This document shows positions 1-64,000 of a stretch of DNA of 64,000 nt, piece by piece. The position numbers and the translations under genes are program-made. Each line of letters begins with the position of its first letter. Positions within the stretch are counted from its first letter, which is position 1. Source of the DNA: Sutcliffiella sp. FSL R7-0096 (lineage in GTDB: Bacteria; Bacillota; Bacilli; Bacillales; Bacillaceae_I); the NCBI RefSeq assembly GCF_038595065.1, contig NZ_CP152003.1, positions 2,150,001 to 2,214,000 of the forward strand, given 5' to 3'. Under the pieces are notes generated by a model. The model saw only the letters and a program-made list of their open reading frames with translations. It had not been told where the DNA came from and did not search any database.

Positions 1-252
<252 letters not shown>

Positions 253-265
253 TTTGATTTAAGAA

Positions 266-306
266 AAAAGGTGATAAGAGGGGAAAGCCTTTTATCACTT
301 TTTTTT
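266..306 (+). terminator. rpsB-tsf intergenic terminator
   Basis: GGTGATAA-type left arm, a purine loop and a TTATCACT right arm are followed by eight T. This probably attenuates transcription between rpsB and tsf, giving more S2 than EF-Ts. Confidence 0.85.
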
Positions 307-362
307 GGAAAATATGACATTCGTTATAAAACTATTTACATATCCTAAGGAGGAAATGAACA

Positions 363-1244
363 ATGGCTGTTACTGCTCAAATGGTAAAAGAATTACGTGA
401 AAAAACTGGCGCTGGCATGATGGATTGCAAAAAAGCGTTAACGGAAACAAACGGAGACATGGAAAAAGCAATCGATTTCTTGCGTGAGAAAGGTATTGCT
501 AAAGCTGCAAAGAAAACAGATCGTATCGCTGCTGAAGGTCTAACTGCCATCGTAACTAAAGGAAACGAAGCGGTTATCCTTGAAGTGAACTCCGAGACTG
601 ACTTTGTTGCGAAAAACGAAGGTTTCAAAACCCTTGTAAATGAATTAGGAGAATTCCTTATCTCCAACAAGCCGGAGTCTGTAGAAGTAGCTCTTGAAGC
701 AAAAATGGACAACGGTGTTGCAGTTTCTGAACACATCAACTCTGCAATCGCTAAAATTGGTGAGAAATTGACTCTTCGTCGCTACACTATCGTAACAAAA
801 ACTGACGCAGACGCATTCGGTGCATACTTGCACATGGGCGGACGCATCGGTGTATTAACTCTTCTTGAAGGCACTACTGATGAAGCTGCAGCAAAAGACG
901 TTGCTATGCACATCGCTGCCATCAACCCTAAATACATCTCTCGTGACGAAGTTTCCCAAGAAGAAGCTGACCGCGAGCGCAAAGTATTAACTGAACAAGC
1001 TCTAAACGAAGGTAAGCCTGAAAACATCGTAGCTAAAATGGTTGAAGGGCGTCTTGGAAAATACTTCGAAGATATCTGCCTACTAGATCAAACTTTCGTT
1101 AAGAACCCTGACATGAAAGTGCGTCAATTCGTAGAAAGCAAAGGCGCTACTGTAAAATCCTTCATCCGTTACGAAGTTGGAGAAGGAATCGAAAAACGTC
1201 AAGACAACTTTGCTGAAGAAGTAATGAGCCAAGTTAAAAAATAA
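363..1244 (+). CDS. tsf: translation elongation factor Ts
   Basis: EF-Ts is the nucleotide exchange factor that regenerates EF-Tu-GTP in the cytoplasm. The 293-residue length equals the usual Bacillus length. The N-terminal UBA-like segment with [16 protein letters not shown] (residues about 11-26) and the motif [13 protein letters not shown] (about 74-86), which contacts EF-Tu, are both intact, followed by the dimerisation domain. ATG 363 is preceded by a strong TAAGGAGG at 346-353. It sits between the rpsB terminator and its own terminator, so it can be expressed with rpsB by read-through or alone. Confidence 0.98.
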
Positions 1245-1260
1245 GAGGAACAACATATAT

Positions 1261-1293
1261 AAGAGGGGAACACAATATGTGTTCCTCTTTTTA
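1261..1293 (+). terminator. tsf terminator
   Basis: AAGAGGGGAACAC, loop AATAT, GTGTTCCTCTT and a T run form a strong intrinsic terminator just after tsf. Confidence 0.88.
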
Positions 1294-1354
1294 GGAAAAA
1301 TATTTTATAATGATTCTGTTTAAGTGTAAGTATTAGTCCTAGAGAAAGAACCTA

Positions 1355-1406
1355 GCTGTTGATTGTCGCCCCGCGGAAAGCGAAGCCATTTGGGGAAATC
1401 AACAGC
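1355..1406 (-). repeat. Short internally deleted family A repeat
   Basis: The 52-bp unit begins GCTGTTGATT and ends AAATCAACAGC, so its ends are inverted repeats. Its inside contains CGCCCCGCGGAAAGCGA, which also appears in the minus-oriented full copy at 13362-13495. The middle of the full repeat, including the CCTCCTCAC block, is missing. It lies in the tsf-pyrH gap. Confidence 0.7.
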
Positions 1407-1454
1407 GGAGTTTAACAGATTCGTAAACAAACCCTTTTATTAATGGAGGTTAAT

Positions 1455-2177
1455 ATGGCTCAAGCTAAATATCAACGTATCGTACTAAAACTAAGCGGAG
1501 AAGCTCTTGCCGGTGAACAAGGCTTCGGCATCAATCCAACCGTCATTAAATCCGTGTCTCAACAAGTAAAAGAACTAACCGAACTTGGTGTAGAAGTAGC
1601 GGTTGTTGTAGGTGGAGGTAACATCTGGAGAGGAAAAGTGGGCAGTGAAATGGGCATGGACCGTGCGTCAGCAGACTACATGGGCATGCTTGCAACAGTC
1701 ATGAATTCCTTGGCACTTCAAGACAGCCTGGAAAACTCTGGTGTTCAGACTCGCGTACAGACTTCCATTGAAATGCGCCAGGTTGCAGAACCTTACATAA
1801 GAAGAAAGGCGATTCGCCACTTGGAAAAGAAGCGCGTGGTCATCTTTGCAGCAGGTACAGGGAATCCTTACTTCTCCACAGACACAACTGCAGCATTACG
1901 TGCAGCTGAAATCGAAGCGGATGTTATTCTTATGGCAAAGAACAATGTGGATGGAGTGTACAGCGCAGATCCTTCCATTGACGCAACAGCGACAAAGTAT
2001 GATACTTTATCTTATCTAGATGTTTTACGTGAAGGACTGGCTGTGATGGACTCCACTGCATCTTCCTTATGTATGGACAACGATATACCAATCATCGTTT
2101 TCTCCATCATGGAAGAAGGAAATATCAAACGAGTAGTATTAGGTGAAAATATCGGAACGATTGTGAGGGGGAAATAA
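1455..2177 (+). CDS. pyrH: UMP kinase
   Basis: UMP kinase of the amino-acid-kinase fold phosphorylates UMP to UDP with ATP in pyrimidine nucleotide synthesis; it is hexameric and controlled by GTP and UTP in bacteria. Visible motifs are [11 protein letters not shown] near the N terminus, [11 protein letters not shown], and [19 protein letters not shown] for nucleotide binding. An ATG at 1443 is in frame but overlaps the binding site GGAGGT at 1445-1450; ATG 1455 has correct spacing and gives the family's 240 residues. It is followed after 2 bases by frr, so the two are co-transcribed. Confidence 0.97.
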
Positions 2178-2179
2178 TT

Positions 2180-2737
2180 ATGGCAACTCAAGTTATTGCT
2201 CAAACGAAAGACAGAATGGAAAAAGCGGTACAAGCTTATTCCAGAGAATTAGCGACAATCCGTGCAGGGCGTGCTAGTGCTGCATTATTGGACAAAGTAA
2301 CAGTCGATTATTATGGTGCTCCAACTCCAGTTAATCAATTGGCTTCTATGAATGTACCCGAAGCAAGACTTCTAGTGGTTCAACCTTATGATAAATCTTC
2401 ATTGGGGGATATCGAAAAAGCAATCATCAAAGCAGACCTAGGATTAAATCCATCCAATGATGGTTCAGTGATCCGTATTTCCATTCCTGCTTTGACTGAA
2501 GAAAGACGTAAGGAACTAGTTAAACAGATCAAGAAAATATCCGAAGAAGCTAAAGTGGGAATCCGCAATATTCGTCGTGATGGAAATGATGATCTGAAGA
2601 AACTTGAAAAGAACGGTGAGATCACAGAAGACGAATTACGCGGCTATACGGATGACATCCAGAAGCAGACAGATGCGTTTATCGCTAAGGTTGATTCCGT
2701 TACAAAAGAAAAAGAAAAAGAAATCATGGAAGTATAA
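2180..2737 (+). CDS. frr: ribosome recycling factor
   Basis: RRF acts with EF-G to split the post-termination ribosome. The protein has 185 residues, exactly the family length. The sequence [21 protein letters not shown] is split across residues about 29-49, and the basic patch [19 protein letters not shown] lies in the three-helix bundle. ATG 2180 follows GAGGGGGA of the pyrH end, 2 bases after the pyrH stop, so translation is coupled. A terminator follows directly, separating this pair from uppS. Confidence 0.98.
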
Positions 2738-2767
2738 GCGATTTACATGTAAAATAGAAAGATGGAA

Positions 2768-2799
2768 AGACCCTCTAATGTTTACAGGGGGTTTTTTTG
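2768..2799 (+). terminator. frr terminator
   Basis: ACCCTC and GGGGGT arms, one G-U pair, around TAATGTTTACA, then seven T. Confidence 0.8.
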
Positions 2800-2868
2800 T
2801 TAATACTGTTACTATAAATGGACTGAAGCCTTTTTGGTACATCTGTTTATTTTTAATGGAGGATTTTT

Positions 2869-3642
2869 ATGCTGAAGAAAATACAAGAGTGGAGAGGCAA
2901 AGAAACCTCTAAATCGCTTAGCTTGAAAGAAGAAATCGAGAAGCACCCCATTCCGGAACATATAGCCGTTATCATGGATGGAAACGGGAGATGGGCAAAA
3001 AAGCGTGCACTCCCGAGAGTAGCCGGACATCATGAAGGAATGAAAACCGTAAGGAAAATCACTAAGGCGGCAAATGGCCTAGGTGTAAAAGTTCTGACTA
3101 TGTATGCTTTCTCTACGGAAAACTGGAAAAGACCCAAGCTTGAAGTGGATTTTCTTATGAAACTGCCAGAAGAGTTCTTAGGGACATTTCTACCAGAACT
3201 AATGGAGGAAAATGTGCAAGTCAGGCTTATGGGGAACAAATCCGACCTACCCGAACACACACTGCGTGCGGTTGAAAATGCAATCGAGAAGACAAAGGAT
3301 AATACTGGACTTATTCTCAACTTTGCATTAAATTATGGGGGGCGTGACGAGATCCTACGTGCCGTCAAAGATGTAGCTGCTGCTATCAAAGATAACGAGC
3401 TATCAACCGATCAATTAACAGAAGAGATGTTTTCCGAATATCTTTTCAGCAATTTATTACCAGATCCAGATCTTCTCATACGTACAAGTGGGGAAATACG
3501 ATTAAGCAATTTCATGCTATGGCAATTGGCATATGCTGAATTTTATTTTACAGACGTACTATGGCCTGATTTTGATGAAAACCACTTATATGAGGCAATT
3601 AACAGTTTTCAAATGCGCGGGCGAAGATTTGGTGGTATATAA
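2869..3642 (+). CDS. uppS: undecaprenyl diphosphate synthase
   Basis: This cis-prenyltransferase extends farnesyl diphosphate with isopentenyl diphosphate to C55-PP, the lipid carrier for peptidoglycan and teichoic acid. The signature HIAVIMDGNGRWAKKR spans residues 31-46, with the catalytic Asp at 37. NFALNYGGRDEI and LIRTSGEIRLSNFMLWQLAY (the C-terminal signature) are intact. Length is 257 residues, close to the usual 250-260. ATG 2869 follows TGGAGGA. It starts a membrane-lipid run uppS-cdsA-dxr-rseP with short gaps; dxr supplies the isoprenoid precursor used by UppS. Confidence 0.97.
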   Translation: MLKKIQEWRGKETSKSLSLKEEIEKHPIPEHIAVIMDGNGRWAKKRALPRVAGHHEGMKTVRKITKAANGLGVKVLTMYAFSTENWKRPKLEVDFLMKLPEEFLGTFLPELMEENVQVRLMGNKSDLPEHTLRAVENAIEKTKDNTGLILNFALNYGGRDEILRAVKDVAAAIKDNELSTDQLTEEMFSEYLFSNLLPDPDLLIRTSGEIRLSNFMLWQLAYAEFYFTDVLWPDFDENHLYEAINSFQMRGRRFGGI

Positions 3643-3660
3643 GAAGGTGTTGGACATACA

Positions 3661-4446
3661 ATGAAACAAAGAATCATTACAGCTGCCATTGCAGCAGCGG
3701 TCTTTTTACCAATCGTTATCTATGGGAATTTCCCTTTTGTCATTCTCATCTATATTTTGGCATCTGTCGGTCTATTTGAAGCAATGAGAATGAAGCAGAT
3801 GTCTATAGCAAGTGTACCAGGTGTACTTTCCTTGCTACTATTATGGTTTCTATTGATCCCTTCGGAAATGGTATCAGGATTGGTTTTAACTAAAATGGAA
3901 TTTTTGCTTCTTATTTTGCTGTTATTACTTTCCTATACGGTTCTTTCTAAGAATAAATTCACCTTTGATGATGTTGGCTTTTTGCTAATTTCAACATTAT
4001 ATGTAGGGTTAGGATTCTACTATTTCATAGAAATCAGGGAACTTGCTCTTTCTTATGTGTTTTTTGCCTTATTCGTAATTTGGACAACCGACTCAGGGGC
4101 ATATTTCATTGGTAAGTCAATGGGGAAAACAAAATTGTGGCCTGATATCAGTCCCAATAAGACGGTGGAGGGTTCTCTTGGCGGGGTAATATGTGCGGTT
4201 ATTGTGGCAATTGCTTTTCAATTAATCGTCGGATTCGAACATTCCATGCTCATTACCATCTTGATTGCATGCCTGCTTTCCGTTTTTGGACAAATTGGCG
4301 ATTTGGTAGAGTCTGCTTTAAAAAGGCATTACAAAATTAAGGACTCAGGTTCCATTCTACCTGGGCACGGTGGTATCTTGGATCGCTTTGACAGCCTTCT
4401 TTTCGTATTACCGCTTTTACATTTTATACATATCTTTCTTTTCTGA
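3661..4446 (+). CDS. cdsA: phosphatidate cytidylyltransferase (CDP-diglyceride synthase)
   Basis: Integral membrane enzyme that makes CDP-diacylglycerol from phosphatidate and CTP, the precursor of all phospholipids, including the substrate of PgsA encoded at 44.7 kb. The protein is very hydrophobic with about seven or eight membrane segments. The family signature near the C terminus is present as SALKRHYKIKDSG followed by LPGHGGILDRFDS. Length is 261 residues. ATG 3661 lies 18 bases after the uppS stop, with AAGAAGGTG as binding site. Confidence 0.96.
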   Translation: MKQRIITAAIAAAVFLPIVIYGNFPFVILIYILASVGLFEAMRMKQMSIASVPGVLSLLLLWFLLIPSEMVSGLVLTKMEFLLLILLLLLSYTVLSKNKFTFDDVGFLLISTLYVGLGFYYFIEIRELALSYVFFALFVIWTTDSGAYFIGKSMGKTKLWPDISPNKTVEGSLGGVICAVIVAIAFQLIVGFEHSMLITILIACLLSVFGQIGDLVESALKRHYKIKDSGSILPGHGGILDRFDSLLFVLPLLHFIHIFLF

Positions 4447-4490
4447 CACATTTGGTAGAAGAAGGTTCTTGTTTGGAGAGGTGAGTGTTG

Positions 4491-5642
4491 GTGAGGAAAA
4501 TCAGTTTATTGGGAGCATCAGGCTCAATAGGGATACAAACAATAGATGTAATAAGACAGCATAACGATCAATTTCAGTTACTGGCCTTCAGTGTAGGCGG
4601 CAATATTAAAGTGGCACAAGAATTAATCAAGGAATTTTCTCCTGTTCTCGTCTCCGTCCAAACGAAGGTGGATTGCGAAACGTTAAAACGGCAATTCGCT
4701 TCCACACAAACCCGTTTTGTTTATGGAGAAGAAGGGCTGGTCGAAGTGGCGACCCTAAAAGAGGTAGATGTTTTGGTGAATGCCGTGATGGGAAGCGTTG
4801 GACTTGTTCCTACATTACATGCCATCGAAAGTAAAAAGGTAATTGCCCTTGCCAACAAGGAGACCCTTGTTACTGCAGGCCATATTGTAATGGCAGCTGC
4901 GAGGAAGCATCATGTACCAATCTTACCGGTCGATAGTGAACATTCAGCCATTTATCAATGCCTGCAAGGAGAGCAGGAAAAGAATATCGAAAGTCTCATT
5001 TTGACAGCGTCAGGCGGAAGCTTTCGCGACCGGACAAAGGAACAATTGAAGGGGGTAACAAGGGAAGATGCCCTCAATCACCCGAACTGGTCCATGGGAG
5101 CAAAAATTACGATCGACTCAGCCACGATGATGAATAAGGGGTTGGAGGTAATAGAAGCCCATTGGCTATTTGATATCCCTTATAATGATATCCAAGTGGT
5201 TCTCCATAGGGAAAGTGTCATCCATTCCATGGTGGAATTTCATGATACGAGTATCATTGCACAGTTGGGAACACCGGATATGAGGGTTCCCATCCAATAT
5301 GCATTGACGTATCCAGACAGGTTGCCACATCCTACTGGGAAACGGCTGAACTTTTTGGAGGTGGGCAAATTGCATTTCGAAAAGATGGACTTTGACCGTT
5401 TCCGGTGTCTAGAATATGCCTTTGAGGCAGGTAAAGCAGGCGGTACCATGACTACTGTATTGAATGCAGCAAATGAAGTTGCGGTTGATGCTTTCCTAAA
5501 CGGAAAAATCGACTTTTTGACCATAGAAACATTTATTGAAAATGCCATGTCAAAACATTCGCTTCAAATGAACCCAGATTTGGAAACCATTAAAGAAGTA
5601 GACTTGGAAACACGGCAATATGTTCGTTCACTAATAGATTAG
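4491..5642 (+). CDS. dxr: 1-deoxy-D-xylulose 5-phosphate reductoisomerase
   Basis: Dxr converts DXP to 2-C-methyl-D-erythritol 4-phosphate with NADPH, the committed step of the MEP isoprenoid pathway. The N-terminal GASGSIG loop binds [15 protein letters not shown] carries the metal-binding acids, and [17 protein letters not shown] is the conserved active-site loop. GTG 4491 is chosen: the binding site GAGAGGTGA at 4476-4484 has the right spacing, whereas the in-frame GTG 4485 is almost inside it. This gives 383 residues, as in relatives. Start uncertain by two codons. Confidence 0.95.
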
Positions 5643-5655
5643 AGGTGGAAATCTA

Positions 5656-6915
5656 GTGAATACTGTTATCGCTTTTATCATCATTTTTGGGGTGCTCGTG
5701 TTTGTTCACGAACTAGGGCATCTTGTATTTGCCAAAAGGGCCGGCATACTTTGCAGGGAATTTGCTATCGGTTTTGGTCCGAAGGTTTTTTCCTTCAAGA
5801 AAAATGAAACAGTTTATACGATAAGGCTGCTTCCAATTGGCGGTTTTGTGAGGATGGCTGGTGAAGATCCGGAAACAATTGAAATCAAACCAGGTTATCA
5901 CATTGGGCTTTTGTTCAATGCCAAAGGGGAAGTCAACAAAGTGGTTGTCAACAACAAAGACAAGCACCCGGATGCAAAAGTCATCGAGGTCGAGCATGCA
6001 GACCTTGAAAAGGAACTTGTTATTAGAGGATATGAGTTGAATGAAGAAGAAATTTTGAAAGAATACAAAGTTAGTGAGGAATCCTACTTTGTCATGGATG
6101 GCCAGGAAATCCAGAACGCTCCATACAACAGACAATTCGGTTCCAAGACACTTGGTCAACGTACAATGGCTATCTTTGCTGGACCAATGATGAACTTCAT
6201 TTTAGCCTTCCTCATTTTCACATTCCTGGGTATGGTGCAAGGCTATCCAGTAAATGAATCCGTTATTGGGGAATTAACGCCTGATGGAGCTGCACAGGCA
6301 GCTGGACTACAACAAGGGGATAAAGTTGTGGCAATCGATGACACAGGAGTATCAACCTGGGAAGAAGTGGTGAAAATCATTCAGGTCAATCCAGGTGAGG
6401 AACTTCAGTTCATGGTGGAAAGAAACGGCCAATCTGTAAACATACCGATTACACCGAAAGCTGAGACCATTGAAGGAGAAACCCGCGGAATCATCGGGGT
6501 CTACATGCCAATGGAGAAATCTTTCTGGGGGTCATTCCCTAAGGCTGCTTCAGAAACCTATAACTGGTCGAAAGAGATTGTGATTGGGTTAGGGAAATTG
6601 ATTACTGGACAGTTCTCATTAGACATGTTATCTGGTCCTGTCGGAATCTATAAATCGACTGAAGTGGTTGCCGAATCCGGTGTGTTCCTATTGATGAGAT
6701 GGGCTGCCGTCCTTAGCATCAATCTAGGAATCATCAATCTTCTGCCAATCCCGGCATTAGATGGTGGAAGGCTTATGTTCTTCGCTGCAGAAGCAGTCAG
6801 AGGAAAACCGGTCGACCGCCATAAGGAAGGGCTTGTGCACTTTATCGGGTTTGCTTTACTTATGCTATTAATGCTAGTTGTAACTTGGAATGACATTCAG
6901 AAATTCTTCCTGTAA
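5656..6915 (+). CDS. rseP: intramembrane zinc metalloprotease, site-2 protease family
   Basis: Homologue of B. subtilis RasP (YluC), which cleaves anti-sigma factors, remnant signal peptides and FtsL within the membrane. The zinc motif HELGH is at residues 18-22 in the first membrane helix, a PDZ domain lies at about 205-275 (LTPDGAAQAAGLQQGDKVVAI), and the third zinc ligand motif NLLPIPALDGGR lies in a C-terminal membrane segment. GTG 5656 follows AGAGGTGGAA, 13 bases after dxr. Length is 419, the family norm. A terminator follows. Confidence 0.95.
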   Translation: MNTVIAFIIIFGVLVFVHELGHLVFAKRAGILCREFAIGFGPKVFSFKKNETVYTIRLLPIGGFVRMAGEDPETIEIKPGYHIGLLFNAKGEVNKVVVNNKDKHPDAKVIEVEHADLEKELVIRGYELNEEEILKEYKVSEESYFVMDGQEIQNAPYNRQFGSKTLGQRTMAIFAGPMMNFILAFLIFTFLGMVQGYPVNESVIGELTPDGAAQAAGLQQGDKVVAIDDTGVSTWEEVVKIIQVNPGEELQFMVERNGQSVNIPITPKAETIEGETRGIIGVYMPMEKSFWGSFPKAASETYNWSKEIVIGLGKLITGQFSLDMLSGPVGIYKSTEVVAESGVFLLMRWAAVLSINLGIINLLPIPALDGGRLMFFAAEAVRGKPVDRHKEGLVHFIGFALLMLLMLVVTWNDIQKFFL

Positions 6916-6936
6916 AATAGAAACATAAGCACATGG

Positions 6937-6968
6937 ACTTGCATCATGAAATGTGGTGCAAGTTTTTT
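6937..6968 (+). terminator. rseP terminator
   Basis: ACTTGCATC and GGTGCAAGT, with a mismatch-tolerant stem, are followed by six T. It ends the uppS-cdsA-dxr-rseP unit. Confidence 0.82.
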
Positions 6969-7016
6969 CTATCATTTTAATGCAGTAAAAATAATGTATC
7001 TATAGTATTACATTCA

Positions 7017-7155
7017 CCTCCCTGTTGACTTCCGTTCCAGGTGTTCGCTTTCCACGGGGCGGTGGTTGAGCCTCCTCACAACGCTTGGGGGTCTCAACCT
7101 ACCGCTACCTCCCGTAGGAGTCTCTCACCTTGCTCTTCAGTCCACAGGGGAATAT
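7017..7155 (+). repeat. Family A interspersed repeat, copy 1
   Basis: About 139 bp in the rseP-proS gap. It starts CCCTGTTGACTTCCGTTCC, contains GAGCCTCCTCACAACGCTT and GGGGGTCTCAACCTACC, and ends with CAGTCCACAGGGG, so the ends are imperfect inverted repeats. The same blocks recur at 13362, 18970, 33979, 42699 and 50319. Short reading frames inside it exist only because the repeat is GC-rich and are not genes. Confidence 0.85.
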
Positions 7156-7201
7156 TCCAAAATACATAAAAACTATAAGAAACGGTTATGGGGTGTAGTA
7201 A

Positions 7202-8890
7202 ATGAAACAAAGCAATATGCTTATTCCAACACTAAGAGAAGTACCATCAGACGCTGAGGTTAAAAGTCATCAACTACTGCTTAGAGCAGGATATATCCGC
7301 CAAAACACGAGCGGTATTTATAGCTTTCTTCCACTTGGGAAAAAGGTGCTAAAGAAAGTGGAAGATATCGTAAGGGAAGAAATGGAGAACGCTGGGGCAG
7401 TGGAACTGCTTATGCCGGCGATGCAAGCTGCGGAACTATGGCAGGAATCCGGTAGATGGTATTCTTATGGTCCGGAATTGATGAGGCTGAATGACCGGCA
7501 CAATCGAGAATTCGCTCTAGGTGCCACGCACGAGGAAGTGATCACAACGCTAGTTAGGGACGAAGTGAAATCCTATAAAAAGCTTCCTTTATCGCTTTAT
7601 CAAATCCAAACCAAATTCCGTGACGAGAAACGCCCACGTTTTGGACTTTTAAGAGGGCGAGAATTCCTCATGAAAGATGCCTATTCTTTTCACGCAAATG
7701 CAGAATCCTTGGATGATACTTACGAAAAGATGTTTACCGCTTATTCCAATATCTTCACAAGACTCGGCCTGAATTTCCGTGCAGTCATCGCTGATTCCGG
7801 AGCGATGGGTGGAAAAGATACACATGAGTTCATGGTTCTTTCTGATATCGGAGAAGACACCATTGCCTACTCCAATGAGTCCTCTTTTGCAGCGAATATC
7901 GAGATGGCTCCGGTTGTCGCCAACTACGAAAAGAAATCGGACGCTCCTTTGGACAAGGAAAAGGTAAGCACTCCAGGACAAAAAACAATAGAAGAAGTGG
8001 CAAGCTTTTTGCAAATGAAGAAATCAGAGCTGATCAAATCCATTGTCTTCAAAGTGGATGAGAAATACGTATTGGTGTTGGCAAGAGGTGACCATGAAAT
8101 TAATGATGTAAAAGTGAAAAACCTTTACCAGGCATCCGTTGTTGAAACAGCTACAGCTGATGAAGTGCAAAAGGTGATGGGCTGTTCGGTTGGTTCCTTG
8201 GGACCTATCGATGTACCGGAATCTGTGGAAATCGTTGCTGATACGGCTGTGGAATATTTGGTCAATGCCGTAACAGGTGCCAACGAAGAAGGAGTCCACT
8301 ATAAAAACGTGAATCCTTCTAAGGATTTTGAAGTTGCTCAGTATGCAGATCTTCGTTTTATCGAGGAAGGAGACATCTCACCTGATGGACATGGCGTCAT
8401 CCAGTTTGCGAAAGGGATAGAAGTAGGGCATATTTTCAAGCTTGGTACTCGCTACAGTGAAGCGATGGGAGCGAACTTCCTAGACGAGAATGGCAGAAAC
8501 CAGCCAATGATCATGGGTTGTTATGGCATTGGGGTTTCCCGTGTCCTCGCAGCCATCGTGGAGCAGTATCACGATGAGAATGGAATCATATGGCCACAAG
8601 CAGTTACACCTTTTGAAGTTCATGTGATTCCTGTAAATATGAAAAATGAAGCTCAAGCTTCTTTGGCAGAAGAAATCTATACAGAATTAAGAAATGTAGG
8701 GGTTTCTGTTCTGATGGACGATCGCCAAGAACGCCCTGGTGTGAAATTCACCGACTCCGACTTAATCGGGTTGCCTGTTCGAGTAACGGTAGGCAAAAGA
8801 GCCGATGAAAAAGTGGTTGAGGTGAAATGGAGAAAAACAGGAGACAAGGAAGAATTAACTGTGGAAGAATTATTACAAAAGCTCCGTTAA
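7202..8890 (+). CDS. proS: prolyl-tRNA synthetase (bacterial type, with editing domain)
   Basis: Class II synthetase that charges tRNA-Pro. Motif 2 with [25 protein letters not shown] is split around residues 140-163. The inserted YbaK-like editing domain that removes mischarged alanine is present at roughly 225-385 ([14 protein letters not shown] to the [13 protein letters not shown] region). Motif 3 [13 protein letters not shown] and the C-terminal anticodon-binding domain follow. The 562-residue length fits the bacterial type. ATG 7202 has a weak binding site (GGGGTG). No T-box leader is recognisable; the upstream gap is occupied by a family A repeat. Confidence 0.97.
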
Positions 8891-8920
8891 TCTGTAGTAC
8901 AATAGAATTGAATAATAAAC

Positions 8921-8948
8921 GAAGGTACCCCCATCTGGCGGTACCTTC
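8921..8948. other. Perfect 9-bp hairpin without T tract
   Basis: GAAGGTACC and GGTACCTTC flank a 10-base CCCATCTGGC centre in the proS-polC gap. No T run follows on either strand, so it may be a processing or stability element, or a weak terminator. Confidence 0.5.
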
Positions 8949-9016
8949 CATTATGTCGATAAAGAAAAAAAACCGACCATATAAGTTCAACTATGCAAGG
9001 GAAAGGGGACCGAACT

Positions 9017-12000
9017 TTGCTTGACCAGATGTCTCAAGAGAAAAAAGATAGATTCCGTTTACTACTCCAGCAGCTAGAATTGACAAGTGATGATATTTTT
9101 CCTTACTTTGCAGAGGCTGGAATTGAAAAACTGACCGTAGAAAAGACCACTAAAAGATGGCACTTCCACTTTGTATTGGAAAGAATACTGCCAGCGAAAG
9201 TATATGACCTTTTTTATGAGAAACTGACAAAAAGTTTTGCACATATTGCAAATGTGTCCTTTTCATTGTCGGTACAGGACCGTTCATTTGAAAACACCTA
9301 TATCGCGGATTATTGGCCAATCTGTCTAAAAGAGCTGCAAGCATGCTCCCCGCCTTTATTGATGCTTTTAAATGGACAAGTTCCCACTTTGCAAGGAAAC
9401 AAGCTTTTGCTAAAAGCCAGAAATGAAGCCGAAGCAATCGCGGTGAAAAAAAAGCTCAGTACTACGATCTGTTCCACCTATGAAGGATTTGGTTTCCCAA
9501 CATTCATACTTGATACAAGCCTTTCACATTCAGAGGAGGAGTATCAGCAGTTTGTGGAGCAAAAGCAACAAGAGGATAAACAGAAGGCTTTGGCTGCAGT
9601 TACAGAAATGCAGAAAAAGGATGCTTCTAAGGATGACAATGCAGTCAGCGGACCGGTAATGATCGGCTATACAATTAAGGACGACGCTGAAATTAAGACG
9701 TTGGCGGAGATTGTGGAGGAAGAAAGACGTGTAGCGGTACAAGGATACGTTTTTGATGCAGAAACGAAAGAACTGCGTAGTGGCAGAACTTTGTTAACCT
9801 TCAAGATTACCGACTATACAAATTCCATCATGGTGAAAATGTTCTCGAGGGACAAGGAGGATGTGCCCCTTTTACAAGCAGTCAAAAAAGGAATGTGGCT
9901 AAAGGTTAGGGGAAGCATCCAGAACGATACGTTCGTCCGTGATCTTGTCATGATGGCCAATGACATAAATGAGTTCAAAGGAAAGGAAATAGTGGACACA
10001 GCACCAGAGGGGGAAAAAAGGGTCGAGCTGCATTTGCACACCCCGATGAGCACCATGGATGCTGTAAGTTCCATTTCCAACTTGGTGGCACAAGCAAAAA
10101 AATGGGGCCATGAAGCCATCGCCGTGACGGACCATGCCGTTGCACAAGCATATCCCGAAGCATATGCGGCAGGTAAGAAGAACGGTGTGAAAATACTATA
10201 TGGGTTAGAAGCTAATCTGGTGGATGATGGTGTGCCAATTGCCTACAATCCCGCTCATCGTAATCTAGCAGAGGAGACCTATGTTGTTTTTGACGTAGAA
10301 ACAACAGGTTTATCCGCCATGTACGATACGATTATCGAGCTTGCGGCGGTGAAGGTGAAAGGCGGAGAAATTGTCGACAGGTTTGAATCTTTTGCAAACC
10401 CGCATCATGCCCTTTCAGCTACCACCATCAATCTAACAGGCATTACCGATGATATGGTAAGGAATGCGCCGGAAGTGGGAGATGTCTTAAAAGATTTTTC
10501 CGAGTGGATGCAAGATGATATTCTCGTGGCGCATAATGCAAGCTTTGATATGGGCTTTTTAAACATCGGATTCCAACGGATAGGCCTTGGCAAAGCCAAA
10601 AATCCTGTCATTGATACGCTGGAATTGGGGCGCCTGCTCTTTCCATCCTTGAAAAATCACCGGCTAAACACCCTCTGTAAAAAGTTTGATATTGAATTGA
10701 CCCAGCATCACCGGGCAATCTATGATGCGGAGGCAACAGGATATCTTTTGGTAAAAATGCTAAAAGATGCTTTTGAAAAAGGAATTACCTATCATGATGA
10801 ACTGAATGACCATTCCGGTACGACGGATTCCTACAAACGAGCAAGGCCATCACATGTGACATTGCTTGCAATAAATGATATTGGTTTGAAAAACATTTTT
10901 AAAATCGTCTCTATCTCGCACATGAACTACTTTTTCCGCGTTCCAAGGATTCCGCGATCTCAGCTACAGAAGCTGCGAGAAGGAATCATTGTCGGCACGG
11001 CTTGCGATAAGGGTGAGGTTTTTGAAGGCATGATGCAGAAATCACCGGATGAAGTGGAAGGCATCGCTGAATTCTATGATTATATCGAAGTTCAACCACC
11101 AAGCAATTATGCCCACTTGTTAGAGCTCGAACTTGTGAGAGATGAAAAAGCCCTTAAAGAAATTATCACCAATATCGTCAAACTTGGTGAAAAGCTGGAG
11201 AAACCAGTAGTTGCGACAGGAAATGTCCATTACTTAAAAGAAACGGATAAAATCCATCGTGAAATCCTTGTACGTTCTCAATCAGGGGCTAATCCGTTAA
11301 ACAGGCATCAGCTTCCAGATGTCCACTTTAAAACGACGGATGAAATGCTTGCAGCCTTTTCATTTCTGGGTGAAGAAAAGGCGAAAGAGATTGTAGTCAC
11401 CAACACGCAAAAGATTGCAGGGATGATAGAGGAAATCAAACCGATCAAAGACGACCTTTATACCCCGAAAATCGAGGGTGCTGATGAAGAGATCAGAGAG
11501 ATGAGCTATTCAAGAGCGAGGAGCATATATGGGGAAGATCTTCCCGAGATTGTGGAAAAGCGAATTGAAAAAGAATTGAAGAGCATTATCGGCCATGGAT
11601 TTGCCGTAATTTATCTGATCTCCCAGAAGCTTGTTAAGAAATCACTAGATGATGGATATCTGGTTGGTTCACGTGGATCTGTCGGTTCCTCTTTTGTTGC
11701 AACCATGACGGAAATTACAGAGGTTAATCCACTGCCTCCGCATTATGTTTGTCCATCATGTAAACTTTCCGAATTCTTCGATGATGGATCGGTTGGTTCC
11801 GGATTTGACTTGCCAGATAAAGACTGCCCGAATTGTGGAGAAGCATTTACAAAGGATGGGCATGACATTCCGTTTGAAACCTTCCTTGGTTTCAAAGGGG
11901 ACAAGGTGCCCGATATCGATTTGAACTTCTCTGGGGAGTATCAGCCGAGAGCCCATAACTACACAAAGGTTCTGTTCGGTGAGGAATATGTTTTCCGTGC

Positions 12001-13330
12001 AGGTACAATAGGTACGGTTGCTGATAAAACCGCCTACGGTTATGTGAAGGGGTATGCCAATGACCGCAACCTTATCCTCCGTGGCGCAGAAGTAGACAGG
12101 CTGTCTTCCGGTTGTACAGGTGTTAGAAGGTCGACGGGTCAGCATCCCGGGGGAATTATCGTAGTACCAGATTATATGGATATATTTGATTTTTCTCCTA
12201 TCCAGTATCCAGCAGATGACCAGAATTCAGAGTGGAAAACGACCCATTTTGATTTCCACTCCATACATGATAACCTGCTTAAGCTGGATATCCTGGGACA
12301 TGATGATCCGACCGTTATTAGAATGCTTCAGGATCTTAGTGGCATTGACCCTAAAACCATCCCGACAGATGATCCGTATGTAATGAAAATATTCAGCGGG
12401 ACGGACTCTCTTGGGGTAACAGAAGAGCAAATCATGTGTAAAACCGGAACACTTGGTATTCCGGAGTTTGGAACCCGTTTTGTCCGTCAGATGTTAGAGG
12501 ATACGAAACCTTCCACTTTCTCAGAACTTGTACAGATTTCCGGACTATCCCATGGTACGGACGTTTGGCTCGGGAATGCCCAAGAGCTTATCCATAATAA
12601 AACTTGCACGCTTAGTGAGGTTATCGGGTGTCGTGATGATATTATGGTGTATCTTATCTATAAAGGGCTGGACCCTTCAATGGCATTTAAAATCATGGAA
12701 TCTGTCCGAAAAGGGAAAGGGCTGTCAGATGAGTTCAAAGAGGAAATGATCAAGAATGATGTGCCTGCATGGTATATTGATTCCTGTTTGAAAATAAAAT
12801 ACATGTTCCCGAAGGCACACGCCGCTGCCTATGTTCTCATGGCGGTTCGTATCGCCTATTTCAAAGTTCATTTCCCATTGATGTATTATGCTGCGTACTT
12901 TACCGTCCGTGCAGACGACTTTGACATCGACACGATGGTAAAAGGGTCTGCCGCAATCCGTAAAGTGGTGGAAGAAATCAATGCGAAAGGCCTGGAAGCA
13001 TCGCCGAAGGAAAAGTCTTTGCTAACAGTGATGGAACTGGCTCTCGAGATGAGTGAACGCGGATATTCCTTTAAAAAGGTGGACTTGTATAAATCCAGCG
13101 CAACTGATTTCTTGATAGAAGGAGATTCCCTTATCCCTCCTTTCAACTCCATTCCGGGGTTAGGGACCAATGCCGCCATCAATATTGTAAATTCAAGGCA
13201 GGATGGGGAATTCCTATCCAAAGAGGACTTACAACAAAGAGGAAGAATCTCTAAAACGATTCTGGAGTACCTGGACAACCACGGCTGTCTCGAAGGACTC
13301 CCAGATCAAAACCAACTTTCACTATTCTAA
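9017..13330 (+). CDS. polC: DNA polymerase III alpha subunit, PolC type
   Basis: Replicative polymerase of low-GC Gram-positives with its own proofreading. In order: N-terminal domain; OB fold (about 230-320); PHP domain with ELHLHTPMS near 336; DEDDh 3'-5' exonuclease starting FDVETTG near 423; zinc-binding cysteines CPSC and CPNC near 911 and 935; polymerase catalytic PDIDLNFSG near 965; and the C-terminal clamp-binding QNQLSLF. The first in-frame ATG (8993) lacks a binding site. TTG 9017 has AAAGGGG eight bases upstream and gives 1437 residues, the B. subtilis length, so it is preferred; ATG 9029 is the other option. Confidence 0.96.
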
Positions 13331-13361
13331 TGTTTATGGGAATTGAACTGGCTTATTCAAT

Positions 13362-13495
13362 CCACCCTGTTGACTGAGTGGAAGATGTGAGACTCCGGCG
13401 GGAGGTAGCGGTAGGTCGAGACCCCCAAGCGTTGTGAGGAGGCTTGAGCATCGCCCCGCGGAAAGCGAACATCTGGAACGAAAGGAAACAGGGAG
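13362..13495 (-). repeat. Family A interspersed repeat, copy 2 (inverted)
   Basis: Reverse-complement copy: CCACCCTGTTGACTGAGTGG at one end, GAGACCCCCAAGCGTTGTG then GAGGAGGCTTGAGCATCGCC inside, and GGAAACAGGGAG at the other end. It is nearly colinear with copy 1 on the opposite strand. It fills the start of the 469-bp polC-rimP gap. Confidence 0.87.
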
Positions 13496-13540
13496 CTGTA
13501 TGCTGAAAGGTCCGTCAACCCCTGAAAACACTAGAAAGAT

Positions 13541-13569
13541 TTGCATATTCACAGTGGATATGATATATT
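13541..13569 (+). promoter_or_regulatory. Sigma-A promoter of the rimP-nusA-infB operon
   Basis: TTGCAT, 17-bp spacer, TATATT, with a TG one base before the -10 (extended -10). Transcription would start near 13576 and give a leader of about 220 bases before rimP. Confidence 0.6.
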
Positions 13570-13603
13570 TACATTGGAAATGCTATATACAGGTAGTTAG
13601 CAG

Positions 13604-13623
13604 AGAGTGGGGAAACCCACTCT
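13604..13623 (+). promoter_or_regulatory. Leader hairpin with GAAA tetraloop
   Basis: AGAGTGGG, GAAA, CCCACTCT: a perfect 8-bp stem with a GNRA loop, about 30 bases after the predicted start of the rimP operon transcript. It is probably part of the structured leader; there is no long T run after it. Confidence 0.6.
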
Positions 13624-13706
13624 TTCGTATTGTGTTCCCATCTTTCTGGCCACCTTGTTCACTTATGTAATTGGAACAGGAACGTTGGATTTCGTATCAA
13701 CTGTAC

Positions 13707-13756
13707 ATAAGCTTGCTTGTTTATGATTCCCTGCTTATCGGCAGGGTCTTTTGTTC
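13707..13756 (+). promoter_or_regulatory. Candidate NusA-responsive attenuator in the rimP leader
   Basis: CCCTGC (13729-13734), TTATCG, GCAGGG (13741-13746) and TCTTTTGTTC form a short terminator with an interrupted T tract. ATAAGC at 13707-13712 can pair instead with GCTTAT at 13733-13738, which would break the terminator stem. B. subtilis nusA is known to be autoregulated by NusA-stimulated termination in the rimP leader, and this structure occupies the same place. Confidence 0.5.
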
Positions 13757-13799
13757 AGATTTTAAACACATCGTCTCGCGCTTGCGAAGGAGGAAAATG

Positions 13800-14270
13800 A
13801 TGAGCAAAAATGTGACAGAAACGGTGGAAGAACTTGCTCTTCCTATCGTAAAAGAAATGAATGTTGAATTAGTGGATATTGAATATGTAAAAGAAGGATC
13901 CTCTTGGTTTTTACGTGTATTCGTCGATAAAGATGGCGGTATCGACATCGAGGATTGCGGGACTGTAAGTGAGAAACTAAGCGAAAAGCTTGATGAACTA
14001 GATCCAATCCCTCACAATTATTTTCTCGAAGTCTCCTCGCCTGGTGCGGAGCGACCTTTAAAGAAAAAGGAAGACCTTGAAAAAGCTGTCGGCAAATATG
14101 TAAATATTAAAACCTACGAACCGATTGATGGATTAAAGTCTTTTGAAGGAGATCTTCTTGACTTCGATGGAGATACAATCAAACTCTCCATGACAATCAA
14201 AACACGTAAAAAAGAAGTATCCATTCCATATCCAAAGGTTGCGAAAGCACGTTTGGCAGTCAGGTTCTGA
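13800..14270 (+). CDS. rimP: ribosome maturation factor RimP
   Basis: RimP binds the 30S subunit and assists assembly around S12/S19. The core motif [17 protein letters not shown] (residues about 75-91) and the N-terminal [12 protein letters not shown] are those of the family. Two adjacent ATG codons at 13797 and 13800 follow GAAGGAGG (13786-13793); the second has better spacing and gives 156 residues, the B. subtilis length. First gene of the nusA-infB operon, with a long leader that may carry an attenuator. Confidence 0.95.
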
Positions 14271-14365
14271 TAAATTATCCACCTGATAGACCGTCCCATC
14301 GCACATTTTATGGAGACTGGTCACTAAAAAATGAAGTATAGGTATATTAAGGGGGACATGGTTGT

Positions 14366-15484
14366 ATGAGCAGCGAGTTATTTGATGCTTTAACCCTGAT
14401 GGAAAAGGAAAAGGGCATTAGCAAAGATGTAATTATTGAAGCGATTGAGGCTGCACTTATATCTGCTTACAAACGGAATTTCAATCAAGCACAAAATGTA
14501 CGAGTTGATATGAACCTTGAAACAGGTACAATGCGCGTATTTGCACGAAAAGATGTAGTAGAGGAAGTTTTTGATTCCCGTCTTGAAATTTCCGTTCAAG
14601 AAGCACGTCAAATCAATCCGAACTACCAAGAAAACGATGTTGTGGAAATTGAAGTGACGCCTAAGGACTTCGGCCGCATTGCAGCACAGACTGCAAAACA
14701 AGTGGTCACACAGCGTGTCAGAGAGGCTGAGCGTGGAGTCATTTATTCGGAATATATCGAACGTGAAGAAGATATCATGACAGGTATTGTTCAACGACTT
14801 GATTCCAAGTTCATATATGTGAGCCTAGGGAAAATTGAAGCTTTGCTTCCAGTCAATGAGCAAATGCCTAATGAACATTATAAGCCTCATGATAGAATAA
14901 AAGTGTTCCTCACAAAAGTGGAAAAAACCACGAAAGGTCCACAAATTTTTGTTTCCCGTTCTCACCCAGGACTTTTAAAGCGTCTTTTTGAACTTGAAGT
15001 TCCAGAAATTTATGATGGTACAGTGGAAATAAAATCCGTTGCGCGTGAAGCCGGAGACCGCTCCAAGATCTCCGTACACTGTGAAAATCCGGAAGTAGAT
15101 CCGGTAGGCGCATGTGTAGGACCAAAGGGACAAAGGGTGCAAGCAATTGTGAATGAACTTAAGGGAGAAAAAATCGACATCGTACGTTGGTCTAAAGATC
15201 CTGTTGAATTCGTTGCCAATGCATTAAGCCCTTCTAAAGTACTGGAAGTTCAAGTTAATGAAGAAGAAAAGGCTACGACAGTCATTGTTCCTGATTATCA
15301 GCTTTCGCTAGCAATAGGTAAACGTGGACAGAATGCACGACTTGCTGCCAAGCTAACTGGCTGGAAGATTGATATCAAGAGCGAGTCTGAAGCAGAAGAA
15401 CTAGGAATCTACCCGAGTCTGTCTTTATCCAAAAACGACACAGATGAGCTCGATGATGATTTCTACGATGAAGAAAATGAGTGA
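14366..15484 (+). CDS. nusA: transcription termination/antitermination factor NusA
   Basis: NusA binds RNA polymerase near the RNA exit channel and stimulates pausing and intrinsic termination. The 372 residues cover the N-terminal polymerase-binding domain (1-125), S1 domain (about 135-200, [23 protein letters not shown] split across it) and two KH domains ([10 protein letters not shown] and [14 protein letters not shown] are the GXXG loops). The acidic C-terminal repeats of proteobacterial NusA are absent, normal in Bacillus. ATG 14366 follows AAGGGGGA. It may control its own operon through the leader upstream of rimP. Confidence 0.97.
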
Positions 15485-15505
15485 TATTAAAAGAAGGTGA
15501 ACCCG

Positions 15506-15793
15506 GTGAACAATCGCAAAAAGGTGCCAATGCGTAAATGTGTGGCAAGTCAAGAACTGAAGCCGAAAAAAGAATTGATACGTATTGTACGTTCTAAAGA
15601 AGGCGAAGTTTCCATTGATCCTTCCGGTAAGAAATCAGGTAGAGGGGCATATCTTGCAAAAAACAAGGACAGCATCCTCCTTGCTAAAAAGAAAAATATC
15701 TTAGCCCGTCACCTAGAAGTAACGATTGATGATTCATTGTATGATGAATTACTTCAACTGGTAGAAACGGAGAACGGCTCAGCACATGAATAA
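15506..15793 (+). CDS. ylxR: YlxR family nucleic-acid-binding protein
   Basis: Small basic protein of the YlxR family (DUF448), always found between nusA and infB; reported roles are RNA binding and effects on gene expression, and the molecular job is not settled. [22 protein letters not shown] and the SGRGAYLAK segment, given here in parts, form the conserved surface. GTG 15506 is chosen because AAGAAGGTGA (15491-15500) is its binding site, while the in-frame GTG 15497 lies inside that site. It overlaps the next gene by 8 bases, indicating coupled translation. Confidence 0.92.
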
Positions 15794-16085
15794 TCAATGG
15801 CTATCTATTGTCGGTCTTGCCACTCGGGCAAGAAAGACCATAACAGGGGAAGAACTTGTCATTAAAGAAGTAAGGGCAGGAAATGCAAAACTGGTGCTGA
15901 TTGCCAGCGACGCTTCTGCCAATACCATGAAGAAATTGAATGATAAATGCACGTACTATAAAGTGCCGATAAGAACGGTAGACGATCGGTATGAGTTAGG
16001 TCGAGCAATAGGCAAGGATGCGCGAGTGTCTGTAGCCATACTAGATGAAGGGTTTGCAAAAAAACTCCTTACAATGCTCGATTAA
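15786..16085 (+). CDS. rplGA: L7Ae-family ribosomal-type protein
   Basis: 99-residue member of the L7Ae/L30e/S12e fold (B. subtilis YlxQ), which recognises kink-turn RNA. Seen: [23 protein letters not shown], given here only as a family pattern, then [17 protein letters not shown], the typical L7Ae strand-helix core. It overlaps the end of ylxR by 8 bases and precedes infB by 17 bases. Its in vivo RNA target is not known; B. subtilis relatives bind kink-turns in vitro. Confidence 0.92.
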
Positions 16086-16102
16086 TCTTTGGGGGTGAAT
16101 GT

Positions 16103-18253
16103 ATGACGAAATTACGCGTGTACGAATACGCTAAACAAAAGAACGTATCAAGTAAAGATGTCATCACAAAACTAAAAGAAATGAATATTGAGGTATCAAA
16201 CCATATGGCAACATTAGACGAAGACACTATCCAAAAATTGAACGGTCCAGATAAAAAAGAAGCACCAAAGAAAGCAGCACCACAAAATACTGCTTCTGCA
16301 CCTAAGAAGCAAAATAACAACCAATCTCAAGGCGGCGGTCAAGGCGGAAAAGGCAAAAACACTTCTTCACCTAAAAAGCCATTTAACAACAGCAATAACA
16401 ATCATTCCTCTAAAGGGAAAAAGAAACAAAACAATAAACAAAACCAAAACCGTGGACAACAACATGCTCCGCCACAACCTGTGAAGAAAAAAGAAACACC
16501 TTCCAAAATTACATTCACTGGTTCCCTGACAGTTGGTGAATTGGCCAACAAGCTAAACAAAGAGCCTTCTGAAATAATCAAAAAGCTCTTGATGCTTGGC
16601 GTCATGGCGACCATCAACCAGGATCTTGACAAAGATTCCATCGAATTGATCGCAGGCGAATACAATGTGGAAGTGGAAGAGGAAATTATCTTCGAAGTAA
16701 CCGATTTTGAGGGCTACGATTCAGAAGATACAGAAGAGGTAATGGAAGAGCGTCCTCCAGTTGTTACGATCATGGGCCACGTTGACCACGGTAAAACAAC
16801 GCTTCTTGACTCCATCCGTAATACAAAGGTTACTGCAGGTGAAGCAGGTGGAATCACTCAGCATATCGGTGCGTACCAAGTAGAAGTGGAACAAGGCAAA
16901 AAAATCACGTTCCTTGATACTCCTGGGCATGCAGCGTTTACAACAATGCGTTCCCGCGGGGCACAAGTTACTGATATCACAATCCTAGTTGTGGCAGCAG
17001 ATGACGGTGTTATGCCTCAAACAGTGGAAGCAATCAACCATGCAAAAGCCGCAGAAGTACCAATCATCGTTGCCGTTAACAAAATGGATAAAGAAGCTGC
17101 CAATCCTGACCGTGTTATGCAGGAATTAACAGAGCATGGACTAGTGTCAGAAGCTTGGGGTGGAGATACTATCTTTGTACCACTTTCCGCTTTAAGTGGA
17201 GAAGGCATCGATACATTGCTTGAAATGATCCTTCTTGTATCTGAAGTGGAAGAATACAAAGCTAATGCAAAACGAGCGGCTTCAGGTACGGTTATCGAAG
17301 CACAGCTTGATAAAGGTAGAGGTTCTGTTGCTACCCTTCTTGTTCAAAAAGGAACACTCCGTGTTGGAGATCCAATTGTTGTAGGAAACACGTTCGGCCG
17401 TGTTCGTGCAATGGTCAATGATCTTGGACGCCGTGTTAAAGAAGCTGGTCCATCTACACCAGTTGAAATAACTGGTCTTAATGAAGTTCCACAAGCCGGA
17501 GACAACTTCATGGTGTTTGCTGATGAAAAAACGGCTCGTAACGTTGGGGAAGCACGTGCTCAAAAGCAACTTCAAGAGCAACGCAGCGAAAAAACACGTG
17601 TAACACTTGATGACTTGTTTGAACAAATCAAGCAAGGTGAAATGAAAGAAATCAACTTGATTGTGAAAGCGGACGTTCAAGGTTCTGTAGAAGCGATGGC
17701 TGCTTCCCTCCAGAAAATTGATGTAGAAGGCGCTAAAGTGAAAATCATCCATACTGGCGTTGGTGCCATCACGGAATCTGATATCATTCTTGCCTCCGCA
17801 TCCAATGCGATTGTCATTGGTTTCAACGTTCGCCCAGATGCTGGTGCGAAACGTACAGCAGATGCTGAAAACGTTGATATCCGTCTTCACCGTATCATCT
17901 ATAAAGCGATTGAAGAAATTGAAGCGGCAATGAAAGGCATGCTTGACCCCGAGTTTGAAGAAAAAGTGATCGGTCAAGTGGAAGTACGCCAGACGTTCAA
18001 AGTTTCTAAAGTCGGAACAATCGCGGGTGCATATGTAACAGAAGGTAAAATCACTCGTGATTCCAGCATTCGTCTAATTCGTGACGGGATCGTTATTTTT
18101 GAAGGAGAACTTGATACACTCAAGCGTTTCAAAGATGATGTTAAAGAAGTTGCGACAAACTACGAATGTGGTGTAACAATCAAGAACTTTAACGACATTA
18201 AAGAAGGCGACATCATCGAAGCGTACGTAATGCAAGAAATCGAAAGAAAATGA
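16103..18253 (+). CDS. infB: translation initiation factor IF-2
   Basis: IF-2 is the GTPase that brings fMet-tRNA to the 30S P site and promotes subunit joining. The N-terminal IF2_N domain (1-55) is followed by a low-complexity N/K/Q/G-rich linker (about 60-130), a second IF2_N domain, and the G domain with GHVDHGKTT near residue 225, DTPGH and NKMD. Domains II, III and the fMet-binding C2 domain follow. The 716-residue length is that of Bacillus IF2-alpha. ATG 16103 follows a GGGGGTG site. It overlaps ylxP by 4 bases (ATGA). Confidence 0.98.
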
Positions 18254-18528
18254 TTGGATATATAGAGTGTGACTGTATGATCTATGATGCTCAATCTTTG
18301 AAGGAAAAAAGAGCAGTCCTTCAGCGTGTTATGACGAGGTTGAAGCAGAGGTTCAACATATCCATTTCAGAGATTGATCATCAGGACGTATGGCAACGGA
18401 CGAAGATTGGAATAGTATCCATCTCTTCTTCCAAATCCATCACCGAGAAAGAATTGCAAAAAGTGCTCGACTATCTGGATTCATTTCCAGAGATAGAGCG
18501 GGCAGAAACTTCGCTTGATTGGCTTTAA
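18250..18528 (+). CDS. ylxP: YlxP family protein (DUF503)
   Basis: 92-residue protein of unknown molecular function found after infB in many Firmicutes. It contains the family pattern [23 protein letters not shown] (quoted as a pattern split in two: SLKEKRAVL and RLKQRFNIS) and [12 protein letters not shown]. It starts within the infB stop (ATGA overlap) and ends just before rbfA, so it is translated as part of the ribosome-assembly operon. Confidence 0.9.
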
Positions 18529-18541
18529 AGGGGTGAAAGGT

Positions 18542-18907
18542 ATGACACTCAGATCAAACCGAGTTGGAGAGCAAATGAAAAAAGAGCTTTCCGATATCAT
18601 TGGTCGTAAAATCAAAGACCCTCGTGTAGGCTTTGTAACAGTAACGGATGTACAGGTTACGGGAGATCTTCAACAAGCCAAGGTATTCATTTCTGTGCTT
18701 GGAGACGATGATAAAAGACAAGACACATTGATTGGCTTGGCGAAAGCAAAAGGCTTCATCCGCAGTGAGATAGGACGCAGAATTCGCCTGAGAAAAACTC
18801 CAGAGCTTTTCTTTGAATTTGATGAATCCATTGCTTACGGTAATCACATCGAAAGCCTGATACATGAATTGAATAAAAAAGACTCCGATTCTGATGATGA
18901 AGAGTAA
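18542..18907 (+). CDS. rbfA: ribosome-binding factor A
   Basis: RbfA binds the immature 30S subunit and helps 16S rRNA 5'-end maturation, important in the cold. The type-II KH-like fold is recognisable from [28 protein letters not shown] and [15 protein letters not shown]. Upstream in-frame codons would extend into ylxP; ATG 18542 has AAAGGGGTGAAAGG immediately upstream and gives 121 residues. Last gene before a strong terminator. Confidence 0.96.
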
Positions 18908-18910
18908 CAG

Positions 18911-18943
18911 AAAAGGATAGGCAGCAGTTGTCTATCCTTTTTG
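18911..18943 (+). terminator. Terminator of the rimP-rbfA operon
   Basis: AAAAGGATAG, loop, CTATCCTTTTT; strong 8-bp GC/AT stem and T run after rbfA. Confidence 0.88.
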
Positions 18944-18969
18944 TTGACTCTAATGATTGCTTGGATTAA

Positions 18970-19164
18970 CTCCCTGTTGATTTGCGTTTCTGGTGTTCGC
19001 TATCCGCAGGACGATGCTTGAGCCTCCTCACAACGCTTTGGGGGTCTCAACCAACCATTCCTCCCGCAGGACAAGGAAGGCTTCGGCAGCGATTCATCGC
19101 ACGAAGAAAATGCTTTAGTATTTTCGAGGAGTCTCACACCTTGCACTCTAATCAACCGGGCGAA
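18970..19164 (+). repeat. Family A interspersed repeat, copy 3 (long form)
   Basis: It contains CTCCCTGTTGATTTGCGTTTC, shown here only as ends CTCCCTGTTGAT and CCTCCTCACAACGCTTT, then GGGGGTCTCAACC and a GTCTCACACCTTGCACTC tail. Compared with copy 1 it carries about 57 extra bases (19070-19126), including GAAAATGC, TTTA, GTATTTTC, a small hairpin. It occupies the rbfA-truB gap. Confidence 0.83.
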
Positions 19165-19221
19165 TATGATTTACTTAATTGAATTGTGATATTCCAACTT
19201 TAAGGAAAGGGGTGGCTCACC

Positions 19222-20133
19222 ATGGACGGCATTTTGATATTGAACAAGCCTAAGGGATTCACTTCACATGACTGCGTATTCAAAGTGAGAAAGATATTGA
19301 AAACAAAAAAAGTCGGCCACACCGGCACACTAGATCCCGAAGTGACCGGAGTCCTGCCTATCTGCATAGGTAGAGCGACCAAAGTTGTTGAATTCCTAAC
19401 AGCAGAAGAAAAAACATATATAGCGGAAGTGACCATAGGGACTGCTACCACAACAGAAGATCAGACAGGGGAGGTCGTGGAAGAAAAAAGTGTGGACAAC
19501 CCGATACCAAAGGAAAAGATACTTTCCGTCCTTCATCAGCTAAAAGGGGAGATTGAACAAACACCTCCAATGTACTCAGCTGTAAAAATAAACGGAAAAA
19601 AGCTTTATGAGTATGCAAGAGAAGGGAAGGTAATCGACAGACCTTCACGAAAAGTGACGATTCATGATATCTTCCTAACAAGCGACATTACATATATAGA
19701 AGAGAGAGGTCAGGTTCGTTTTTCTTTTCAAGTAAATTGCAGCAAAGGTACCTATGTAAGAACTCTTGCCGTACAAATAGGAGAACTGCTCGGTTATCCA
19801 GCGCATATGTCATATTTGACAAGGGTATCTTCAGGAAACTTCACCATTGATCATGCGATCACACTGGAACAACTAAGTGAGCTCGCAGAGAAGGGTGCTG
19901 TAGGGGAACATCTATTGCCTATGGAAAAAGCATTAAGTTCATTGCCTAAGTTGGACATTAATGATAAAGTAGCAGAGAAAGTGTATAATGGTGCGGTTTT
20001 GCCGTATCCAGAAAATATCGATGAATCGAATGAATACTTCAGTGTGTTCCATGATGATAAATGTTTGGCCATCTATATGAAGCATCCATCAAAGCCAGGC
20101 CTGATGAAACCGAAGAAAGTATTTCATAACTAA
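19222..20133 (+). CDS. truB: tRNA pseudouridine(55) synthase
   Basis: TruB makes the universal pseudouridine 55 in the T-loop of tRNAs. The catalytic motif GHTGTLDPEVTGVLP places the nucleophilic Asp at residue 38. KPKGFTSHD at the N terminus, YSAVKINGKKLYEYAREG and GTYVRTLA are further conserved blocks, and a C-terminal PUA-like tail follows. Length is 303 residues. ATG 19222 follows AAGGAAAGGGGTGG. It forms a pair with ribF 46 bases later. Confidence 0.97.
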   Translation: MDGILILNKPKGFTSHDCVFKVRKILKTKKVGHTGTLDPEVTGVLPICIGRATKVVEFLTAEEKTYIAEVTIGTATTTEDQTGEVVEEKSVDNPIPKEKILSVLHQLKGEIEQTPPMYSAVKINGKKLYEYAREGKVIDRPSRKVTIHDIFLTSDITYIEERGQVRFSFQVNCSKGTYVRTLAVQIGELLGYPAHMSYLTRVSSGNFTIDHAITLEQLSELAEKGAVGEHLLPMEKALSSLPKLDINDKVAEKVYNGAVLPYPENIDESNEYFSVFHDDKCLAIYMKHPSKPGLMKPKKVFHN

Positions 20134-20179
20134 TTGGTGTATGAAGGTTCTGCATGATTAATTTAGATTTAGGTGATAA

Positions 20180-21154
20180 ATGATGAAAGTTGTGTATTTG
20201 GAACACCCGCATTCCCTGAAAATAGAAGAGTGTATGCCTGCTACAGTCGCTCTCGGTTTTTTTGATGGCATCCATCTCGGGCATCAAAAAGTGATTAGCG
20301 GTGCGTTGAACAAAGCGAAAGAATTAGGAACTGCAGGTGCAGTAATGACGTTGGATCCACATCCATCCGTCGTTTTGAGAAGAACCGTCCAGCATGTCCG
20401 CTACATCACTCCTCTTTCTGAGAAAATAAGGCTCCTTGCTTCTTTAGGGGTGGATATCTTATATGTGGTGAAATTCGACATGTCCTTTGCATCGCTAGTA
20501 CCCCAGGATTTTGTAGATCAATATATTATCGGATTGAATATCAAGCATGTGGTGGCCGGATTTGATTATTCATATGGCAGTCTTGGCAAAGGGACAATGG
20601 AGACCCTTCCGTTTCATTCAAGAGGGCAATTCAATCAGACTGTTGTTGAGAAATATACCACTAATGACTTGAAAGTAAGTTCCACTTACATAAGAGAACA
20701 GTTGAGAGAAGGGAAAGTGGACGAGTTGCCGCATACTTTGGGAAGGTATTATCATGTGCGAGGGAAAGTGGGGCATGGTGAAAAAAGAGGTCGTACGATT
20801 GGATTTCCAACAGCCAATGTCGTCCCGGACGATGACTATGTGATTCCTAAGACAGGTGTTTATACTGTTCGCATGTATGTGAATGATAACTGGGTGAATG
20901 GAGTGTGCAACATCGGCTACAAACCTACTTTCCATGAGCAAGAAAATGAGAACCTTCCATCTATCGAAGTCCACCTGTTGGATTTTGATCAACAGATCTA
21001 TGGGGAAGAGGTTATCATAGAGTGGCATAATTGTATCAGGGAAGAAAAGAAGTTTTCTGGTGTGGATGCGCTTGTTACGCAAATCAAAAAAGACAAGGAG
21101 AAAGCAGAAGAGTATTTTCAAAAAAACATACACGATACTTGCTTTTTAACCTAA
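20180..21154 (+). CDS. ribF: bifunctional riboflavin kinase / FAD synthetase
   Basis: Makes FMN from riboflavin and FAD from FMN (RibC in B. subtilis). The N-terminal nucleotidyltransferase has LGFFDGIHLGHQKVI with the HLGH motif; the C-terminal flavokinase domain has GRTIGFPTANV. Two in-frame ATG codons at 20180 and 20183 follow AGGTGA; the second matches the B. subtilis start, and the choice changes one residue. The 3' end contains the likely promoter of rpsO. Confidence 0.96.
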   Translation: MMKVVYLEHPHSLKIEECMPATVALGFFDGIHLGHQKVISGALNKAKELGTAGAVMTLDPHPSVVLRRTVQHVRYITPLSEKIRLLASLGVDILYVVKFDMSFASLVPQDFVDQYIIGLNIKHVVAGFDYSYGSLGKGTMETLPFHSRGQFNQTVVEKYTTNDLKVSSTYIREQLREGKVDELPHTLGRYYHVRGKVGHGEKRGRTIGFPTANVVPDDDYVIPKTGVYTVRMYVNDNWVNGVCNIGYKPTFHEQENENLPSIEVHLLDFDQQIYGEEVIIEWHNCIREEKKFSGVDALVTQIKKDKEKAEEYFQKNIHDTCFLT

Positions 21155-21167
21155 AAAGAGGTATGCT
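21139..21167 (+). promoter_or_regulatory. Sigma-A promoter of rpsO, inside the ribF 3' end
   Basis: TTGCTT, 17-bp spacer, TATGCT. The -35 lies within the last ribF codons and gives a leader of about 80 bases before rpsO. Confidence 0.6.
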
Positions 21168-21174
21168 ATTAAAC

Positions 21175-21526
<352 letters not shown>

Positions 21527-21534
21527 GTTTGTCA

Positions 21535-21562
21535 GAAAAAGCGGGAGAATTCCCGCTTTTTT
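21535..21562 (+). terminator. rpsO terminator
   Basis: AAAAAGCGGG, AGAATT, CCCGCTTTTTT. Confidence 0.9.
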
Positions 21563-21770
21563 ATTAGTATTTTAGAAGATATTTTCAAAAGTTGCTGTAG
21601 GGCGTTTTATTTCGGTAATTTTTTTCCTATACATGCTGGAATTCTATTGATATGTAGTAGTTATTTCGTTCATACTATACATAATACTAAATTTTTTTCA
21701 CATAGACTGTTTTCTTTAGGAAGAAGAAAGTCAATACATATTGGAAGTTAGAGAGGGGTTAGACGAACTC

Positions 21771-23888
21771 ATGGGACAAGATAAACAAGTCTTTTCTATC
21801 GATTGGGCTGGAAGAAACCTGACGGTAGAAGTAGGACAATTAGCGAAGCAAGCAAATGGAGCGGTAATGGTCCGTTATGGAGATACGGCTGTGCTAAGTA
21901 CTGCAACCGCTTCAAAGGAACCGAAGAAACTAGATTTCTTCCCACTTACAGTAAATTATGAAGAAAGATTATATGCCGTTGGTAAAATCCCTGGAGGATT
22001 CATTAAGAGAGAGGGACGTCCAAGTGAGAAGGCTGTATTGGCAAGTCGCTTGATCGATCGTCCAATCCGTCCGCTTTTTGCCGATGGGTTCCGTAATGAA
22101 GTACAAGTTATCAGCATCGTGATGAGTGTGGATCAGAACTGCTCTTCCGAAATGGCAGCGATGTTCGGTTCTTCATTAGCACTTTCGGTTTCCGATATTC
22201 CTTTCAAAGGTCCTATCGCAGGTGTCACAGTAGGAAGAATTAACGACGAGTTCGTCATTAATCCTAATGTAGAGCAACTTGAAAAAAGTGATATCAACTT
22301 GGTTGTAGCTGGAACTAAGGATGCAATCAACATGGTTGAAGCTGGTGCTGATGAAGTTCCGGAAGAAGTGATGTTAGAAGCAATCATGTTTGGTCATAAC
22401 GAAATTAAACGTTTAATTGCATTCCAAGAGGAAATTGTACAGGCTGTTGGAAAAGAGAAAACAGAGGTCACTCTTTATGAAGTGGATAAAAACCTTGAAC
22501 ATGAAATCCGTGCTCTTGCTGAAGAGAAAATGACAAAAGCTGTTCAAGTCTTTGAAAAGCACGCTCGTGAAGCTGCTATCAAAGAGGTAAAGGCAGAAGT
22601 TCTTGATCGCTATGAAGAACAAGAAGTAGAAGCGGATGTTCTGAAGCAGGTCAACGAAATCCTAAGCATGCTTGTGAAAGAAGAAGTAAGACGCCTAATC
22701 ACAGAAGATAAAGTACGCCCAGATGGACGTAAGAGCGATGAGATCCGTCCGCTTGCTTCCGAAGTCGGCCTATTACCTCGTACTCACGGTTCCGGTCTAT
22801 TTACACGTGGACAAACTCAAGCATTGAGCATTTGTACACTAGGGGCACTTGGTGACGTTCAAATTCTTGACGGATTGGGAATTGAAGAAGAGAAACGTTT
22901 TATGCATCACTATAACTTCCCATTATTCAGTGTGGGGGAAACAGGTCCGATGAGGGGCCCTGGACGTCGTGAAATCGGACATGGTGCTCTTGGAGAGCGT
23001 GCCCTTGAACCGGTTATCCCTTCCGAGAAAGACTTCCCGTACACAGTTCGTCTTGTATCAGAAGTTCTTGAATCCAATGGTTCCACTTCACAAGCAAGTA
23101 TCTGTGCAAGCACACTTGCCATGATGGATGCGGGTGTACCTATTAAAGCTCCTGTAGCGGGTATTGCAATGGGACTAATTAAAAAAGGCGAGCATTATAC
23201 AGTTCTTTCTGATATTCAAGGCATGGAAGATCATCTTGGAGATATGGACTTCAAAGTTGCTGGTACCGCTAAAGGTGTAACAGCACTTCAAATGGACATT
23301 AAGATTGAAGGTCTTTCCCGTGCCATCCTGGAAGAAGCGCTTCAACAAGCAAAAATTGGACGCATGCATATTCTTGACTCCATGCTTGCTACAATTGATG
23401 AGTCACGTAAAGAGCTTTCTCCATATGCACCGAAGATTTTGATGATGAGCATTAATCCTGATAAGATTCGTGATGTTATCGGGCCTAGCGGTAAACAAAT
23501 CAATAAGATTATTGAAGAAACTGGAGTTAAAATCGACATCGAACAAGATGGAACGGTATTTATCTCTTCCATTAATATGGAGATGAACGACAAGGCGAAG
23601 AAAATCATCGAGGATATCGTACGTGAAGTCCAAGTGGGCGAAATTTACATGGGTAAAGTAAAACGTATTGAAAAATTCGGTGCATTTGTTGAGCTATTCA
23701 GTGGAAAAGATGGACTGGTGCACATTTCCGAACTTGCAGAAGAACGTGTGAAACAAGTGGAAGATGTTGTGAAACTTGGAGAAGAAGTTCTTGTTAAAGT
23801 AATGGAGATCGATAAACAGGGAAGAGTGAATCTTTCTAGAAAAGTCCTTCTTAAAGAGAAAAAAGAAAAAAATGAGCAAATGTCCTAA
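21771..23888 (+). CDS. pnpA: polyribonucleotide nucleotidyltransferase (PNPase)
   Basis: Phosphorolytic 3'-5' exoribonuclease, the main mRNA-decay exonuclease in Bacillus, also needed for competence. Two RNase PH domains (the second with [18 protein letters not shown], the conserved Asp-rich catalytic site), a KH domain with [11 protein letters not shown] near residue 572, and an S1 domain starting near 622. In-frame codons upstream exist, but ATG 21771 gives 705 residues and the start [15 protein letters not shown], as in B. subtilis; the binding site GAGGGG is 12 bases away, a long spacing. A terminator follows. Confidence 0.97.
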
Positions 23889-23893
23889 TATGG

Positions 23894-23920
23894 AAGCCTG
23901 GTTTGACCGCCGGGCTTTTT
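23894..23920 (+). terminator. pnpA terminator
   Basis: AAGCCTGG, TTTGACCG-like loop, CCGGGCTTTTT. Confidence 0.82.
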
Positions 23921-24032
23921 GCGGTACCTCCCCATAATAAATTGCATTGTGGGGCAGGTGTCTTTCTGCTTTATTCTTTGTTCTACCTTGTCCACTTCCT
24001 ACATAAATTTTAAGTAGGAAGGAGTGGGTAAA

Positions 24033-24998
24033 ATGAAGAGAAGTACATTTCAACTGTTGGCATTTGTTATTATTGCATTTTTTACATATAAAACGGTGTA
24101 TCATCCGTTTCCTGGAGATATCACGGATGCCCTGTCTAGTGACTTGTCTGAAGTGACCAAGAATCGGGATTCGCTGTTTACGGAGATAGAGCAGAAAGCA
24201 TCGGATTTTGAAATTGCACCTCAGGATGCTAAAATTGACAAAGTTTGGAAGGCGCAACCAGGGTTAAATGGCTTGGAAGTGGATGTGGAAGCCTCTTATA
24301 AGAATATGAAGAAAAATGGTGTTTTTGATGAGAAAAAGCTTGTTATGAAGCAAATTCCGCCAAACACCCATCTTCAAGATCTTCCTCCATCCCCAATTTA
24401 CCGTGGACATCCCGAAAAGCCGATGGCAGCATTTCTAATCAATGTGGCGTGGGGAAATGAACACATTCCGGGTATGCTGGAAACCTTGAAGAATCACGGC
24501 GTTCAGGCAACCTTTTTCCTAGAGGGTAGATGGGTGAAAGAAAATCCATCGATGGCCAAAATGATTATAGATGCAGGCCATGAAGTGGGGAATCACTCTT
24601 ATACCCACCCAAACATGAAAACATTGGGTAGTACTGCAGTCAGGGAACAGCTTATAAAAACCAATGAAGTCATAGAGGCAATTTCCGGGAATAAAGTTAC
24701 CTGGTTTGCCCCTCCAAGTGGCAGTTATCGTGATGAGGTCGTAAATATCGCCCATGAACTGGAGTTAGGTACCATCATGTGGAGTGTAGACACGATTGAT
24801 TGGCAAAAGCCTACACCAGATGTTCTTGTCAACAGGGTGATGAAAAAAATCCATCCGGGGGCAATGGTCCTTATGCACCCTACGCCTTCCACGGCAGACA
24901 GCTTGGAAACCCTTATTATTTCCATTAAAGATAAAGGGCTCGAACTAGGAACTGTTTCTTCCCTTTTAAGTGAAGAAAGAATCGTTCATCACAACTAG
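24033..24998 (+). CDS. ylxY: YlxY, polysaccharide-deacetylase-fold protein with altered catalytic motif
   Basis: Single N-terminal membrane anchor (residues 5-23, STFQLLAFVIIAFFTYKTV) followed by an extracellular NodB/CE4 domain from about 125 to 310. Motif 2, HSYTHP near residue 188, is intact, but the place of motif 1 (normally TFDDGP) reads NVAWGN near 137-142, so the catalytic Asp is absent. B. subtilis YlxY, known as a sporulation-linked gene next to pnpA, sits in the same place. Enzymatic activity is doubtful. ATG 24033 follows AGGAAGGA; 321 residues. Confidence 0.88.
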   Translation: MKRSTFQLLAFVIIAFFTYKTVYHPFPGDITDALSSDLSEVTKNRDSLFTEIEQKASDFEIAPQDAKIDKVWKAQPGLNGLEVDVEASYKNMKKNGVFDEKKLVMKQIPPNTHLQDLPPSPIYRGHPEKPMAAFLINVAWGNEHIPGMLETLKNHGVQATFFLEGRWVKENPSMAKMIIDAGHEVGNHSYTHPNMKTLGSTAVREQLIKTNEVIEAISGNKVTWFAPPSGSYRDEVVNIAHELELGTIMWSVDTIDWQKPTPDVLVNRVMKKIHPGAMVLMHPTPSTADSLETLIISIKDKGLELGTVSSLLSEERIVHHN

Positions 24999-25028
24999 AT
25001 TTGGCAAACTTGAATAGGAGGATTATCG

Positions 25029-26270
25029 TTGCTTACTAAACATACATGCTCAAATGGAGTAAGAATTGTATTAGAAAATATTCCACATGTCCGCTCTGTT
25101 GCAATTGGAGTGTGGATTGGAACTGGCTCAAGAAACGAAGACAACCTTAATAATGGTGTTTCCCATTTCCTTGAGCATATGTTCTTCAAAGGTACAGAAA
25201 CAAAAAATGCCCGTGAAATAGCCGAAGCCTTTGATTCCATCGGTGGACAGGTAAATGCTTTTACGTCAAAGGAATATACTTGCTACTATGCAAAAGTAAT
25301 GGATGAACATTCTTCCTATGCCCTTGGGGTACTCGCGGACATGTTTTTCCATTCGATTTTTGACGAAGAGGAATTAAAAAAGGAAAAAAATGTTGTATAC
25401 GAAGAAATCAAGATGTATGAGGATGCACCTGATGACATTGTTCATGATGTACTGGCTCGAGCTTCCTATGGTAACCATCCACTCGGATACCCGATCTTAG
25501 GTACCGAGGATACTTTATCTGCATTTGACGGGAACACCCTCCGTGAATATATGAAAGAAACCTATACTCCTGACAATGTTGTTATCTCTGTTGCTGGGAA
25601 CATAGAAGACTCTTTTGTCAAAGAGATAGAAGAACTGTTTGGAAGCTATGAAACCGGACATTCCAAAAGGGAGTATGTCAGGCCTTCGTTTGAAACAGGA
25701 CGTATCGCCAAAAAGAAAACAACCGAACAGGCTCATCTTTGCATCGGTTATGATGGACTTCCGATTGGCGATAAAGATATCTATAACCTGATTGTCCTGA
25801 ACAATGTACTTGGAGGAAGCATGAGCAGCCGTTTGTTCCAGGATGTAAGGGAAGAAAGGGGATTGGCATACTCCGTCTATTCCTATCACTCCACATTCCA
25901 AGACAATGGGATGCTTACCATCTATGGAGGTACTGGCAGCAACCAACTGGATCTACTATTTGATACGATACAACAGACACTTGAAACGTTTAAGCGTGAT
26001 GGCATCACTAAAAAAGAGCTTGTAAATAGTAAAGAGCAAATTAAGGGTAGTCTCATGCTGAGTCTGGAAAGTACCAACAGCCGCATGAGCCGAAATGGAA
26101 AAAACGAGCTTCTGCTTGGCAGACATCGTTCCCTTGATGACATCCTAGACAGAATCAACACCATTACTGAAGAGTCTGTTAATAACTTGGCAACCAAGAT
26201 TTTTACTGATGACTATTCTGTGGCATTGATCAGCCCAAGCGGTGAAATGCCGAAGTCAATAAAAGGATAA
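25029..26270 (+). CDS. mlpA: M16 family zinc peptidase
   Basis: Processing-peptidase-like M16B enzyme (YmxG/MlpA). The inverted zinc motif HFLEH lies at residues 46-50 (NNGVSHFLEHMFFKG) with the third ligand Glu expected near 126 in the YEEI region. The C-terminal half is the inactive M16 repeat. In B. subtilis this gene is linked to regulation of extracellular proteases. TTG 25029 is the start: TAGGAGG at 25015-25021 lies seven bases upstream. Length 413. A terminator follows. Confidence 0.93.
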   Translation: MLTKHTCSNGVRIVLENIPHVRSVAIGVWIGTGSRNEDNLNNGVSHFLEHMFFKGTETKNAREIAEAFDSIGGQVNAFTSKEYTCYYAKVMDEHSSYALGVLADMFFHSIFDEEELKKEKNVVYEEIKMYEDAPDDIVHDVLARASYGNHPLGYPILGTEDTLSAFDGNTLREYMKETYTPDNVVISVAGNIEDSFVKEIEELFGSYETGHSKREYVRPSFETGRIAKKKTTEQAHLCIGYDGLPIGDKDIYNLIVLNNVLGGSMSSRLFQDVREERGLAYSVYSYHSTFQDNGMLTIYGGTGSNQLDLLFDTIQQTLETFKRDGITKKELVNSKEQIKGSLMLSLESTNSRMSRNGKNELLLGRHRSLDDILDRINTITEESVNNLATKIFTDDYSVALISPSGEMPKSIKG

Positions 26271-26283
26271 AGCAATATTTATG

Positions 26284-26310
26284 CCTGCCAATTTCCCTTG
26301 GCAGGTTTTA
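26284..26310 (+). terminator. mlpA terminator
   Basis: CCTGCCAA, TTTCCC, TTGGCAGG then TTTTA. Confidence 0.8.
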
Positions 26311-26316
26311 TTTTGG

Positions 26317-26355
26317 ACACCTCCTAATATAAATAATACGGGAGGTGTTTTTTTT
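26317..26355 (+). promoter_or_regulatory. Hairpin sequestering the ymxH ribosome binding site
   Basis: ACACCTCC (26317-26324), a 16-base AT loop and GGAGGTGT (26341-26348) form a perfect 8-bp stem, followed by eight T ending at the base before ATG 26356. The right arm is the ymxH ribosome binding site. The element looks like an intrinsic terminator placed so that stem formation would both stop transcription and hide the start site. Confidence 0.65.
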
Positions 26356-26601
26356 ATGAGGCTTAGTGAAATGAGCGGCAAGGAAATAGTAGATGTAAAA
26401 CGAGCGGAGAGGTTAGGGATCCTTGGACACACAGATTTGGAGATCAATGAGAACACTGGGGAAATCCGCTCGCTCATTATCCCATCATTGAAATGGTTCG
26501 GCTTGAAAAAAGAAGGCAGTGACATCCGGGTGCCGTGGAATCATATTAAGAAAATAGGTACAGATATGATTATTATCGATATACCTGAAGAGGAAGAGTG
26601 A
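26356..26601 (+). CDS. ymxH: YlmC/YmxH family sporulation protein (PRC-barrel type)
   Basis: 81-residue small protein. It starts MRLSEMSGKEIVDVKRAERLG and contains ILGHTDLEINENTGEI, the PRC-barrel pattern of the YlmC/YmxH family. The family is conserved in spore-formers; the exact role is not known. ATG 26356 is chosen because the upstream reading frame runs through the mlpA terminator. Expression may be governed by the hairpin that buries its binding site. Confidence 0.88.
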   Translation: MRLSEMSGKEIVDVKRAERLGILGHTDLEINENTGEIRSLIIPSLKWFGLKKEGSDIRVPWNHIKKIGTDMIIIDIPEEEE

Positions 26602-26631
26602 ACGACTTGGCGCGAGCTGGGTCGTTTTTTT
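26601..26631 (+). terminator. ymxH terminator
   Basis: AACGAC and GTCGTT arms around a G-rich loop, then six T. Confidence 0.78.
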
Positions 26632-26762
26632 ATGTGGGGCAATATTCGACCGAATGCATGAATTCCCATGTCCTTCGGTCAAATAAAAGACCTTTAAAAT
26701 TCCGAACCCATGAAATTCCCCCCCCACTTCCCAAACTCTTCCCTTTCTCCCCTGATATAAGC

Positions 26763-26790
26763 ACAGATTTTCATTGGGTTACATAAGATG
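26763..26790 (+). promoter_or_regulatory. Candidate sigma-K promoter of dpaAB
   Basis: AC (26763-26764), 17 bases, CATAAGATG. Sigma-K sites are AC, 16-17 bases, CATANNNTA. dpaA and dpaB are mother-cell sigma-K genes in B. subtilis. The -10 has one mismatch. Confidence 0.45.
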
Positions 26791-26855
26791 TGGAAGTAAG
26801 AAAAACTTGAGCCAGATTTACAAACTTTCACGAAGTAGAAGAAGGTGAACAATTT

Positions 26856-27752
26856 ATGCTGACCGGTTTGCACATAGCTGTCATTGGCGGTGATGCAAGG
26901 CAGCTGGAAGTGATACGTAAGCTTATAGAGCTTGACGCAAAGCTTTCGCTTATAGGATTTGATCAATTGGACCACGGCTTTACAGGTGCTTCAAAAGAGC
27001 AGTTGAATGAAGTGGATTTCACTACAGTCAGTGCCATCATCCTTCCTGTGCCGGGAACGAACCTGGAAGGACAGGTGGATACGATTTTTTCCAATGAAAA
27101 AATTGTACTGACAGAGGAGATAGTAAAAAACACTCCTGAGCATTGTACCATTTATTCAGGTATTACCAACCCTTACTTGAATCAATTGGTAGCCAGTACA
27201 AATAGAAAACTAGTTCAATTGTTTGAACGCGATGATGTTGCCATCTATAATGCAATCCCTACTGTAGAAGGTACCATCATGATGGTCATTCAGCATACGG
27301 ATATTACCATTCATAATTCGAAGGTAGCAGTCCTTGGACTAGGGAGAGTCGGTATGAGTGTTGCCCGCACATTCTCGGCACTCGGGGCAAAGGTTCGGGT
27401 AGGAGCAAGAAAATCAGAACACATCGCACGTATTTTTGAAATGGGTGTAACGCCATTTTATCTGAACGAATTATCATCGAACGTTTCCGATGTAGATGTA
27501 TGTATTAATACCATCCCTCACCAAATCGTCACCTCGGATGTGATTTCCAAAATGCCTGCTCATACCCTGATCATTGACTTGGCATCGAAACCTGGAGGCA
27601 CCGATTTCCGCTATGCCGAGAAAAGAGGAATAAAAGCGTTATTAGCTCCAGGACTTCCTGGGATTGTCGCCCCGAAAACGGCAGGCCAGATCGTGGCAAA
27701 CGTATTGGCACAATTACTTAAAGAGGAAATGGAAGGGAGAAAGGGGAATTAA
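26856..27752 (+). CDS. dpaA: dipicolinate synthase subunit A
   Basis: With DpaB it oxidises dihydrodipicolinate to dipicolinic acid in the mother cell; DPA is then moved into the spore core (SpoVFA). N-terminal domain begins HIAVIGGDARQLEVIRKL; the NAD(P)-binding Rossmann motif VAVLGLGRVGMSVARTFSALGA (split: LGLGRVGMSVA) is near 160. Length 298, as in B. subtilis. ATG 26856 follows AGAAGGTGA. dpaB begins 2 bases after its stop. Downstream dapA makes the dihydrodipicolinate substrate. Confidence 0.96.
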   Translation: MLTGLHIAVIGGDARQLEVIRKLIELDAKLSLIGFDQLDHGFTGASKEQLNEVDFTTVSAIILPVPGTNLEGQVDTIFSNEKIVLTEEIVKNTPEHCTIYSGITNPYLNQLVASTNRKLVQLFERDDVAIYNAIPTVEGTIMMVIQHTDITIHNSKVAVLGLGRVGMSVARTFSALGAKVRVGARKSEHIARIFEMGVTPFYLNELSSNVSDVDVCINTIPHQIVTSDVISKMPAHTLIIDLASKPGGTDFRYAEKRGIKALLAPGLPGIVAPKTAGQIVANVLAQLLKEEMEGRKGN

Positions 27753-27754
27753 CC

Positions 27755-28354
27755 ATGCAATTAAAAGGAAAAAGATTAGGCTTTGGGTTAACAGGTTCTC
27801 ATTGTACCTATGATGCAGTAATCCCTGAAATACAGAAACTGCTTGATGCTGGTGCAGAAGTCAGGCCAGTCGTAACCTCTACGGTCCAAAACACGAACAC
27901 TAGATTTGGTCAAGGAGAGGATTGGATCAAGCTGATAGAAGACATGACCGGACATAAGGTAATCGATTCTATTGTAAAAGCAGAGCCGCTTGGTCCGAAA
28001 ATTCCATTGGACTGTATGATCATTGCACCTTTGACAGGTAATTCGATGAGCAAACTGGCGAATGCATTGACGGATTCCCCTGTCTTGATGGCAGCAAAGG
28101 CAACACTAAGAAATCATAATCCCGTAGTACTTGGTATCTCTACTAATGATGCCTTGGGATTAAACGGATTGAATTTAATGAGACTAATGGCTACAAAAAA
28201 TATCTACTTTATACCATACGGACAGGACGCACCTGAGAAGAAACCAAATTCAATGGTTGCCAGAATGAGTATGTTGATGCCGACTGTTCTGAATGCAATG
28301 GAGCATAAGCAAATCCAACCAGTTATCGTAGAAAGATATAAAGACGATTTATAA
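27755..28354 (+). CDS. dpaB: dipicolinate synthase subunit B (flavoprotein)
   Basis: 199-residue subunit of the HFCD/Dfp flavoprotein fold. GFGLTGSHCTYDAVIPEIQ at the N terminus, VTSTVQNTNTRFG and PLTGNSMSKLANALTDSPVLMAAKA, quoted as family patterns in part, are visible. Required with DpaA for DPA synthesis and spore heat resistance. Translationally coupled to dpaA (2-base gap). Followed by a strong terminator and a family B repeat. Confidence 0.96.
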   Translation: MQLKGKRLGFGLTGSHCTYDAVIPEIQKLLDAGAEVRPVVTSTVQNTNTRFGQGEDWIKLIEDMTGHKVIDSIVKAEPLGPKIPLDCMIIAPLTGNSMSKLANALTDSPVLMAAKATLRNHNPVVLGISTNDALGLNGLNLMRLMATKNIYFIPYGQDAPEKKPNSMVARMSMLMPTVLNAMEHKQIQPVIVERYKDDL

Positions 28355-28366
28355 AAAAATTGCCGG

Positions 28367-28402
28367 GAAGAGAAGAAAAGTAAGAATTTCTTCTCTTCTT
28401 TA
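28367..28402 (+). terminator. dpaAB terminator
   Basis: GAAGAGAAGAAA and TTTCTTCTCTTC, a perfect 12-bp stem with an 8-base loop and T-rich tail. Confidence 0.85.
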
Positions 28403-28443
28403 TTTCAGTAATATGTTAAAATAAAAAATTATGAATCAAAATA

Positions 28444-28624
28444 AGCTATTTTCGTAAACTTTGTTGCTTTTACGCACTTTTGAACCAACCGTTATATACC
28501 TTTTTGTCGTGCTCTTTCCCCGCACGACAAATATATTACGTGCATATCTAGAGTTGGTATGCAGTAAAAAGTCCAATTGCCGACTTTTTACTCGTGAATA
28601 GCAACAACCTTTGAGAAAAGAGCT
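28444..28624 (+). repeat. Family B inverted-repeat element, copy 1
   Basis: About 180 bp, from GCTATTTTCGTAAACTTTG to CAACCTTTGAGAAAAGAGC. The ends are imperfect inverted repeats of about 28 bp. Inside are GTCGTGC/GCACGAC (7-bp stem) and GTAAAAAGTC, CAATTGCC, GACTTTTTAC (perfect 10-bp stem). Further copies at 37640, 45331 and, inverted, 46823. It occupies most of the 297-bp dpaB-asd gap. Confidence 0.82.
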
Positions 28625-28651
28625 AATTAAAAATGGAGAGGTGCTTAATAG

Positions 28652-29695
28652 ATGAGTGGTTTACATGTAGCAGTAGTAGGCGCAACAGGAGCAGTAGGAC
28701 AACAGATGCTTCATACATTAGAAGAAAGAAACTTCCCGGTCAAGAAGCTTACGCTATTATCTTCGGAGCGCTCTGCAGGTAAGAAGGTACTTTTTAAAGG
28801 TGAAGAAGTTACTATTGAAGTTGCAACACCCGACAAATTTGAAGGTGTTCATATAGCATTATTCAGTGCAGGAGGAAGTGTATCCAAGGAGCTTGCACCG
28901 GAAGCCGCGAAACGTGGCGCCATTGTCGTGGATAACACAAGTTATTTCCGTATGGATCCAAATGTCCCATTGGTGGTTCCAGAAGTAAACGAAGAGGCCA
29001 TCAAATCTCATAATGGGATCATTGCCAACCCAAATTGCTCCACTATCCAAATGGTGGTTGCACTAGAGCCGATTCGTAAATCCTATGGACTGAATAAGAT
29101 AATTGTCAGCACGTATCAAGCTGTGTCAGGAGCTGGAGCTGCGGCGATTGAAGAACTTGAATCCCAATCACAAGCAATTCTGAATAACGAAACATTCACT
29201 CCTAATATTCTTCCTGTAAAAGGTGATAAGAAACACTACCAAATTGCTTTCAATGCGATTCCGCAAATTGATAAATTTGAAGACAACGGTTTTACTTTTG
29301 AAGAATTGAAAATGATCAATGAAACGAAAAAGATCATGCACGACCAAAATCTTCAGGTTGCAGCAACATGTGTACGACTACCAGTTGTAACAGGACATTC
29401 AGAGTCTGTATATATTGAAGTAGAAGACGAAAATGTGACTGTTCAAGATGTTAGAAGATTGTTGGAAAACGCGCCTGGTGTGGTACTGCAAGATAAACCG
29501 GAAGAACAAGTCTACCCGATGCCGGCTGATTGTGTCGGTTCTAACTATGTATTTGTAGGCAGAATCAGACAGGACCTGGATAACAAAAAAGGATTTCACC
29601 TCTGGGTGGTATCCGATAACCTGTTAAAGGGTGCCGCATGGAATTCCGTTCAAATTGCAGAAAGCCTAGTGAAACTTGGAGTAATCAACCAATAA
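28652..29695 (+). CDS. asd: aspartate-semialdehyde dehydrogenase
   Basis: Reduces aspartyl phosphate to aspartate semialdehyde, the branch point to lysine, diaminopimelate, dipicolinate, methionine and threonine. [11 protein letters not shown] binds [13 protein letters not shown] contains the catalytic Cys near residue 129; [10 protein letters not shown] is also conserved. 347 residues. ATG 28652 follows GGAGAGG. A terminator separates it from dapG, although all three DAP genes are adjacent. The upstream family B repeat would be within its leader or promoter region. Confidence 0.97.
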
Positions 29696-29708
29696 TAATC
29701 ACAAAGAA

Positions 29709-29737
29709 TAAGGTCTCTAAAAAGGACCTTTTCTTTT
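29709..29737 (+). terminator. asd terminator
   Basis: AAGGTC, TCTAAAAAG, GACCTT, then TTTTCTTTT. Confidence 0.75.
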
Positions 29738-29869
29738 CGGCTGTATTTTTTGATGCCACCATTCTTCAATCTTGAACAGTGTGTGCCATTCCTAAAGGGG
29801 CTGGTACTATTTTCTGCACAGCTTTCGTATGTATTAAAGATGTTTCTAAACCGGATGAGGTGTCGATAT

Positions 29870-31141
29870 ATGAAAATAATTGTTCAGAAGTTTGGTGGGA
29901 CGTCAGTCAGGGATGAGGCAAGCAGACTTGCTGCAGTCAAACATATTAAAAAGGCTGTTGATGAGGGATACAAAGTGGTTGTCGTGGTGTCTGCAATGGG
30001 GAGAAAAGGGGAGCCTTATGCGACCGATACACTACTCAGCCTAGTAGAAACTGGAAATGATTGCGTTTCAAAACGGGAGATAGATATGCTGTTATCCTGT
30101 GGGGAAATCATCTCTTCCATTGTTTTTAGTAACCTCTTACAAAACCATGGAATCTCTGCAACCGCCCTAAATGGTCCTCAAGCAGGGTTCCGTACAAATA
30201 ATGATCACACAAATGCCCGTATCATAGAAATGAAGTGTGATAGGCTCTTAGAAATGGTAAAATTATATCAAGTGGTGGTAGTTGCAGGCTTTCAAGGTGA
30301 AACGAAGAATGGGGACATTTGTACAATCGGGCGTGGAGGAAGTGATACGTCCGCTGCTGCTTTGGGCGCTGCCATTCAAGCGGAGTGGATCGATATTTTT
30401 ACGGATGTAGAGGGTGTTATGACAGCAGATCCCCGCATTGTAAAAGATGCCTCCCCTTTACCTGTTGTCAGTTATAATGAAATTTGCAATATGGCATACC
30501 AAGGAGCAAAGGTCATCCATCCTCGAGCTGTCGAGATTGCCATGCAATCCAAGATACCGATACGGATAAGGTCAACCTATTCCAATTCAACCGGGACGCT
30601 TGTAACTTCGCTTGATAAATTAGGAAAGGGTGCGGATGTCAAGGATCGCTTGATAACTGGAATTGCGCATGTCCCTAATGTGACACAAATAAAAGTGTTT
30701 GCTAAAGAAGGCGATTATGGGATACAAACGGAAGTTTTCCGGGCCATGGCCAACGAACAGATAAGTGTCGACTTTTTCAACATATCGCCGACAAGTGTCG
30801 TTTACACGGTAACAGACGAAAAGAGCGAAAAAGCGATAAATGTCCTAAAGAAGTTGGGATATGATCCGAAAGTAAACCGTCACTGTGCGAAAGTGGCAAC
30901 AGTGGGAGCGGGAATGACAGGGGTTCCTGGCGTTACATCCAAAATCGTTACTGCTCTTTCAGAACTAGGGATACAAATTCTTCAATCGGCAGACAGCCAC
31001 ACGACAATTTGGGTGTTGGTGAAACAGGAAGATATGATACGTGCAGTGAACGCTTTACACAAAGCCTTCAGTCTGGCGAGAAAACAAGTAACCATCCTAC
31101 ACCCAATCTCAGAAGAAGGAGAGAAAAAAGTACATGATTAA
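29870..31141 (+). CDS. dapG: aspartokinase I, diaminopimelate-sensitive
   Basis: First step of the aspartate pathway (L-aspartate to aspartyl phosphate). KIIVQKFGGTSV is the N-terminal substrate motif, FTDVEGVMTADPRIV the kinase signature, and two ACT domains lie at about 265-405. Synteny with asd and dapA identifies it as the DAP-inhibited isozyme rather than LysC or YclM. ATG 29870 follows GATGAGGTG; the open frame upstream to 29750 is not used. At 423 residues it is about 19 longer at the C terminus than B. subtilis DapG (VTILHPISEEGEKK tail). It overlaps dapA by 8 bases. Confidence 0.95.
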   Translation: MKIIVQKFGGTSVRDEASRLAAVKHIKKAVDEGYKVVVVVSAMGRKGEPYATDTLLSLVETGNDCVSKREIDMLLSCGEIISSIVFSNLLQNHGISATALNGPQAGFRTNNDHTNARIIEMKCDRLLEMVKLYQVVVVAGFQGETKNGDICTIGRGGSDTSAAALGAAIQAEWIDIFTDVEGVMTADPRIVKDASPLPVVSYNEICNMAYQGAKVIHPRAVEIAMQSKIPIRIRSTYSNSTGTLVTSLDKLGKGADVKDRLITGIAHVPNVTQIKVFAKEGDYGIQTEVFRAMANEQISVDFFNISPTSVVYTVTDEKSEKAINVLKKLGYDPKVNRHCAKVATVGAGMTGVPGVTSKIVTALSELGIQILQSADSHTTIWVLVKQEDMIRAVNALHKAFSLARKQVTILHPISEEGEKKVHD

Positions 31142-32006
31142 CTTTGGTAAAGTGTCAACAGCGATGGTGACACCGTTTGATAATAAAGGAAATATCGACT
31201 TTGAGAAAACAACTCAATTAGTAAACTATCTTATAAAAAATGGTACGGATTCCCTTGTTGTCGCAGGGACAACAGGAGAGTCTCCAACGCTATCAACGGA
31301 AGAAAAGCTTGCACTTTTCTCACATGTCGTCAAAGTGGTGGAAGGTAGAATACCGGTAGTTGCGGGTACCGGAAGCAATAATACTCGTGCCTCCATCGAT
31401 CTGACAAAGAAAGCAGAAGCCGCCGGAGTGGATGCCATCATGCTGGTAGCCCCTTATTACAGCAAACCTAGCCAAGAAGGATTGTATCAACACTTTAAAG
31501 CGATCGCAGCGGAAACGTCCTTGCCTGTGATGCTATATAACATACCAGGGCGTTCTGTTGTAAATATGTCAGTGGACACCATTGTGCGCTTGGCGGCAGA
31601 GAAGAACATCATGGCCATGAAAGAAGCAAGCGGTAACCTGGATGCTATGACAGAAATAATCGCAAACACTCCGGATGACTTTGTGCTTTATAGTGGGGAT
31701 GATGGATTGACCCTCCCTGTATTATCCATCGGAGGTAACGGAGTGGTATCCGTCGCATCCCATGTGTTAGGAAATGAAATGCAAGCAATGATCCGTGCAT
31801 TCGAATCAGGAGAGTATGCAAATGCTGCAAAACAGCATCAAAGGCTACTTCCGATAATGAAGGGATTATTCAGCGCACCAAGTCCTTCACCAGTAAAAAC
31901 CGCCCTTCAGTTAAAAGGATTGGATGTTGGTGGGGTAAGACTGCCGTTGGTTCCCCTAAATGAAGAAGAGAGAAACACGTTAGCAGCCCTTTTACGTACA
32001 ATTTAA
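31134..32006 (+). CDS. dapA: 4-hydroxy-tetrahydrodipicolinate synthase
   Basis: Condenses pyruvate with aspartate semialdehyde for lysine, DAP and, in the sporangium, dipicolinate. GTTGESPTLS binds substrate, YNIPGRSV carries the catalytic Tyr near 135, and MAMKEASGN the Schiff-base Lys near 163. 290 residues. It starts inside the dapG end (8-base overlap), so translation is coupled. A strong terminator follows. Confidence 0.97.
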   Translation: MINFGKVSTAMVTPFDNKGNIDFEKTTQLVNYLIKNGTDSLVVAGTTGESPTLSTEEKLALFSHVVKVVEGRIPVVAGTGSNNTRASIDLTKKAEAAGVDAIMLVAPYYSKPSQEGLYQHFKAIAAETSLPVMLYNIPGRSVVNMSVDTIVRLAAEKNIMAMKEASGNLDAMTEIIANTPDDFVLYSGDDGLTLPVLSIGGNGVVSVASHVLGNEMQAMIRAFESGEYANAAKQHQRLLPIMKGLFSAPSPSPVKTALQLKGLDVGGVRLPLVPLNEEERNTLAALLRTI

Positions 32007-32018
32007 CTTTTCATGAAT

Positions 32019-32053
32019 GGTCAAAGCGCTTTTGTGCGCCTTGGCCTTTTTGT
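32019..32053 (+). terminator. dapG-dapA terminator
   Basis: GGTCAAAGCGC, loop TTTTGT, GCGCCTTGGCC and five T. Confidence 0.85.
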
Positions 32054-32091
32054 TTGCACTTTTCTCCAAATGCCAGTTATTATAATATTTC

Positions 32092-32121
32092 TTGTATTCC
32101 AATTCTTGCATACGTTATAAT
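32092..32121 (+). promoter_or_regulatory. Sigma-A promoter candidate for the RNase J gene
   Basis: TTGTAT, 18-bp spacer, TATAAT, about 130 bases before the start codon. Confidence 0.5.
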
Positions 32122-32253
32122 TATTTCAAATGACATGGAGCGGTTATTAATTTGGCACTTGTAAGCTGAACATTTAATAAATCTCTGGAGGATGCAAAAA
32201 AAACGTGCATTATCGTCATATTTCATTTTTACATACATGTAGGAGGTAAAAAA

Positions 32254-33918
32254 GTGAATACACCACAGATAGAGAAATTAAAAGTTTTTGCCCTCGGGGG
32301 GATCGGGGAAATTGGGAAGAACATGTACGTATTGGAAGCCGATGATTCCATCTATATCATGGATACAGGGGTTATGATCCCAGAAGACGGAATGCTTGGA
32401 ATTGATATGGTTATTCCTGATGTTACATATCTTTCAGACAACAAAGAAAAAATCAAAGGAATATTCCTCACCCATGGACACGAAGAACATATGGGCGGTT
32501 TGGCATATATCCTAAGAAAGTTGAAGGCCCCTGTTTACGGTACAAGGCTGACATTGGCACTTGCCAAAGAGCTTGTTAATGGGCTTGGCTCCCCAGGTCA
32601 TATAGAGTTCAAAGAAGTAGATGAAAATACCGTACTTGAACTCGAACATGCCACAGTCACCTTCTTCAGGACAAATCATAGCATTCCGGATTCTGTCGGC
32701 TTATGCTTTCATACTTCACAAGGTGCAATCGTACATACAGGGGACTTTAAGTTCGATCAGTCCCAGCTGTCACAGAATACCGATCTTGGTAAAATAGCGG
32801 AAATTGGAAATAAAGGAGTGCTTTGTGTCTTATCCGATAGCACTAATGCTGAAAAGCCAGGTTATACCATTTCGGAATCTGTAGTAAGGCAGGAAATTGC
32901 AGACGTAACTTATAATGCCAAGGGACGTGTATTTGCTGCATGCTTGTCAACAAATGTCGTACGGATCCAACAAATTGTTCAAGCAACCATCGACAGCAAT
33001 AGAAAACTTGTTGTTGTTTCCCACCCGACAGACCGTAACTTCAATATTGCAACGGAATTGGAGTATCTGCACATTCCTGATGATCTGCTTATACCTGTCA
33101 ATGAACTAGGAAGCATTAATGATGATAAGGTGGTCGTTTTGACGATCGGGACGCATTCCCAACTGATGTCTTCCCTTTTGAAGATGGCAAGGGGTACCCA
33201 TAAGCATGCGCAAATCAAACCACATGACATCGTGATGATTGCCGCATCCCCATCGCCAGGAACCGAACTGACGGTTGCTAAAGTGATAGATAAACTATAC
33301 CGTGCGGGAGCAGTTGTGATCTATGGTCAGAAAAAGATCCATTCTTCCGGACATGGTTGCCAGGAAGAGCTAAAGCTGATGATGAATCTCCTCAAGCCTC
33401 AATATGTCATCCCTATTCAAGGGGAGTTTAAGATGCAAAGGGCGCTTTCAAGAGTTGCAGAAAGCGTTGGAATAGACAAAGATAACATCTTTTTATTGAA
33501 TAAGGGTGAAGTGATTGAATTTAATAAGGGTGTAGGAAAATATGCCGGTAAAGTCTATGCAGGGAATGTCCTTATTGACGGACTGGGTGTAGGAGATATC
33601 GGGAACATCGTATTACGGGACCGCCGATTATTGTCCCAGGATGGAATCATGGTGGTGGTGGTGTCCATCAGTAAGAACCAAAAAAGAATTGTCGCAGGTC
33701 CAGAAATTCTTTCAAGAGGCTTTGTGTATGTGCGCGAGTCGGAAGAGCTGTTGGATAAAGCAAATTCCATCGTAACGGAGATATTGGATAATGCTGTGAA
33801 GGAACAGGTTTTGGAATGGTCTAGTTTGAAGCTTAAGATTAGGGAATCCTTGAATCAGCATCTGTATGAGAAAACAAGACGTCGTCCGATGATACTTCCA
33901 ATTATCATGGAAGTATAA
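32254..33918 (+). CDS. rnjB: ribonuclease J (position of B. subtilis RNase J2)
   Basis: Metallo-beta-lactamase/beta-CASP RNase, 554 residues, endo- and 5'-exonuclease family. Domains: lactamase 1-200, beta-CASP about 210-380, lactamase end, C-terminal domain from about 450. The metal motif reads HGHEEH at residues 74-79: the histidines are kept but Asp78 of the HxHxDH motif is Glu. HTGDFKFD and HSSGHG are intact. B. subtilis J2 at this locus has a more degenerate motif, so this copy looks closer to active. GTG 32254 follows TAGGAGGTA. Named by synteny. Confidence 0.88.
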   Translation: MNTPQIEKLKVFALGGIGEIGKNMYVLEADDSIYIMDTGVMIPEDGMLGIDMVIPDVTYLSDNKEKIKGIFLTHGHEEHMGGLAYILRKLKAPVYGTRLTLALAKELVNGLGSPGHIEFKEVDENTVLELEHATVTFFRTNHSIPDSVGLCFHTSQGAIVHTGDFKFDQSQLSQNTDLGKIAEIGNKGVLCVLSDSTNAEKPGYTISESVVRQEIADVTYNAKGRVFAACLSTNVVRIQQIVQATIDSNRKLVVVSHPTDRNFNIATELEYLHIPDDLLIPVNELGSINDDKVVVLTIGTHSQLMSSLLKMARGTHKHAQIKPHDIVMIAASPSPGTELTVAKVIDKLYRAGAVVIYGQKKIHSSGHGCQEELKLMMNLLKPQYVIPIQGEFKMQRALSRVAESVGIDKDNIFLLNKGEVIEFNKGVGKYAGKVYAGNVLIDGLGVGDIGNIVLRDRRLLSQDGIMVVVVSISKNQKRIVAGPEILSRGFVYVRESEELLDKANSIVTEILDNAVKEQVLEWSSLKLKIRESLNQHLYEKTRRRPMILPIIMEV

Positions 33919-33931
33919 TATCGTCAAAATG

Positions 33932-33967
33932 AACCGCAATGGGATATAGTGCCCATTGCGGTTTTTA
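33932..33967 (+). terminator. RNase J gene terminator
   Basis: AACCGCAATGGG, ATATAGTG, CCCATTGCGGTT and five T; perfect 12-bp stem. Confidence 0.9.
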
Positions 33968-33978
33968 TATACATTGGT

Positions 33979-34117
33979 TCAACTCCTGAAGACTTCCGTT
34001 TTAGGTGTTCTTATCGCAGGGCTGTGCTTGAGCCTCCTCACATCGCTTCGGTGGTCTCAAACTACCGCTACCCTCCGCTTGAGTCTCACACCATGCACAG
34101 TAATGTTCAAGGGGAGT
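33979..34117 (+). repeat. Family A interspersed repeat, copy 4
   Basis: Diverged copy: ACTCCTGAAGACTTCCGTTT, TTGAGCCTCCTCACATCGCTT, shown in part, GGTGGTCTCAAACTACCGCTA in part, then GAGTCTCACACCATGCACAG and TGTTCAAGGGGAG. It fills the gap between the rnjB terminator and tepA. Confidence 0.75.
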
Positions 34118-34210
34118 CAAAAGAACTGTTGAGTTACGAATGAAATATGTACTGACGTCAATACTAGAGAAGAATACACAATTTATTTAGGGACGGAAGG
34201 AGATCATCAT

Positions 34211-34966
34211 ATGCCTGATTTTACATACCAGTCATCTGAACAACCTCAGCAGGAACCGAACAAGCAAGATGCAGGTAAGGATTCCTTGGTCAATAAAATC
34301 CAACAACTTGGTCAAACAAATGTAGCACAAATGCCTTCGGATTCAAAAATACATTGCTTGACAATCGTGGGTCAAATTGAGGGCCATGTCCAATTGCCGC
34401 CTCAAAACAAAACGACCAAATATGAACATGTCATTCCGCAAATTGTTGCTATAGAGCAAAATCCGAACATTGAGGGGCTGCTTGTCATTTTGAATACGGT
34501 TGGAGGGGATGTGGAAGCGGGTCTGGCTATTTCGGAAATGCTAGCTTCCTTATCTAAACCTACCGTTTCTCTTGTACTTGGCGGAGGCCATTCTATTGGT
34601 GTGCCAATCGCTGTGTCTTGTGATTATTCTTTCATAGCCGAAACGGCCACAATGACCATCCATCCTGTTCGATTGACAGGTTTGGTTATTGGGGTCCCGC
34701 AAACGTTTGAGTATCTCGATAAAATGCAAGACCGTGTTATTAATTTTGTCACCAAGAACTCAGGTATTACAGAGGAAAAATTCAAGGAGCTTATGCTTTC
34801 CAAGGGGAATCTTACTCGTGATATCGGTACCAATGTTGTCGGTGCGGATGCGGTGGAGTATGGATTGATCGATCAGGTGGGCGGTGTAGGAGAAGCCATC
34901 AAAAAGCTGAATGCCCTTGTGGAAGCGAACCAGGATAAATCAGAAGAAGGGAAGATGCTACAATGA
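34211..34966 (+). CDS. tepA: TepA, ClpP-class serine protease-like protein
   Basis: ClpP/SppA-fold protein; B. subtilis TepA (YmfB) is a germination-related protease that degrades small acid-soluble spore proteins. [18 protein letters not shown] and [17 protein letters not shown] contain the GxSxG-type serine (HSIG), and [10 protein letters not shown] the histidine. The N-terminal 45 residues are polar and low in complexity. 251 residues, ATG 34211 after GGAAGGAGA. It overlaps ylzJ by 4 bases. Confidence 0.92.
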
Positions 34967-35175
34967 TTCTCTATACAACCATGCCCCAGGAGTTGATTTT
35001 CCCTGTGGAAAATGGAGAATTTGAAAAGCAACGGGTGGTAGATTTTAATGGAGTGTCACTAATGGTGCAACAAACAGATATGAATGCCTACCAGATTGTA
35101 CGTAATTTGAGTACAGACCCTGCACACTATTTGAACAGTGAGTATTCTCCAGGACAAACCATTAATTTTCTGTAA
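34963..35175 (+). CDS. ylzJ: YlzJ-like protein
   Basis: 70-residue protein of the YlzJ family, found between tepA and spoIIIE in Bacillus; function unknown. Starts [14 protein letters not shown] and contains [20 protein letters not shown] and [15 protein letters not shown]. No membrane segment or recognised catalytic motif. ATGA overlap with tepA implies coupled translation. Confidence 0.85.
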
Positions 35176-35180
35176 CACCC

Positions 35181-35208
35181 TTTCAAGAGTTTGGGCTTAT
35201 GATATAAT
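35181..35208 (+). promoter_or_regulatory. Sigma-A extended -10 promoter of spoIIIE
   Basis: TTTCAA, 16 bases, TATAAT with TG one base upstream (TGATATAAT). The -35 is poor, so the extended -10 would matter. Confidence 0.6.
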
Positions 35209-35224
35209 ACAAGCAACAGAGGAA

Positions 35225-35258
35225 AAAGCAGCCAGTATTTGTTGGCTGCTTTCTTCTT
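35225..35258 (+). terminator. Terminator or attenuator before spoIIIE
   Basis: AAAGCAGCCA, GTATTTGT, TGGCTGCTTT, then TCTTCTTCT. It lies downstream of the predicted promoter and 28 bases before the spoIIIE start, so it could attenuate spoIIIE rather than only end the tepA-ylzJ transcript. Confidence 0.7.
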
Positions 35259-35285
35259 CTCATTATGGTCAGATAGGTGAGAATA

Positions 35286-37634
35286 ATGTCAAAGCGAAAA
35301 AAGAGACAAAGAAAAACCAAAAATCGGGATGAATGGAAACGGACGGTCACCTTTGAAGTGATGGGGTTACTGTTGCTTGCCATTACATGTATAGCAATTG
35401 CCAAGCTTGGTATGGTCGGGCATACCTTTGTATTATTGTTTCGCTTTTTTAGTGGAGAATGGTACATGCTAATGCTCCTCGGGCTTTTGATCCTGTCTGG
35501 ATATATCATCTGGAAAAGAGAGCTACCCACTTTTTTCTCAAGGCAATTGGTCGGTGTATATGTCATCATGATGTCTGTGTTGCTACTTAGTCATGTTACG
35601 CTATTTAGAATGCTTTCTCGTGGGGGCTCCTTTGCAGATCCCTCAGTAATCGGCAATACTTGGGAGCTTTTCTGGTTAGAAGTAAACGGAGAAACGAGTA
35701 CGACAGACCTTGGTGGCGGAATGATGGGGGCTATATTATTCGCTCTGTTTCATCTTCTCTTTGATGCAAGGGGTGCCCAGTGGATAGCCATGATCTTCAT
35801 TGTAATCGGCATCATTTTGGTGACGGGGAAATCCTTGAATGACACTGTCATAAAAGTTGCTGTGGGGCTGTTTACTTTTGCAAAAAATCAGTGGTTGGCT
35901 TTCATGGACGACATGAAAGGCTGGAAAGAAGACAGCAATAAACGCAAAAAAGAAAAGCAAGCGGAAGATAAAAAGCAAAAAGAAGAGAAAAAGGCAACAG
36001 CAGCAGAAGAAGTCATGGTCATGGAAAATGAATCTGTGGAAGAGATCATTTCTCCACCTATCATTTCCTCTTTTAATGATAGAGAAGAGGTTATGTTTCA
36101 GGAAGAAAAGCAATCATCAACGTCCAATGCACAGGACGGAGAAAATCAGGAAGATTCAGGCGAGCTAATTGCAGGCCCTATGGCATTTACAGAAGTGGAA
36201 AACAAGGAATATGTCCTTCCTTCCCTTGAGCTGTTAAACAAGCCCATCACGAATCACCAGACAACAGAGCACGAAAATATATACCAGAACGCAAGAAAAC
36301 TAGAGAAAACTTTTGCAAGTTTCGGAGTGAAAGCAAAAGTGACAAAAGTACACCTTGGTCCTGCAGTGACGAAATATGAGGTGTATCCTGATGTTGGAGT
36401 GAAGGTCAGTAAAATAGTGAATCTAAGTGATGATTTAGCACTTGCACTTGCAGCAAAAGATATACGTATCGAGGCGCCGATACCCGGTAAATCTGCCATC
36501 GGGATCGAAGTGCCAAATAATGAAGTTGCAATGGTATCACTACGTGAAGTATTGGATACAAAACAAGCCGAAAAGCCGGATGCAAAGTTGCTTATCGGAT
36601 TGGGACGTGATATATCAGGGGATTCCGTTGTTGCGGAGCTCAATAAAATGCCACATCTACTTGTTGCCGGAGCGACAGGTAGTGGAAAGAGTGTGTGTAT
36701 TAATGGTATCATCACAAGTATTTTGGTCCGTGCAAAGCCACATGAAGTAAAAATGATGATGATTGACCCAAAAATGGTGGAATTAAACATGTACAACGGG
36801 GTTCCCCACCTTCTAGCACCTGTTGTGACCGATCCAAAAAAGGCTTCACAGGCTTTGAAAAAAGTCGTTAATGAAATGGAGCGGCGCTATGAGTTGTTCT
36901 CTCATACTGGCACAAGAAATATTGAAGGCTATAATGACTACATAAAAAGACATAACCAGGATGAAGAAGCAAAACAGCCATCCCTACCATACATTGTCGT
37001 TATTGTCGATGAGTTAGCCGACCTGATGATGGTGGCATCATCAGATGTGGAGGATTGCATTACAAGACTCGCACAAATGGCTCGTGCTGCAGGCATACAC
37101 CTAATTATTGCAACGCAACGACCATCAGTTGATGTCATTACAGGAGTAATTAAAGCGAATATCCCATCAAGAATTGCTTTCAGCGTATCATCTCAAACGG
37201 ATTCCAGAACTATTTTGGACATGGGGGGAGCGGAGAAGCTACTTGGCAGAGGGGATATGCTGTTCCTGCCTGTAGGTGCCTCCAAGCCAATAAGAGTTCA
37301 AGGTGCTTTCCTTTCCGATGAAGAGGTAGAGCGGATTGTGGATTTTGTCATCGATCAGCAAAAAGCACAATATCAGGAGGAAATGATTCCTCAAGATATT
37401 AACGAAGACGTGGAAGAAGTGGACGATGATCTTTATGATGATGCCGTTCAGCTCGTATTAGAAATGCAGACAGCTTCCGTATCAATGCTACAGCGCCGTT
37501 TCAGAATCGGGTACACAAGGGCTGCCAGGCTCATTGATGCAATGGAAATCAGGGGAGTCGTCGGTCCATATGAAGGAAGTAAGCCACGAACAGTGTTGGT
37601 ATCGGGGAATCAAAATGAAGATGTAGGATCTTAA
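35286..37634 (+). CDS. spoIIIE: DNA translocase SpoIIIE (FtsK family)
   Basis: Pumps the chromosome into the forespore across the septum. Four N-terminal membrane segments lie within residues about 20-180, then a charged linker rich in K/E (about 210-330), then the motor with Walker [14 protein letters not shown] near 460 and Walker [13 protein letters not shown], and a C-terminal winged-helix gamma domain ([19 protein letters not shown]) that reads SRS sites. ATG 35286 follows AGGTGAG; GTG 35277 lies in that site. 782 residues. Confidence 0.97.
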
Positions 37635-37639
37635 CGATA

Positions 37640-37822
37640 GGCTCTTTTCGTAAACTTTGTTCCTTTTACGAATTATTAAACCGTCCGTTACCTTCCATAC
37701 TGTCGTGCTCTTTTCCCTGCTGTACTGAAGAAATTACTTGCACCTTTAGGGTCTGATAGCAGTAAAAAGTCCAATTGCCGACTTTTTACAGGTAAATAGC
37801 AACAATCTTTGAGAAAAGAGCC
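37640..37822 (+). repeat. Family B inverted-repeat element, copy 2
   Basis: Starts GGCTCTTTTCGTAAACTTTG and ends AATCTTTGAGAAAAGAGCC. The hairpin GTAAAAAGTC/GACTTTTTAC is conserved; the GTCGTGC stem is not closed. It is flanked by TAACGATA (37632-37639) and TAACAATA (37823-37830), an 8-bp direct repeat with one mismatch that looks like a target-site duplication. Lies 6 bases after the spoIIIE stop. Confidence 0.82.
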
Positions 37823-37842
37823 TAACAATAAAAATGCAGTTG

Positions 37843-37876
37843 GCAGTAGGGAGCTTTCTCGACTGCCTCTTTTTTC
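37843..37876 (+). terminator. spoIIIE terminator
   Basis: GGCAGT, 14-base loop, ACTGCC and T-rich tail; the family B element now separates it from the gene. Confidence 0.65.
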
Positions 37877-37995
37877 GACAAAAAGAATTAAAAACTTTAT
37901 TTTCTATTTATTTTACCCTCGAAAAGTGTTATATTATTTTGGATTAATAGGAAAACATGAAAAATGTTTTGTAAACGGTTAATGGGGGATCAGTT

Positions 37996-38721
37996 ATGAC
38001 GATTCGGTCAGACAGCAGGCATTTATATTTACTGGTTGTAGACAAATTGAAGCAAGATATTGAGAACAAGGTGTATAAAGAAAAAGAGAAATTACCTTCC
38101 GAATTCGAATTGTCTCGACGCTTAGGGGTAAGTAGAGCTACATTAAGAGAAGCTTTACGTGTACTCGAAGAAGAAAATATCGTAGTAAGAAGGCATGGGG
38201 TAGGTACATTTGTTAATTCCAAACCGGTCTTCTCCTCTGGAATTGAACAATTGAATTCTGTGACAGAAATGATTTCACAAGCGGGTATGAGACCCGGAAC
38301 AGTTTTCTTGACATCTACCATTGAAACGCCATCCGAAGAAGAACTAACAAAGTTCAATAACCCTGCAATCAAGGAGGTCCTTCATTTCGAGAGGGTACGA
38401 ACTGCCAACGACCTTCCGGTGGTATATTGTATCGATAAGATTCCGACGACCATTGTCGAGGACTATCAATCTTATAAGAATGAATCCTTATTGAAACTCC
38501 TCGAGAAGGAAGCGGGCAGATATATTTCCTATGCGGTCACACATATCGAACCACTTGGATATCATGATAAAATTTCACCAATTCTAGAATGTGAACCTGA
38601 AACAGCACTGCTTGTATTGAAACAAATGCATTATGATCAGAATGACGAACCTATTTTGTATTCGCTAAATTATTTCAGGGCTGATAAATTCAGTTTCCAT
38701 GTATTGAGAAAGCGCCCATAA
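37996..38721 (+). CDS. ymfC: GntR/HutC family transcriptional regulator
   Basis: 241-residue regulator with N-terminal winged helix-turn-helix (residues about 10-78: [41 protein letters not shown], given here as a pattern in part [20 protein letters not shown]) and a C-terminal UTRA ligand-binding domain. Orthologue in place of B. subtilis YmfC; its effector is unknown. ATG 37996 follows a GGGGGAT site. In B. subtilis ymfD and ymfE (transport-related) follow; here they are absent. Confidence 0.9.
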
Positions 38722-38723
38722 AG

Positions 38724-38765
38724 GACAAGAACACCACAAGCTTCATTGCTTGTGGTGTTCTTGTC
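38724..38765. terminator. Perfect 18-bp hairpin after ymfC
   Basis: GACAAGAACACCACAAGC, TTCATT, GCTTGTGGTGTTCTTGTC: an unusually long perfect stem, starting 3 bases after the stop codon. No clean T run follows on the plus strand, so it may stop transcription poorly and rather protect the mRNA 3' end. Confidence 0.6.
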
Positions 38766-38962
38766 ATGGATCATAATTTTATTATGTAAACCTTTGCCTT
38801 CAGGATACCCTCCAACTTGAAAAACTTACTAATTAAGCGTTATATTGGGTTTAGGACTATTTTTTGATTGATAAAGAAAGAATAGTACTGTCTATATTTT
38901 TATACGTTTAAATAATATGATGAAATATCGCAAACCTTATGTGACGTGAAGGAGGAGATGTC

Positions 38963-40243
38963 GTGAAGCTAGTCGATGAAAGAACGTATAGTTTAAATGG
39001 TTTAACGGTACACACTATACCGACTGAAAAATTCAAGACGAATACATTAGTTCTAAAAGTAAAAGCGCCATTGTCAGAAGAGGATGTCACAGTGAGGGCG
39101 CTTTTGCCATATGTATTACAAAATGGTACAAAATCACACCCGCAACCCTCTCAATTCAGGGCTTATTTGGACGAATTATATGGAGCAAGCCTTGCTGTCG
39201 ACCTTAGTAAAAAAGGGGAAGACCACATCATCACGTTCCGTTTGGAAATAGCCAACGAAAAATTTCTGAGAGATTCCACCCCACTGCTTGAAAAAGGGAT
39301 TGAGTTGCTCAGTGAAGTGCTCCTGCATCCTGTCATGGAAGAGAATGCCTTTAAGGCCTCCACGGTAGATAAAGAAAAGCGTGCATTGAAACAGCGAATA
39401 CAATCCGTTTATGATGATAAAATGCGTTATGCCAGTCAGCGCCTAGTAGAAGAGATGTGTTCTGAAGAGCCTTATCGTCTACCCGCTAACGGGGAAAAGG
39501 ATAAAGTGGACAGTATTACGTCACAATCTTTGTTCGACTATTATCAGAACATGCTTAAGACGAATGATATCCACCTTTATCTTGTAGGGGATATTAAGGA
39601 AGAAGAAGTAGATGGTTATGTGAAAAAGTATTTTCAAATTCCCGATCAGGTAAACAAGGTAACATCAAGCATTTCTGAACCAACTACGATTCGTAAAGAT
39701 CCGAACGAAGTAATAGAGAAGCAGGATGTGAAACAAGGGAAATTAAATATAGGGTACAGGACAAACGTGACATTCAAGGATGATCTCTATTATGCCTTAC
39801 AAGTTTTTAATGGTATTTTCGGTGGTTTCTCTCATTCCAAATTGTTTATCAATGTGAGGGAAAAGGAAAGCTTGGCCTATTATGCAGCTTCAAGAGTTGA
39901 GAGTCATAAAGGACTGCTTCTGGTCATGTCGGGCATTGATTTCTCCAATTTTGAAAAAGCAGTCACCATCATCCATCAACAGATTGAGGCGATGAAGAAA
40001 GGTGAATATAGCGAGTCGGAAATCTCCCAGACGAAGGCAGTCATAAAAAACCAAATTCTTGAAACAATTGATACAGCCCGTGGATTAATCGAAGTGCTCT
40101 ACAATAACGAAGTTTCAGAAGTAGATAAACCTGTCGATGCATTTTTGGAAGGTGTGGAAAATGTTACAAAGGAGCAGATCCAGGAAGTGGCAAGACTGGT
40201 GGAGCTTGATACTATCTATTTCTTGACTGGGAAGGAGGCGTAA
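38963..40243 (+). CDS. ymfF: YmfF, M16-family peptidase-like subunit without zinc motif
   Basis: 426-residue M16 homologue. Where the HxxEH zinc motif should be, the sequence reads LLPYVLQNGTKSHPQPSQF, so the metal ligands are absent; the C-terminal half with GGFSHSKLFINVREKESLAY keeps the RxxxLxY-type substrate-binding residues. It immediately precedes ymfH (3-base gap), which has the zinc motif. By analogy with two-subunit M16 peptidases, YmfF and YmfH probably form a heterodimer. GTG 38963 follows AAGGAGGAG. Confidence 0.9.
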   Translation: MKLVDERTYSLNGLTVHTIPTEKFKTNTLVLKVKAPLSEEDVTVRALLPYVLQNGTKSHPQPSQFRAYLDELYGASLAVDLSKKGEDHIITFRLEIANEKFLRDSTPLLEKGIELLSEVLLHPVMEENAFKASTVDKEKRALKQRIQSVYDDKMRYASQRLVEEMCSEEPYRLPANGEKDKVDSITSQSLFDYYQNMLKTNDIHLYLVGDIKEEEVDGYVKKYFQIPDQVNKVTSSISEPTTIRKDPNEVIEKQDVKQGKLNIGYRTNVTFKDDLYYALQVFNGIFGGFSHSKLFINVREKESLAYYAASRVESHKGLLLVMSGIDFSNFEKAVTIIHQQIEAMKKGEYSESEISQTKAVIKNQILETIDTARGLIEVLYNNEVSEVDKPVDAFLEGVENVTKEQIQEVARLVELDTIYFLTGKEA

Positions 40244-40246
40244 CAT

Positions 40247-41530
40247 ATGGAAAAGATTGAATTTAACCAACTAGCGGAAACTCTGTACCATGAGACCTTG
40301 GATAATGGGTTAGAAGTATACCTTTTGCCTAAAGATGGCTTTCATAAGACCTATGCCACGTTTACAACGAAGTATGGTTCCATTGATAATAAATTCGTAC
40401 CGATTGGTGAAGACGATTTTATAACGGTTCCCGATGGTATCGCTCATTTTTTGGAACATAAACTATTTGAAAAAGAGCATGGGGATGTATTCCAGGATTT
40501 CAGCAAGCAAGGGGCATCTGCCAATGCTTTCACTTCCTTTACAAGGACTGCCTATCTTTTCTCCAGTACATCCAATGTGGAAAAGAACCTTGAAACATTG
40601 ATGGACTTTGTGCAAGCTCCCTATTTTACAGAAAAAACGGTAGAAAAGGAAAAAGGCATCATTGGTCAAGAGATCACCATGTATGAGGATAATGCTGATT
40701 GGCGTGCCTATTTCGGATTGATTGAAAGCATGTTCCATCATCACCCTGTGAAAATAGACATTGCCGGGACCATCGATTCGATATCCAAAGTAACGAAAGA
40801 CCTTTTATATACTTGCTATGAGACGTTCTACCATCCAAGCAATATGCTGTTATTCATAGTTGGGCCGATGAATACGGAAGAAATGATGGGGTTCATCAAG
40901 GATAACCAAACCAAAAAGACATTCAAGGAGCAGGAAGAAATAAAGCGTCAATTTGATGACGAGCCTGCTACTGTCAGTGAGAAAAAGAAAGTGCTCAAAA
41001 TGAACGTTCATACTTCTAAATGCATGATAGGAATTAAAGAATCCAACCCGACGAAACAGGGGGAGGACCTTTTAAAGCATGAACTTACGGTGAATATCCT
41101 CTTGGATCTGCTCTTTGGCAAAAGCTCTGATCATTATCAGAAATTGTATGATGATGGTTTAATCGATGAGACTTTTGCTTATGATTACACCGGTGAAAAT
41201 GGTTTTGGATTTGCCATGCTTGGAGGAGATACCTCCGAGCCGGATAAGTTGGCTGAAAGAGTACAACATATCCTGCTTGAGTTTGACCCAACCTCCATTA
41301 AAGAGGAGGAGTTAGAACGGATTAAGAAAAAGAAAATCGGTTCTTTCTTACGGGCTCTTAACTCTCCTGAGTTCATTGCAAACCAGTTTACGCGTTATGC
41401 ATTTAATGACATGGACCTTTTTGAAGTAACCCCTCAGCTTGAGAAAATAACACTCGAGGACCTTAATAGGGTAGCCACTGAATTTATTAAAGAAGAGGCT
41501 TTTACAATCTGTCAGGTTGTGCCAAAATAA
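40247..41530 (+). CDS. ymfH: YmfH, M16-family zinc peptidase (catalytic subunit)
   Basis: 427-residue M16 peptidase with intact HFLEH motif in GIAHFLEHKLFEKEHGD (near residues 66-70) and the downstream EKEKGIIGQEITMYEDN segment with the third ligand Glu. Probably pairs with YmfF to cleave peptides, as in AlbE/AlbF-type systems, but the substrate is unknown. Start ATG 40247 lies 3 bases after the ymfF stop with GGGAAGGAGG inside ymfF. Confidence 0.92.
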   Translation: MEKIEFNQLAETLYHETLDNGLEVYLLPKDGFHKTYATFTTKYGSIDNKFVPIGEDDFITVPDGIAHFLEHKLFEKEHGDVFQDFSKQGASANAFTSFTRTAYLFSSTSNVEKNLETLMDFVQAPYFTEKTVEKEKGIIGQEITMYEDNADWRAYFGLIESMFHHHPVKIDIAGTIDSISKVTKDLLYTCYETFYHPSNMLLFIVGPMNTEEMMGFIKDNQTKKTFKEQEEIKRQFDDEPATVSEKKKVLKMNVHTSKCMIGIKESNPTKQGEDLLKHELTVNILLDLLFGKSSDHYQKLYDDGLIDETFAYDYTGENGFGFAMLGGDTSEPDKLAERVQHILLEFDPTSIKEEELERIKKKKIGSFLRALNSPEFIANQFTRYAFNDMDLFEVTPQLEKITLEDLNRVATEFIKEEAFTICQVVPK

Positions 41531-41540
41531 AAATAATACG

Positions 41541-41578
41541 AGGGAGTGCGGTCCTTGATGGAACCGGCTCCTTTATTT
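41541..41578 (+). terminator. Possible weak terminator between ymfH and ymfI
   Basis: AGGGAG-TG-CGGT and ACCG-G-CTCCTT arms around CCTTGATGGA, then TTTATTTT; the stem has bulges. Confidence 0.5.
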
Positions 41579-41601
41579 TAGTGTAAAAAGGGATGAGGTC
41601 A

Positions 41602-42318
41602 ATGAGTGGAACAGCATTAATTATAGGGGCGAGTGGGGATATCGGGAAGGAAATAGCCAAAACACTTTTAGCGGAAGGGTATACTACCTATCTCCACTAT
41701 AACCGGGATAAAAAGACAATCCTCGAATTGGTGGAGGAGTATGGCGCAGATAAAATAACGCCTATTCAATCCGATTTAACAGAAGATATGGGTGTCCAGT
41801 TAATAAAAGAGAGTGTATTTTCTACTATTGATACCATTGTTTATAATGCAGGATTTACCTATTATGGACTTATGACAGATATTGATGAAAAAACAAAGAG
41901 AAAGATGGTGTCGCTTAACATAACATCATTATATTCAACCGTTCAGGCTTTTTTGCCGGAGATGCTTAGTAATCGAAATGGAAAAATTGTCGTCATCTCT
42001 TCCATTTGGGGGGAAGTAGGAGCTTCATGTGAAGTGCTCTACTCGATGACGAAAGGTGCCCAAATTTCATTTGTGAAAGCACTGGCAAAAGAAGTGGCTC
42101 TAAATGGCGTAAGGGTGAATGCCATCGCACCCGGAGCAGTATCAACAAAAATGCTTGAATCCTTTTCAGAGGAAGAAAAGAAGGAAATAAGTGCTGAAAT
42201 CCCCATGGGCAGGTTGGCTCTACCGCGTGAAGTTGCAGATTCTGTCAGCTTTCTCTTGTCTGAAAAGTCTTCCTACATAACCGGTCAGGTGTTAGGGGTT
42301 AATGGCGGTTGGAATTAG
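41602..42318 (+). CDS. ymfI: short-chain dehydrogenase/reductase (FabG-like)
   Basis: 238-residue SDR oxidoreductase. GASGDIGKEIAKTL binds NAD(P), YNAGFTYYG is the NAG-type motif, and YSMTK supplies the catalytic Tyr and Lys with a Ser near IVVISSIWG. LSEKSSYITGQVLGVNGGW is the usual C terminus. The substrate is unknown. ATG 41602 has GATGAGG close upstream; ATG 41593 in frame has no site. Confidence 0.9.
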   Translation: MSGTALIIGASGDIGKEIAKTLLAEGYTTYLHYNRDKKTILELVEEYGADKITPIQSDLTEDMGVQLIKESVFSTIDTIVYNAGFTYYGLMTDIDEKTKRKMVSLNITSLYSTVQAFLPEMLSNRNGKIVVISSIWGEVGASCEVLYSMTKGAQISFVKALAKEVALNGVRVNAIAPGAVSTKMLESFSEEEKKEISAEIPMGRLALPREVADSVSFLLSEKSSYITGQVLGVNGGWN

Positions 42319-42387
42319 TAGGCAATGCATAAATTGAAAAAGACCTTCACATACTAACTCTTGAACATATTGGAAGGAGGAGTTAAT

Positions 42388-42645
42388 ATGTCAGTACTTG
42401 AAAACTGGGAACAATGGAAAGGCTTCTTAGGAGATCGATTGAACCATGCAGAGCATGAAGGAATGGACAATGGTGCCATTTCTCAACTTGCGTATGAAAT
42501 TGGTGACTATCTTGCAAAAGAAGTGGAAGCAAAAAATCCACAGGAAAGAGTGTTAGCGGATCTTTGGAAAGTGGCTAGTCCTGAAGAGCAACATGCGATT
42601 GCCAATATGATGGTTAAATTGGTTCAAAACGATTCAACGCATTAA
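42388..42645 (+). CDS. ymfJ: YmfJ, DUF3243 protein
   Basis: 85-residue acidic small protein of unknown function, conserved in Bacillus at this position. Starts MSVLENWEQWKGFLGDRL and contains LAYEIGDYLAKEVEAKNPQERVLADLWKVA, quoted here in part. All-helical appearance, no cysteines and no membrane segment. ATG 42388 follows GGAAGGAGG. Confidence 0.87.
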   Translation: MSVLENWEQWKGFLGDRLNHAEHEGMDNGAISQLAYEIGDYLAKEVEAKNPQERVLADLWKVASPEEQHAIANMMVKLVQNDSTH

Positions 42646-42669
42646 GAGAGGCCACAACCTCTCTTTTTT
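42646..42669 (+). terminator. ymfJ terminator
   Basis: GAGAGG, CCACAA, CCTCTC, TTTTTT. Confidence 0.87.
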
Positions 42670-42698
42670 GTTTGCCCTGTTTTTGAAGTCCTGTATAA

Positions 42699-42805
42699 CC
42701 CCTGTAGATTTCCGTTCCAGCTGCTCGCTTAACCAAAGGGTGGTGCTTGAGCCACCTCACGACGCTGGGGAGTCTCACAACTTGCACTCCAATCTACAAG
42801 GGAAT
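42699..42805 (+). repeat. Family A interspersed repeat, copy 5 (internal deletion)
   Basis: CCCTGTAGATTTCCGTTCCAG, shown in part, then TGCTTGAGCCACCTCACGA and GAGTCTCACAACTTGCACTCC and CTACAAGGG. The middle (CTCAACCTACCGCTACC) is missing, as if the two GTCTCA motifs had recombined. Fills the ymfJ-ymfK gap. Confidence 0.77.
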
Positions 42806-42924
42806 GTTAAAGAAGTCCAAATTTCAGAGGATCGCAAGGAATTGCTTTCTTATTAAGGGATTATTGGATATTATAGAAGTAACATATGACAGGACGAAAC
42901 GTACTGAAAGGGTGGAGGGGTTTG

Positions 42925-43716
42925 ATGGAGAAAAAAGAGTGGTATTTAGAATATGAGATACATATCAACAGGCCGGGGTTATTAGGTGACATTGCATCCC
43001 TTTTAGGTATGTTATCCGTTAACATTGTCACAATCAATGGAGTGGATGATGCAAGGAGGGGAATGTTACTTTTAAGCGATTCAAATGAGCAAATAGTCCG
43101 TCTTGAATCTATATTGAATACAATGGATAATATAACTGTTACTAAGCTAAGAGAGCCAAAATTAAGAGATCGTTTGGCGGTAAGACATGGAAGGTACATT
43201 CAGCGAGATGCGGATGATAAGAAAACCTTCCGATTCGTCCGGGATGAACTGGGGCTACTGGTAGATTTTCTGGCAGAGCTTTTCAAACAAGATGGACATA
43301 AACTAATCGGAATCAGAGGGATGCCACGCGTGGGTAAGACAGAGTCCATTGTTGCTTCGAGCGTCTGTGCCAATAAAAGATGGCTCTTTGTTTCCAGTAC
43401 TTTGCTTAAACAAACCATCCGGAGTCAATTAATCGAAGATGAGTACAATGTGGACAACTTATTCATTATTGATGGAATAGTATCAACTAAAAGGGCGAAC
43501 GAAAAGCATTGGCAGCTTATCCGCGAAATAATGCGTATTTCTGCTGTAAAAGTGGTTGAACATCCTGATATTTTCGTGCAAAATACAGAATATAAGCTTG
43601 ATGATTTCGACTATATCATTGAACTCAGAAATAATGAAGATGAGGAAATCACTTACGATGTGGTTCAACCAAATAATATGTTTGAAGAGAATCCTTTTGG
43701 GGGCTTTGATTTCTAA
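42925..43716 (+). CDS. ymfK: YmfK, ACT-like domain plus P-loop protein (DUF3388)
   Basis: 263 residues, function unknown. Residues about 7-77 (YEIHINRPGLLGDIASLLGML, split; VNIVTINGVDD) look like an ACT amino-acid-binding fold. A Walker A-type loop GMPRVGKT is at 132-139 within GIRGMPRVGKTESIVAS, and LFIIDGIVST could be the Walker B strand. The combination suggests ligand-controlled nucleotide binding, but that is inference. ATG 42925 follows GGTGGAGGGG. It is followed by rodZ after 22 bases. Confidence 0.85.
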   Translation: MEKKEWYLEYEIHINRPGLLGDIASLLGMLSVNIVTINGVDDARRGMLLLSDSNEQIVRLESILNTMDNITVTKLREPKLRDRLAVRHGRYIQRDADDKKTFRFVRDELGLLVDFLAELFKQDGHKLIGIRGMPRVGKTESIVASSVCANKRWLFVSSTLLKQTIRSQLIEDEYNVDNLFIIDGIVSTKRANEKHWQLIREIMRISAVKVVEHPDIFVQNTEYKLDDFDYIIELRNNEDEEITYDVVQPNNMFEENPFGGFDF

Positions 43717-43738
43717 ATAACGTTGGAAGGTGTAAGTA

Positions 43739-44626
43739 TTGACAGAATTAGGTAATAGGTTAAAGCAAGCAAGAGAAGAGAAAGGCATGTCACTGGAGGA
43801 TTTGCAAACAGCGACGAAAATACAGAAAAGATACTTGATTGGTATTGAGGAAGGCAATTACGCCATCATGCCAGGTCAATTCTATGCACGTGCTTTTATT
43901 AAGCAGTACTCCGAAGCAGTAGGGTTGGACCCCGAGCTTATCTTTGAAGAATACAAACAGGATATCCCTGCAAATGAAAAAGATGAGATTCCTCCATTAT
44001 CGAGAGTGAAAACTAGAAAGCAAGTTCCGACAAAAAATAACAAGGTACTAAATTTTATACCAAAAGTATTTATGTTCTTGGCTTTTGTGGCTGTGGTAGC
44101 CATTCTCTATATCCTTTTTCAGAACTGGGGAGTGGGAAATTCCACTGATACGCAAGAAGACAACAATCGAGGAGTAGTCTATGATCCTGCTACTACCGAT
44201 AATGGCGGTGAAGGGGAAGACACCAACGAAGAAAATGTGAACGAGGAAGAACCTGCAGAAGAGCCAGAAGAGGAGCAGGTAGAATCTTCAACCGGCACAC
44301 TGACAGAGGTTTCTTCAAACCGACCTACTGCTACGCTGGAACTGAAGGATACTGATACATTCGAAGTGGAACTTTCAGCAAAAGGCGGAAACACATGGGT
44401 AGGAATCAGCAATTCAGAAGGTGAGTCCTTTCATAGCAAAGAATTGGTTGATGGAGAAACGGAGACATTCAATCTTTCTGAAGAAAATGAAGTAATTTTC
44501 AATGTTGGCTGGGTCCCTGCCACTGAAATTAAAATTAACGGCAAAGCATTTGAGTTCCCTTTTCCGGTAGATGAAGTGACAACTCAGAAAGTCACTATTA
44601 AATTTGTATCAAATGGACAACAATAA
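43739..44626 (+). CDS. ymfM: RodZ-like cell-shape protein
   Basis: Type II membrane protein of the RodZ family, links MreB filaments to the membrane. N-terminal HTH_25 domain (residues 1-70: LKQAREEKGMSLEDLQTATKI in part), one membrane helix about 103-125 (IPKVFMFLAFVAVVAILYIL), an acidic Glu/Asn-rich linker (about 140-185) and the C-terminal beta domain (DUF4115). 295 residues. The start is TTG 43739, with GGAAGGTG upstream. A terminator follows. Confidence 0.92.
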   Translation: MTELGNRLKQAREEKGMSLEDLQTATKIQKRYLIGIEEGNYAIMPGQFYARAFIKQYSEAVGLDPELIFEEYKQDIPANEKDEIPPLSRVKTRKQVPTKNNKVLNFIPKVFMFLAFVAVVAILYILFQNWGVGNSTDTQEDNNRGVVYDPATTDNGGEGEDTNEENVNEEEPAEEPEEEQVESSTGTLTEVSSNRPTATLELKDTDTFEVELSAKGGNTWVGISNSEGESFHSKELVDGETETFNLSEENEVIFNVGWVPATEIKINGKAFEFPFPVDEVTTQKVTIKFVSNGQQ

Positions 44627-44653
44627 AGTCATCAGGATGATGGCTTTTTTTGT
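44625..44653 (+). terminator. rodZ terminator
   Basis: AAAGTCATC, AG, GATGATGGCTTTTTTT with a G-U pair. Confidence 0.75.
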
Positions 44654-44669
44654 ACAGATTTCCCTATCG

Positions 44670-44699
44670 TTAGACAAACCTGTATATTTTATGTATAGT
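44670..44699 (+). promoter_or_regulatory. Candidate sigma-A promoter of pgsA
   Basis: TTAGAC, 18-bp spacer, TATAGT, about 34 bases before the GTG start. Confidence 0.4.
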
Positions 44700-44732
44700 G
44701 GAAAAGCAATATTGAATGCTGGAGGAATGATT

Positions 44733-45311
44733 GTGAATTTACCTAACAAAATAACTGTTTCAAGAATCCTAATGATACCTATTTTTATGGTACTCATGCT
44801 TGTACCTTTCAATTGGGGAGACTTCTATCTCGGAGATCACTCAATCCCATACGCACATCTTCTGGCAGCACTAATATTTATCATTGCATCCATTACCGAT
44901 TGGGTTGATGGTTATTATGCTAGAAAATTAAATATGGTGACAAACCTCGGGAAGTTCCTTGATCCTCTTGCAGATAAGTTGCTCGTTTCTGCAGCACTTA
45001 TTGCGCTTGTTGAGCTTCAATTGGCTCCAGCGTGGATCGTTATAGTCATCATAAGCAGGGAGTTCGCTGTTACCGGATTGCGTTTGGTACTTGCAGGTGA
45101 GGGGGAGGTTGTCGCTGCAAATATGCTTGGGAAAATTAAAACATGGGCACAGATCATTGCTGTTTCTGCTTTATTACTACATAACCTGCCATTTGCACTT
45201 ATCGGTTTCCCATTTGATATGCTTGCACTTTGGGTAGCGATGATCTTCACGGTAGTTTCCGGCTGGGATTATTTCTATAAAAACAGACAGGCTTTTATGA
45301 ATTCCAAGTAA
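44733..45311 (+). CDS. pgsA: phosphatidylglycerophosphate synthase
   Basis: Membrane CDP-alcohol phosphatidyltransferase that makes phosphatidylglycerol phosphate from CDP-DAG (product of CdsA) and glycerol 3-phosphate; PG is also needed for lipoteichoic acid. The signature DGYYARKLNMVTNLGKFLDPLADK (quoted as D-G-x2-A-R-x8-G-x3-D-x3-D) is complete. Four to five membrane segments. GTG 44733 follows CTGGAGGA and gives 192 residues beginning MNLPNKITVSRI, matching B. subtilis; longer in-frame starts read through the rodZ terminator. Confidence 0.95.
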   Translation: MNLPNKITVSRILMIPIFMVLMLVPFNWGDFYLGDHSIPYAHLLAALIFIIASITDWVDGYYARKLNMVTNLGKFLDPLADKLLVSAALIALVELQLAPAWIVIVIISREFAVTGLRLVLAGEGEVVAANMLGKIKTWAQIIAVSALLLHNLPFALIGFPFDMLALWVAMIFTVVSGWDYFYKNRQAFMNSK

Positions 45312-45330
45312 AATCGGACCTTTTGTAAGA

Positions 45331-45510
45331 GGCTATTTTCGTAAATTTTGTTGCTTTTACGTATTTTTAAACCGTCCGTTATATTCCTTACTGTCTTGCT
45401 CTTTTCCCTGCAATACTAAATCTGCTACTTGCATGTTTAGAGTAAGTAAGCTGAAAAAAGTCCAATTGCCGACTTTTTACTGTGAATAGCAACAATCTTT
45501 GAGAAAAGAG
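45331..45510 (+). repeat. Family B inverted-repeat element, copy 3
   Basis: Starts GGCTATTTTCGTAAATTTTG and ends CAATCTTTGAGAAAAGAG. The internal AAAAAGTCCAATTGCCGAC core is identical to copies 1 and 2. TTTTGTAA occurs just before (45321-45328) and just after (45511-45518), a possible 8-bp duplication. It fills the pgsA-cinA gap and ends 35 bases before cinA. Confidence 0.82.
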
Positions 45511-45545
45511 TTTTGTAAAAAGAGCTTTAAAAAGGGGAGAGTTCC

Positions 45546-46790
45546 ATGATTAAAAACGCAGAGATTATTGCTGTAGGTTCTGAATTGCTGCTCGGGCAAA
45601 TTTGTAATTCGAATGCACAATTTCTTTCAAAACAGCTTGCCGAACTTGGGGTGGACGTGTATTACCACACTGTAGTGGGAGATAATTCTTCAAGATTGAT
45701 GGATGCTATCAAAACAGCCAAACAACGTTCCAATCTCTTGATCTTCACTGGAGGTCTTGGACCAACGAAAGACGACCTAACCAAAGAAACGATTGCAAAA
45801 GTGTTAGACAAACAATTGGTAATGGATGATGAAGCAATGTCCAACATAGCAGCTTACTTCAAGAAATCAAAGCGAGTGATGAGCGAAAATAATAAAAAGC
45901 AAGCTCTCGTATTGGAGGGCTCTGCCATCTTGGCGAATGATTATGGAATGGCTCCGGGAATGGCGCTTAGTGACGGGTCTCATACTTATATGCTATTACC
46001 TGGCCCTCCCAAAGAGCTCCAACCGATGTTCTCCGTTTATGGAAGAGAGTACCTGCTAGAAATTCTAGGTGTAAAAGAACAGATTGTTTCCAAGGTTCTC
46101 CGTTTTTTCGGGATTGGCGAGTCCCAGCTTGAAACGGATATTTTAGACCTCATAGACAAGCAGACTAATCCTACTATCGCACCGCTTGCAGGGGACAACG
46201 AGGTGACATTAAGACTTACAGCAAAGCATCATTCCATCGAGGAGGCTAACCGTCTTATTGATCAATCCGAAAAGGAGATCTTGGATCGAGTCGGTGAATT
46301 CTTCTTTGGATACGATGAAGATACCATCTACTCTGTTCTATTTAATAAAATCCAAGAGTCCAAGTACACACTAAGCAGTGCAGAGAGCCTGACTGGAGGG
46401 TTATTCTCTGAAAGGATGACAAGCTTCACTGGTGCCTCTGAAGTAATAGAAGGTGCTGTTGTCAGCTATACCAATGGTGTAAAGGATAATGTGCTCGGCG
46501 TTAACAAACAAACACTTGAAAAAGATGGAGCGGTAAGTGAGCAGGCTGCAAAAGAAATGGCACTTGGAGTGAAGAAATTACTGCAAACGGATATCGGTAT
46601 CAGTTTCACTGGGGTTGCAGGTCCAGGAACAATGGATAATCAACCTGTCGGCACAGTGTTTATCGGAATAGCTCTACCAAATGATGAAACCATCGTTCAT
46701 GAAATCCATTTAGCAGGGACGAGAGATGGCATAAGACATAGATCAGCAAAATATGGCTGTCACTATCTATTGAAAGAATTGTTCAAGTAG
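45546..46790 (+). CDS. cinA: CinA family competence/damage-inducible protein
   Basis: 414 residues: an N-terminal MoaB/MogA-like domain ([26 protein letters not shown]) and a C-terminal nicotinamide-mononucleotide deamidase-like CinA domain ([26 protein letters not shown]). In Bacillus it lies directly before recA and in competent cells both are induced by ComK. ATG 45546 follows AAAAAGGGGAGAG. Here it is separated from recA by two repeat elements and a recA promoter. Confidence 0.95.
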
Positions 46791-46816
46791 TTGAGGGGAA
46801 CTTCAACTACTTTTAT
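46785..46816 (+). terminator. cinA terminator overlapping its stop codon
   Basis: AAGTAGTTGA, GGGGAACT, TCAACTACTT then TTATTATTTT. Confidence 0.75.
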
Positions 46817-46822
46817 TATTTT

Positions 46823-46971
46823 GGCTCTTTTCACAAAGTTTGTAGCTATTCACTACTTACACACTCTAAAATTTATAAGTAGTATTTTTAGTACAGCAGG
46901 AAAAAGAGCACGACATTAAGTAATATAACGATTGATTTAAAATGCGAAGAAGCAACAGTTTACGAAAACAG
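46823..46971 (-). repeat. Family B inverted-repeat element, copy 4 (inverted, hairpin deleted)
   Basis: Reads GGCTCTTTTCACAAAGTTTG at the left and GCAACAGTTTACGAAAACAG at the right, the reverse complement of the family; AAAAAGAGCACGAC is the GTCGTGCTCTTT block. The AAAAAGTC-CAATTGCC hairpin found in the other three copies is missing, giving about 149 bp. Confidence 0.72.
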
Positions 46972-46974
46972 ACT

Positions 46975-47132
46975 TTACTTTTGGGGGTTAAACTGGTTGA
47001 CAGAACTCCATCTTTGGACATGAACCCGAAAACTTCGGACATTTTAATCTGCAACCAAAAGCAAGCGGCCAACCCAATTTAAACAACATCCAATATTTTC
47101 GCTCATACAAATAGTTCATCCCCAAAAGTGAA
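46975..47132. repeat. Element C: single 158-bp element with terminal inverted repeats
   Basis: Left end TACTTTTGGGGGTTAAACT, right end AGTTCATCCCCAAAAGTG; these pair as imperfect inverted repeats of about 18 bp. It abuts family B copy 4. No reading frame with a recognisable product; it could be a MITE of an insertion sequence not in this window. Confidence 0.5.
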
Positions 47133-47224
47133 TTTTGTATTTTCAATAAAACATTAGTTGGAAAACCAGAATTTTCTCTTATGGAAAATTCATTTTTTAT
47201 CTTCCTTTTTGGATGTAAAAAAAC

Positions 47225-47238
47225 CGAATGGATGTTCG
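47225..47238 (+). promoter_or_regulatory. LexA (DinR) box upstream of recA
   Basis: CGAATGGATGTTCG matches the Bacillus SOS box CGAAC-N4-GTTCG at nine of ten fixed positions. It lies nine bases before the recA -35. Confidence 0.75.
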
Positions 47239-47246
47239 TTTTTTAG

Positions 47247-47275
47247 TTGCCAAACGAATTAAAAAAGGGTATAGT
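47247..47275 (+). promoter_or_regulatory. Sigma-A promoter of recA
   Basis: TTGCCA, 17-bp spacer, TATAGT, 56 bases before GTG 47332. Confidence 0.75.
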
Positions 47276-47331
47276 AAGAGTAGTTGATAGATACTAATCA
47301 TTTAGTTTAATAGATAAGAGGAGGAAATTGT

Positions 47332-48372
47332 GTGAGTGATCGTAAAGCTGCATTAGATATGGCGTTAAAACAGATAGAAAAGCAATTCGGTAAAGGTTCC
47401 ATCATGAAGTTGGGGGAACAAACGGAACGAAAAATCTCTACTATTCCGAGTGGGTCATTGGCTTTGGACGTTGCCTTGGGGGCCGGTGGATATCCGCGAG
47501 GAAGAGTGGTAGAAATATATGGACCGGAATCTTCCGGTAAAACAACTGTGGCACTTCATGCCATTGCTGAGGTACAGCAACAAGGTGGACAAGCTGCATT
47601 TATTGATGCCGAGCACGCATTGGACCCTGTTTATGCCCAAAAGCTTGGTGTAAACATTGATGAGCTTCTTCTCTCACAACCAGATACTGGTGAACAAGCA
47701 TTGGAAATTGCAGAAGCACTTGTGAGAAGTGGTGCGGTTGACATTATCGTTGTCGATTCTGTTGCGGCCCTAGTACCTAAAGCGGAAATAGAAGGGGAAA
47801 TGGGTGATTCCCATGTCGGTCTTCAGGCACGTCTTATGTCCCAAGCCCTTCGTAAACTTTCGGGTGCCATCAATAAATCCAAAACCATTGCTATTTTCAT
47901 CAACCAGATTCGTGAAAAAGTCGGGGTAATGTTTGGAAATCCTGAAACGACCCCTGGTGGCCGTGCGCTGAAATTCTATTCTTCCGTGCGACTTGAAGTG
48001 CGTCGTGCTGAGCAATTGAAACAAGGACATGATATTGTCGGGAACAAAACAAAAATTAAAGTCGTTAAAAATAAAATCGCTCCTCCTTTCAAAGTAGCTG
48101 AAGTGGATATCATGTACGGTGAAGGAATATCCAGAGAAGGTGAAGTAATTGATATGGGATCCGATCTTGATATTGTTCAAAAGAGTGGATCATGGTACTC
48201 ATATAATGAAGAAAGATTAGGACAAGGTCGCGAAAATGCGAAACAGTTCCTAAAGGAAAATAAGGATGTCCTAAAAGAAATCCATCAGCAAATCCGTGAT
48301 CATCATGGATTAGATAAAGAAATCAATGCTCCTGCGGAAGAAGAAATGGATCAAGAAGAATTAGATTTTTAA
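47332..48372 (+). CDS. recA: recombinase RecA
   Basis: DNA strand-exchange protein and LexA co-protease. Walker [10 protein letters not shown] near residues 66-74, the [22 protein letters not shown] Walker B/L1 region (given in part: [16 protein letters not shown]) and the L2 loop [15 protein letters not shown] are intact; the C terminus is acidic ([11 protein letters not shown]). 346 residues. GTG 47332 follows AGGAGGAA. Under LexA control through the box at 47225. Confidence 0.98.
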
Positions 48373-48385
48373 TAAATCCCCCAAG

Positions 48386-48417
48386 GCCCTGTATTTCATT
48401 ACAGGGTCTTGTTGTTT
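48386..48417 (+). terminator. recA terminator
   Basis: CCCTGTA, TTTCAT, TACAGGG then TCTTGTTGTTT. Confidence 0.78.
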
Positions 48418-48497
48418 AATAAGCTATCATATTTCATTAAAAAACATAAAAAACAGGTTTAGTTTACCAAAATGGCCATATCCTTACCAGGACAGGC

Positions 48498-48539
48498 TTG
48501 ACAATAATTTTTCACAGATTTACAATTAGTATGTATAAT
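48498..48539 (+). promoter_or_regulatory. Two overlapping sigma-A promoters of rny
   Basis: TTGACA, 17 bases, TACAAT (48498-48526) and TTCACA, 17 bases, TATAAT (48511-48539). Both point to rny and would give a leader of about 135-145 bases. Confidence 0.7.
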
Positions 48540-48602
48540 TTACATTTTGTTAGAATTTTAGAGCTATAAAAAAGCAAAAGCCCTTGAGCTGTATATTGAC
48601 AA

Positions 48603-48617
48603 ACATTGTTACAATGT
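48603..48617. promoter_or_regulatory. Dyad ACATTGT-T-ACAATGT upstream of rny
   Basis: Perfect 7-bp inverted repeat with a one-base centre, overlapping a TTGACA at 48596-48601. It looks like a repressor operator, but I cannot name the protein. It could also be part of a third promoter. Confidence 0.4.
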
Positions 48618-48674
48618 ACATGCCGACAATGAAATCTAGCAAGAAAAAAGTTCATAGCAAGAGGAGGTGTAATG

Positions 48675-50237
48675 ATGGATTATATGCCAATTATTATCTC
48701 CGCTTTGCTTGCCCTAATCGTCGGTGTAGTTGTTGGCTTTTATGTTCGTAAATCCATAGCCGAACAAAAGATTGCTGGCGCCAGAAGTGTCGCGGATCAA
48801 ATTGTGGAAGATTCCAGACGCGAAGCTGAATCGCTTAAAAAGGAAGCACTTTTGGAAGCGAAGGACGAAATTCACAAACTTCGAACTGAAGCTGAACGTG
48901 ATATTCGAGACCGTAGAAGCGAACTGCAAAAACAAGAAAATCGTTTAATGCAAAAAGAAGAGAATCTTGATCGAAAAGATGAATCGCTTGATAAACGTGA
49001 GGTTGCATTAGAAAGGCGTGAAGATTCTTTAAACGATAGACAACAGCATATTGAAGAATTAGAAAGCAAAGTGGATGATATGGTGCGCAAGCAGCAGGAA
49101 GAGCTGGAACGCATTTCAGCATTGACGCGAGAAGAAGCCAAAAATATCATTTTGGATCGTGTTGAGAACGAATTGTCCCACGACATTGCTCTGATGGTCA
49201 AAGAAAGTGAAAACAGAGCAAAGGAAGATGCGGATAAAAAGGCGAGGGAGATTCTCTCATTAGCCGTACAGCGTTGTGCCGCTGACCATGTGGCTGAAAC
49301 AACAGTATCCGTCGTTAACTTACCTAATGATGAAATGAAAGGTCGAATCATCGGTCGTGAAGGTCGTAATATTCGTACCCTTGAAACACTTACTGGTATT
49401 GATTTAATTATTGATGATACACCAGAGGCAGTTATTTTATCAGGGTTTGATCCAATCAGACGTGAAACTGCACGCATCGCTTTGGATAAGCTGGTCCAGG
49501 ATGGACGTATTCACCCTGCACGTATTGAGGAAATGGTTGAAAAATCAAGACGTGAAGTGGATGAGTACATTCGTGAAATGGGTGAACAGACTACTTTTGA
49601 AGTAGGAGTACACGGTTTACATCCAGATCTTATCAAAATTTTAGGACGTTTGAAATTCCGTACAAGTTATGGACAAAATGTTCTGAAACACTCCATTGAA
49701 GTAGCGTTTCTCGCAGGTCTTATGGCTGCAGAGCTAGGTGAGGATGAAACCCTTGCCCGCCGCGCAGGTCTTTTACATGATATAGGGAAGGCTGTCGACC
49801 ATGAAGTAGAAGGAAGCCATGTTGAAATTGGTGTCGAGTTGGCAACGAAGTATAAAGAGCATCCTGTTGTCATCAATAGTATCGCATCTCACCATGGGGA
49901 TACAGAACCGACTTCCATTATTGCGGTCTTGGTTGCTGCAGCTGATGCGCTATCAGCCGCAAGACCAGGAGCTCGTAGTGAGACGTTGGAAAACTACATC
50001 CGTAGACTTGAAAAACTCGAAGAGATCTCAGAAAGCTATGAAGGTGTTGAGAAATCTTTCGCGATTCAAGCAGGACGTGAAGTGCGTATTATGGTGAAAC
50101 CTGATACCATCGACGATCTAGAAGCTCATCGACTAGCACGGGACATCAGAAAACGCATTGAAGAAGAACTGGATTATCCAGGACATATCAAAGTAACGGT
50201 CATCCGTGAAACAAGAGCCGTAGAGTATGCTAAATAA
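48675..50237 (+). CDS. rny: ribonuclease Y
   Basis: Membrane-anchored endoribonuclease that starts decay of most mRNAs in Bacillus. N-terminal membrane helix (residues about 4-24), a long coiled coil rich in E/K/R (25-200), a KH domain ([15 protein letters not shown] near 220-234) and an HD domain with [12 protein letters not shown] holding the catalytic His-Asp. 520 residues, as in B. subtilis. ATG 48672 and 48675 follow GAGGAGGTG; 48675 has better spacing. Its partner RicA is encoded at 59.97 kb. Confidence 0.97.
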
Positions 50238-50269
50238 AGTGGTGCCTTGCACCGCTTTATTTTTTTTGC
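50236..50269 (+). terminator. rny terminator
   Basis: AAAGTGGTGC, CTT, GCACCGCTTT, then ATTTTTTTT. Confidence 0.85.
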
Positions 50270-50318
50270 TATATGACATTTAAATTAACGAAGCGCGAAT
50301 AATGTAATGAAGTTTTAC

Positions 50319-50448
50319 CTGTAAATTGGAGTGCAAGTTGTAAGACTCCGACTGAAGGTAGCAGTAGGTTGGGACCCAGCAAAGAAGTGAGGAGGCTCCA
50401 GCACCACCCCATGGAAAACGAACACCTGGAACGGAAATCTACAGGATT
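50319..50448 (-). repeat. Family A interspersed repeat, copy 6 (inverted)
   Basis: CCTGTAAATTGGAGTGCAAG at one end, AAGTGAGGAGGCTCCAGCACC inside (shown in part) and ACGGAAATCTACAGGAT at the other end. It is the reverse complement of copy 1 with some 20 percent differences by eye. The remaining 100 bases up to ymdB hold no clear signal other than an AT-rich promoter-like stretch. Confidence 0.8.
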
Positions 50449-50549
50449 AATTAGATTACCCTATTGTATAGTACTTCGTTTATTTGCATCCTCCGTCTAC
50501 ATATGTAAAACTTAAATAGGAAAATGATTGTTAGAAGGGATTAGTGAAC

Positions 50550-51344
50550 GTGAGAATTTTATTTATTGGAGATGTAGTAGGGTCACCAGGCAGAAAAATG
50601 GTGAGTGAATACCTACCTAAATTAAAAAGTAAATATAGACCAGCAGTGACCATTGTAAATGGAGAAAATGCTGCAGGAGGAAAAGGTATTACGGAGAAAA
50701 TCTATCAGGGCTTCTTGAAGGCCGGTGCCAATCTTGTCACTCTTGGTAACCATACATGGGATAACAGGGAGATCTTTGAATTTATTGAAGGGGCCAAACA
50801 TATGATTCGCCCTGCTAATTTTCCTAGTTCAAATCCTGGAAAAGGTATTGCATACCTTCCATTTGAAGGGAAGGAGCTGGCAGTCATCAATCTTCAAGGT
50901 CGTACATTTTTGCCTCCCATAGATTGCCCATTTAATAAAGTGGATGAACTGGTGGATGAAGCCAGAAAACGTACACCATTTATATTTGTTGATTTTCATG
51001 CAGAAGCGACAAGTGAAAAACAAGCAATCGGCTGGTATTTGGATGGAAGAGTGACTGGTGTGGTTGGTACACATACTCATGTACAGACAAATGATTATCG
51101 GATTCTACCAGAAGGCACCGCCTATATTACAGATGTTGGGATGACTGGACCATATGATGGTATCTTGGGAGTGGAAAAAGAGGCGGTGCTTAAACGCTTC
51201 ACAACTGCCCTGCCAGTAAGATTTGAAGTGACAGAAGGAAGAGCACAACTAAACGGTGTTCTAATTGATGTGGATATGAAAACAGGCAAAGCTAAAAAAA
51301 TCCAACCGCTAATGATAAATGAAGATCACCCATTCTTTGATTAA
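50550..51344 (+). CDS. ymdB: YmdB metallophosphoesterase (cyclic-nucleotide phosphodiesterase)
   Basis: YmdB is a di-metal phosphodiesterase reported to act on 2',3'-cyclic nucleotides and to control biofilm versus motility and nanotube formation in B. subtilis. Metal ligands are visible: IGDVVGSPG (Asp8), NGENAAGG (Glu/Asn), LGNHTWDN (Asn/His), DFHAEATSEK and GTHTHVQT (His). GTG 50550 gives 264 residues, the B. subtilis length, with AGAAGGGA nine bases upstream; GTG 50544 is a weaker alternative. Confidence 0.95.
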   Translation: MRILFIGDVVGSPGRKMVSEYLPKLKSKYRPAVTIVNGENAAGGKGITEKIYQGFLKAGANLVTLGNHTWDNREIFEFIEGAKHMIRPANFPSSNPGKGIAYLPFEGKELAVINLQGRTFLPPIDCPFNKVDELVDEARKRTPFIFVDFHAEATSEKQAIGWYLDGRVTGVVGTHTHVQTNDYRILPEGTAYITDVGMTGPYDGILGVEKEAVLKRFTTALPVRFEVTEGRAQLNGVLIDVDMKTGKAKKIQPLMINEDHPFFD

Positions 51345-51383
51345 AGCAGTAGTCTGAATTTTTAGATGCTTATCTGACAACCT

Positions 51384-51412
51384 AAGGAATACATCGGGCT
51401 TCTCCTGAATAT
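51384..51412 (+). promoter_or_regulatory. Candidate sigma-H promoter of spoVS
   Basis: AAGGAATA, 12-base spacer, CCTGAAT, matching RnAGGAwww-N12-RnnGAAT except the R positions. spoVS is sigma-H dependent in B. subtilis. Confidence 0.55.
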
Positions 51413-51491
51413 AGTAGGAATGAAATTATTAACAATTCATTCATCTATGGATCTTTCACCATATACTGTAAATGTTAAGGAGGAGCTAGAA

Positions 51492-51752
51492 ATGGAGATA
51501 TTAAAGGTTTCAGCTAAGTCAAACCCAAATTCTGTAGCAGGGGCTTTAGCAGGGGTTTTAAGAGAGCGTGGAAATGCCGAGATTCAAGCGATAGGTGCCG
51601 GTGCACTCAACCAAGCTGTGAAGGCGGTGGCCATTGCACGCGGGTTTGTCGCACCAAGTGGGGTGGATCTGATTTGCATCCCGGCTTTTACGGATATTTT
51701 AATTGACGGAGAAGAGAGAACGGCAATTAAGCTCATCGTCGAGCCAAGATAA
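51492..51752 (+). CDS. spoVS: stage V sporulation protein S
   Basis: 86-residue Alba-like fold protein needed for spore coat assembly and for relief of a block in septation; nearly invariant across spore-formers. The sequence MEILKVSAKSNPNSVAGAL and IGAGALNQAVKAVAIARG are as in B. subtilis. The frame is open upstream to 51420, but ATG 51492 follows AAGGAGG and gives the family length. Followed by a terminator. Confidence 0.97.
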   Translation: MEILKVSAKSNPNSVAGALAGVLRERGNAEIQAIGAGALNQAVKAVAIARGFVAPSGVDLICIPAFTDILIDGEERTAIKLIVEPR

Positions 51753-51775
51753 AGATGAAAAATAGTTTCTTACTA

Positions 51776-51811
51776 AGCCTGTTTGCTTGTTTTTGCAAAC
51801 AGGTTTGTTTA
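51776..51811 (+). terminator. spoVS terminator
   Basis: GCCTGTTTGC, TTGTTTTT, GCAAACAGGT then TTGTTT. Confidence 0.8.
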
Positions 51812-51913
51812 TGGTTATTTCAGTTCCAAGTTGGATTTGAAATGGATCAAATCAATATAAAATTGCGAATAGGGTTAATATCAATTGGTAAGACAGTAGT
51901 GGAGGGATTATTT

Positions 51914-52837
51914 TTGAAAATATTTGATGCCCATTGTGATGTGTTATGGAAAATGTGGGAGAATAGGGAGCTATCTTTTAAAGATAGTGAAGAGTTGCAT
52001 GTGACCTGGGATGGTTTAAAACAGGCGAATGCGAAAGTGCAATGTTTTGCTGTATATGTCCCAGAGAAGGTGAGGATGGAATCTGCTTTTAATGTGGCTC
52101 TCGAAATGATAGATCTTTTTTATGAAAAGATTTTACGGAGATTCCCTAACATGAAACTGGTAACCACTAAAAAAGAAATAGCTGAATTGCAACAAGGGCA
52201 GGTTGGTGCCGTCTTGACCTTGGAAGGGTGCGACGCCATAGGAGCTGATGTTGAAAAGCTGCGGATTCTGTATCGGTTGGGTGTGACTTCCGTCGGTTTG
52301 ACTTGGAATCATGCAAATCCTGTTGCAGATGGCATACTGGAAGAAAGAGGTGCAGGCTTATCCTCTTTTGGTCGGAAAATTGTCAAAATGAACAATGACC
52401 ACTTTATTTGGACAGATGTTTCTCATTTATCTGTTAAAGGTTTTTGGGACGTGATGGAAGTTGGGGATTATGTGATAGCTTCCCATTCCAATTGCAAGGC
52501 CGTGTGTTCAAATCCAAGAAATCTATCAAATGACCAGATTCAAGCGCTCATCCAGAAAGATGCTGCAATTGGTGTCACGTTTGTTCCTCAGTTTTTATCG
52601 GGGGGAAAGGATGTCAAGATAACGGATGTTATCAGACATTTAGAGCATTATTGTTCGTTAGGGGCTGTGCACCATATTGGCTTCGGTTCAGACTTTGATG
52701 GGATTGATCATACTGTTCATGATTTAGGACGGTACGAAGAGTATTCCAACCTAGTAAACAGTTTATTAAAATACTATTCTGAAACAGAGGTAAAGGGATT
52801 TTTGTTTGATAATTTCTATTCCAGATTTCCGCGATAA
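51914..52837 (+). CDS. membrane-dipeptidase-type (M19) dipeptidase
   Basis: 307-residue amidohydrolase-fold dipeptidase of the renal dipeptidase family. FDAHCDVLWK gives the HxD metal ligands, LEGCDAIG the bridging Glu, ASHSNCKAVCSNPRN the conserved histidine loop and GFGSDFDGID the C-terminal Asp. Substrate is not predictable (L-X-D/L-type dipeptides in the family). TTG 51914 is the start: GGAGGGA at 51901-51907. The upstream in-frame codons run through the spoVS terminator. The gene is absent from this place in B. subtilis. Confidence 0.88.
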   Translation: MKIFDAHCDVLWKMWENRELSFKDSEELHVTWDGLKQANAKVQCFAVYVPEKVRMESAFNVALEMIDLFYEKILRRFPNMKLVTTKKEIAELQQGQVGAVLTLEGCDAIGADVEKLRILYRLGVTSVGLTWNHANPVADGILEERGAGLSSFGRKIVKMNNDHFIWTDVSHLSVKGFWDVMEVGDYVIASHSNCKAVCSNPRNLSNDQIQALIQKDAAIGVTFVPQFLSGGKDVKITDVIRHLEHYCSLGAVHHIGFGSDFDGIDHTVHDLGRYEEYSNLVNSLLKYYSETEVKGFLFDNFYSRFPR

Positions 52838-52919
52838 TAAGGTAAATACTAGGTTTCTCAAAGGTTCTAGCCGCACTGCTGAAATATCCAAATTTTTCGA
52901 AAGAAATTTATTCAAAGAC

Positions 52920-52948
52920 TTGTATTTTTAAAAAAATAGGTCTACAAT
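52920..52948 (+). promoter_or_regulatory. Sigma-A promoter candidate upstream of korA
   Basis: TTGTAT, 17-bp spacer, TACAAT. The start would fall inside the cre-like site at 52948-52961. Confidence 0.5.
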
Positions 52949-52961
52949 GAAAGCGTTTAGT
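52948..52961 (+). promoter_or_regulatory. cre-like CcpA site at the korA promoter
   Basis: TGAAAGCGTTTAGT fits the cre consensus TGWAANCGNTNWCA at 12 of 14 positions (last two differ) and overlaps the predicted start of transcription, where CcpA would repress. Confidence 0.45.
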
Positions 52962-53036
52962 ACATATCCAGCGGTTTTTATCCGTGTCATGATCTTATAT
53001 ATTTAATAGTTAATTTCTAGTTATATGATGGGAATA

Positions 53037-53046
53037 GTGCTACAAT
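53037..53046 (+). promoter_or_regulatory. Second, extended -10 promoter candidate for korA
   Basis: TGCTACAAT (TG, one base, TACAAT) about 53 bases before ATG 53099; no good -35. Confidence 0.35.
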
Positions 53047-53098
53047 AAATATCGTACAATATTCTGATAATGAACGTAATTAAAGGGGTGTAAGGCAC

Positions 53099-54835
53099 AT
53101 GATCAATCAACTTTCATGGAAAGTTGGAGGGCAACAAGGGGAAGGTATTGAAAGTACTGGTGAAATATTCTCCATCGCATTAAATCGTCTAGGTTATTAT
53201 TTATATGGCTATCGCCATTTCTCTTCACGTATTAAAGGTGGGCATACGAACAATAAAATTCGTGTTAGTACCACTCAAGTTCGTTCGATCTCTGACGACC
53301 TTGATATATTAGTAGCATTTGACCAAGAGACCATCGATGTGAACTATCATGAATTGCGCCAAGGTGGCGTAGTAATTGCGGATGCTAAGTTCAAACCTAG
53401 CATACCAGAGGATGGGAAGGCTACATTATATGCAGTTCCGTTCACGGAAATTGCTTCGGAATTAGGCACTTCGTTAATGAAGAACATGGTGGCAGTCGGA
53501 GCATCAAGTGCCATTCTTGATCTGGACGCGGAATCCTTCCGTGAAGTCGTCCAGGAGATATTCGGGCGTAAAGGTGAATCCATTGTTGAAAAAAACATGG
53601 AAGCAATCCGAGCAGGTGTTCAGTTTGTAAAAGAGCAAGCTGAGAACGTGGAAACAATGCAACTTGAAAAAGCGGATGGCAATAAACGCCTCTTCATGAT
53701 CGGGAATGACGCCATCGCTTTAGGTGCAGTGGCTGCAGGCTCTCGCTTCATGCCGGCATATCCTATCACTCCTGCTTCTGAAATCATGGAGTATCTAATT
53801 AAAAAACTGCCTAAATTCGGTGGTACTGTCATCCAGACAGAAGATGAAATTGCAGCATGTACAATGGCTATCGGTGCCAACTATGCAGGTGTCCGCACAT
53901 TAACTGCATCTGCAGGACCGGGACTATCTCTTATGATGGAAGCAATCGGGTTATCTGGTATGACAGAAACACCTCTAGTAGTGGTAGATACGCAACGTGG
54001 AGGTCCAAGTACTGGCTTACCGACTAAGATTGAACAATCTGACCTTATGGCTATGATCTATGGTACTCATGGGGAAATCCCGAAAGTGGTCATGGCACCA
54101 AGTACAGTCCAAGAGGCTTTCTACGATACAATTGAAGCATTTAACATTGCAGAAGAGTATCAAGTGCCGGTAATTCTCTTGACTGACCTGCAATTGTCTT
54201 TAGGAAAGCAATCTGTGGAATCATTAGATTACAAAAACATCGAGATCAGACGTGGCAAGCTGGATATCAACCAAGAGATACCTGCGTCTGATGGAAAAGC
54301 ATACTTCAAGCGTTATGAAGTAACAGAAGACGGCGTTTCTCCACGTGTCATCCCAGGCATGAAAAATGGTATCCACCACGTAACCGGGGTAGAGCACGAA
54401 GAGACGGGTAAACCTTCTGAAGTTGCAGCAAACCGTCAAGCTCAAATGGACAAGCGTCTAAGAAAATTAAACAATTTAAAATTCAATACACCAGTACACG
54501 TGAATGCAAAACATGAAGAAGCAGACGTATTGCTAGTTGGATTCAACTCGACCCGTGGAACCATTGAAGAAGCGATGGAAAGACTGGAATTGGATGGCAT
54601 TAAAGCCAACCATGCGCAAGTTCGTCTGATACATCCGTTCCCGACTGATGAAATCGCACCTCTTGTCAAGGCCGCGAAAAAAGTAATTGTTGTGGAGTAC
54701 AACGCTACAGGTCAGCTTGCCAGCATCTTGAAAATGAATGTAGGCGAGCATGAAAAGATCAGTAGCCTCTTGAAGTATGATGGAGATCCATTCCTACCGA
54801 AAGAAATCCACACAAAATGCAAGGAGTTGTTATAA
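53099..54835 (+). CDS. korA: 2-oxoacid:acceptor oxidoreductase, fused gamma-alpha subunit
   Basis: 578 residues. The N-terminal 190 residues are the gamma domain (GGQQGEGIESTGEIF), followed by the alpha domain with YPITPASEIMEYL and a C-terminal domain II/III. Together with KorB it forms a ferredoxin-dependent 2-oxoglutarate oxidoreductase-type enzyme, which oxidises a 2-oxoacid plus CoA to acyl-CoA and CO2, reducing ferredoxin. No ferredoxin gene is adjacent. The exact 2-oxoacid cannot be read from sequence. ATG 53099 follows AAGGGGTG. korB starts immediately after the stop. Confidence 0.93.
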   Translation: MINQLSWKVGGQQGEGIESTGEIFSIALNRLGYYLYGYRHFSSRIKGGHTNNKIRVSTTQVRSISDDLDILVAFDQETIDVNYHELRQGGVVIADAKFKPSIPEDGKATLYAVPFTEIASELGTSLMKNMVAVGASSAILDLDAESFREVVQEIFGRKGESIVEKNMEAIRAGVQFVKEQAENVETMQLEKADGNKRLFMIGNDAIALGAVAAGSRFMPAYPITPASEIMEYLIKKLPKFGGTVIQTEDEIAACTMAIGANYAGVRTLTASAGPGLSLMMEAIGLSGMTETPLVVVDTQRGGPSTGLPTKIEQSDLMAMIYGTHGEIPKVVMAPSTVQEAFYDTIEAFNIAEEYQVPVILLTDLQLSLGKQSVESLDYKNIEIRRGKLDINQEIPASDGKAYFKRYEVTEDGVSPRVIPGMKNGIHHVTGVEHEETGKPSEVAANRQAQMDKRLRKLNNLKFNTPVHVNAKHEEADVLLVGFNSTRGTIEEAMERLELDGIKANHAQVRLIHPFPTDEIAPLVKAAKKVIVVEYNATGQLASILKMNVGEHEKISSLLKYDGDPFLPKEIHTKCKELL

Positions 54836-55702
54836 ATGGCAACGTTTAAAGATTTTCGTAATAATGTAAAACCTAACTGGTGCCCAGGTTGTGGAGACTT
54901 CTCTGTACAAGCTGCCATCCAACGGGCTGCTGCAAATGTTGGTTTAGAGCCAGAAAACCTTGCAGTTGTCTCAGGTATCGGCTGTTCTGGTCGTATTTCA
55001 GGTTATATCAACTCTTATGGCTTCCACGGTATCCATGGACGTTCACTGCCAATTGCACAAGGTGTGAAAATGGCGAATAAGGATCTTACTGTTATCGCAT
55101 CCGGTGGAGACGGAGATGGATTTGCCATCGGACTTGGACATACTATTCATGCAATTCGTCGTAACATCGATGTTACATATATTGTAATGGATAACCAAAT
55201 TTACGGATTGACAAAAGGTCAAACATCACCGCGAAGTGAAGTTGGCTTTAAGACTAAGTCAACTCCACAAGGGTCCATCGAGTCTTCACTTTCTGTAATG
55301 GAGATGGCTTTGACAGCTGGTGCTACATTTGTTGCCCAAAGCTTCTCTACTGATCTGAAAGATCTTACTTCCTTGATTGAGCAAGGAATCAACCATAAAG
55401 GATTCTCTTTAATCAACGTGTTTAGTCCATGTGTGACATATAACAAAGTAAACACATACGACTGGTTTAAAGAGAACCTGACTAAATTGGCTGATATTGA
55501 AGGATATGACGCTCACAATAAAGTGTCTGCCATGCAGACATTAATGGAGCATAACGGACTTGTAACAGGTCTGATCTATCAGAACAAAGATCAGCAATCC
55601 TATCAAGAGCTAGTGCATAATTACAGTGAAGAACCACTTGCAAAAGCAGATCTTCAATTGGATGAAGCACAATTTAACGAACTAGTGAAAGAATTCATGT
55701 AA
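54836..55702 (+). CDS. korB: 2-oxoacid:acceptor oxidoreductase, beta subunit
   Basis: 288-residue TPP-binding subunit. GGDGDGFAIGLGHTIHAIRRN and VMDNQIYGLTKGQTSPRS form the thiamine diphosphate/Mg motif. Cysteines for a [4Fe-4S] cluster are at NWCPGCGDF, GIGCSG and SPCVTYN. ATG 54836 directly abuts the korA stop (TAA-ATG), with AAGGAG inside korA, so the subunits are translated in step. The gene pair is missing from B. subtilis 168 at this spot but common in other Bacillus. Confidence 0.93.
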   Translation: MATFKDFRNNVKPNWCPGCGDFSVQAAIQRAAANVGLEPENLAVVSGIGCSGRISGYINSYGFHGIHGRSLPIAQGVKMANKDLTVIASGGDGDGFAIGLGHTIHAIRRNIDVTYIVMDNQIYGLTKGQTSPRSEVGFKTKSTPQGSIESSLSVMEMALTAGATFVAQSFSTDLKDLTSLIEQGINHKGFSLINVFSPCVTYNKVNTYDWFKENLTKLADIEGYDAHNKVSAMQTLMEHNGLVTGLIYQNKDQQSYQELVHNYSEEPLAKADLQLDEAQFNELVKEFM

Positions 55703-55708
55703 CAATCA

Positions 55709-55745
55709 GAAAGTCCTGGCATATCTGCTGGGGCTTTTCTTTATT
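55709..55745 (+). terminator. korAB terminator
   Basis: AAAGTCCTGGCA, TATC, TGCTGGGGCTTT with G-U pairs, then TCTTTATTT. Confidence 0.75.
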
Positions 55746-55776
55746 TAAGGTGAAGAACACGGCGTATAAGAATTTT

Positions 55777-55810
55777 AGCTGTTGATTGTAGCCCAGTGCG
55801 GAAATCAACT
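55777..55810 (-). repeat. Second short internally deleted family A repeat
   Basis: TAGCTGTTGATTGTAGCCC, AGTGCGG, AAATCAACT: 34 bp keeping the inverted ends as in the 1355-1406 remnant. Both share AGCTGTTGATTGT and GCGGAAATCAAC-type parts. Confidence 0.6.
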
Positions 55811-55839
55811 ACGGTGGCTAATGGAGATTTCTATCAAAA

Positions 55840-55853
55840 TGTAAACGCTTACT
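55840..55853 (+). promoter_or_regulatory. cre-like CcpA site upstream of tdh
   Basis: TGTAAACGCTTACT agrees with TGWAANCGNTNWCA at 13 of 14 positions. It lies about 150 bases before tdh, upstream of an AT-rich promoter region. Confidence 0.55.
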
Positions 55854-56002
55854 AAATAGCTTAAAAAAATTCTATATTTTTTTCTGACATAATCAGTTGT
55901 CCGTCACCAGTGGACAATGCGGTTTACACAAACCCTTATAGATGATACACTCTTACTAGTATTCATGATTATTAGTTAAATATTTATAAGGGAGTGTTCT
56001 CT

Positions 56003-57043
56003 GTGAATGGAAAAATGAAGGCGATAGTGAAGCACCATCGAGGATATGGTGCTGAACTTCAGATGATAGATATACCTAAAATTAAAGATGATGAAGTATT
56101 GATAAAAGTGAAAGCTACATCTATCTGTGGGACAGATGTGCATATTTATACATGGGATGAATGGTCCCAAAGCCGTGTAAACCCTCCATATGCATTCGGG
56201 CATGAATTTGCGGGTGAAATCGTGGAAGTCGGCGAAAAAGTAACCAATGTACAGTTGGGCGACCAGGTTTCAGCTGAAACTCATATTGTTTGTTATAAGT
56301 GTCCACAATGTTTGACAGGTGACTACCACATTTGTAAAGATACGAAAATTATCGGAGTTGACACGCAAGGTTGTTTTGCGGAGTATGTGGCACTTCCTGC
56401 GGTCAATGTTTGGAAAAACCCTAAGGATATGCCTTATGATGTGGCTTCTGTCCAGGAACCAATGGGTAATGCTGTTCATACAGTTCTTGCAGGTGATGTA
56501 ACAGGGAAATCCGTTGCAGTTATTGGTTGCGGCCCAATTGGAATTATGGCGGTCGGTGTAGCAAAAGCAGCCGGGGCTTCTCAAGTGATTGCCATTGACT
56601 TGAACGAATATCGCCTAGACCTGGCAACAAAAATGGGTGCGACTACCGTTATTAATGCAAAAGAGGCAAACCCTGTCGAAGAAGTAATGAAGTTGACAGA
56701 AGGACATGGAGTAGAAGTGGTTTGTGAAATGTCCGGTCATCCGATTGCGATGAACCAAGGCTTCAAAATGATTACAAACGGCGGGAGAGTTTCCATATTG
56801 AGCCTGCCTGTGCGTCCGGTGGAGTTGGATATCACTAATGATATCGTGTTCAAAGGTGTTACTGTACAAGGTATTACAGGAAGAAAAATGTATTCAACAT
56901 GGCAGCAGGTATCAAGTCTTCTTAAATCAGGACAAGTGGATGTCAAGCCGATGATCACGCATCACTTCCCACTTGAAGATTTCGAAAAAGGCTTTGATTT
57001 AATGATTTCAGGTCAATGTGGTAAAGTTGTTTTACACCCATAA
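56003..57043 (+). CDS. tdh: L-threonine 3-dehydrogenase
   Basis: Zinc MDR enzyme that oxidises threonine to 2-amino-3-ketobutyrate with NAD. SICGTDVHIY and GHEFAGEIVE hold the catalytic zinc ligands; CYKCPQCLTGDYHIC the structural zinc cysteines; VIGCGPIGIMAVGVAKAAGA the NAD fold. GTG 56003 follows AAGGGAG with eight bases spacing and gives 346 residues as in B. subtilis; GTG 55994 lies in the binding site. Next gene kbl completes the pathway to glycine and acetyl-CoA. Confidence 0.96.
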   Translation: MNGKMKAIVKHHRGYGAELQMIDIPKIKDDEVLIKVKATSICGTDVHIYTWDEWSQSRVNPPYAFGHEFAGEIVEVGEKVTNVQLGDQVSAETHIVCYKCPQCLTGDYHICKDTKIIGVDTQGCFAEYVALPAVNVWKNPKDMPYDVASVQEPMGNAVHTVLAGDVTGKSVAVIGCGPIGIMAVGVAKAAGASQVIAIDLNEYRLDLATKMGATTVINAKEANPVEEVMKLTEGHGVEVVCEMSGHPIAMNQGFKMITNGGRVSILSLPVRPVELDITNDIVFKGVTVQGITGRKMYSTWQQVSSLLKSGQVDVKPMITHHFPLEDFEKGFDLMISGQCGKVVLHP

Positions 57044-57064
57044 AAGAAATTAGGAGGGGTTTAT

Positions 57065-58243
57065 ATGAAAGGTTTTGAATACCTACAAGAAGAACTAGAT
57101 CAAATGAAAGAACAGGGTACTTTTCGTAAATTGGTACCTTTGGAATCAGATCAAGGCTCCAAGGTAGTTATTAATGGAAAAGAAGTGATTCAACTTTCTT
57201 CCAACAACTACCTAGGGTTGACAACTCATCCACGCCTGGTGAAAGCTGCTTTGGAAGCAGTAGAAAAATACGGAGCAGGTACAGGTTCAGTTCGTACAAT
57301 TGCTGGGACTTTTACCATGCATGAACAGCTGGAAGAAAAGCTGGCAAAATTCAAGCATACAGAAGCTTCCCTTGTTTTCCAATCCGGTTTTACCACGAAC
57401 CAGGGTGTGCTTTCTGCCATTCTTTCTCCAGAAGATGTGGTTATTTCTGATGCTTTAAACCATGCTTCGATCATTGACGGTATCCGTCTTACAAAGGCTG
57501 CACGTAAAGTGTACAAGCATGTGGACGTGGAGGACCTAGAACGAGCATTGAAGGAATCCGGTGGGTACCGCAAGCGTCTTATCGTGACAGATGGTGTGTT
57601 TTCTATGGATGGAAACATCGCTCCTCTAGATAAAATAGTGGAACTTGCTGAAAAGTATGATGCACTTGTGATGGTGGATGATGCACATGCTTCAGGCGTT
57701 CTTGGTGAAAACGGCCGTGGTACGGTTAATCATTTTGGCTTGGATGGCCGTGTGCACATCCAAGTGGGTACATTGAGTAAAGCTATAGGGGTTCTGGGTG
57801 GATATGTAGCGAGCTCCCGTTCCTTGATTGATTATCTGATCCATAAAGGACGTCCGTTCCTATTCAGTACATCACACCCACCGGCTGTTACAGCTGCTTG
57901 TGATGAAGCCATCCAAGTGTTACTTGAAGAACCCGAACTGATTGAAAAGCTTTGGGATAACGCGAAATTCTTTAAGGATGGATTAGTGAAACTTGGGTTT
58001 GACACTGGTGAGAGCCAAACACCTGTAACTCCGGTTATTGTTGGAGATGAAGCACTTTCTCATAAATTCTCTGATAAACTATTGGAATACGGGGTCTTTG
58101 CACAAGGTATCGCATTCCCGACGGTTGCCAAAGGGATGGCGCGTGTACGTACAATCGTGACGGCACAACACTCTAAAGACGAGCTTCAAGAAGCATTGGA
58201 TATTTTTGAAAAAGCTGGTAAAGAGCTTGGGATCATCTCCTAA
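57065..58243 (+). CDS. kbl: 2-amino-3-ketobutyrate CoA ligase (glycine C-acetyltransferase)
   Basis: PLP enzyme of the alpha-oxoamine synthase family; converts the Tdh product with CoA to glycine and acetyl-CoA. [32 protein letters not shown] and [15 protein letters not shown] are conserved; the PLP lysine is residue 239. 392 residues. ATG 57065 follows TTAGGAGG 21 bases after tdh. Followed by a 14-bp hairpin. Confidence 0.96.
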
Positions 58244-58253
58244 TAGAAGGAAC

Positions 58254-58289
58254 AACAAGAGAGACACGTGAAGGAGTGTCTCTCTTGTT
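58254..58289. terminator. 14-bp hairpin after kbl
   Basis: AACAAGAGAGACAC and GTGTCTCTCTTGTT around GTGAAGGA. No T run follows, so termination efficiency is uncertain. Confidence 0.6.
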
Positions 58290-58333
58290 ATGTGTTAGAA
58301 ATATGTAGATTTATGTAATCTTCTCCATAATTA

Positions 58334-58362
58334 TTGTTTAAGAAGCCATAAAATAATATACT
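58334..58362 (+). promoter_or_regulatory. Sigma-A promoter of miaB-ricA
   Basis: TTGTTT, 17-bp spacer, TATACT, 56 bases before miaB. Confidence 0.6.
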
Positions 58363-58417
58363 ATGTTAATGTGTAGGGTTTTATGCGCTCTACTTTTTCT
58401 GGAAAGGAGCTATCACA

Positions 58418-59962
58418 ATGAATGAGAAACAAAGAGTGGAAGCAGGACAAGTAGCTGCAGGGAATTCATCGGACAAAAAATCCGAGAAGGATTTCAGCAA
58501 ATACTTCGAGTCCGTTTATGCACCACCTTCTCTGAAAGACGCGAAGAAGCGCGGAAAAGAAGAAGTTGCTTATCAGGACTTTTCCATTTCCGAGGAGTTT
58601 CAAGGTCTTGGAGACGGAAAGAAATTTTATATACGCACTTATGGCTGTCAAATGAATGAACATGACACAGAAGTGATGGCCGGGATTTTTCTAGCCTTAG
58701 GCTATGAACCGACATATACAGTGAATGACGCCGATGTGATCCTATTGAATACCTGTGCAATTCGTGAAAATGCGGAAAACAAGGTATTTGGTGAACTCGG
58801 TCACCTGAAAACTTTAAAAAAATCAAGACCTGGTCTTCTGATTGGTGTATGTGGCTGTATGTCACAGGAAGAATCAGTGGTAAACAAAATTCTAAAAACT
58901 TATCAACAAGTGGACATGATCTTTGGTACCCATAATATTCACCGTCTTCCAAACATTTTAAAGGACGCATATATGTCCAAAGAAATGGTGATTGAAGTTT
59001 GGTCCAAAGAAGGCGATGTTATTGAAAACCTGCCAAAAAACCGTAAAGGTGAAATCAAGGCTTGGGTAAACATCATGTACGGCTGTGATAAATTCTGTAC
59101 GTACTGTATTGTCCCTTACACACGTGGTAAAGAAAGAAGCAGACGTCCCGAGGTTATCATTCAAGAAGTTCGTCACCTGGCGGCCCAAGGATATAAAGAA
59201 ATCACATTACTTGGGCAGAACGTAAACGCATATGGAAAAGATTTTGAAGATATGAAGTATGGGCTAGGAGATCTGATGGATGAAATCCGCAAAATTGATA
59301 TCCCGCGTATTCGCTTTACCACAAGTCACCCAAGAGATTTTGACGATCGCTTGATTGAAGTGTTGGCTAAAGGCGGCAATTTACTAGATCATATCCATCT
59401 TCCGGTCCAATCCGGAAGTTCCGAAGTGTTGAAGTTGATGGCACGTAAATATGATAGAGAGCGTTATCTTGAACTTGTTGGGAAAATAAAAACAGCAATG
59501 CCGAACGCTTCTCTCACTACTGACATCATTGTCGGATTCCCTAACGAAACGGAAGAGCAGTTTGAAGAAACGATGACCCTCTACCGTGAAGTGGAATTTG
59601 ATACGGCATACACGTTCATCTATTCACCTCGTGAAGGTACACCCGCTGCAAAAATGGTGGATAATGTACCGATGGAAGTGAAGAAAGACCGTCTTCAACG
59701 CCTGAATGCACTAGTAAATGAAATTTCTGCAAAGAAATTAAAAGAATATGAGGGTCAGGTTGTAGAGGTATTGGTAGAAGGTGAAAGCAAAAAGAATCCG
59801 GATGTGTTAGCTGGATATACAGATAAAAGTAAACTAGTCAACTTCAGAGCCCCTAAATCTGTGATCGGGAAAATGGTCAAAGTAAAAGTGGTCAAGGCAA
59901 AAACCTGGACATTGGATGGAGAATTGGTCGAAGAAGTTGCAGAAGAAGCACTGGAGGTATAA
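58418..59962 (+). CDS. miaB: tRNA-2-methylthio-N6-isopentenyladenosine synthase
   Basis: Radical SAM methylthiotransferase acting on i6A37 of tRNAs. The N-terminal domain has three cluster cysteines in [18 protein letters not shown] and CGCMSQEE; the radical SAM motif is CDKFCTYC; a TRAM domain closes the protein (about 440-500). The first 65 residues are polar, as in B. subtilis (509 aa). 514 residues here. ATG 58418 follows GGAAAGGAG. ricA follows after 3 bases. The isoprenoid modification links back to the MEP pathway (dxr). Confidence 0.96.
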
Positions 59963-59965
59963 AAA

Positions 59966-60400
59966 ATGGCGAAATATACAAGAGCAGACATAGTAGAAAG
60001 AGCAAAAGAGCTGGCACAAATGATTGCAGACACAGAAGAAGTGGAGTACTTCAAGCGTGCAGAAGAACAAATCAATGAAAACCAGAAAATTAAAGAGATG
60101 GTTGCAAGTGTGAAAAGCTTACAGAAGCAAGCAGTAAATTTTCAACACTACGGAAAGACTGAAGCATTAAAGAAAACAGAAGCGAAGTTGGACGCTCTTT
60201 TAGCGGAAATGGATGAGATTCCAATCGTACAAGAATTCAAAACTTCCCAAACGAATGTGAATGACCTTCTTCAATTGGTTTCTTCCTACATCTCCAAAAC
60301 TGTGACAGATGAAATCATCGTTGCGACTGGCGGAGACGTTCTTCGTGGTGAAACGGGATCTTATGTAAAAAACACCACATACGGCGGAAGCTGCTCATAA
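59966..60400 (+). CDS. ricA: RicA (YmcA), RNase Y and phosphorelay cofactor
   Basis: 144-residue helical protein that with RicF (YlbF) and RicT (YaaT) forms an Fe-S complex which directs RNase Y and affects Spo0A activation, biofilm, competence and sporulation. ADTEEVEYFKRAEEQINEN and MVASVKSLQKQAVNFQHYG are family patterns. The C terminus GGSCS carries the only cysteine I see, a possible cluster ligand. ATG 59966 follows GGAGG in the miaB end; translation is coupled. Confidence 0.93.
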   Translation: MAKYTRADIVERAKELAQMIADTEEVEYFKRAEEQINENQKIKEMVASVKSLQKQAVNFQHYGKTEALKKTEAKLDALLAEMDEIPIVQEFKTSQTNVNDLLQLVSSYISKTVTDEIIVATGGDVLRGETGSYVKNTTYGGSCS

Positions 60401-60442
60401 TTTAAGAATCTAGTTGACATTAGGTTCTTTCAACAAGCCTAG

Positions 60443-60473
60443 TAGCATGGATGTTATATCCATGCTATTTTTT
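60443..60473 (+). terminator. miaB-ricA terminator
   Basis: TAGCATGGAT, GTTAT, ATCCATGCTA then six T. Confidence 0.9.
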
Positions 60474-60522
60474 ATTGTCTTTGCCCGTTACAGCTTGCTT
60501 TTGATTTTTTCAAAAAATAGGC

Positions 60523-60549
60523 ACATATCCAGAAAAGCTTGCATACAAT
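60523..60549 (+). promoter_or_regulatory. Candidate sigma-E promoter of cotE
   Basis: ACATATC, 12 bases, CATACAAT; the -10 is a perfect CATACAnT, the -35 is approximate. cotE P1 is sigma-E dependent in B. subtilis. Confidence 0.5.
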
Positions 60550-60606
60550 GAACTATACGTTAATGTGTAAGAAATCATCTTGTTCCGTTTTAGATTCAAG
60601 GAAAAC

Positions 60607-60634
60607 ACAATTGTCATTTAAACCGCATAGGATG
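60607..60634 (+). promoter_or_regulatory. Candidate sigma-K promoter of cotE
   Basis: AC (60607-60608), 17 bases, CATAGGATG; same arrangement as the dpaA candidate. cotE P2 is sigma-K dependent in B. subtilis. Confidence 0.4.
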
Positions 60635-60669
60635 AAATGAAGATTGTAATGAGGAGGGTGTATGCTCGC

Positions 60670-61212
60670 ATGTCTGAATACAGAGAAATTATCACAAGAG
60701 CAGTAACTGGCAAGGGTAGAAAGTTTACGCAATCCAAACATACGATAAGTCCCTCGCATCGTCCTACGAGCATTCTAGGATGCTGGGTCATAAATCATAC
60801 GTATGATGCGAACAAAGTGGATGATACAGTAGAAGTGATAGGTCGCTATGACTTAAACGTGTGGTTCTCTTACAGCGAAAATACCAAAACGGAAGTAGTA
60901 ACAGAAACAGTTTCCTATAAGGATGTTGTTAGACTGAAATATAAAGATGACAACAGTTTAGGCGATGACCACGAAGTAATCGCCCGCGTCCTTCAGCAAC
61001 CGAATTGTTTAGAAGCCAGTATTGATGATTCTGGCGCTAAAATCAATGTACAGGTAGAGAGAGAGTTCCTGACAGAAGTTATCGGGGAAACGAAAGTGAC
61101 GGTCGAAGTGCATCCAGACACATTAGCGGACGATACGGACTGGGATGTAGATGATGAAGATGAGTTTGAAGATCTCAACCCAGACTTCATCGTCGACGGA
61201 TACGAGGAATAA
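60670..61212 (+). CDS. cotE: outer spore coat morphogenetic protein CotE
   Basis: CotE directs assembly of the outer coat in the mother cell. [21 protein letters not shown] is split as [12 protein letters not shown] and [38 protein letters not shown] and [10 protein letters not shown] are near-identical to B. subtilis. The C terminus is strongly acidic ([20 protein letters not shown]), the region that recruits coat proteins. ATG 60670 gives 180 residues; the strong GGAGG site is 12 bases upstream, a long spacing, but no better in-frame codon exists. Confidence 0.96.
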
Positions 61213-61217
61213 GAAGA

Positions 61218-61251
61218 AAACCGGGAAGCGGGAGTGCTTCCTGGTTTTTTT
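61218..61251 (+). terminator. cotE terminator
   Basis: AAACCGGGAAGC, GGGAGT, GCTTCCTGGTTT and four more T. Confidence 0.88.
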
Positions 61252-61389
61252 GTGCTTAAATATAAGTATATAACTCTGTTTTTTTCCGCCCGCAGGAGCT
61301 TCGCTATCCTGCGCTCGGCCCGGAAGTCTCCTCACTACGTTCAAGGCCACTGAAAAAGTACATTATTTTAGTAATCTGTTTTATACCGC

Positions 61390-61467
61390 TGTTGATGTTC
61401 GCCCTGGTGGGGCTCAAGAATGTCGCTATCCCCCCGCTGGAGCATTCGCCTATTGCTCCAATCAACA
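61390..61467 (+). repeat. Diverged family A-like element before mutS
   Basis: TGTTGAT (61390-61396) and ATCAACA (61461-61467) bound a GC-rich block with GGGGCTCAAG and CCCCCGCTGGAGC. Upstream, 61291-61313 has CGCAGG/CCTGCG arms and GTCTCCTCACTACGTT (61325-61340), like the CTCCTCAC block of family A. Probably decayed copies. Together they occupy most of the 399-bp cotE-mutS gap. Confidence 0.45.
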
Positions 61468-61498
61468 AGTTGGCTTTTTCTGCGATAGAAGAAAGAAA

Positions 61499-61528
61499 TG
61501 CCAGGGACAGTTTTTGCCTGGTTTTTCT
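61499..61528 (+). terminator. Orphan terminator before mutS
   Basis: GCCAGG, GACAGTTTTT, GCCTGG and TTTTTCTT. No gene ends directly upstream; it may stop read-through from cotE into mutS. Confidence 0.6.
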
Positions 61529-61569
61529 TATGCGCAGTTTTTCCCTTCTCACCTCACTCGACAAAATAT

Positions 61570-61577
61570 GATATAAT
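61570..61577 (+). promoter_or_regulatory. Extended -10 promoter of mutS
   Basis: TGATATAAT (TG, one base, TATAAT), 35 bases before ATG 61612; no recognisable -35. Confidence 0.5.
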
Positions 61578-61611
61578 AAAGCAGCAAAAAACAATAGTTG
61601 GGGGATTTTTG

Positions 61612-64000
61612 ATGGCTTCTTATACGCCTATGATACAGCAATATTTACGAGTGAAGGCAGACTATCAAGATGCCTTTTTATTTTTTCGCCTAGGCGACTT
61701 TTACGAGATGTTTTTTGAGGATGCAACCAAAGCATCCCAAGTACTTGAAATTACCTTGACTAGCCGCGACGGTGGAGGAAAAGAAAGAATACCGATGTGC
61801 GGTGTTCCCTACCATTCGGCTCCAAATTATATAGATCAATTGATAGAAAAAGGCTACAAAGTGGCTATTTGTGAACAGGTCGAGGACCCGAAACAGACAA
61901 AAGGGGTCGTAAAAAGGGAAGTGGTCCAATTAATCACACCGGGAACGGTTATGGAAACAAAAGGTCTATCTGATAAACAGAACAACTTTTTGACTACTGT
62001 CACTTATTTCGAGGACGAAACTTTTGGATTGGCATATGCCGACCTTTCCACAGGTGAATTACATACGACGATCATCTCCGGTCCTCTGCAGCAGCTGGTG
62101 AATGAAGTGTATTCCATTGGTGCAAAGGAAATTGTTGTTTCGGAGCAATTCCCCGTAGATGTATTACAAATGATCAAGGAAAGAATGATTGTCACGTGCT
62201 CCCATGAGGAAGCGGTGGACATTCCGCCCGAATTTCATCTTATAGTAGACAACATAGAACAAGAAAAGCTGTTAATCACAGTAGGCAGGCTGTTGCACTA
62301 TCTGAAAAGAACCCAGAAACGCAGTCTGGACCATCTTCAGCCCGCTAGATTCTTTGAGTTGGACCAATCGATGAAAATAGATCTTTTCTCCAAAAGGAAT
62401 CTGGAGTTGACGGAAACCATCCGTTCCAAAGGAAAAAAAGGTTCTTTGCTCTGGCTGTTGGACCAGACTGTTACCGCCATGGGAGGCAGGTTGTTAAAGC
62501 AATGGGTGGACAGGCCTTTGATTAATCCGGCAAAAATCGAGCAGCGTCATCAAATGGTGGAAACACTCATACAGGAGTATTTTACAAGACAAGAGATAAG
62601 GGACTTGTTGAAAGAAGTATATGATCTTGAGAGATTAGCAGGAAGAGTCGCATTTGGTAACGTGAATGCACGGGACCTAGTACAATTACGTAAATCACTT
62701 TCCCAGATTCCTCATTTGAAAACACTTGTGGAAAAACTGCCAATGGACTCTGCCGGCATTTTAGACAATATGGATGAGTGCAGGGAGTTGACGACGCTTC
62801 TGCATGAAAGTCTTATCGAACAGCCATCTATATCGGTTAAAGAGGGCAACATGATGAAGGACGGGTATCATGAAGAGCTTGATAAATACAGGGATGCCAG
62901 ACGGAATGGGAAGACCTGGATAGCGGAGCTGGAGAAAAGGGAGCGGGACTTGACGGGGATTCGCTCTTTAAAAATAGGATATAACCGAATTTTTGGTTAT
63001 TATATTGAAATAACAAAAGTGAATATCGCTTCTCTGCCGGAAGGCCGGTATGAAAGAAAACAAACGCTTGCCAATGCAGAGCGTTATATAACAGAAGAGT
63101 TAAAAGAAAAAGAAACTCTGATCTTAGAGGCAGAAGAAAAGATTGTCGCTTTGGAATACGAGTTGTTCCTTCAACTACGCGAAGAAGTAAAGGCTTTTAT
63201 CCCGAGGTTGCAGAAACTTGCGAAAGCAGTCAGTGAAATGGATGTATTGCAATGTTTTGCCACGATCAGTGAGGAAAGGTTCTACACGAGGCCTACTTTC
63301 AATGAGGAAAGAAAGGTGTATATCACGGAGGGACGCCACCCTGTCGTGGAAAAAGTGATGGACGCCAATGAGTATGTACCAAATGATACGTGGATGGATA
63401 AGGAAAGTGAAATGTTACTTATCACAGGTCCAAACATGTCCGGTAAAAGTACGTATATGCGCCAAGTGGCTTTAACGGCTATTCTTGCTCAGATAGGCTG
63501 CTTTGTTCCGGCAAAGGAGGCATCATTGCCGATTTTTGATCAGATATTTACGAGAATAGGTGCTGCAGATGATTTGATCTCTGGTCAAAGTACATTTATG
63601 GTCGAAATGCTAGAAGCGAGAAATGCCATTGTGTATGCAACGCAGAACAGCCTGATTCTTTTTGATGAAATAGGACGAGGTACCTCCACTTATGATGGGA
63701 TGGCACTCGCACAGGCCCTTATAGAATATATTCATGATAAAATCGGGGCAAAAACGCTATTTTCTACGCATTATCATGAGCTGACCTCTTTAGATAGGGA
63801 ACTAGACAAGTTAAGGAACATTCATGTCAGCGTCGTAGAACAAAATGGAAAAGTGGTATTCTTGCATAAGATGAAAGAAGGCCCAGCTGATAAGAGTTAC
63901 GGAATTCATGTAGCAGAATTAGCTGAACTGCCGAAAGAGCTGATTCTTAGAGCGCAATGTATTTTGGAAAAGCTGGAAAGTCAACCTAAGGTGGAACTAA
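61612..64000 (+). CDS. mutS: DNA mismatch repair protein MutS (3' end cut by window)
   Basis: Mismatch recognition ATPase. 796 codons are present without a stop; the usual length is about 860-890, so only the C-terminal part with the clamp-binding region is missing. [11 protein letters not shown] near residues 29-39 has the Phe-x-Glu mismatch wedge; Walker [12 protein letters not shown] is near 604-614 and Walker [19 protein letters not shown] follows. ATG 61612 follows TTGGGGGA. In Bacillus mutL comes next. Confidence 0.97.

Follow-up and report, generated by a model that had tools for sequence, protein, structure and literature searches.

Four similar repeats lie between genes within 18.5 kb of the window, the 64,000-nucleotide stretch of the Sutcliffiella sp. 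FSL R7-0096 chromosome analysed here, and they raise the question of what they are, what moved them and what is carried inside them. The repeats are a recently active mobile element without its own enzyme. In our judgement they are, with a probability of about 0.88, non-autonomous mini-transposons (MITEs) moved in trans by a DDE transposase of the IS1595 family. The unusual part of the element is internal: a short motif, A, and a covarying hairpin, H.

A profile built from 38 copies, which gave no matches in a reversed 864-kb sequence, matches four elements in the window and no others, at the positions that a sequence-only reading of this DNA had assigned to them. Their imperfect inverted-repeat ends, also proposed by that reading, are confirmed: the two ends match at 23 of 31 positions in the consensus and at 19 of 24 in copies 1 and 2. 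The elements measure 149-183 bp, leaving room for about 60 codons at most. The order of parts in the Sutcliffiella consensus is left end, motif A (TGTCGTGCTCTTTTCC), hairpin H (GTAAAAAGTC CAATTGCC GACTTTTTAC; a 10-bp stem with an 8-base loop) and right end.

Every part can be located in copy 2 (37640-37822, plus strand), which lies between a gene ending at 37634 and a gene at 37996, presumably spoIIIE/ftsK-like and encoding a GntR-type regulator, respectively. On the plus strand follow its left terminal inverted repeat (37640-37667), motif A (37705-37715, GTGCTCTTTTC, complementary to the right end), hairpin H (37762-37789, GTAAAAAGTC-CAATTGCC-GACTTTTTAC) and right terminal inverted repeat (37794-37822). 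The adjoining octamers, TAACGATA at 37632-37639 and TAACAATA at 37823-37830, form a target duplication that agrees at seven of eight bases. Copy 1 (28444-28624, plus strand) is set between genes at 27755-28354 and 28652-29695, which we take from the Bacillus operon to be dpaB-like and asd-like; its motif A (28509-28519, plus strand, GTGCTCTTTCC) has one change relative to the consensus, and its hairpin H occupies 28564-28591 on the same strand. Copy 3 (45331-45510, plus strand) lies between a gene ending at 45311 and a gene at 45546, presumably pgsA-like and cinA-like, with motif A at 45396-45406 (TTGCTCTTTTC) and hairpin H at 45453-45480, both on the plus strand. Its right end is short of the last two bases and its left end has two extra bases (GA); allowing for this shift, the target duplication TTTTGTAA is still present. 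Copy 4 (46823-46971, minus strand), between what we assume to be the cinA-like and recA-like genes, retains motif A with one change (46901-46911, minus strand, GTGCTCTTTTT) but is a decayed copy, since it has lost two bases at the start of its left end as well as the internal hairpin. In the eight bases adjoining the ends of copies 1 and 4 there is no target duplication.

The host chromosome (4,908,118 bp) is Sutcliffiella horikoshii-like. Its CinA shares 97% identity with the CinA of Sutcliffiella horikoshii biET1, followed among named relatives by Sutcliffiella or Bacillus horikoshii-type strains. The 26-base core of the hairpin has 129 matches in the chromosome at up to three mismatches (reversed pattern, 0), a number not equal to that of copies, as the hairpin is doubled in a few of them and absent from others, copy 4 included; left ends number 90 at up to two mismatches (control, 0). 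The element is thus present in about a hundred or more copies, and the notion that it might lack other copies in the genome fails. That the four copies fall within 18.5 kb is correct but marks no special cluster: the matches listed are spread along the chromosome between positions 26 kb and 4,896 kb. With a length of about 183 bp, terminal inverted repeats, no transposase gene, dispersed copies and insertion polymorphism relative to biET1, the element has the defining features of a MITE.

Each of the 15 other genomes of the genus that were searched contains matches at E 1e-5 or better, those in two of them (G005 and G012) being to part of the element only. Further afield, a search for the end pattern GGCTNTTTTCNNAWANNTTGTTGC was positive in 158 of 397 Bacillales genomes and 60 of 135 genera, the control giving none. 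Among phage records only 25-bp matches were found, in 54 Listeria phage records (E 0.2), and viral contigs held no exact match of an end pattern. Plasmids gave two weak end matches. A small annotated hypothetical gene on plasmid NZ_CP033045.1 of Mesobacillus foraminis lies within 570 bp bounded by facing ends of this type (3459-4028 of locus L138). The sequence-only reading had not recognised the repeat as a named family, and no Rfam family matches the window at gathering score. In Rfam searches of four loci at E up to 1, the sole match to an element was a sub-threshold mir-255 on a hairpin (25.7 bits versus a gathering score of 50); L287 also contains a SAM riboswitch, but not within the element.

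Evidence of transposition comes from the junctions. An 864-kb portion of the genome contains 40 matches, 30 of them near-full. Perfect 8-bp target duplications flank 15 of the 29 near-full copies measured, and eight more agree at seven of eight bases; 23 of 29 copies therefore have seven or eight bases duplicated, compared with 12 of 500 random placements, the best of small end shifts being taken for copies and random placements alike. The 15 perfect duplications have a G+C content of 11%. Empty sites were sought in pieces of the biET1 genome because the intergenic sequences of the cinA region in more distant species are too diverged for clean junctions. Comparison of 67 copies (40 from the 864 kb and 27 from 800 kb of biET1) yielded ten empty sites, eight of which overlap by exactly 8 bp, and in example sites the unfilled target is present once. 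By direction, the 40 copies comprise six with an empty site in biET1, 13 shared by position, 17 with unclear junctions and four with unplaced flanks, while the 27 biET1 copies comprise four with an empty site in our genome, 14 shared, eight unclear and one without flanks.

All four window copies lie at sites where biET1 also holds a copy and are consequently older insertions; what biET1 has at the site of copy 2 is, however, a truncated copy belonging to another subtype, possibly the product of a separate insertion. Younger copies occur elsewhere, one pair being 99.4% identical. One nested copy is inserted in TTGAGAAA of the right end of an older copy that biET1 has alone; it is by such insertions into the right-end TTGAGAAA of an older copy that neighbouring pairs of copies are generated. 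The near identity of copies within one subfamily might also have been produced by homologous recombination, gene conversion or segmental duplication, a route that would require no transposition. For the copies that have empty sites it is refuted by the exactness of the ends, the 8-bp duplications and the unrelated sequences flanking the empty sites, and we assign it a negligible probability overall. Dependence on a transposase, as first proposed from the sequence, gains support from the 8-bp duplications, the biET1 empty sites, the nested copies and the high copy number, and also from the full-length insertion sequences described below, which are found in other genomes and have ends closely similar to those of the MITE.

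Two arrangements at single target sites were also seen. In genome G010, three tandem copies (2138-2702 of L093) follow one another at a spacing of 191 bp with about 8 bp (TATGAAAA) between each, looking as from repeated use of the same target. At 2096459-2096642 of the Sutcliffiella sp. FSL R7-0096 chromosome (G000:C1) lies an element with a different core and ends of a second IS1595 type (GGCTCTGTTAAA), and the same target site in biET1 (614061-614242; L050/L088) holds a MITE of the window's type, apparently two independent insertions at one site.

The four window copies are strictly intergenic, as had been noted from the sequence, and the tendency holds more widely: 37 of the 40 copies in the 864 kb overlap a called open reading frame (ORF) by no more than 30%, compared with 10.7% of random placements. 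The three exceptions overlap ORFs of 95 and 104 amino acids, one of them also touching an ORF of 203 amino acids; the ORFs were called mechanically, making these figures approximate. Between convergent genes there are none of 37 copies, versus about 4.9 expected by length (1.51-2.37 Mb of the genome), numbers that are approximate for the same reason.

Which enzyme might have moved these elements? Members of the IS1595 family usually generate 8-bp duplications and carry one transposase gene and, except for the IS1016 group, an N-terminal zinc finger (PMC8101967). A search of 249 genomes with PF12762 found matches in 53, in 47 of them above the curated cut-off, and 30 order-level loci and three from the genus were examined. 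Four order-level loci (L246, L248, L261 and L267) have MITE-type ends, open transposase frames and perfect 8-bp duplications. A fifth (L253) has MITE-type ends and a duplication at seven of eight bases, and another (L249) a weaker pair, with 14 of 24 positions matching between its ends. Counted by eye, the match to the left end of the MITE consensus is 22 of 24 bases in L261 and L267 and 21 of 24 in L246; L246 and L267 contain uninterrupted frames of 336 amino acids between their ends. L267 also contains a small extra frame. Nine order-level loci, including L247, L259, L263, L266 and L269, are likewise IS1595-family with 8-bp duplications but have the second Bacillales end type, GGCTCTGTTAAAGNNNAATGTTGA (GGCTCTGTTAAA or close variants), which differs in sequence from the ends of the MITE; the copy of this type in the Sutcliffiella genome has, as noted above, a different core. 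At the other 15 order-level loci no convincing end pair was found.

Within the genus, an IS1595 transposase is present in only one of 16 genomes, whose ends, GCCTGTTTTCGTAAATATTGTGG, are similar but not identical to those of the MITE. Loci L239 and L240 of Sutcliffiella genome G015 have GCCTGTTTTC-type ends, differing from the MITE ends at several positions, and perfect duplications. L239 encodes a zinc-binding domain and an IS1595 transposase domain, its transposase being assigned to the IS1595 family at 195.6 bits; the third genus locus, L241, yielded no such ends. The window genome itself has no PF12762 match, so the enzyme has been lost, is too diverged or came from outside. From 25 left ends followed 4 kb inward in this genome, most of them without a hairpin match among the matches listed and several being truncated copies, no unexplained partner end was found at transposon distance, and no autonomous element with the same ends was found to be resident. 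The mobilising enzyme is thus missing from a genome that has copies 99.4% identical. As to the full-length insertion sequence with the same ends that the sequence-only reading suggested looking for, closely similar ends occur on IS1595 elements in other genera, but no such element was found in the genome itself.

Two further arrangements of IS1595-type ends were observed. In G073, one of the 158 genomes with the end pattern, two facing ends stand 1625 bp apart (1675-3300 of L272) with AAAAATAA on both sides; between them lie a broken transposase of the IS1595 family and a DUF5680 gene that is apparently a passenger. A GC-rich repeat core (TTGATTTCCGCT..CTCGCTTTCCGCGGGG..) lies inside elements with GGCTNTTTTC ends in several genomes (L235, L236, L279, L280 and L085-L087); this Bacillales repeat seems to travel as cargo of an IS1595-type mini-element.

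Transposases of the ISL3 family also generate 8-bp duplications, and the ends of their elements start with GG(C/T/G)TCT. In favour of an ISL3 mobiliser, ISL3 elements of the Bacillales have ends GGTTCTAT...GTTGGGGT or GGGTCTTC... and AT-rich 8-bp duplications. An ISL3 transposase is, however, absent from the window genome and present in two of 16 genomes of the genus, where no recognisable end pair was found in the flanks, some of which are cut short by contig ends. At 30 order-level ISL3 loci, the best end pairs are unlike GGCTNTTTTCGTAAACTTTGTTGC beyond the first bases, compared with 21-22 of 24 bases for IS1595. Searches of the window genome, of its genus and of 150 genomes at order level (the same 30 loci) thus led to the rejection of this candidate, and we hold it to be very improbable. 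Given the end match of 21-22 of 24 bases and the 8-bp duplications on intact IS1595 elements elsewhere, an IS1595 transposase is the likely mobiliser. Such an enzyme would recognise the 24-30-bp ends (GGCTNTTTTCGTAAACTTTGTTGC and its imperfect inverse) and insert the element into AT-rich DNA, whereby 8 bp would be duplicated; insertions between genes would survive. The copies in this genome would have been moved by an IS1595 transposase that came from outside or has since been lost, and motif A and H would help the element itself to multiply.

The MITE resembles the IS1595 family (ISXO2-like; PF12762, NF033547) in its terminal repeats, at best 21-22 of 24 bases, and in its AT-rich 8-bp duplications, and differs in lacking a transposase and in having motif A and hairpin H. 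None of eight IS1595 elements carries motif A, with one mismatch allowed, or the H consensus, and the descent of the MITE from a particular insertion sequence by internal deletion is therefore unsupported. Five of the eight have other stems of at least 9 bp; one of these, in L272, is A/T-rich and resembles H in shape, but has neither the closing C-G pair nor the loop consensus of H.

Pairwise comparison of 38 copies from the window genome gives mean differences of 0.077 for motif A, 0.061 for H and 0.128 for the ends, compared with 0.330 for the remaining sequence. Thirty of 397 genomes, and nine of 135 genera, contain TGCTCTTTTC with GAAAAGAGCC 74-104 bases further on (control, 0). From loci of these genomes and further loci a script extracted 37 distinct best hairpins with an 8-base loop, of which 30 were kept; the seven dropped as plainly other stems (L345/L098, L350, L352, L051, L062, L072 and L073) include some copies that do have an imperfect H overlooked by the script. 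The 30 span seven genera (g1, g6, g29, g30, g63, g64 and g111). Motif A is present in two further genera: in g32 (G046) the stem measures 8 bp and the loop 10 bases, and in g26 (G083) no such hairpin was seen. Both-side changes occur in seven of the ten pairs of the stem, and 96.7% of cells pair (83.6% when shuffled), a figure inflated by the partial selection of hairpins for pairing, so that more weight belongs to the variety of pair types. Covariation scores 0.369 versus 0.114, and none of 500 shuffles reaches 0.369. A structure-blind alignment of 44 copies of the genus, taken from 96, gave both-side changes in three of the ten H pairs. The order of the modules varies in some genera; in G044, H precedes A. 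A doubled H, with about 28 bp inserted, was seen at separate loci (L015 1349-1557, L044 1502-1710 and L082 601-812), and this form may itself have spread.

Motif A may pair with the right end. On the plus strand, RNAalifold proposes a helix between the two that encloses H, and in the 44-copy alignment base 5 of the left end is paired with the right end in 15 copies (14 without G-U), the corresponding base of motif A in 43. The same alignment shows both-side changes in one of the nine pairs of this helix, the sole double change in its favour being in copy L058; motif A is essentially invariant, and covariation therefore cannot prove the pairing. An alternative pair, TGCTGTTTTC followed by GAAAASAGCC, gave three matches in three of 397 genomes (control, two), and the listed sequences resemble altered left ends of other elements. 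Motif A might equally be an extra protein-binding site, and H might act as RNA, in line with the mobile structured RNA also considered from the sequence, or as DNA.

For whose benefit would these modules be kept? If the host gained from them, the element might be a structured regulatory RNA, or an mRNA-processing or terminator module, retained or spread between genes. The strong conservation of motif A and H, the covariation of H across genera and the proposed helix around H would all suit such a role. Several results argue against it. At seven sites shared by position with biET1, the difference is 0.110 in motif A, 0.129 in H, 0.102 in the ends and 0.169 in the rest; the modules thus drift almost as fast as the rest and are not significantly lower (Fisher p 0.15 for A and 0.21 for H), while the ends are lower (p 0.003). 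Two of the seven pairs (1856618 and 2319697) show far greater divergence than the others and could be misaligned in part; when they are left out, H differs at 5/139 positions against 33/391 for the rest, a contrast that would fit mild host constraint. Several copies at shared sites have lost H or A by deletion, the low variation of both modules is a property of paralogous copies, and H is not listed as a terminator by a consensus scan. A host benefit is accordingly improbable. Motif A and H are likely kept because elements having them multiply, with at most mild host selection on single copies. More tentatively, the two could form a cis-acting module that raises the element's own transposition or survival, read either as RNA or as an extruded DNA hairpin, for example if motif A paired with the right end or if a host or transposase protein bound the module; it would be kept on that account in MITEs with IS1595 ends in at least seven Bacillales genera.

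Returning to mobilisation by an IS1595 transposase, the mode of movement is a known one, as IS1595-derived MITEs are known elsewhere. The ISHwa6-type MITE of Haloquadratum walsbyi, an archaeon, is 165 bp long, with 25-bp ends, 8-bp repeats and seven copies, and has been assigned to IS1595; the likeness is one of description, and the part of that description available names no internal modules (PMC3852290). Titles, the openings of abstracts and one passage of the literature on IS1595 MITEs include nothing on Bacillales repeats, and literature searches, sequence strings among them, whose scope left out most subscription papers and ISfinder, returned no account of the element. The bcr1 repeat of the Bacillus cereus group has a duplication, TTTAT, and a sequence that differ from those of the MITE. 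It is similar in belonging to the order Bacillales and in size range, being tabulated at 147-167 bp in PMC2267715, where a cited title gives it mobile element characteristics.

The end sequence ties very common repeats of the Bacillales, present in 158 of the 397 genomes, to one transposase family and would make their annotation possible. MITEs are usually viewed as passive deletion remnants of insertion sequences. The internal hairpin, with its compensatory changes and low variation among copies, suggests that a non-coding part under selection is present in some MITEs. If the cis-acting module is real, these elements would represent a mini-transposon lineage with its own selected non-coding machinery, beyond a deletion remnant.
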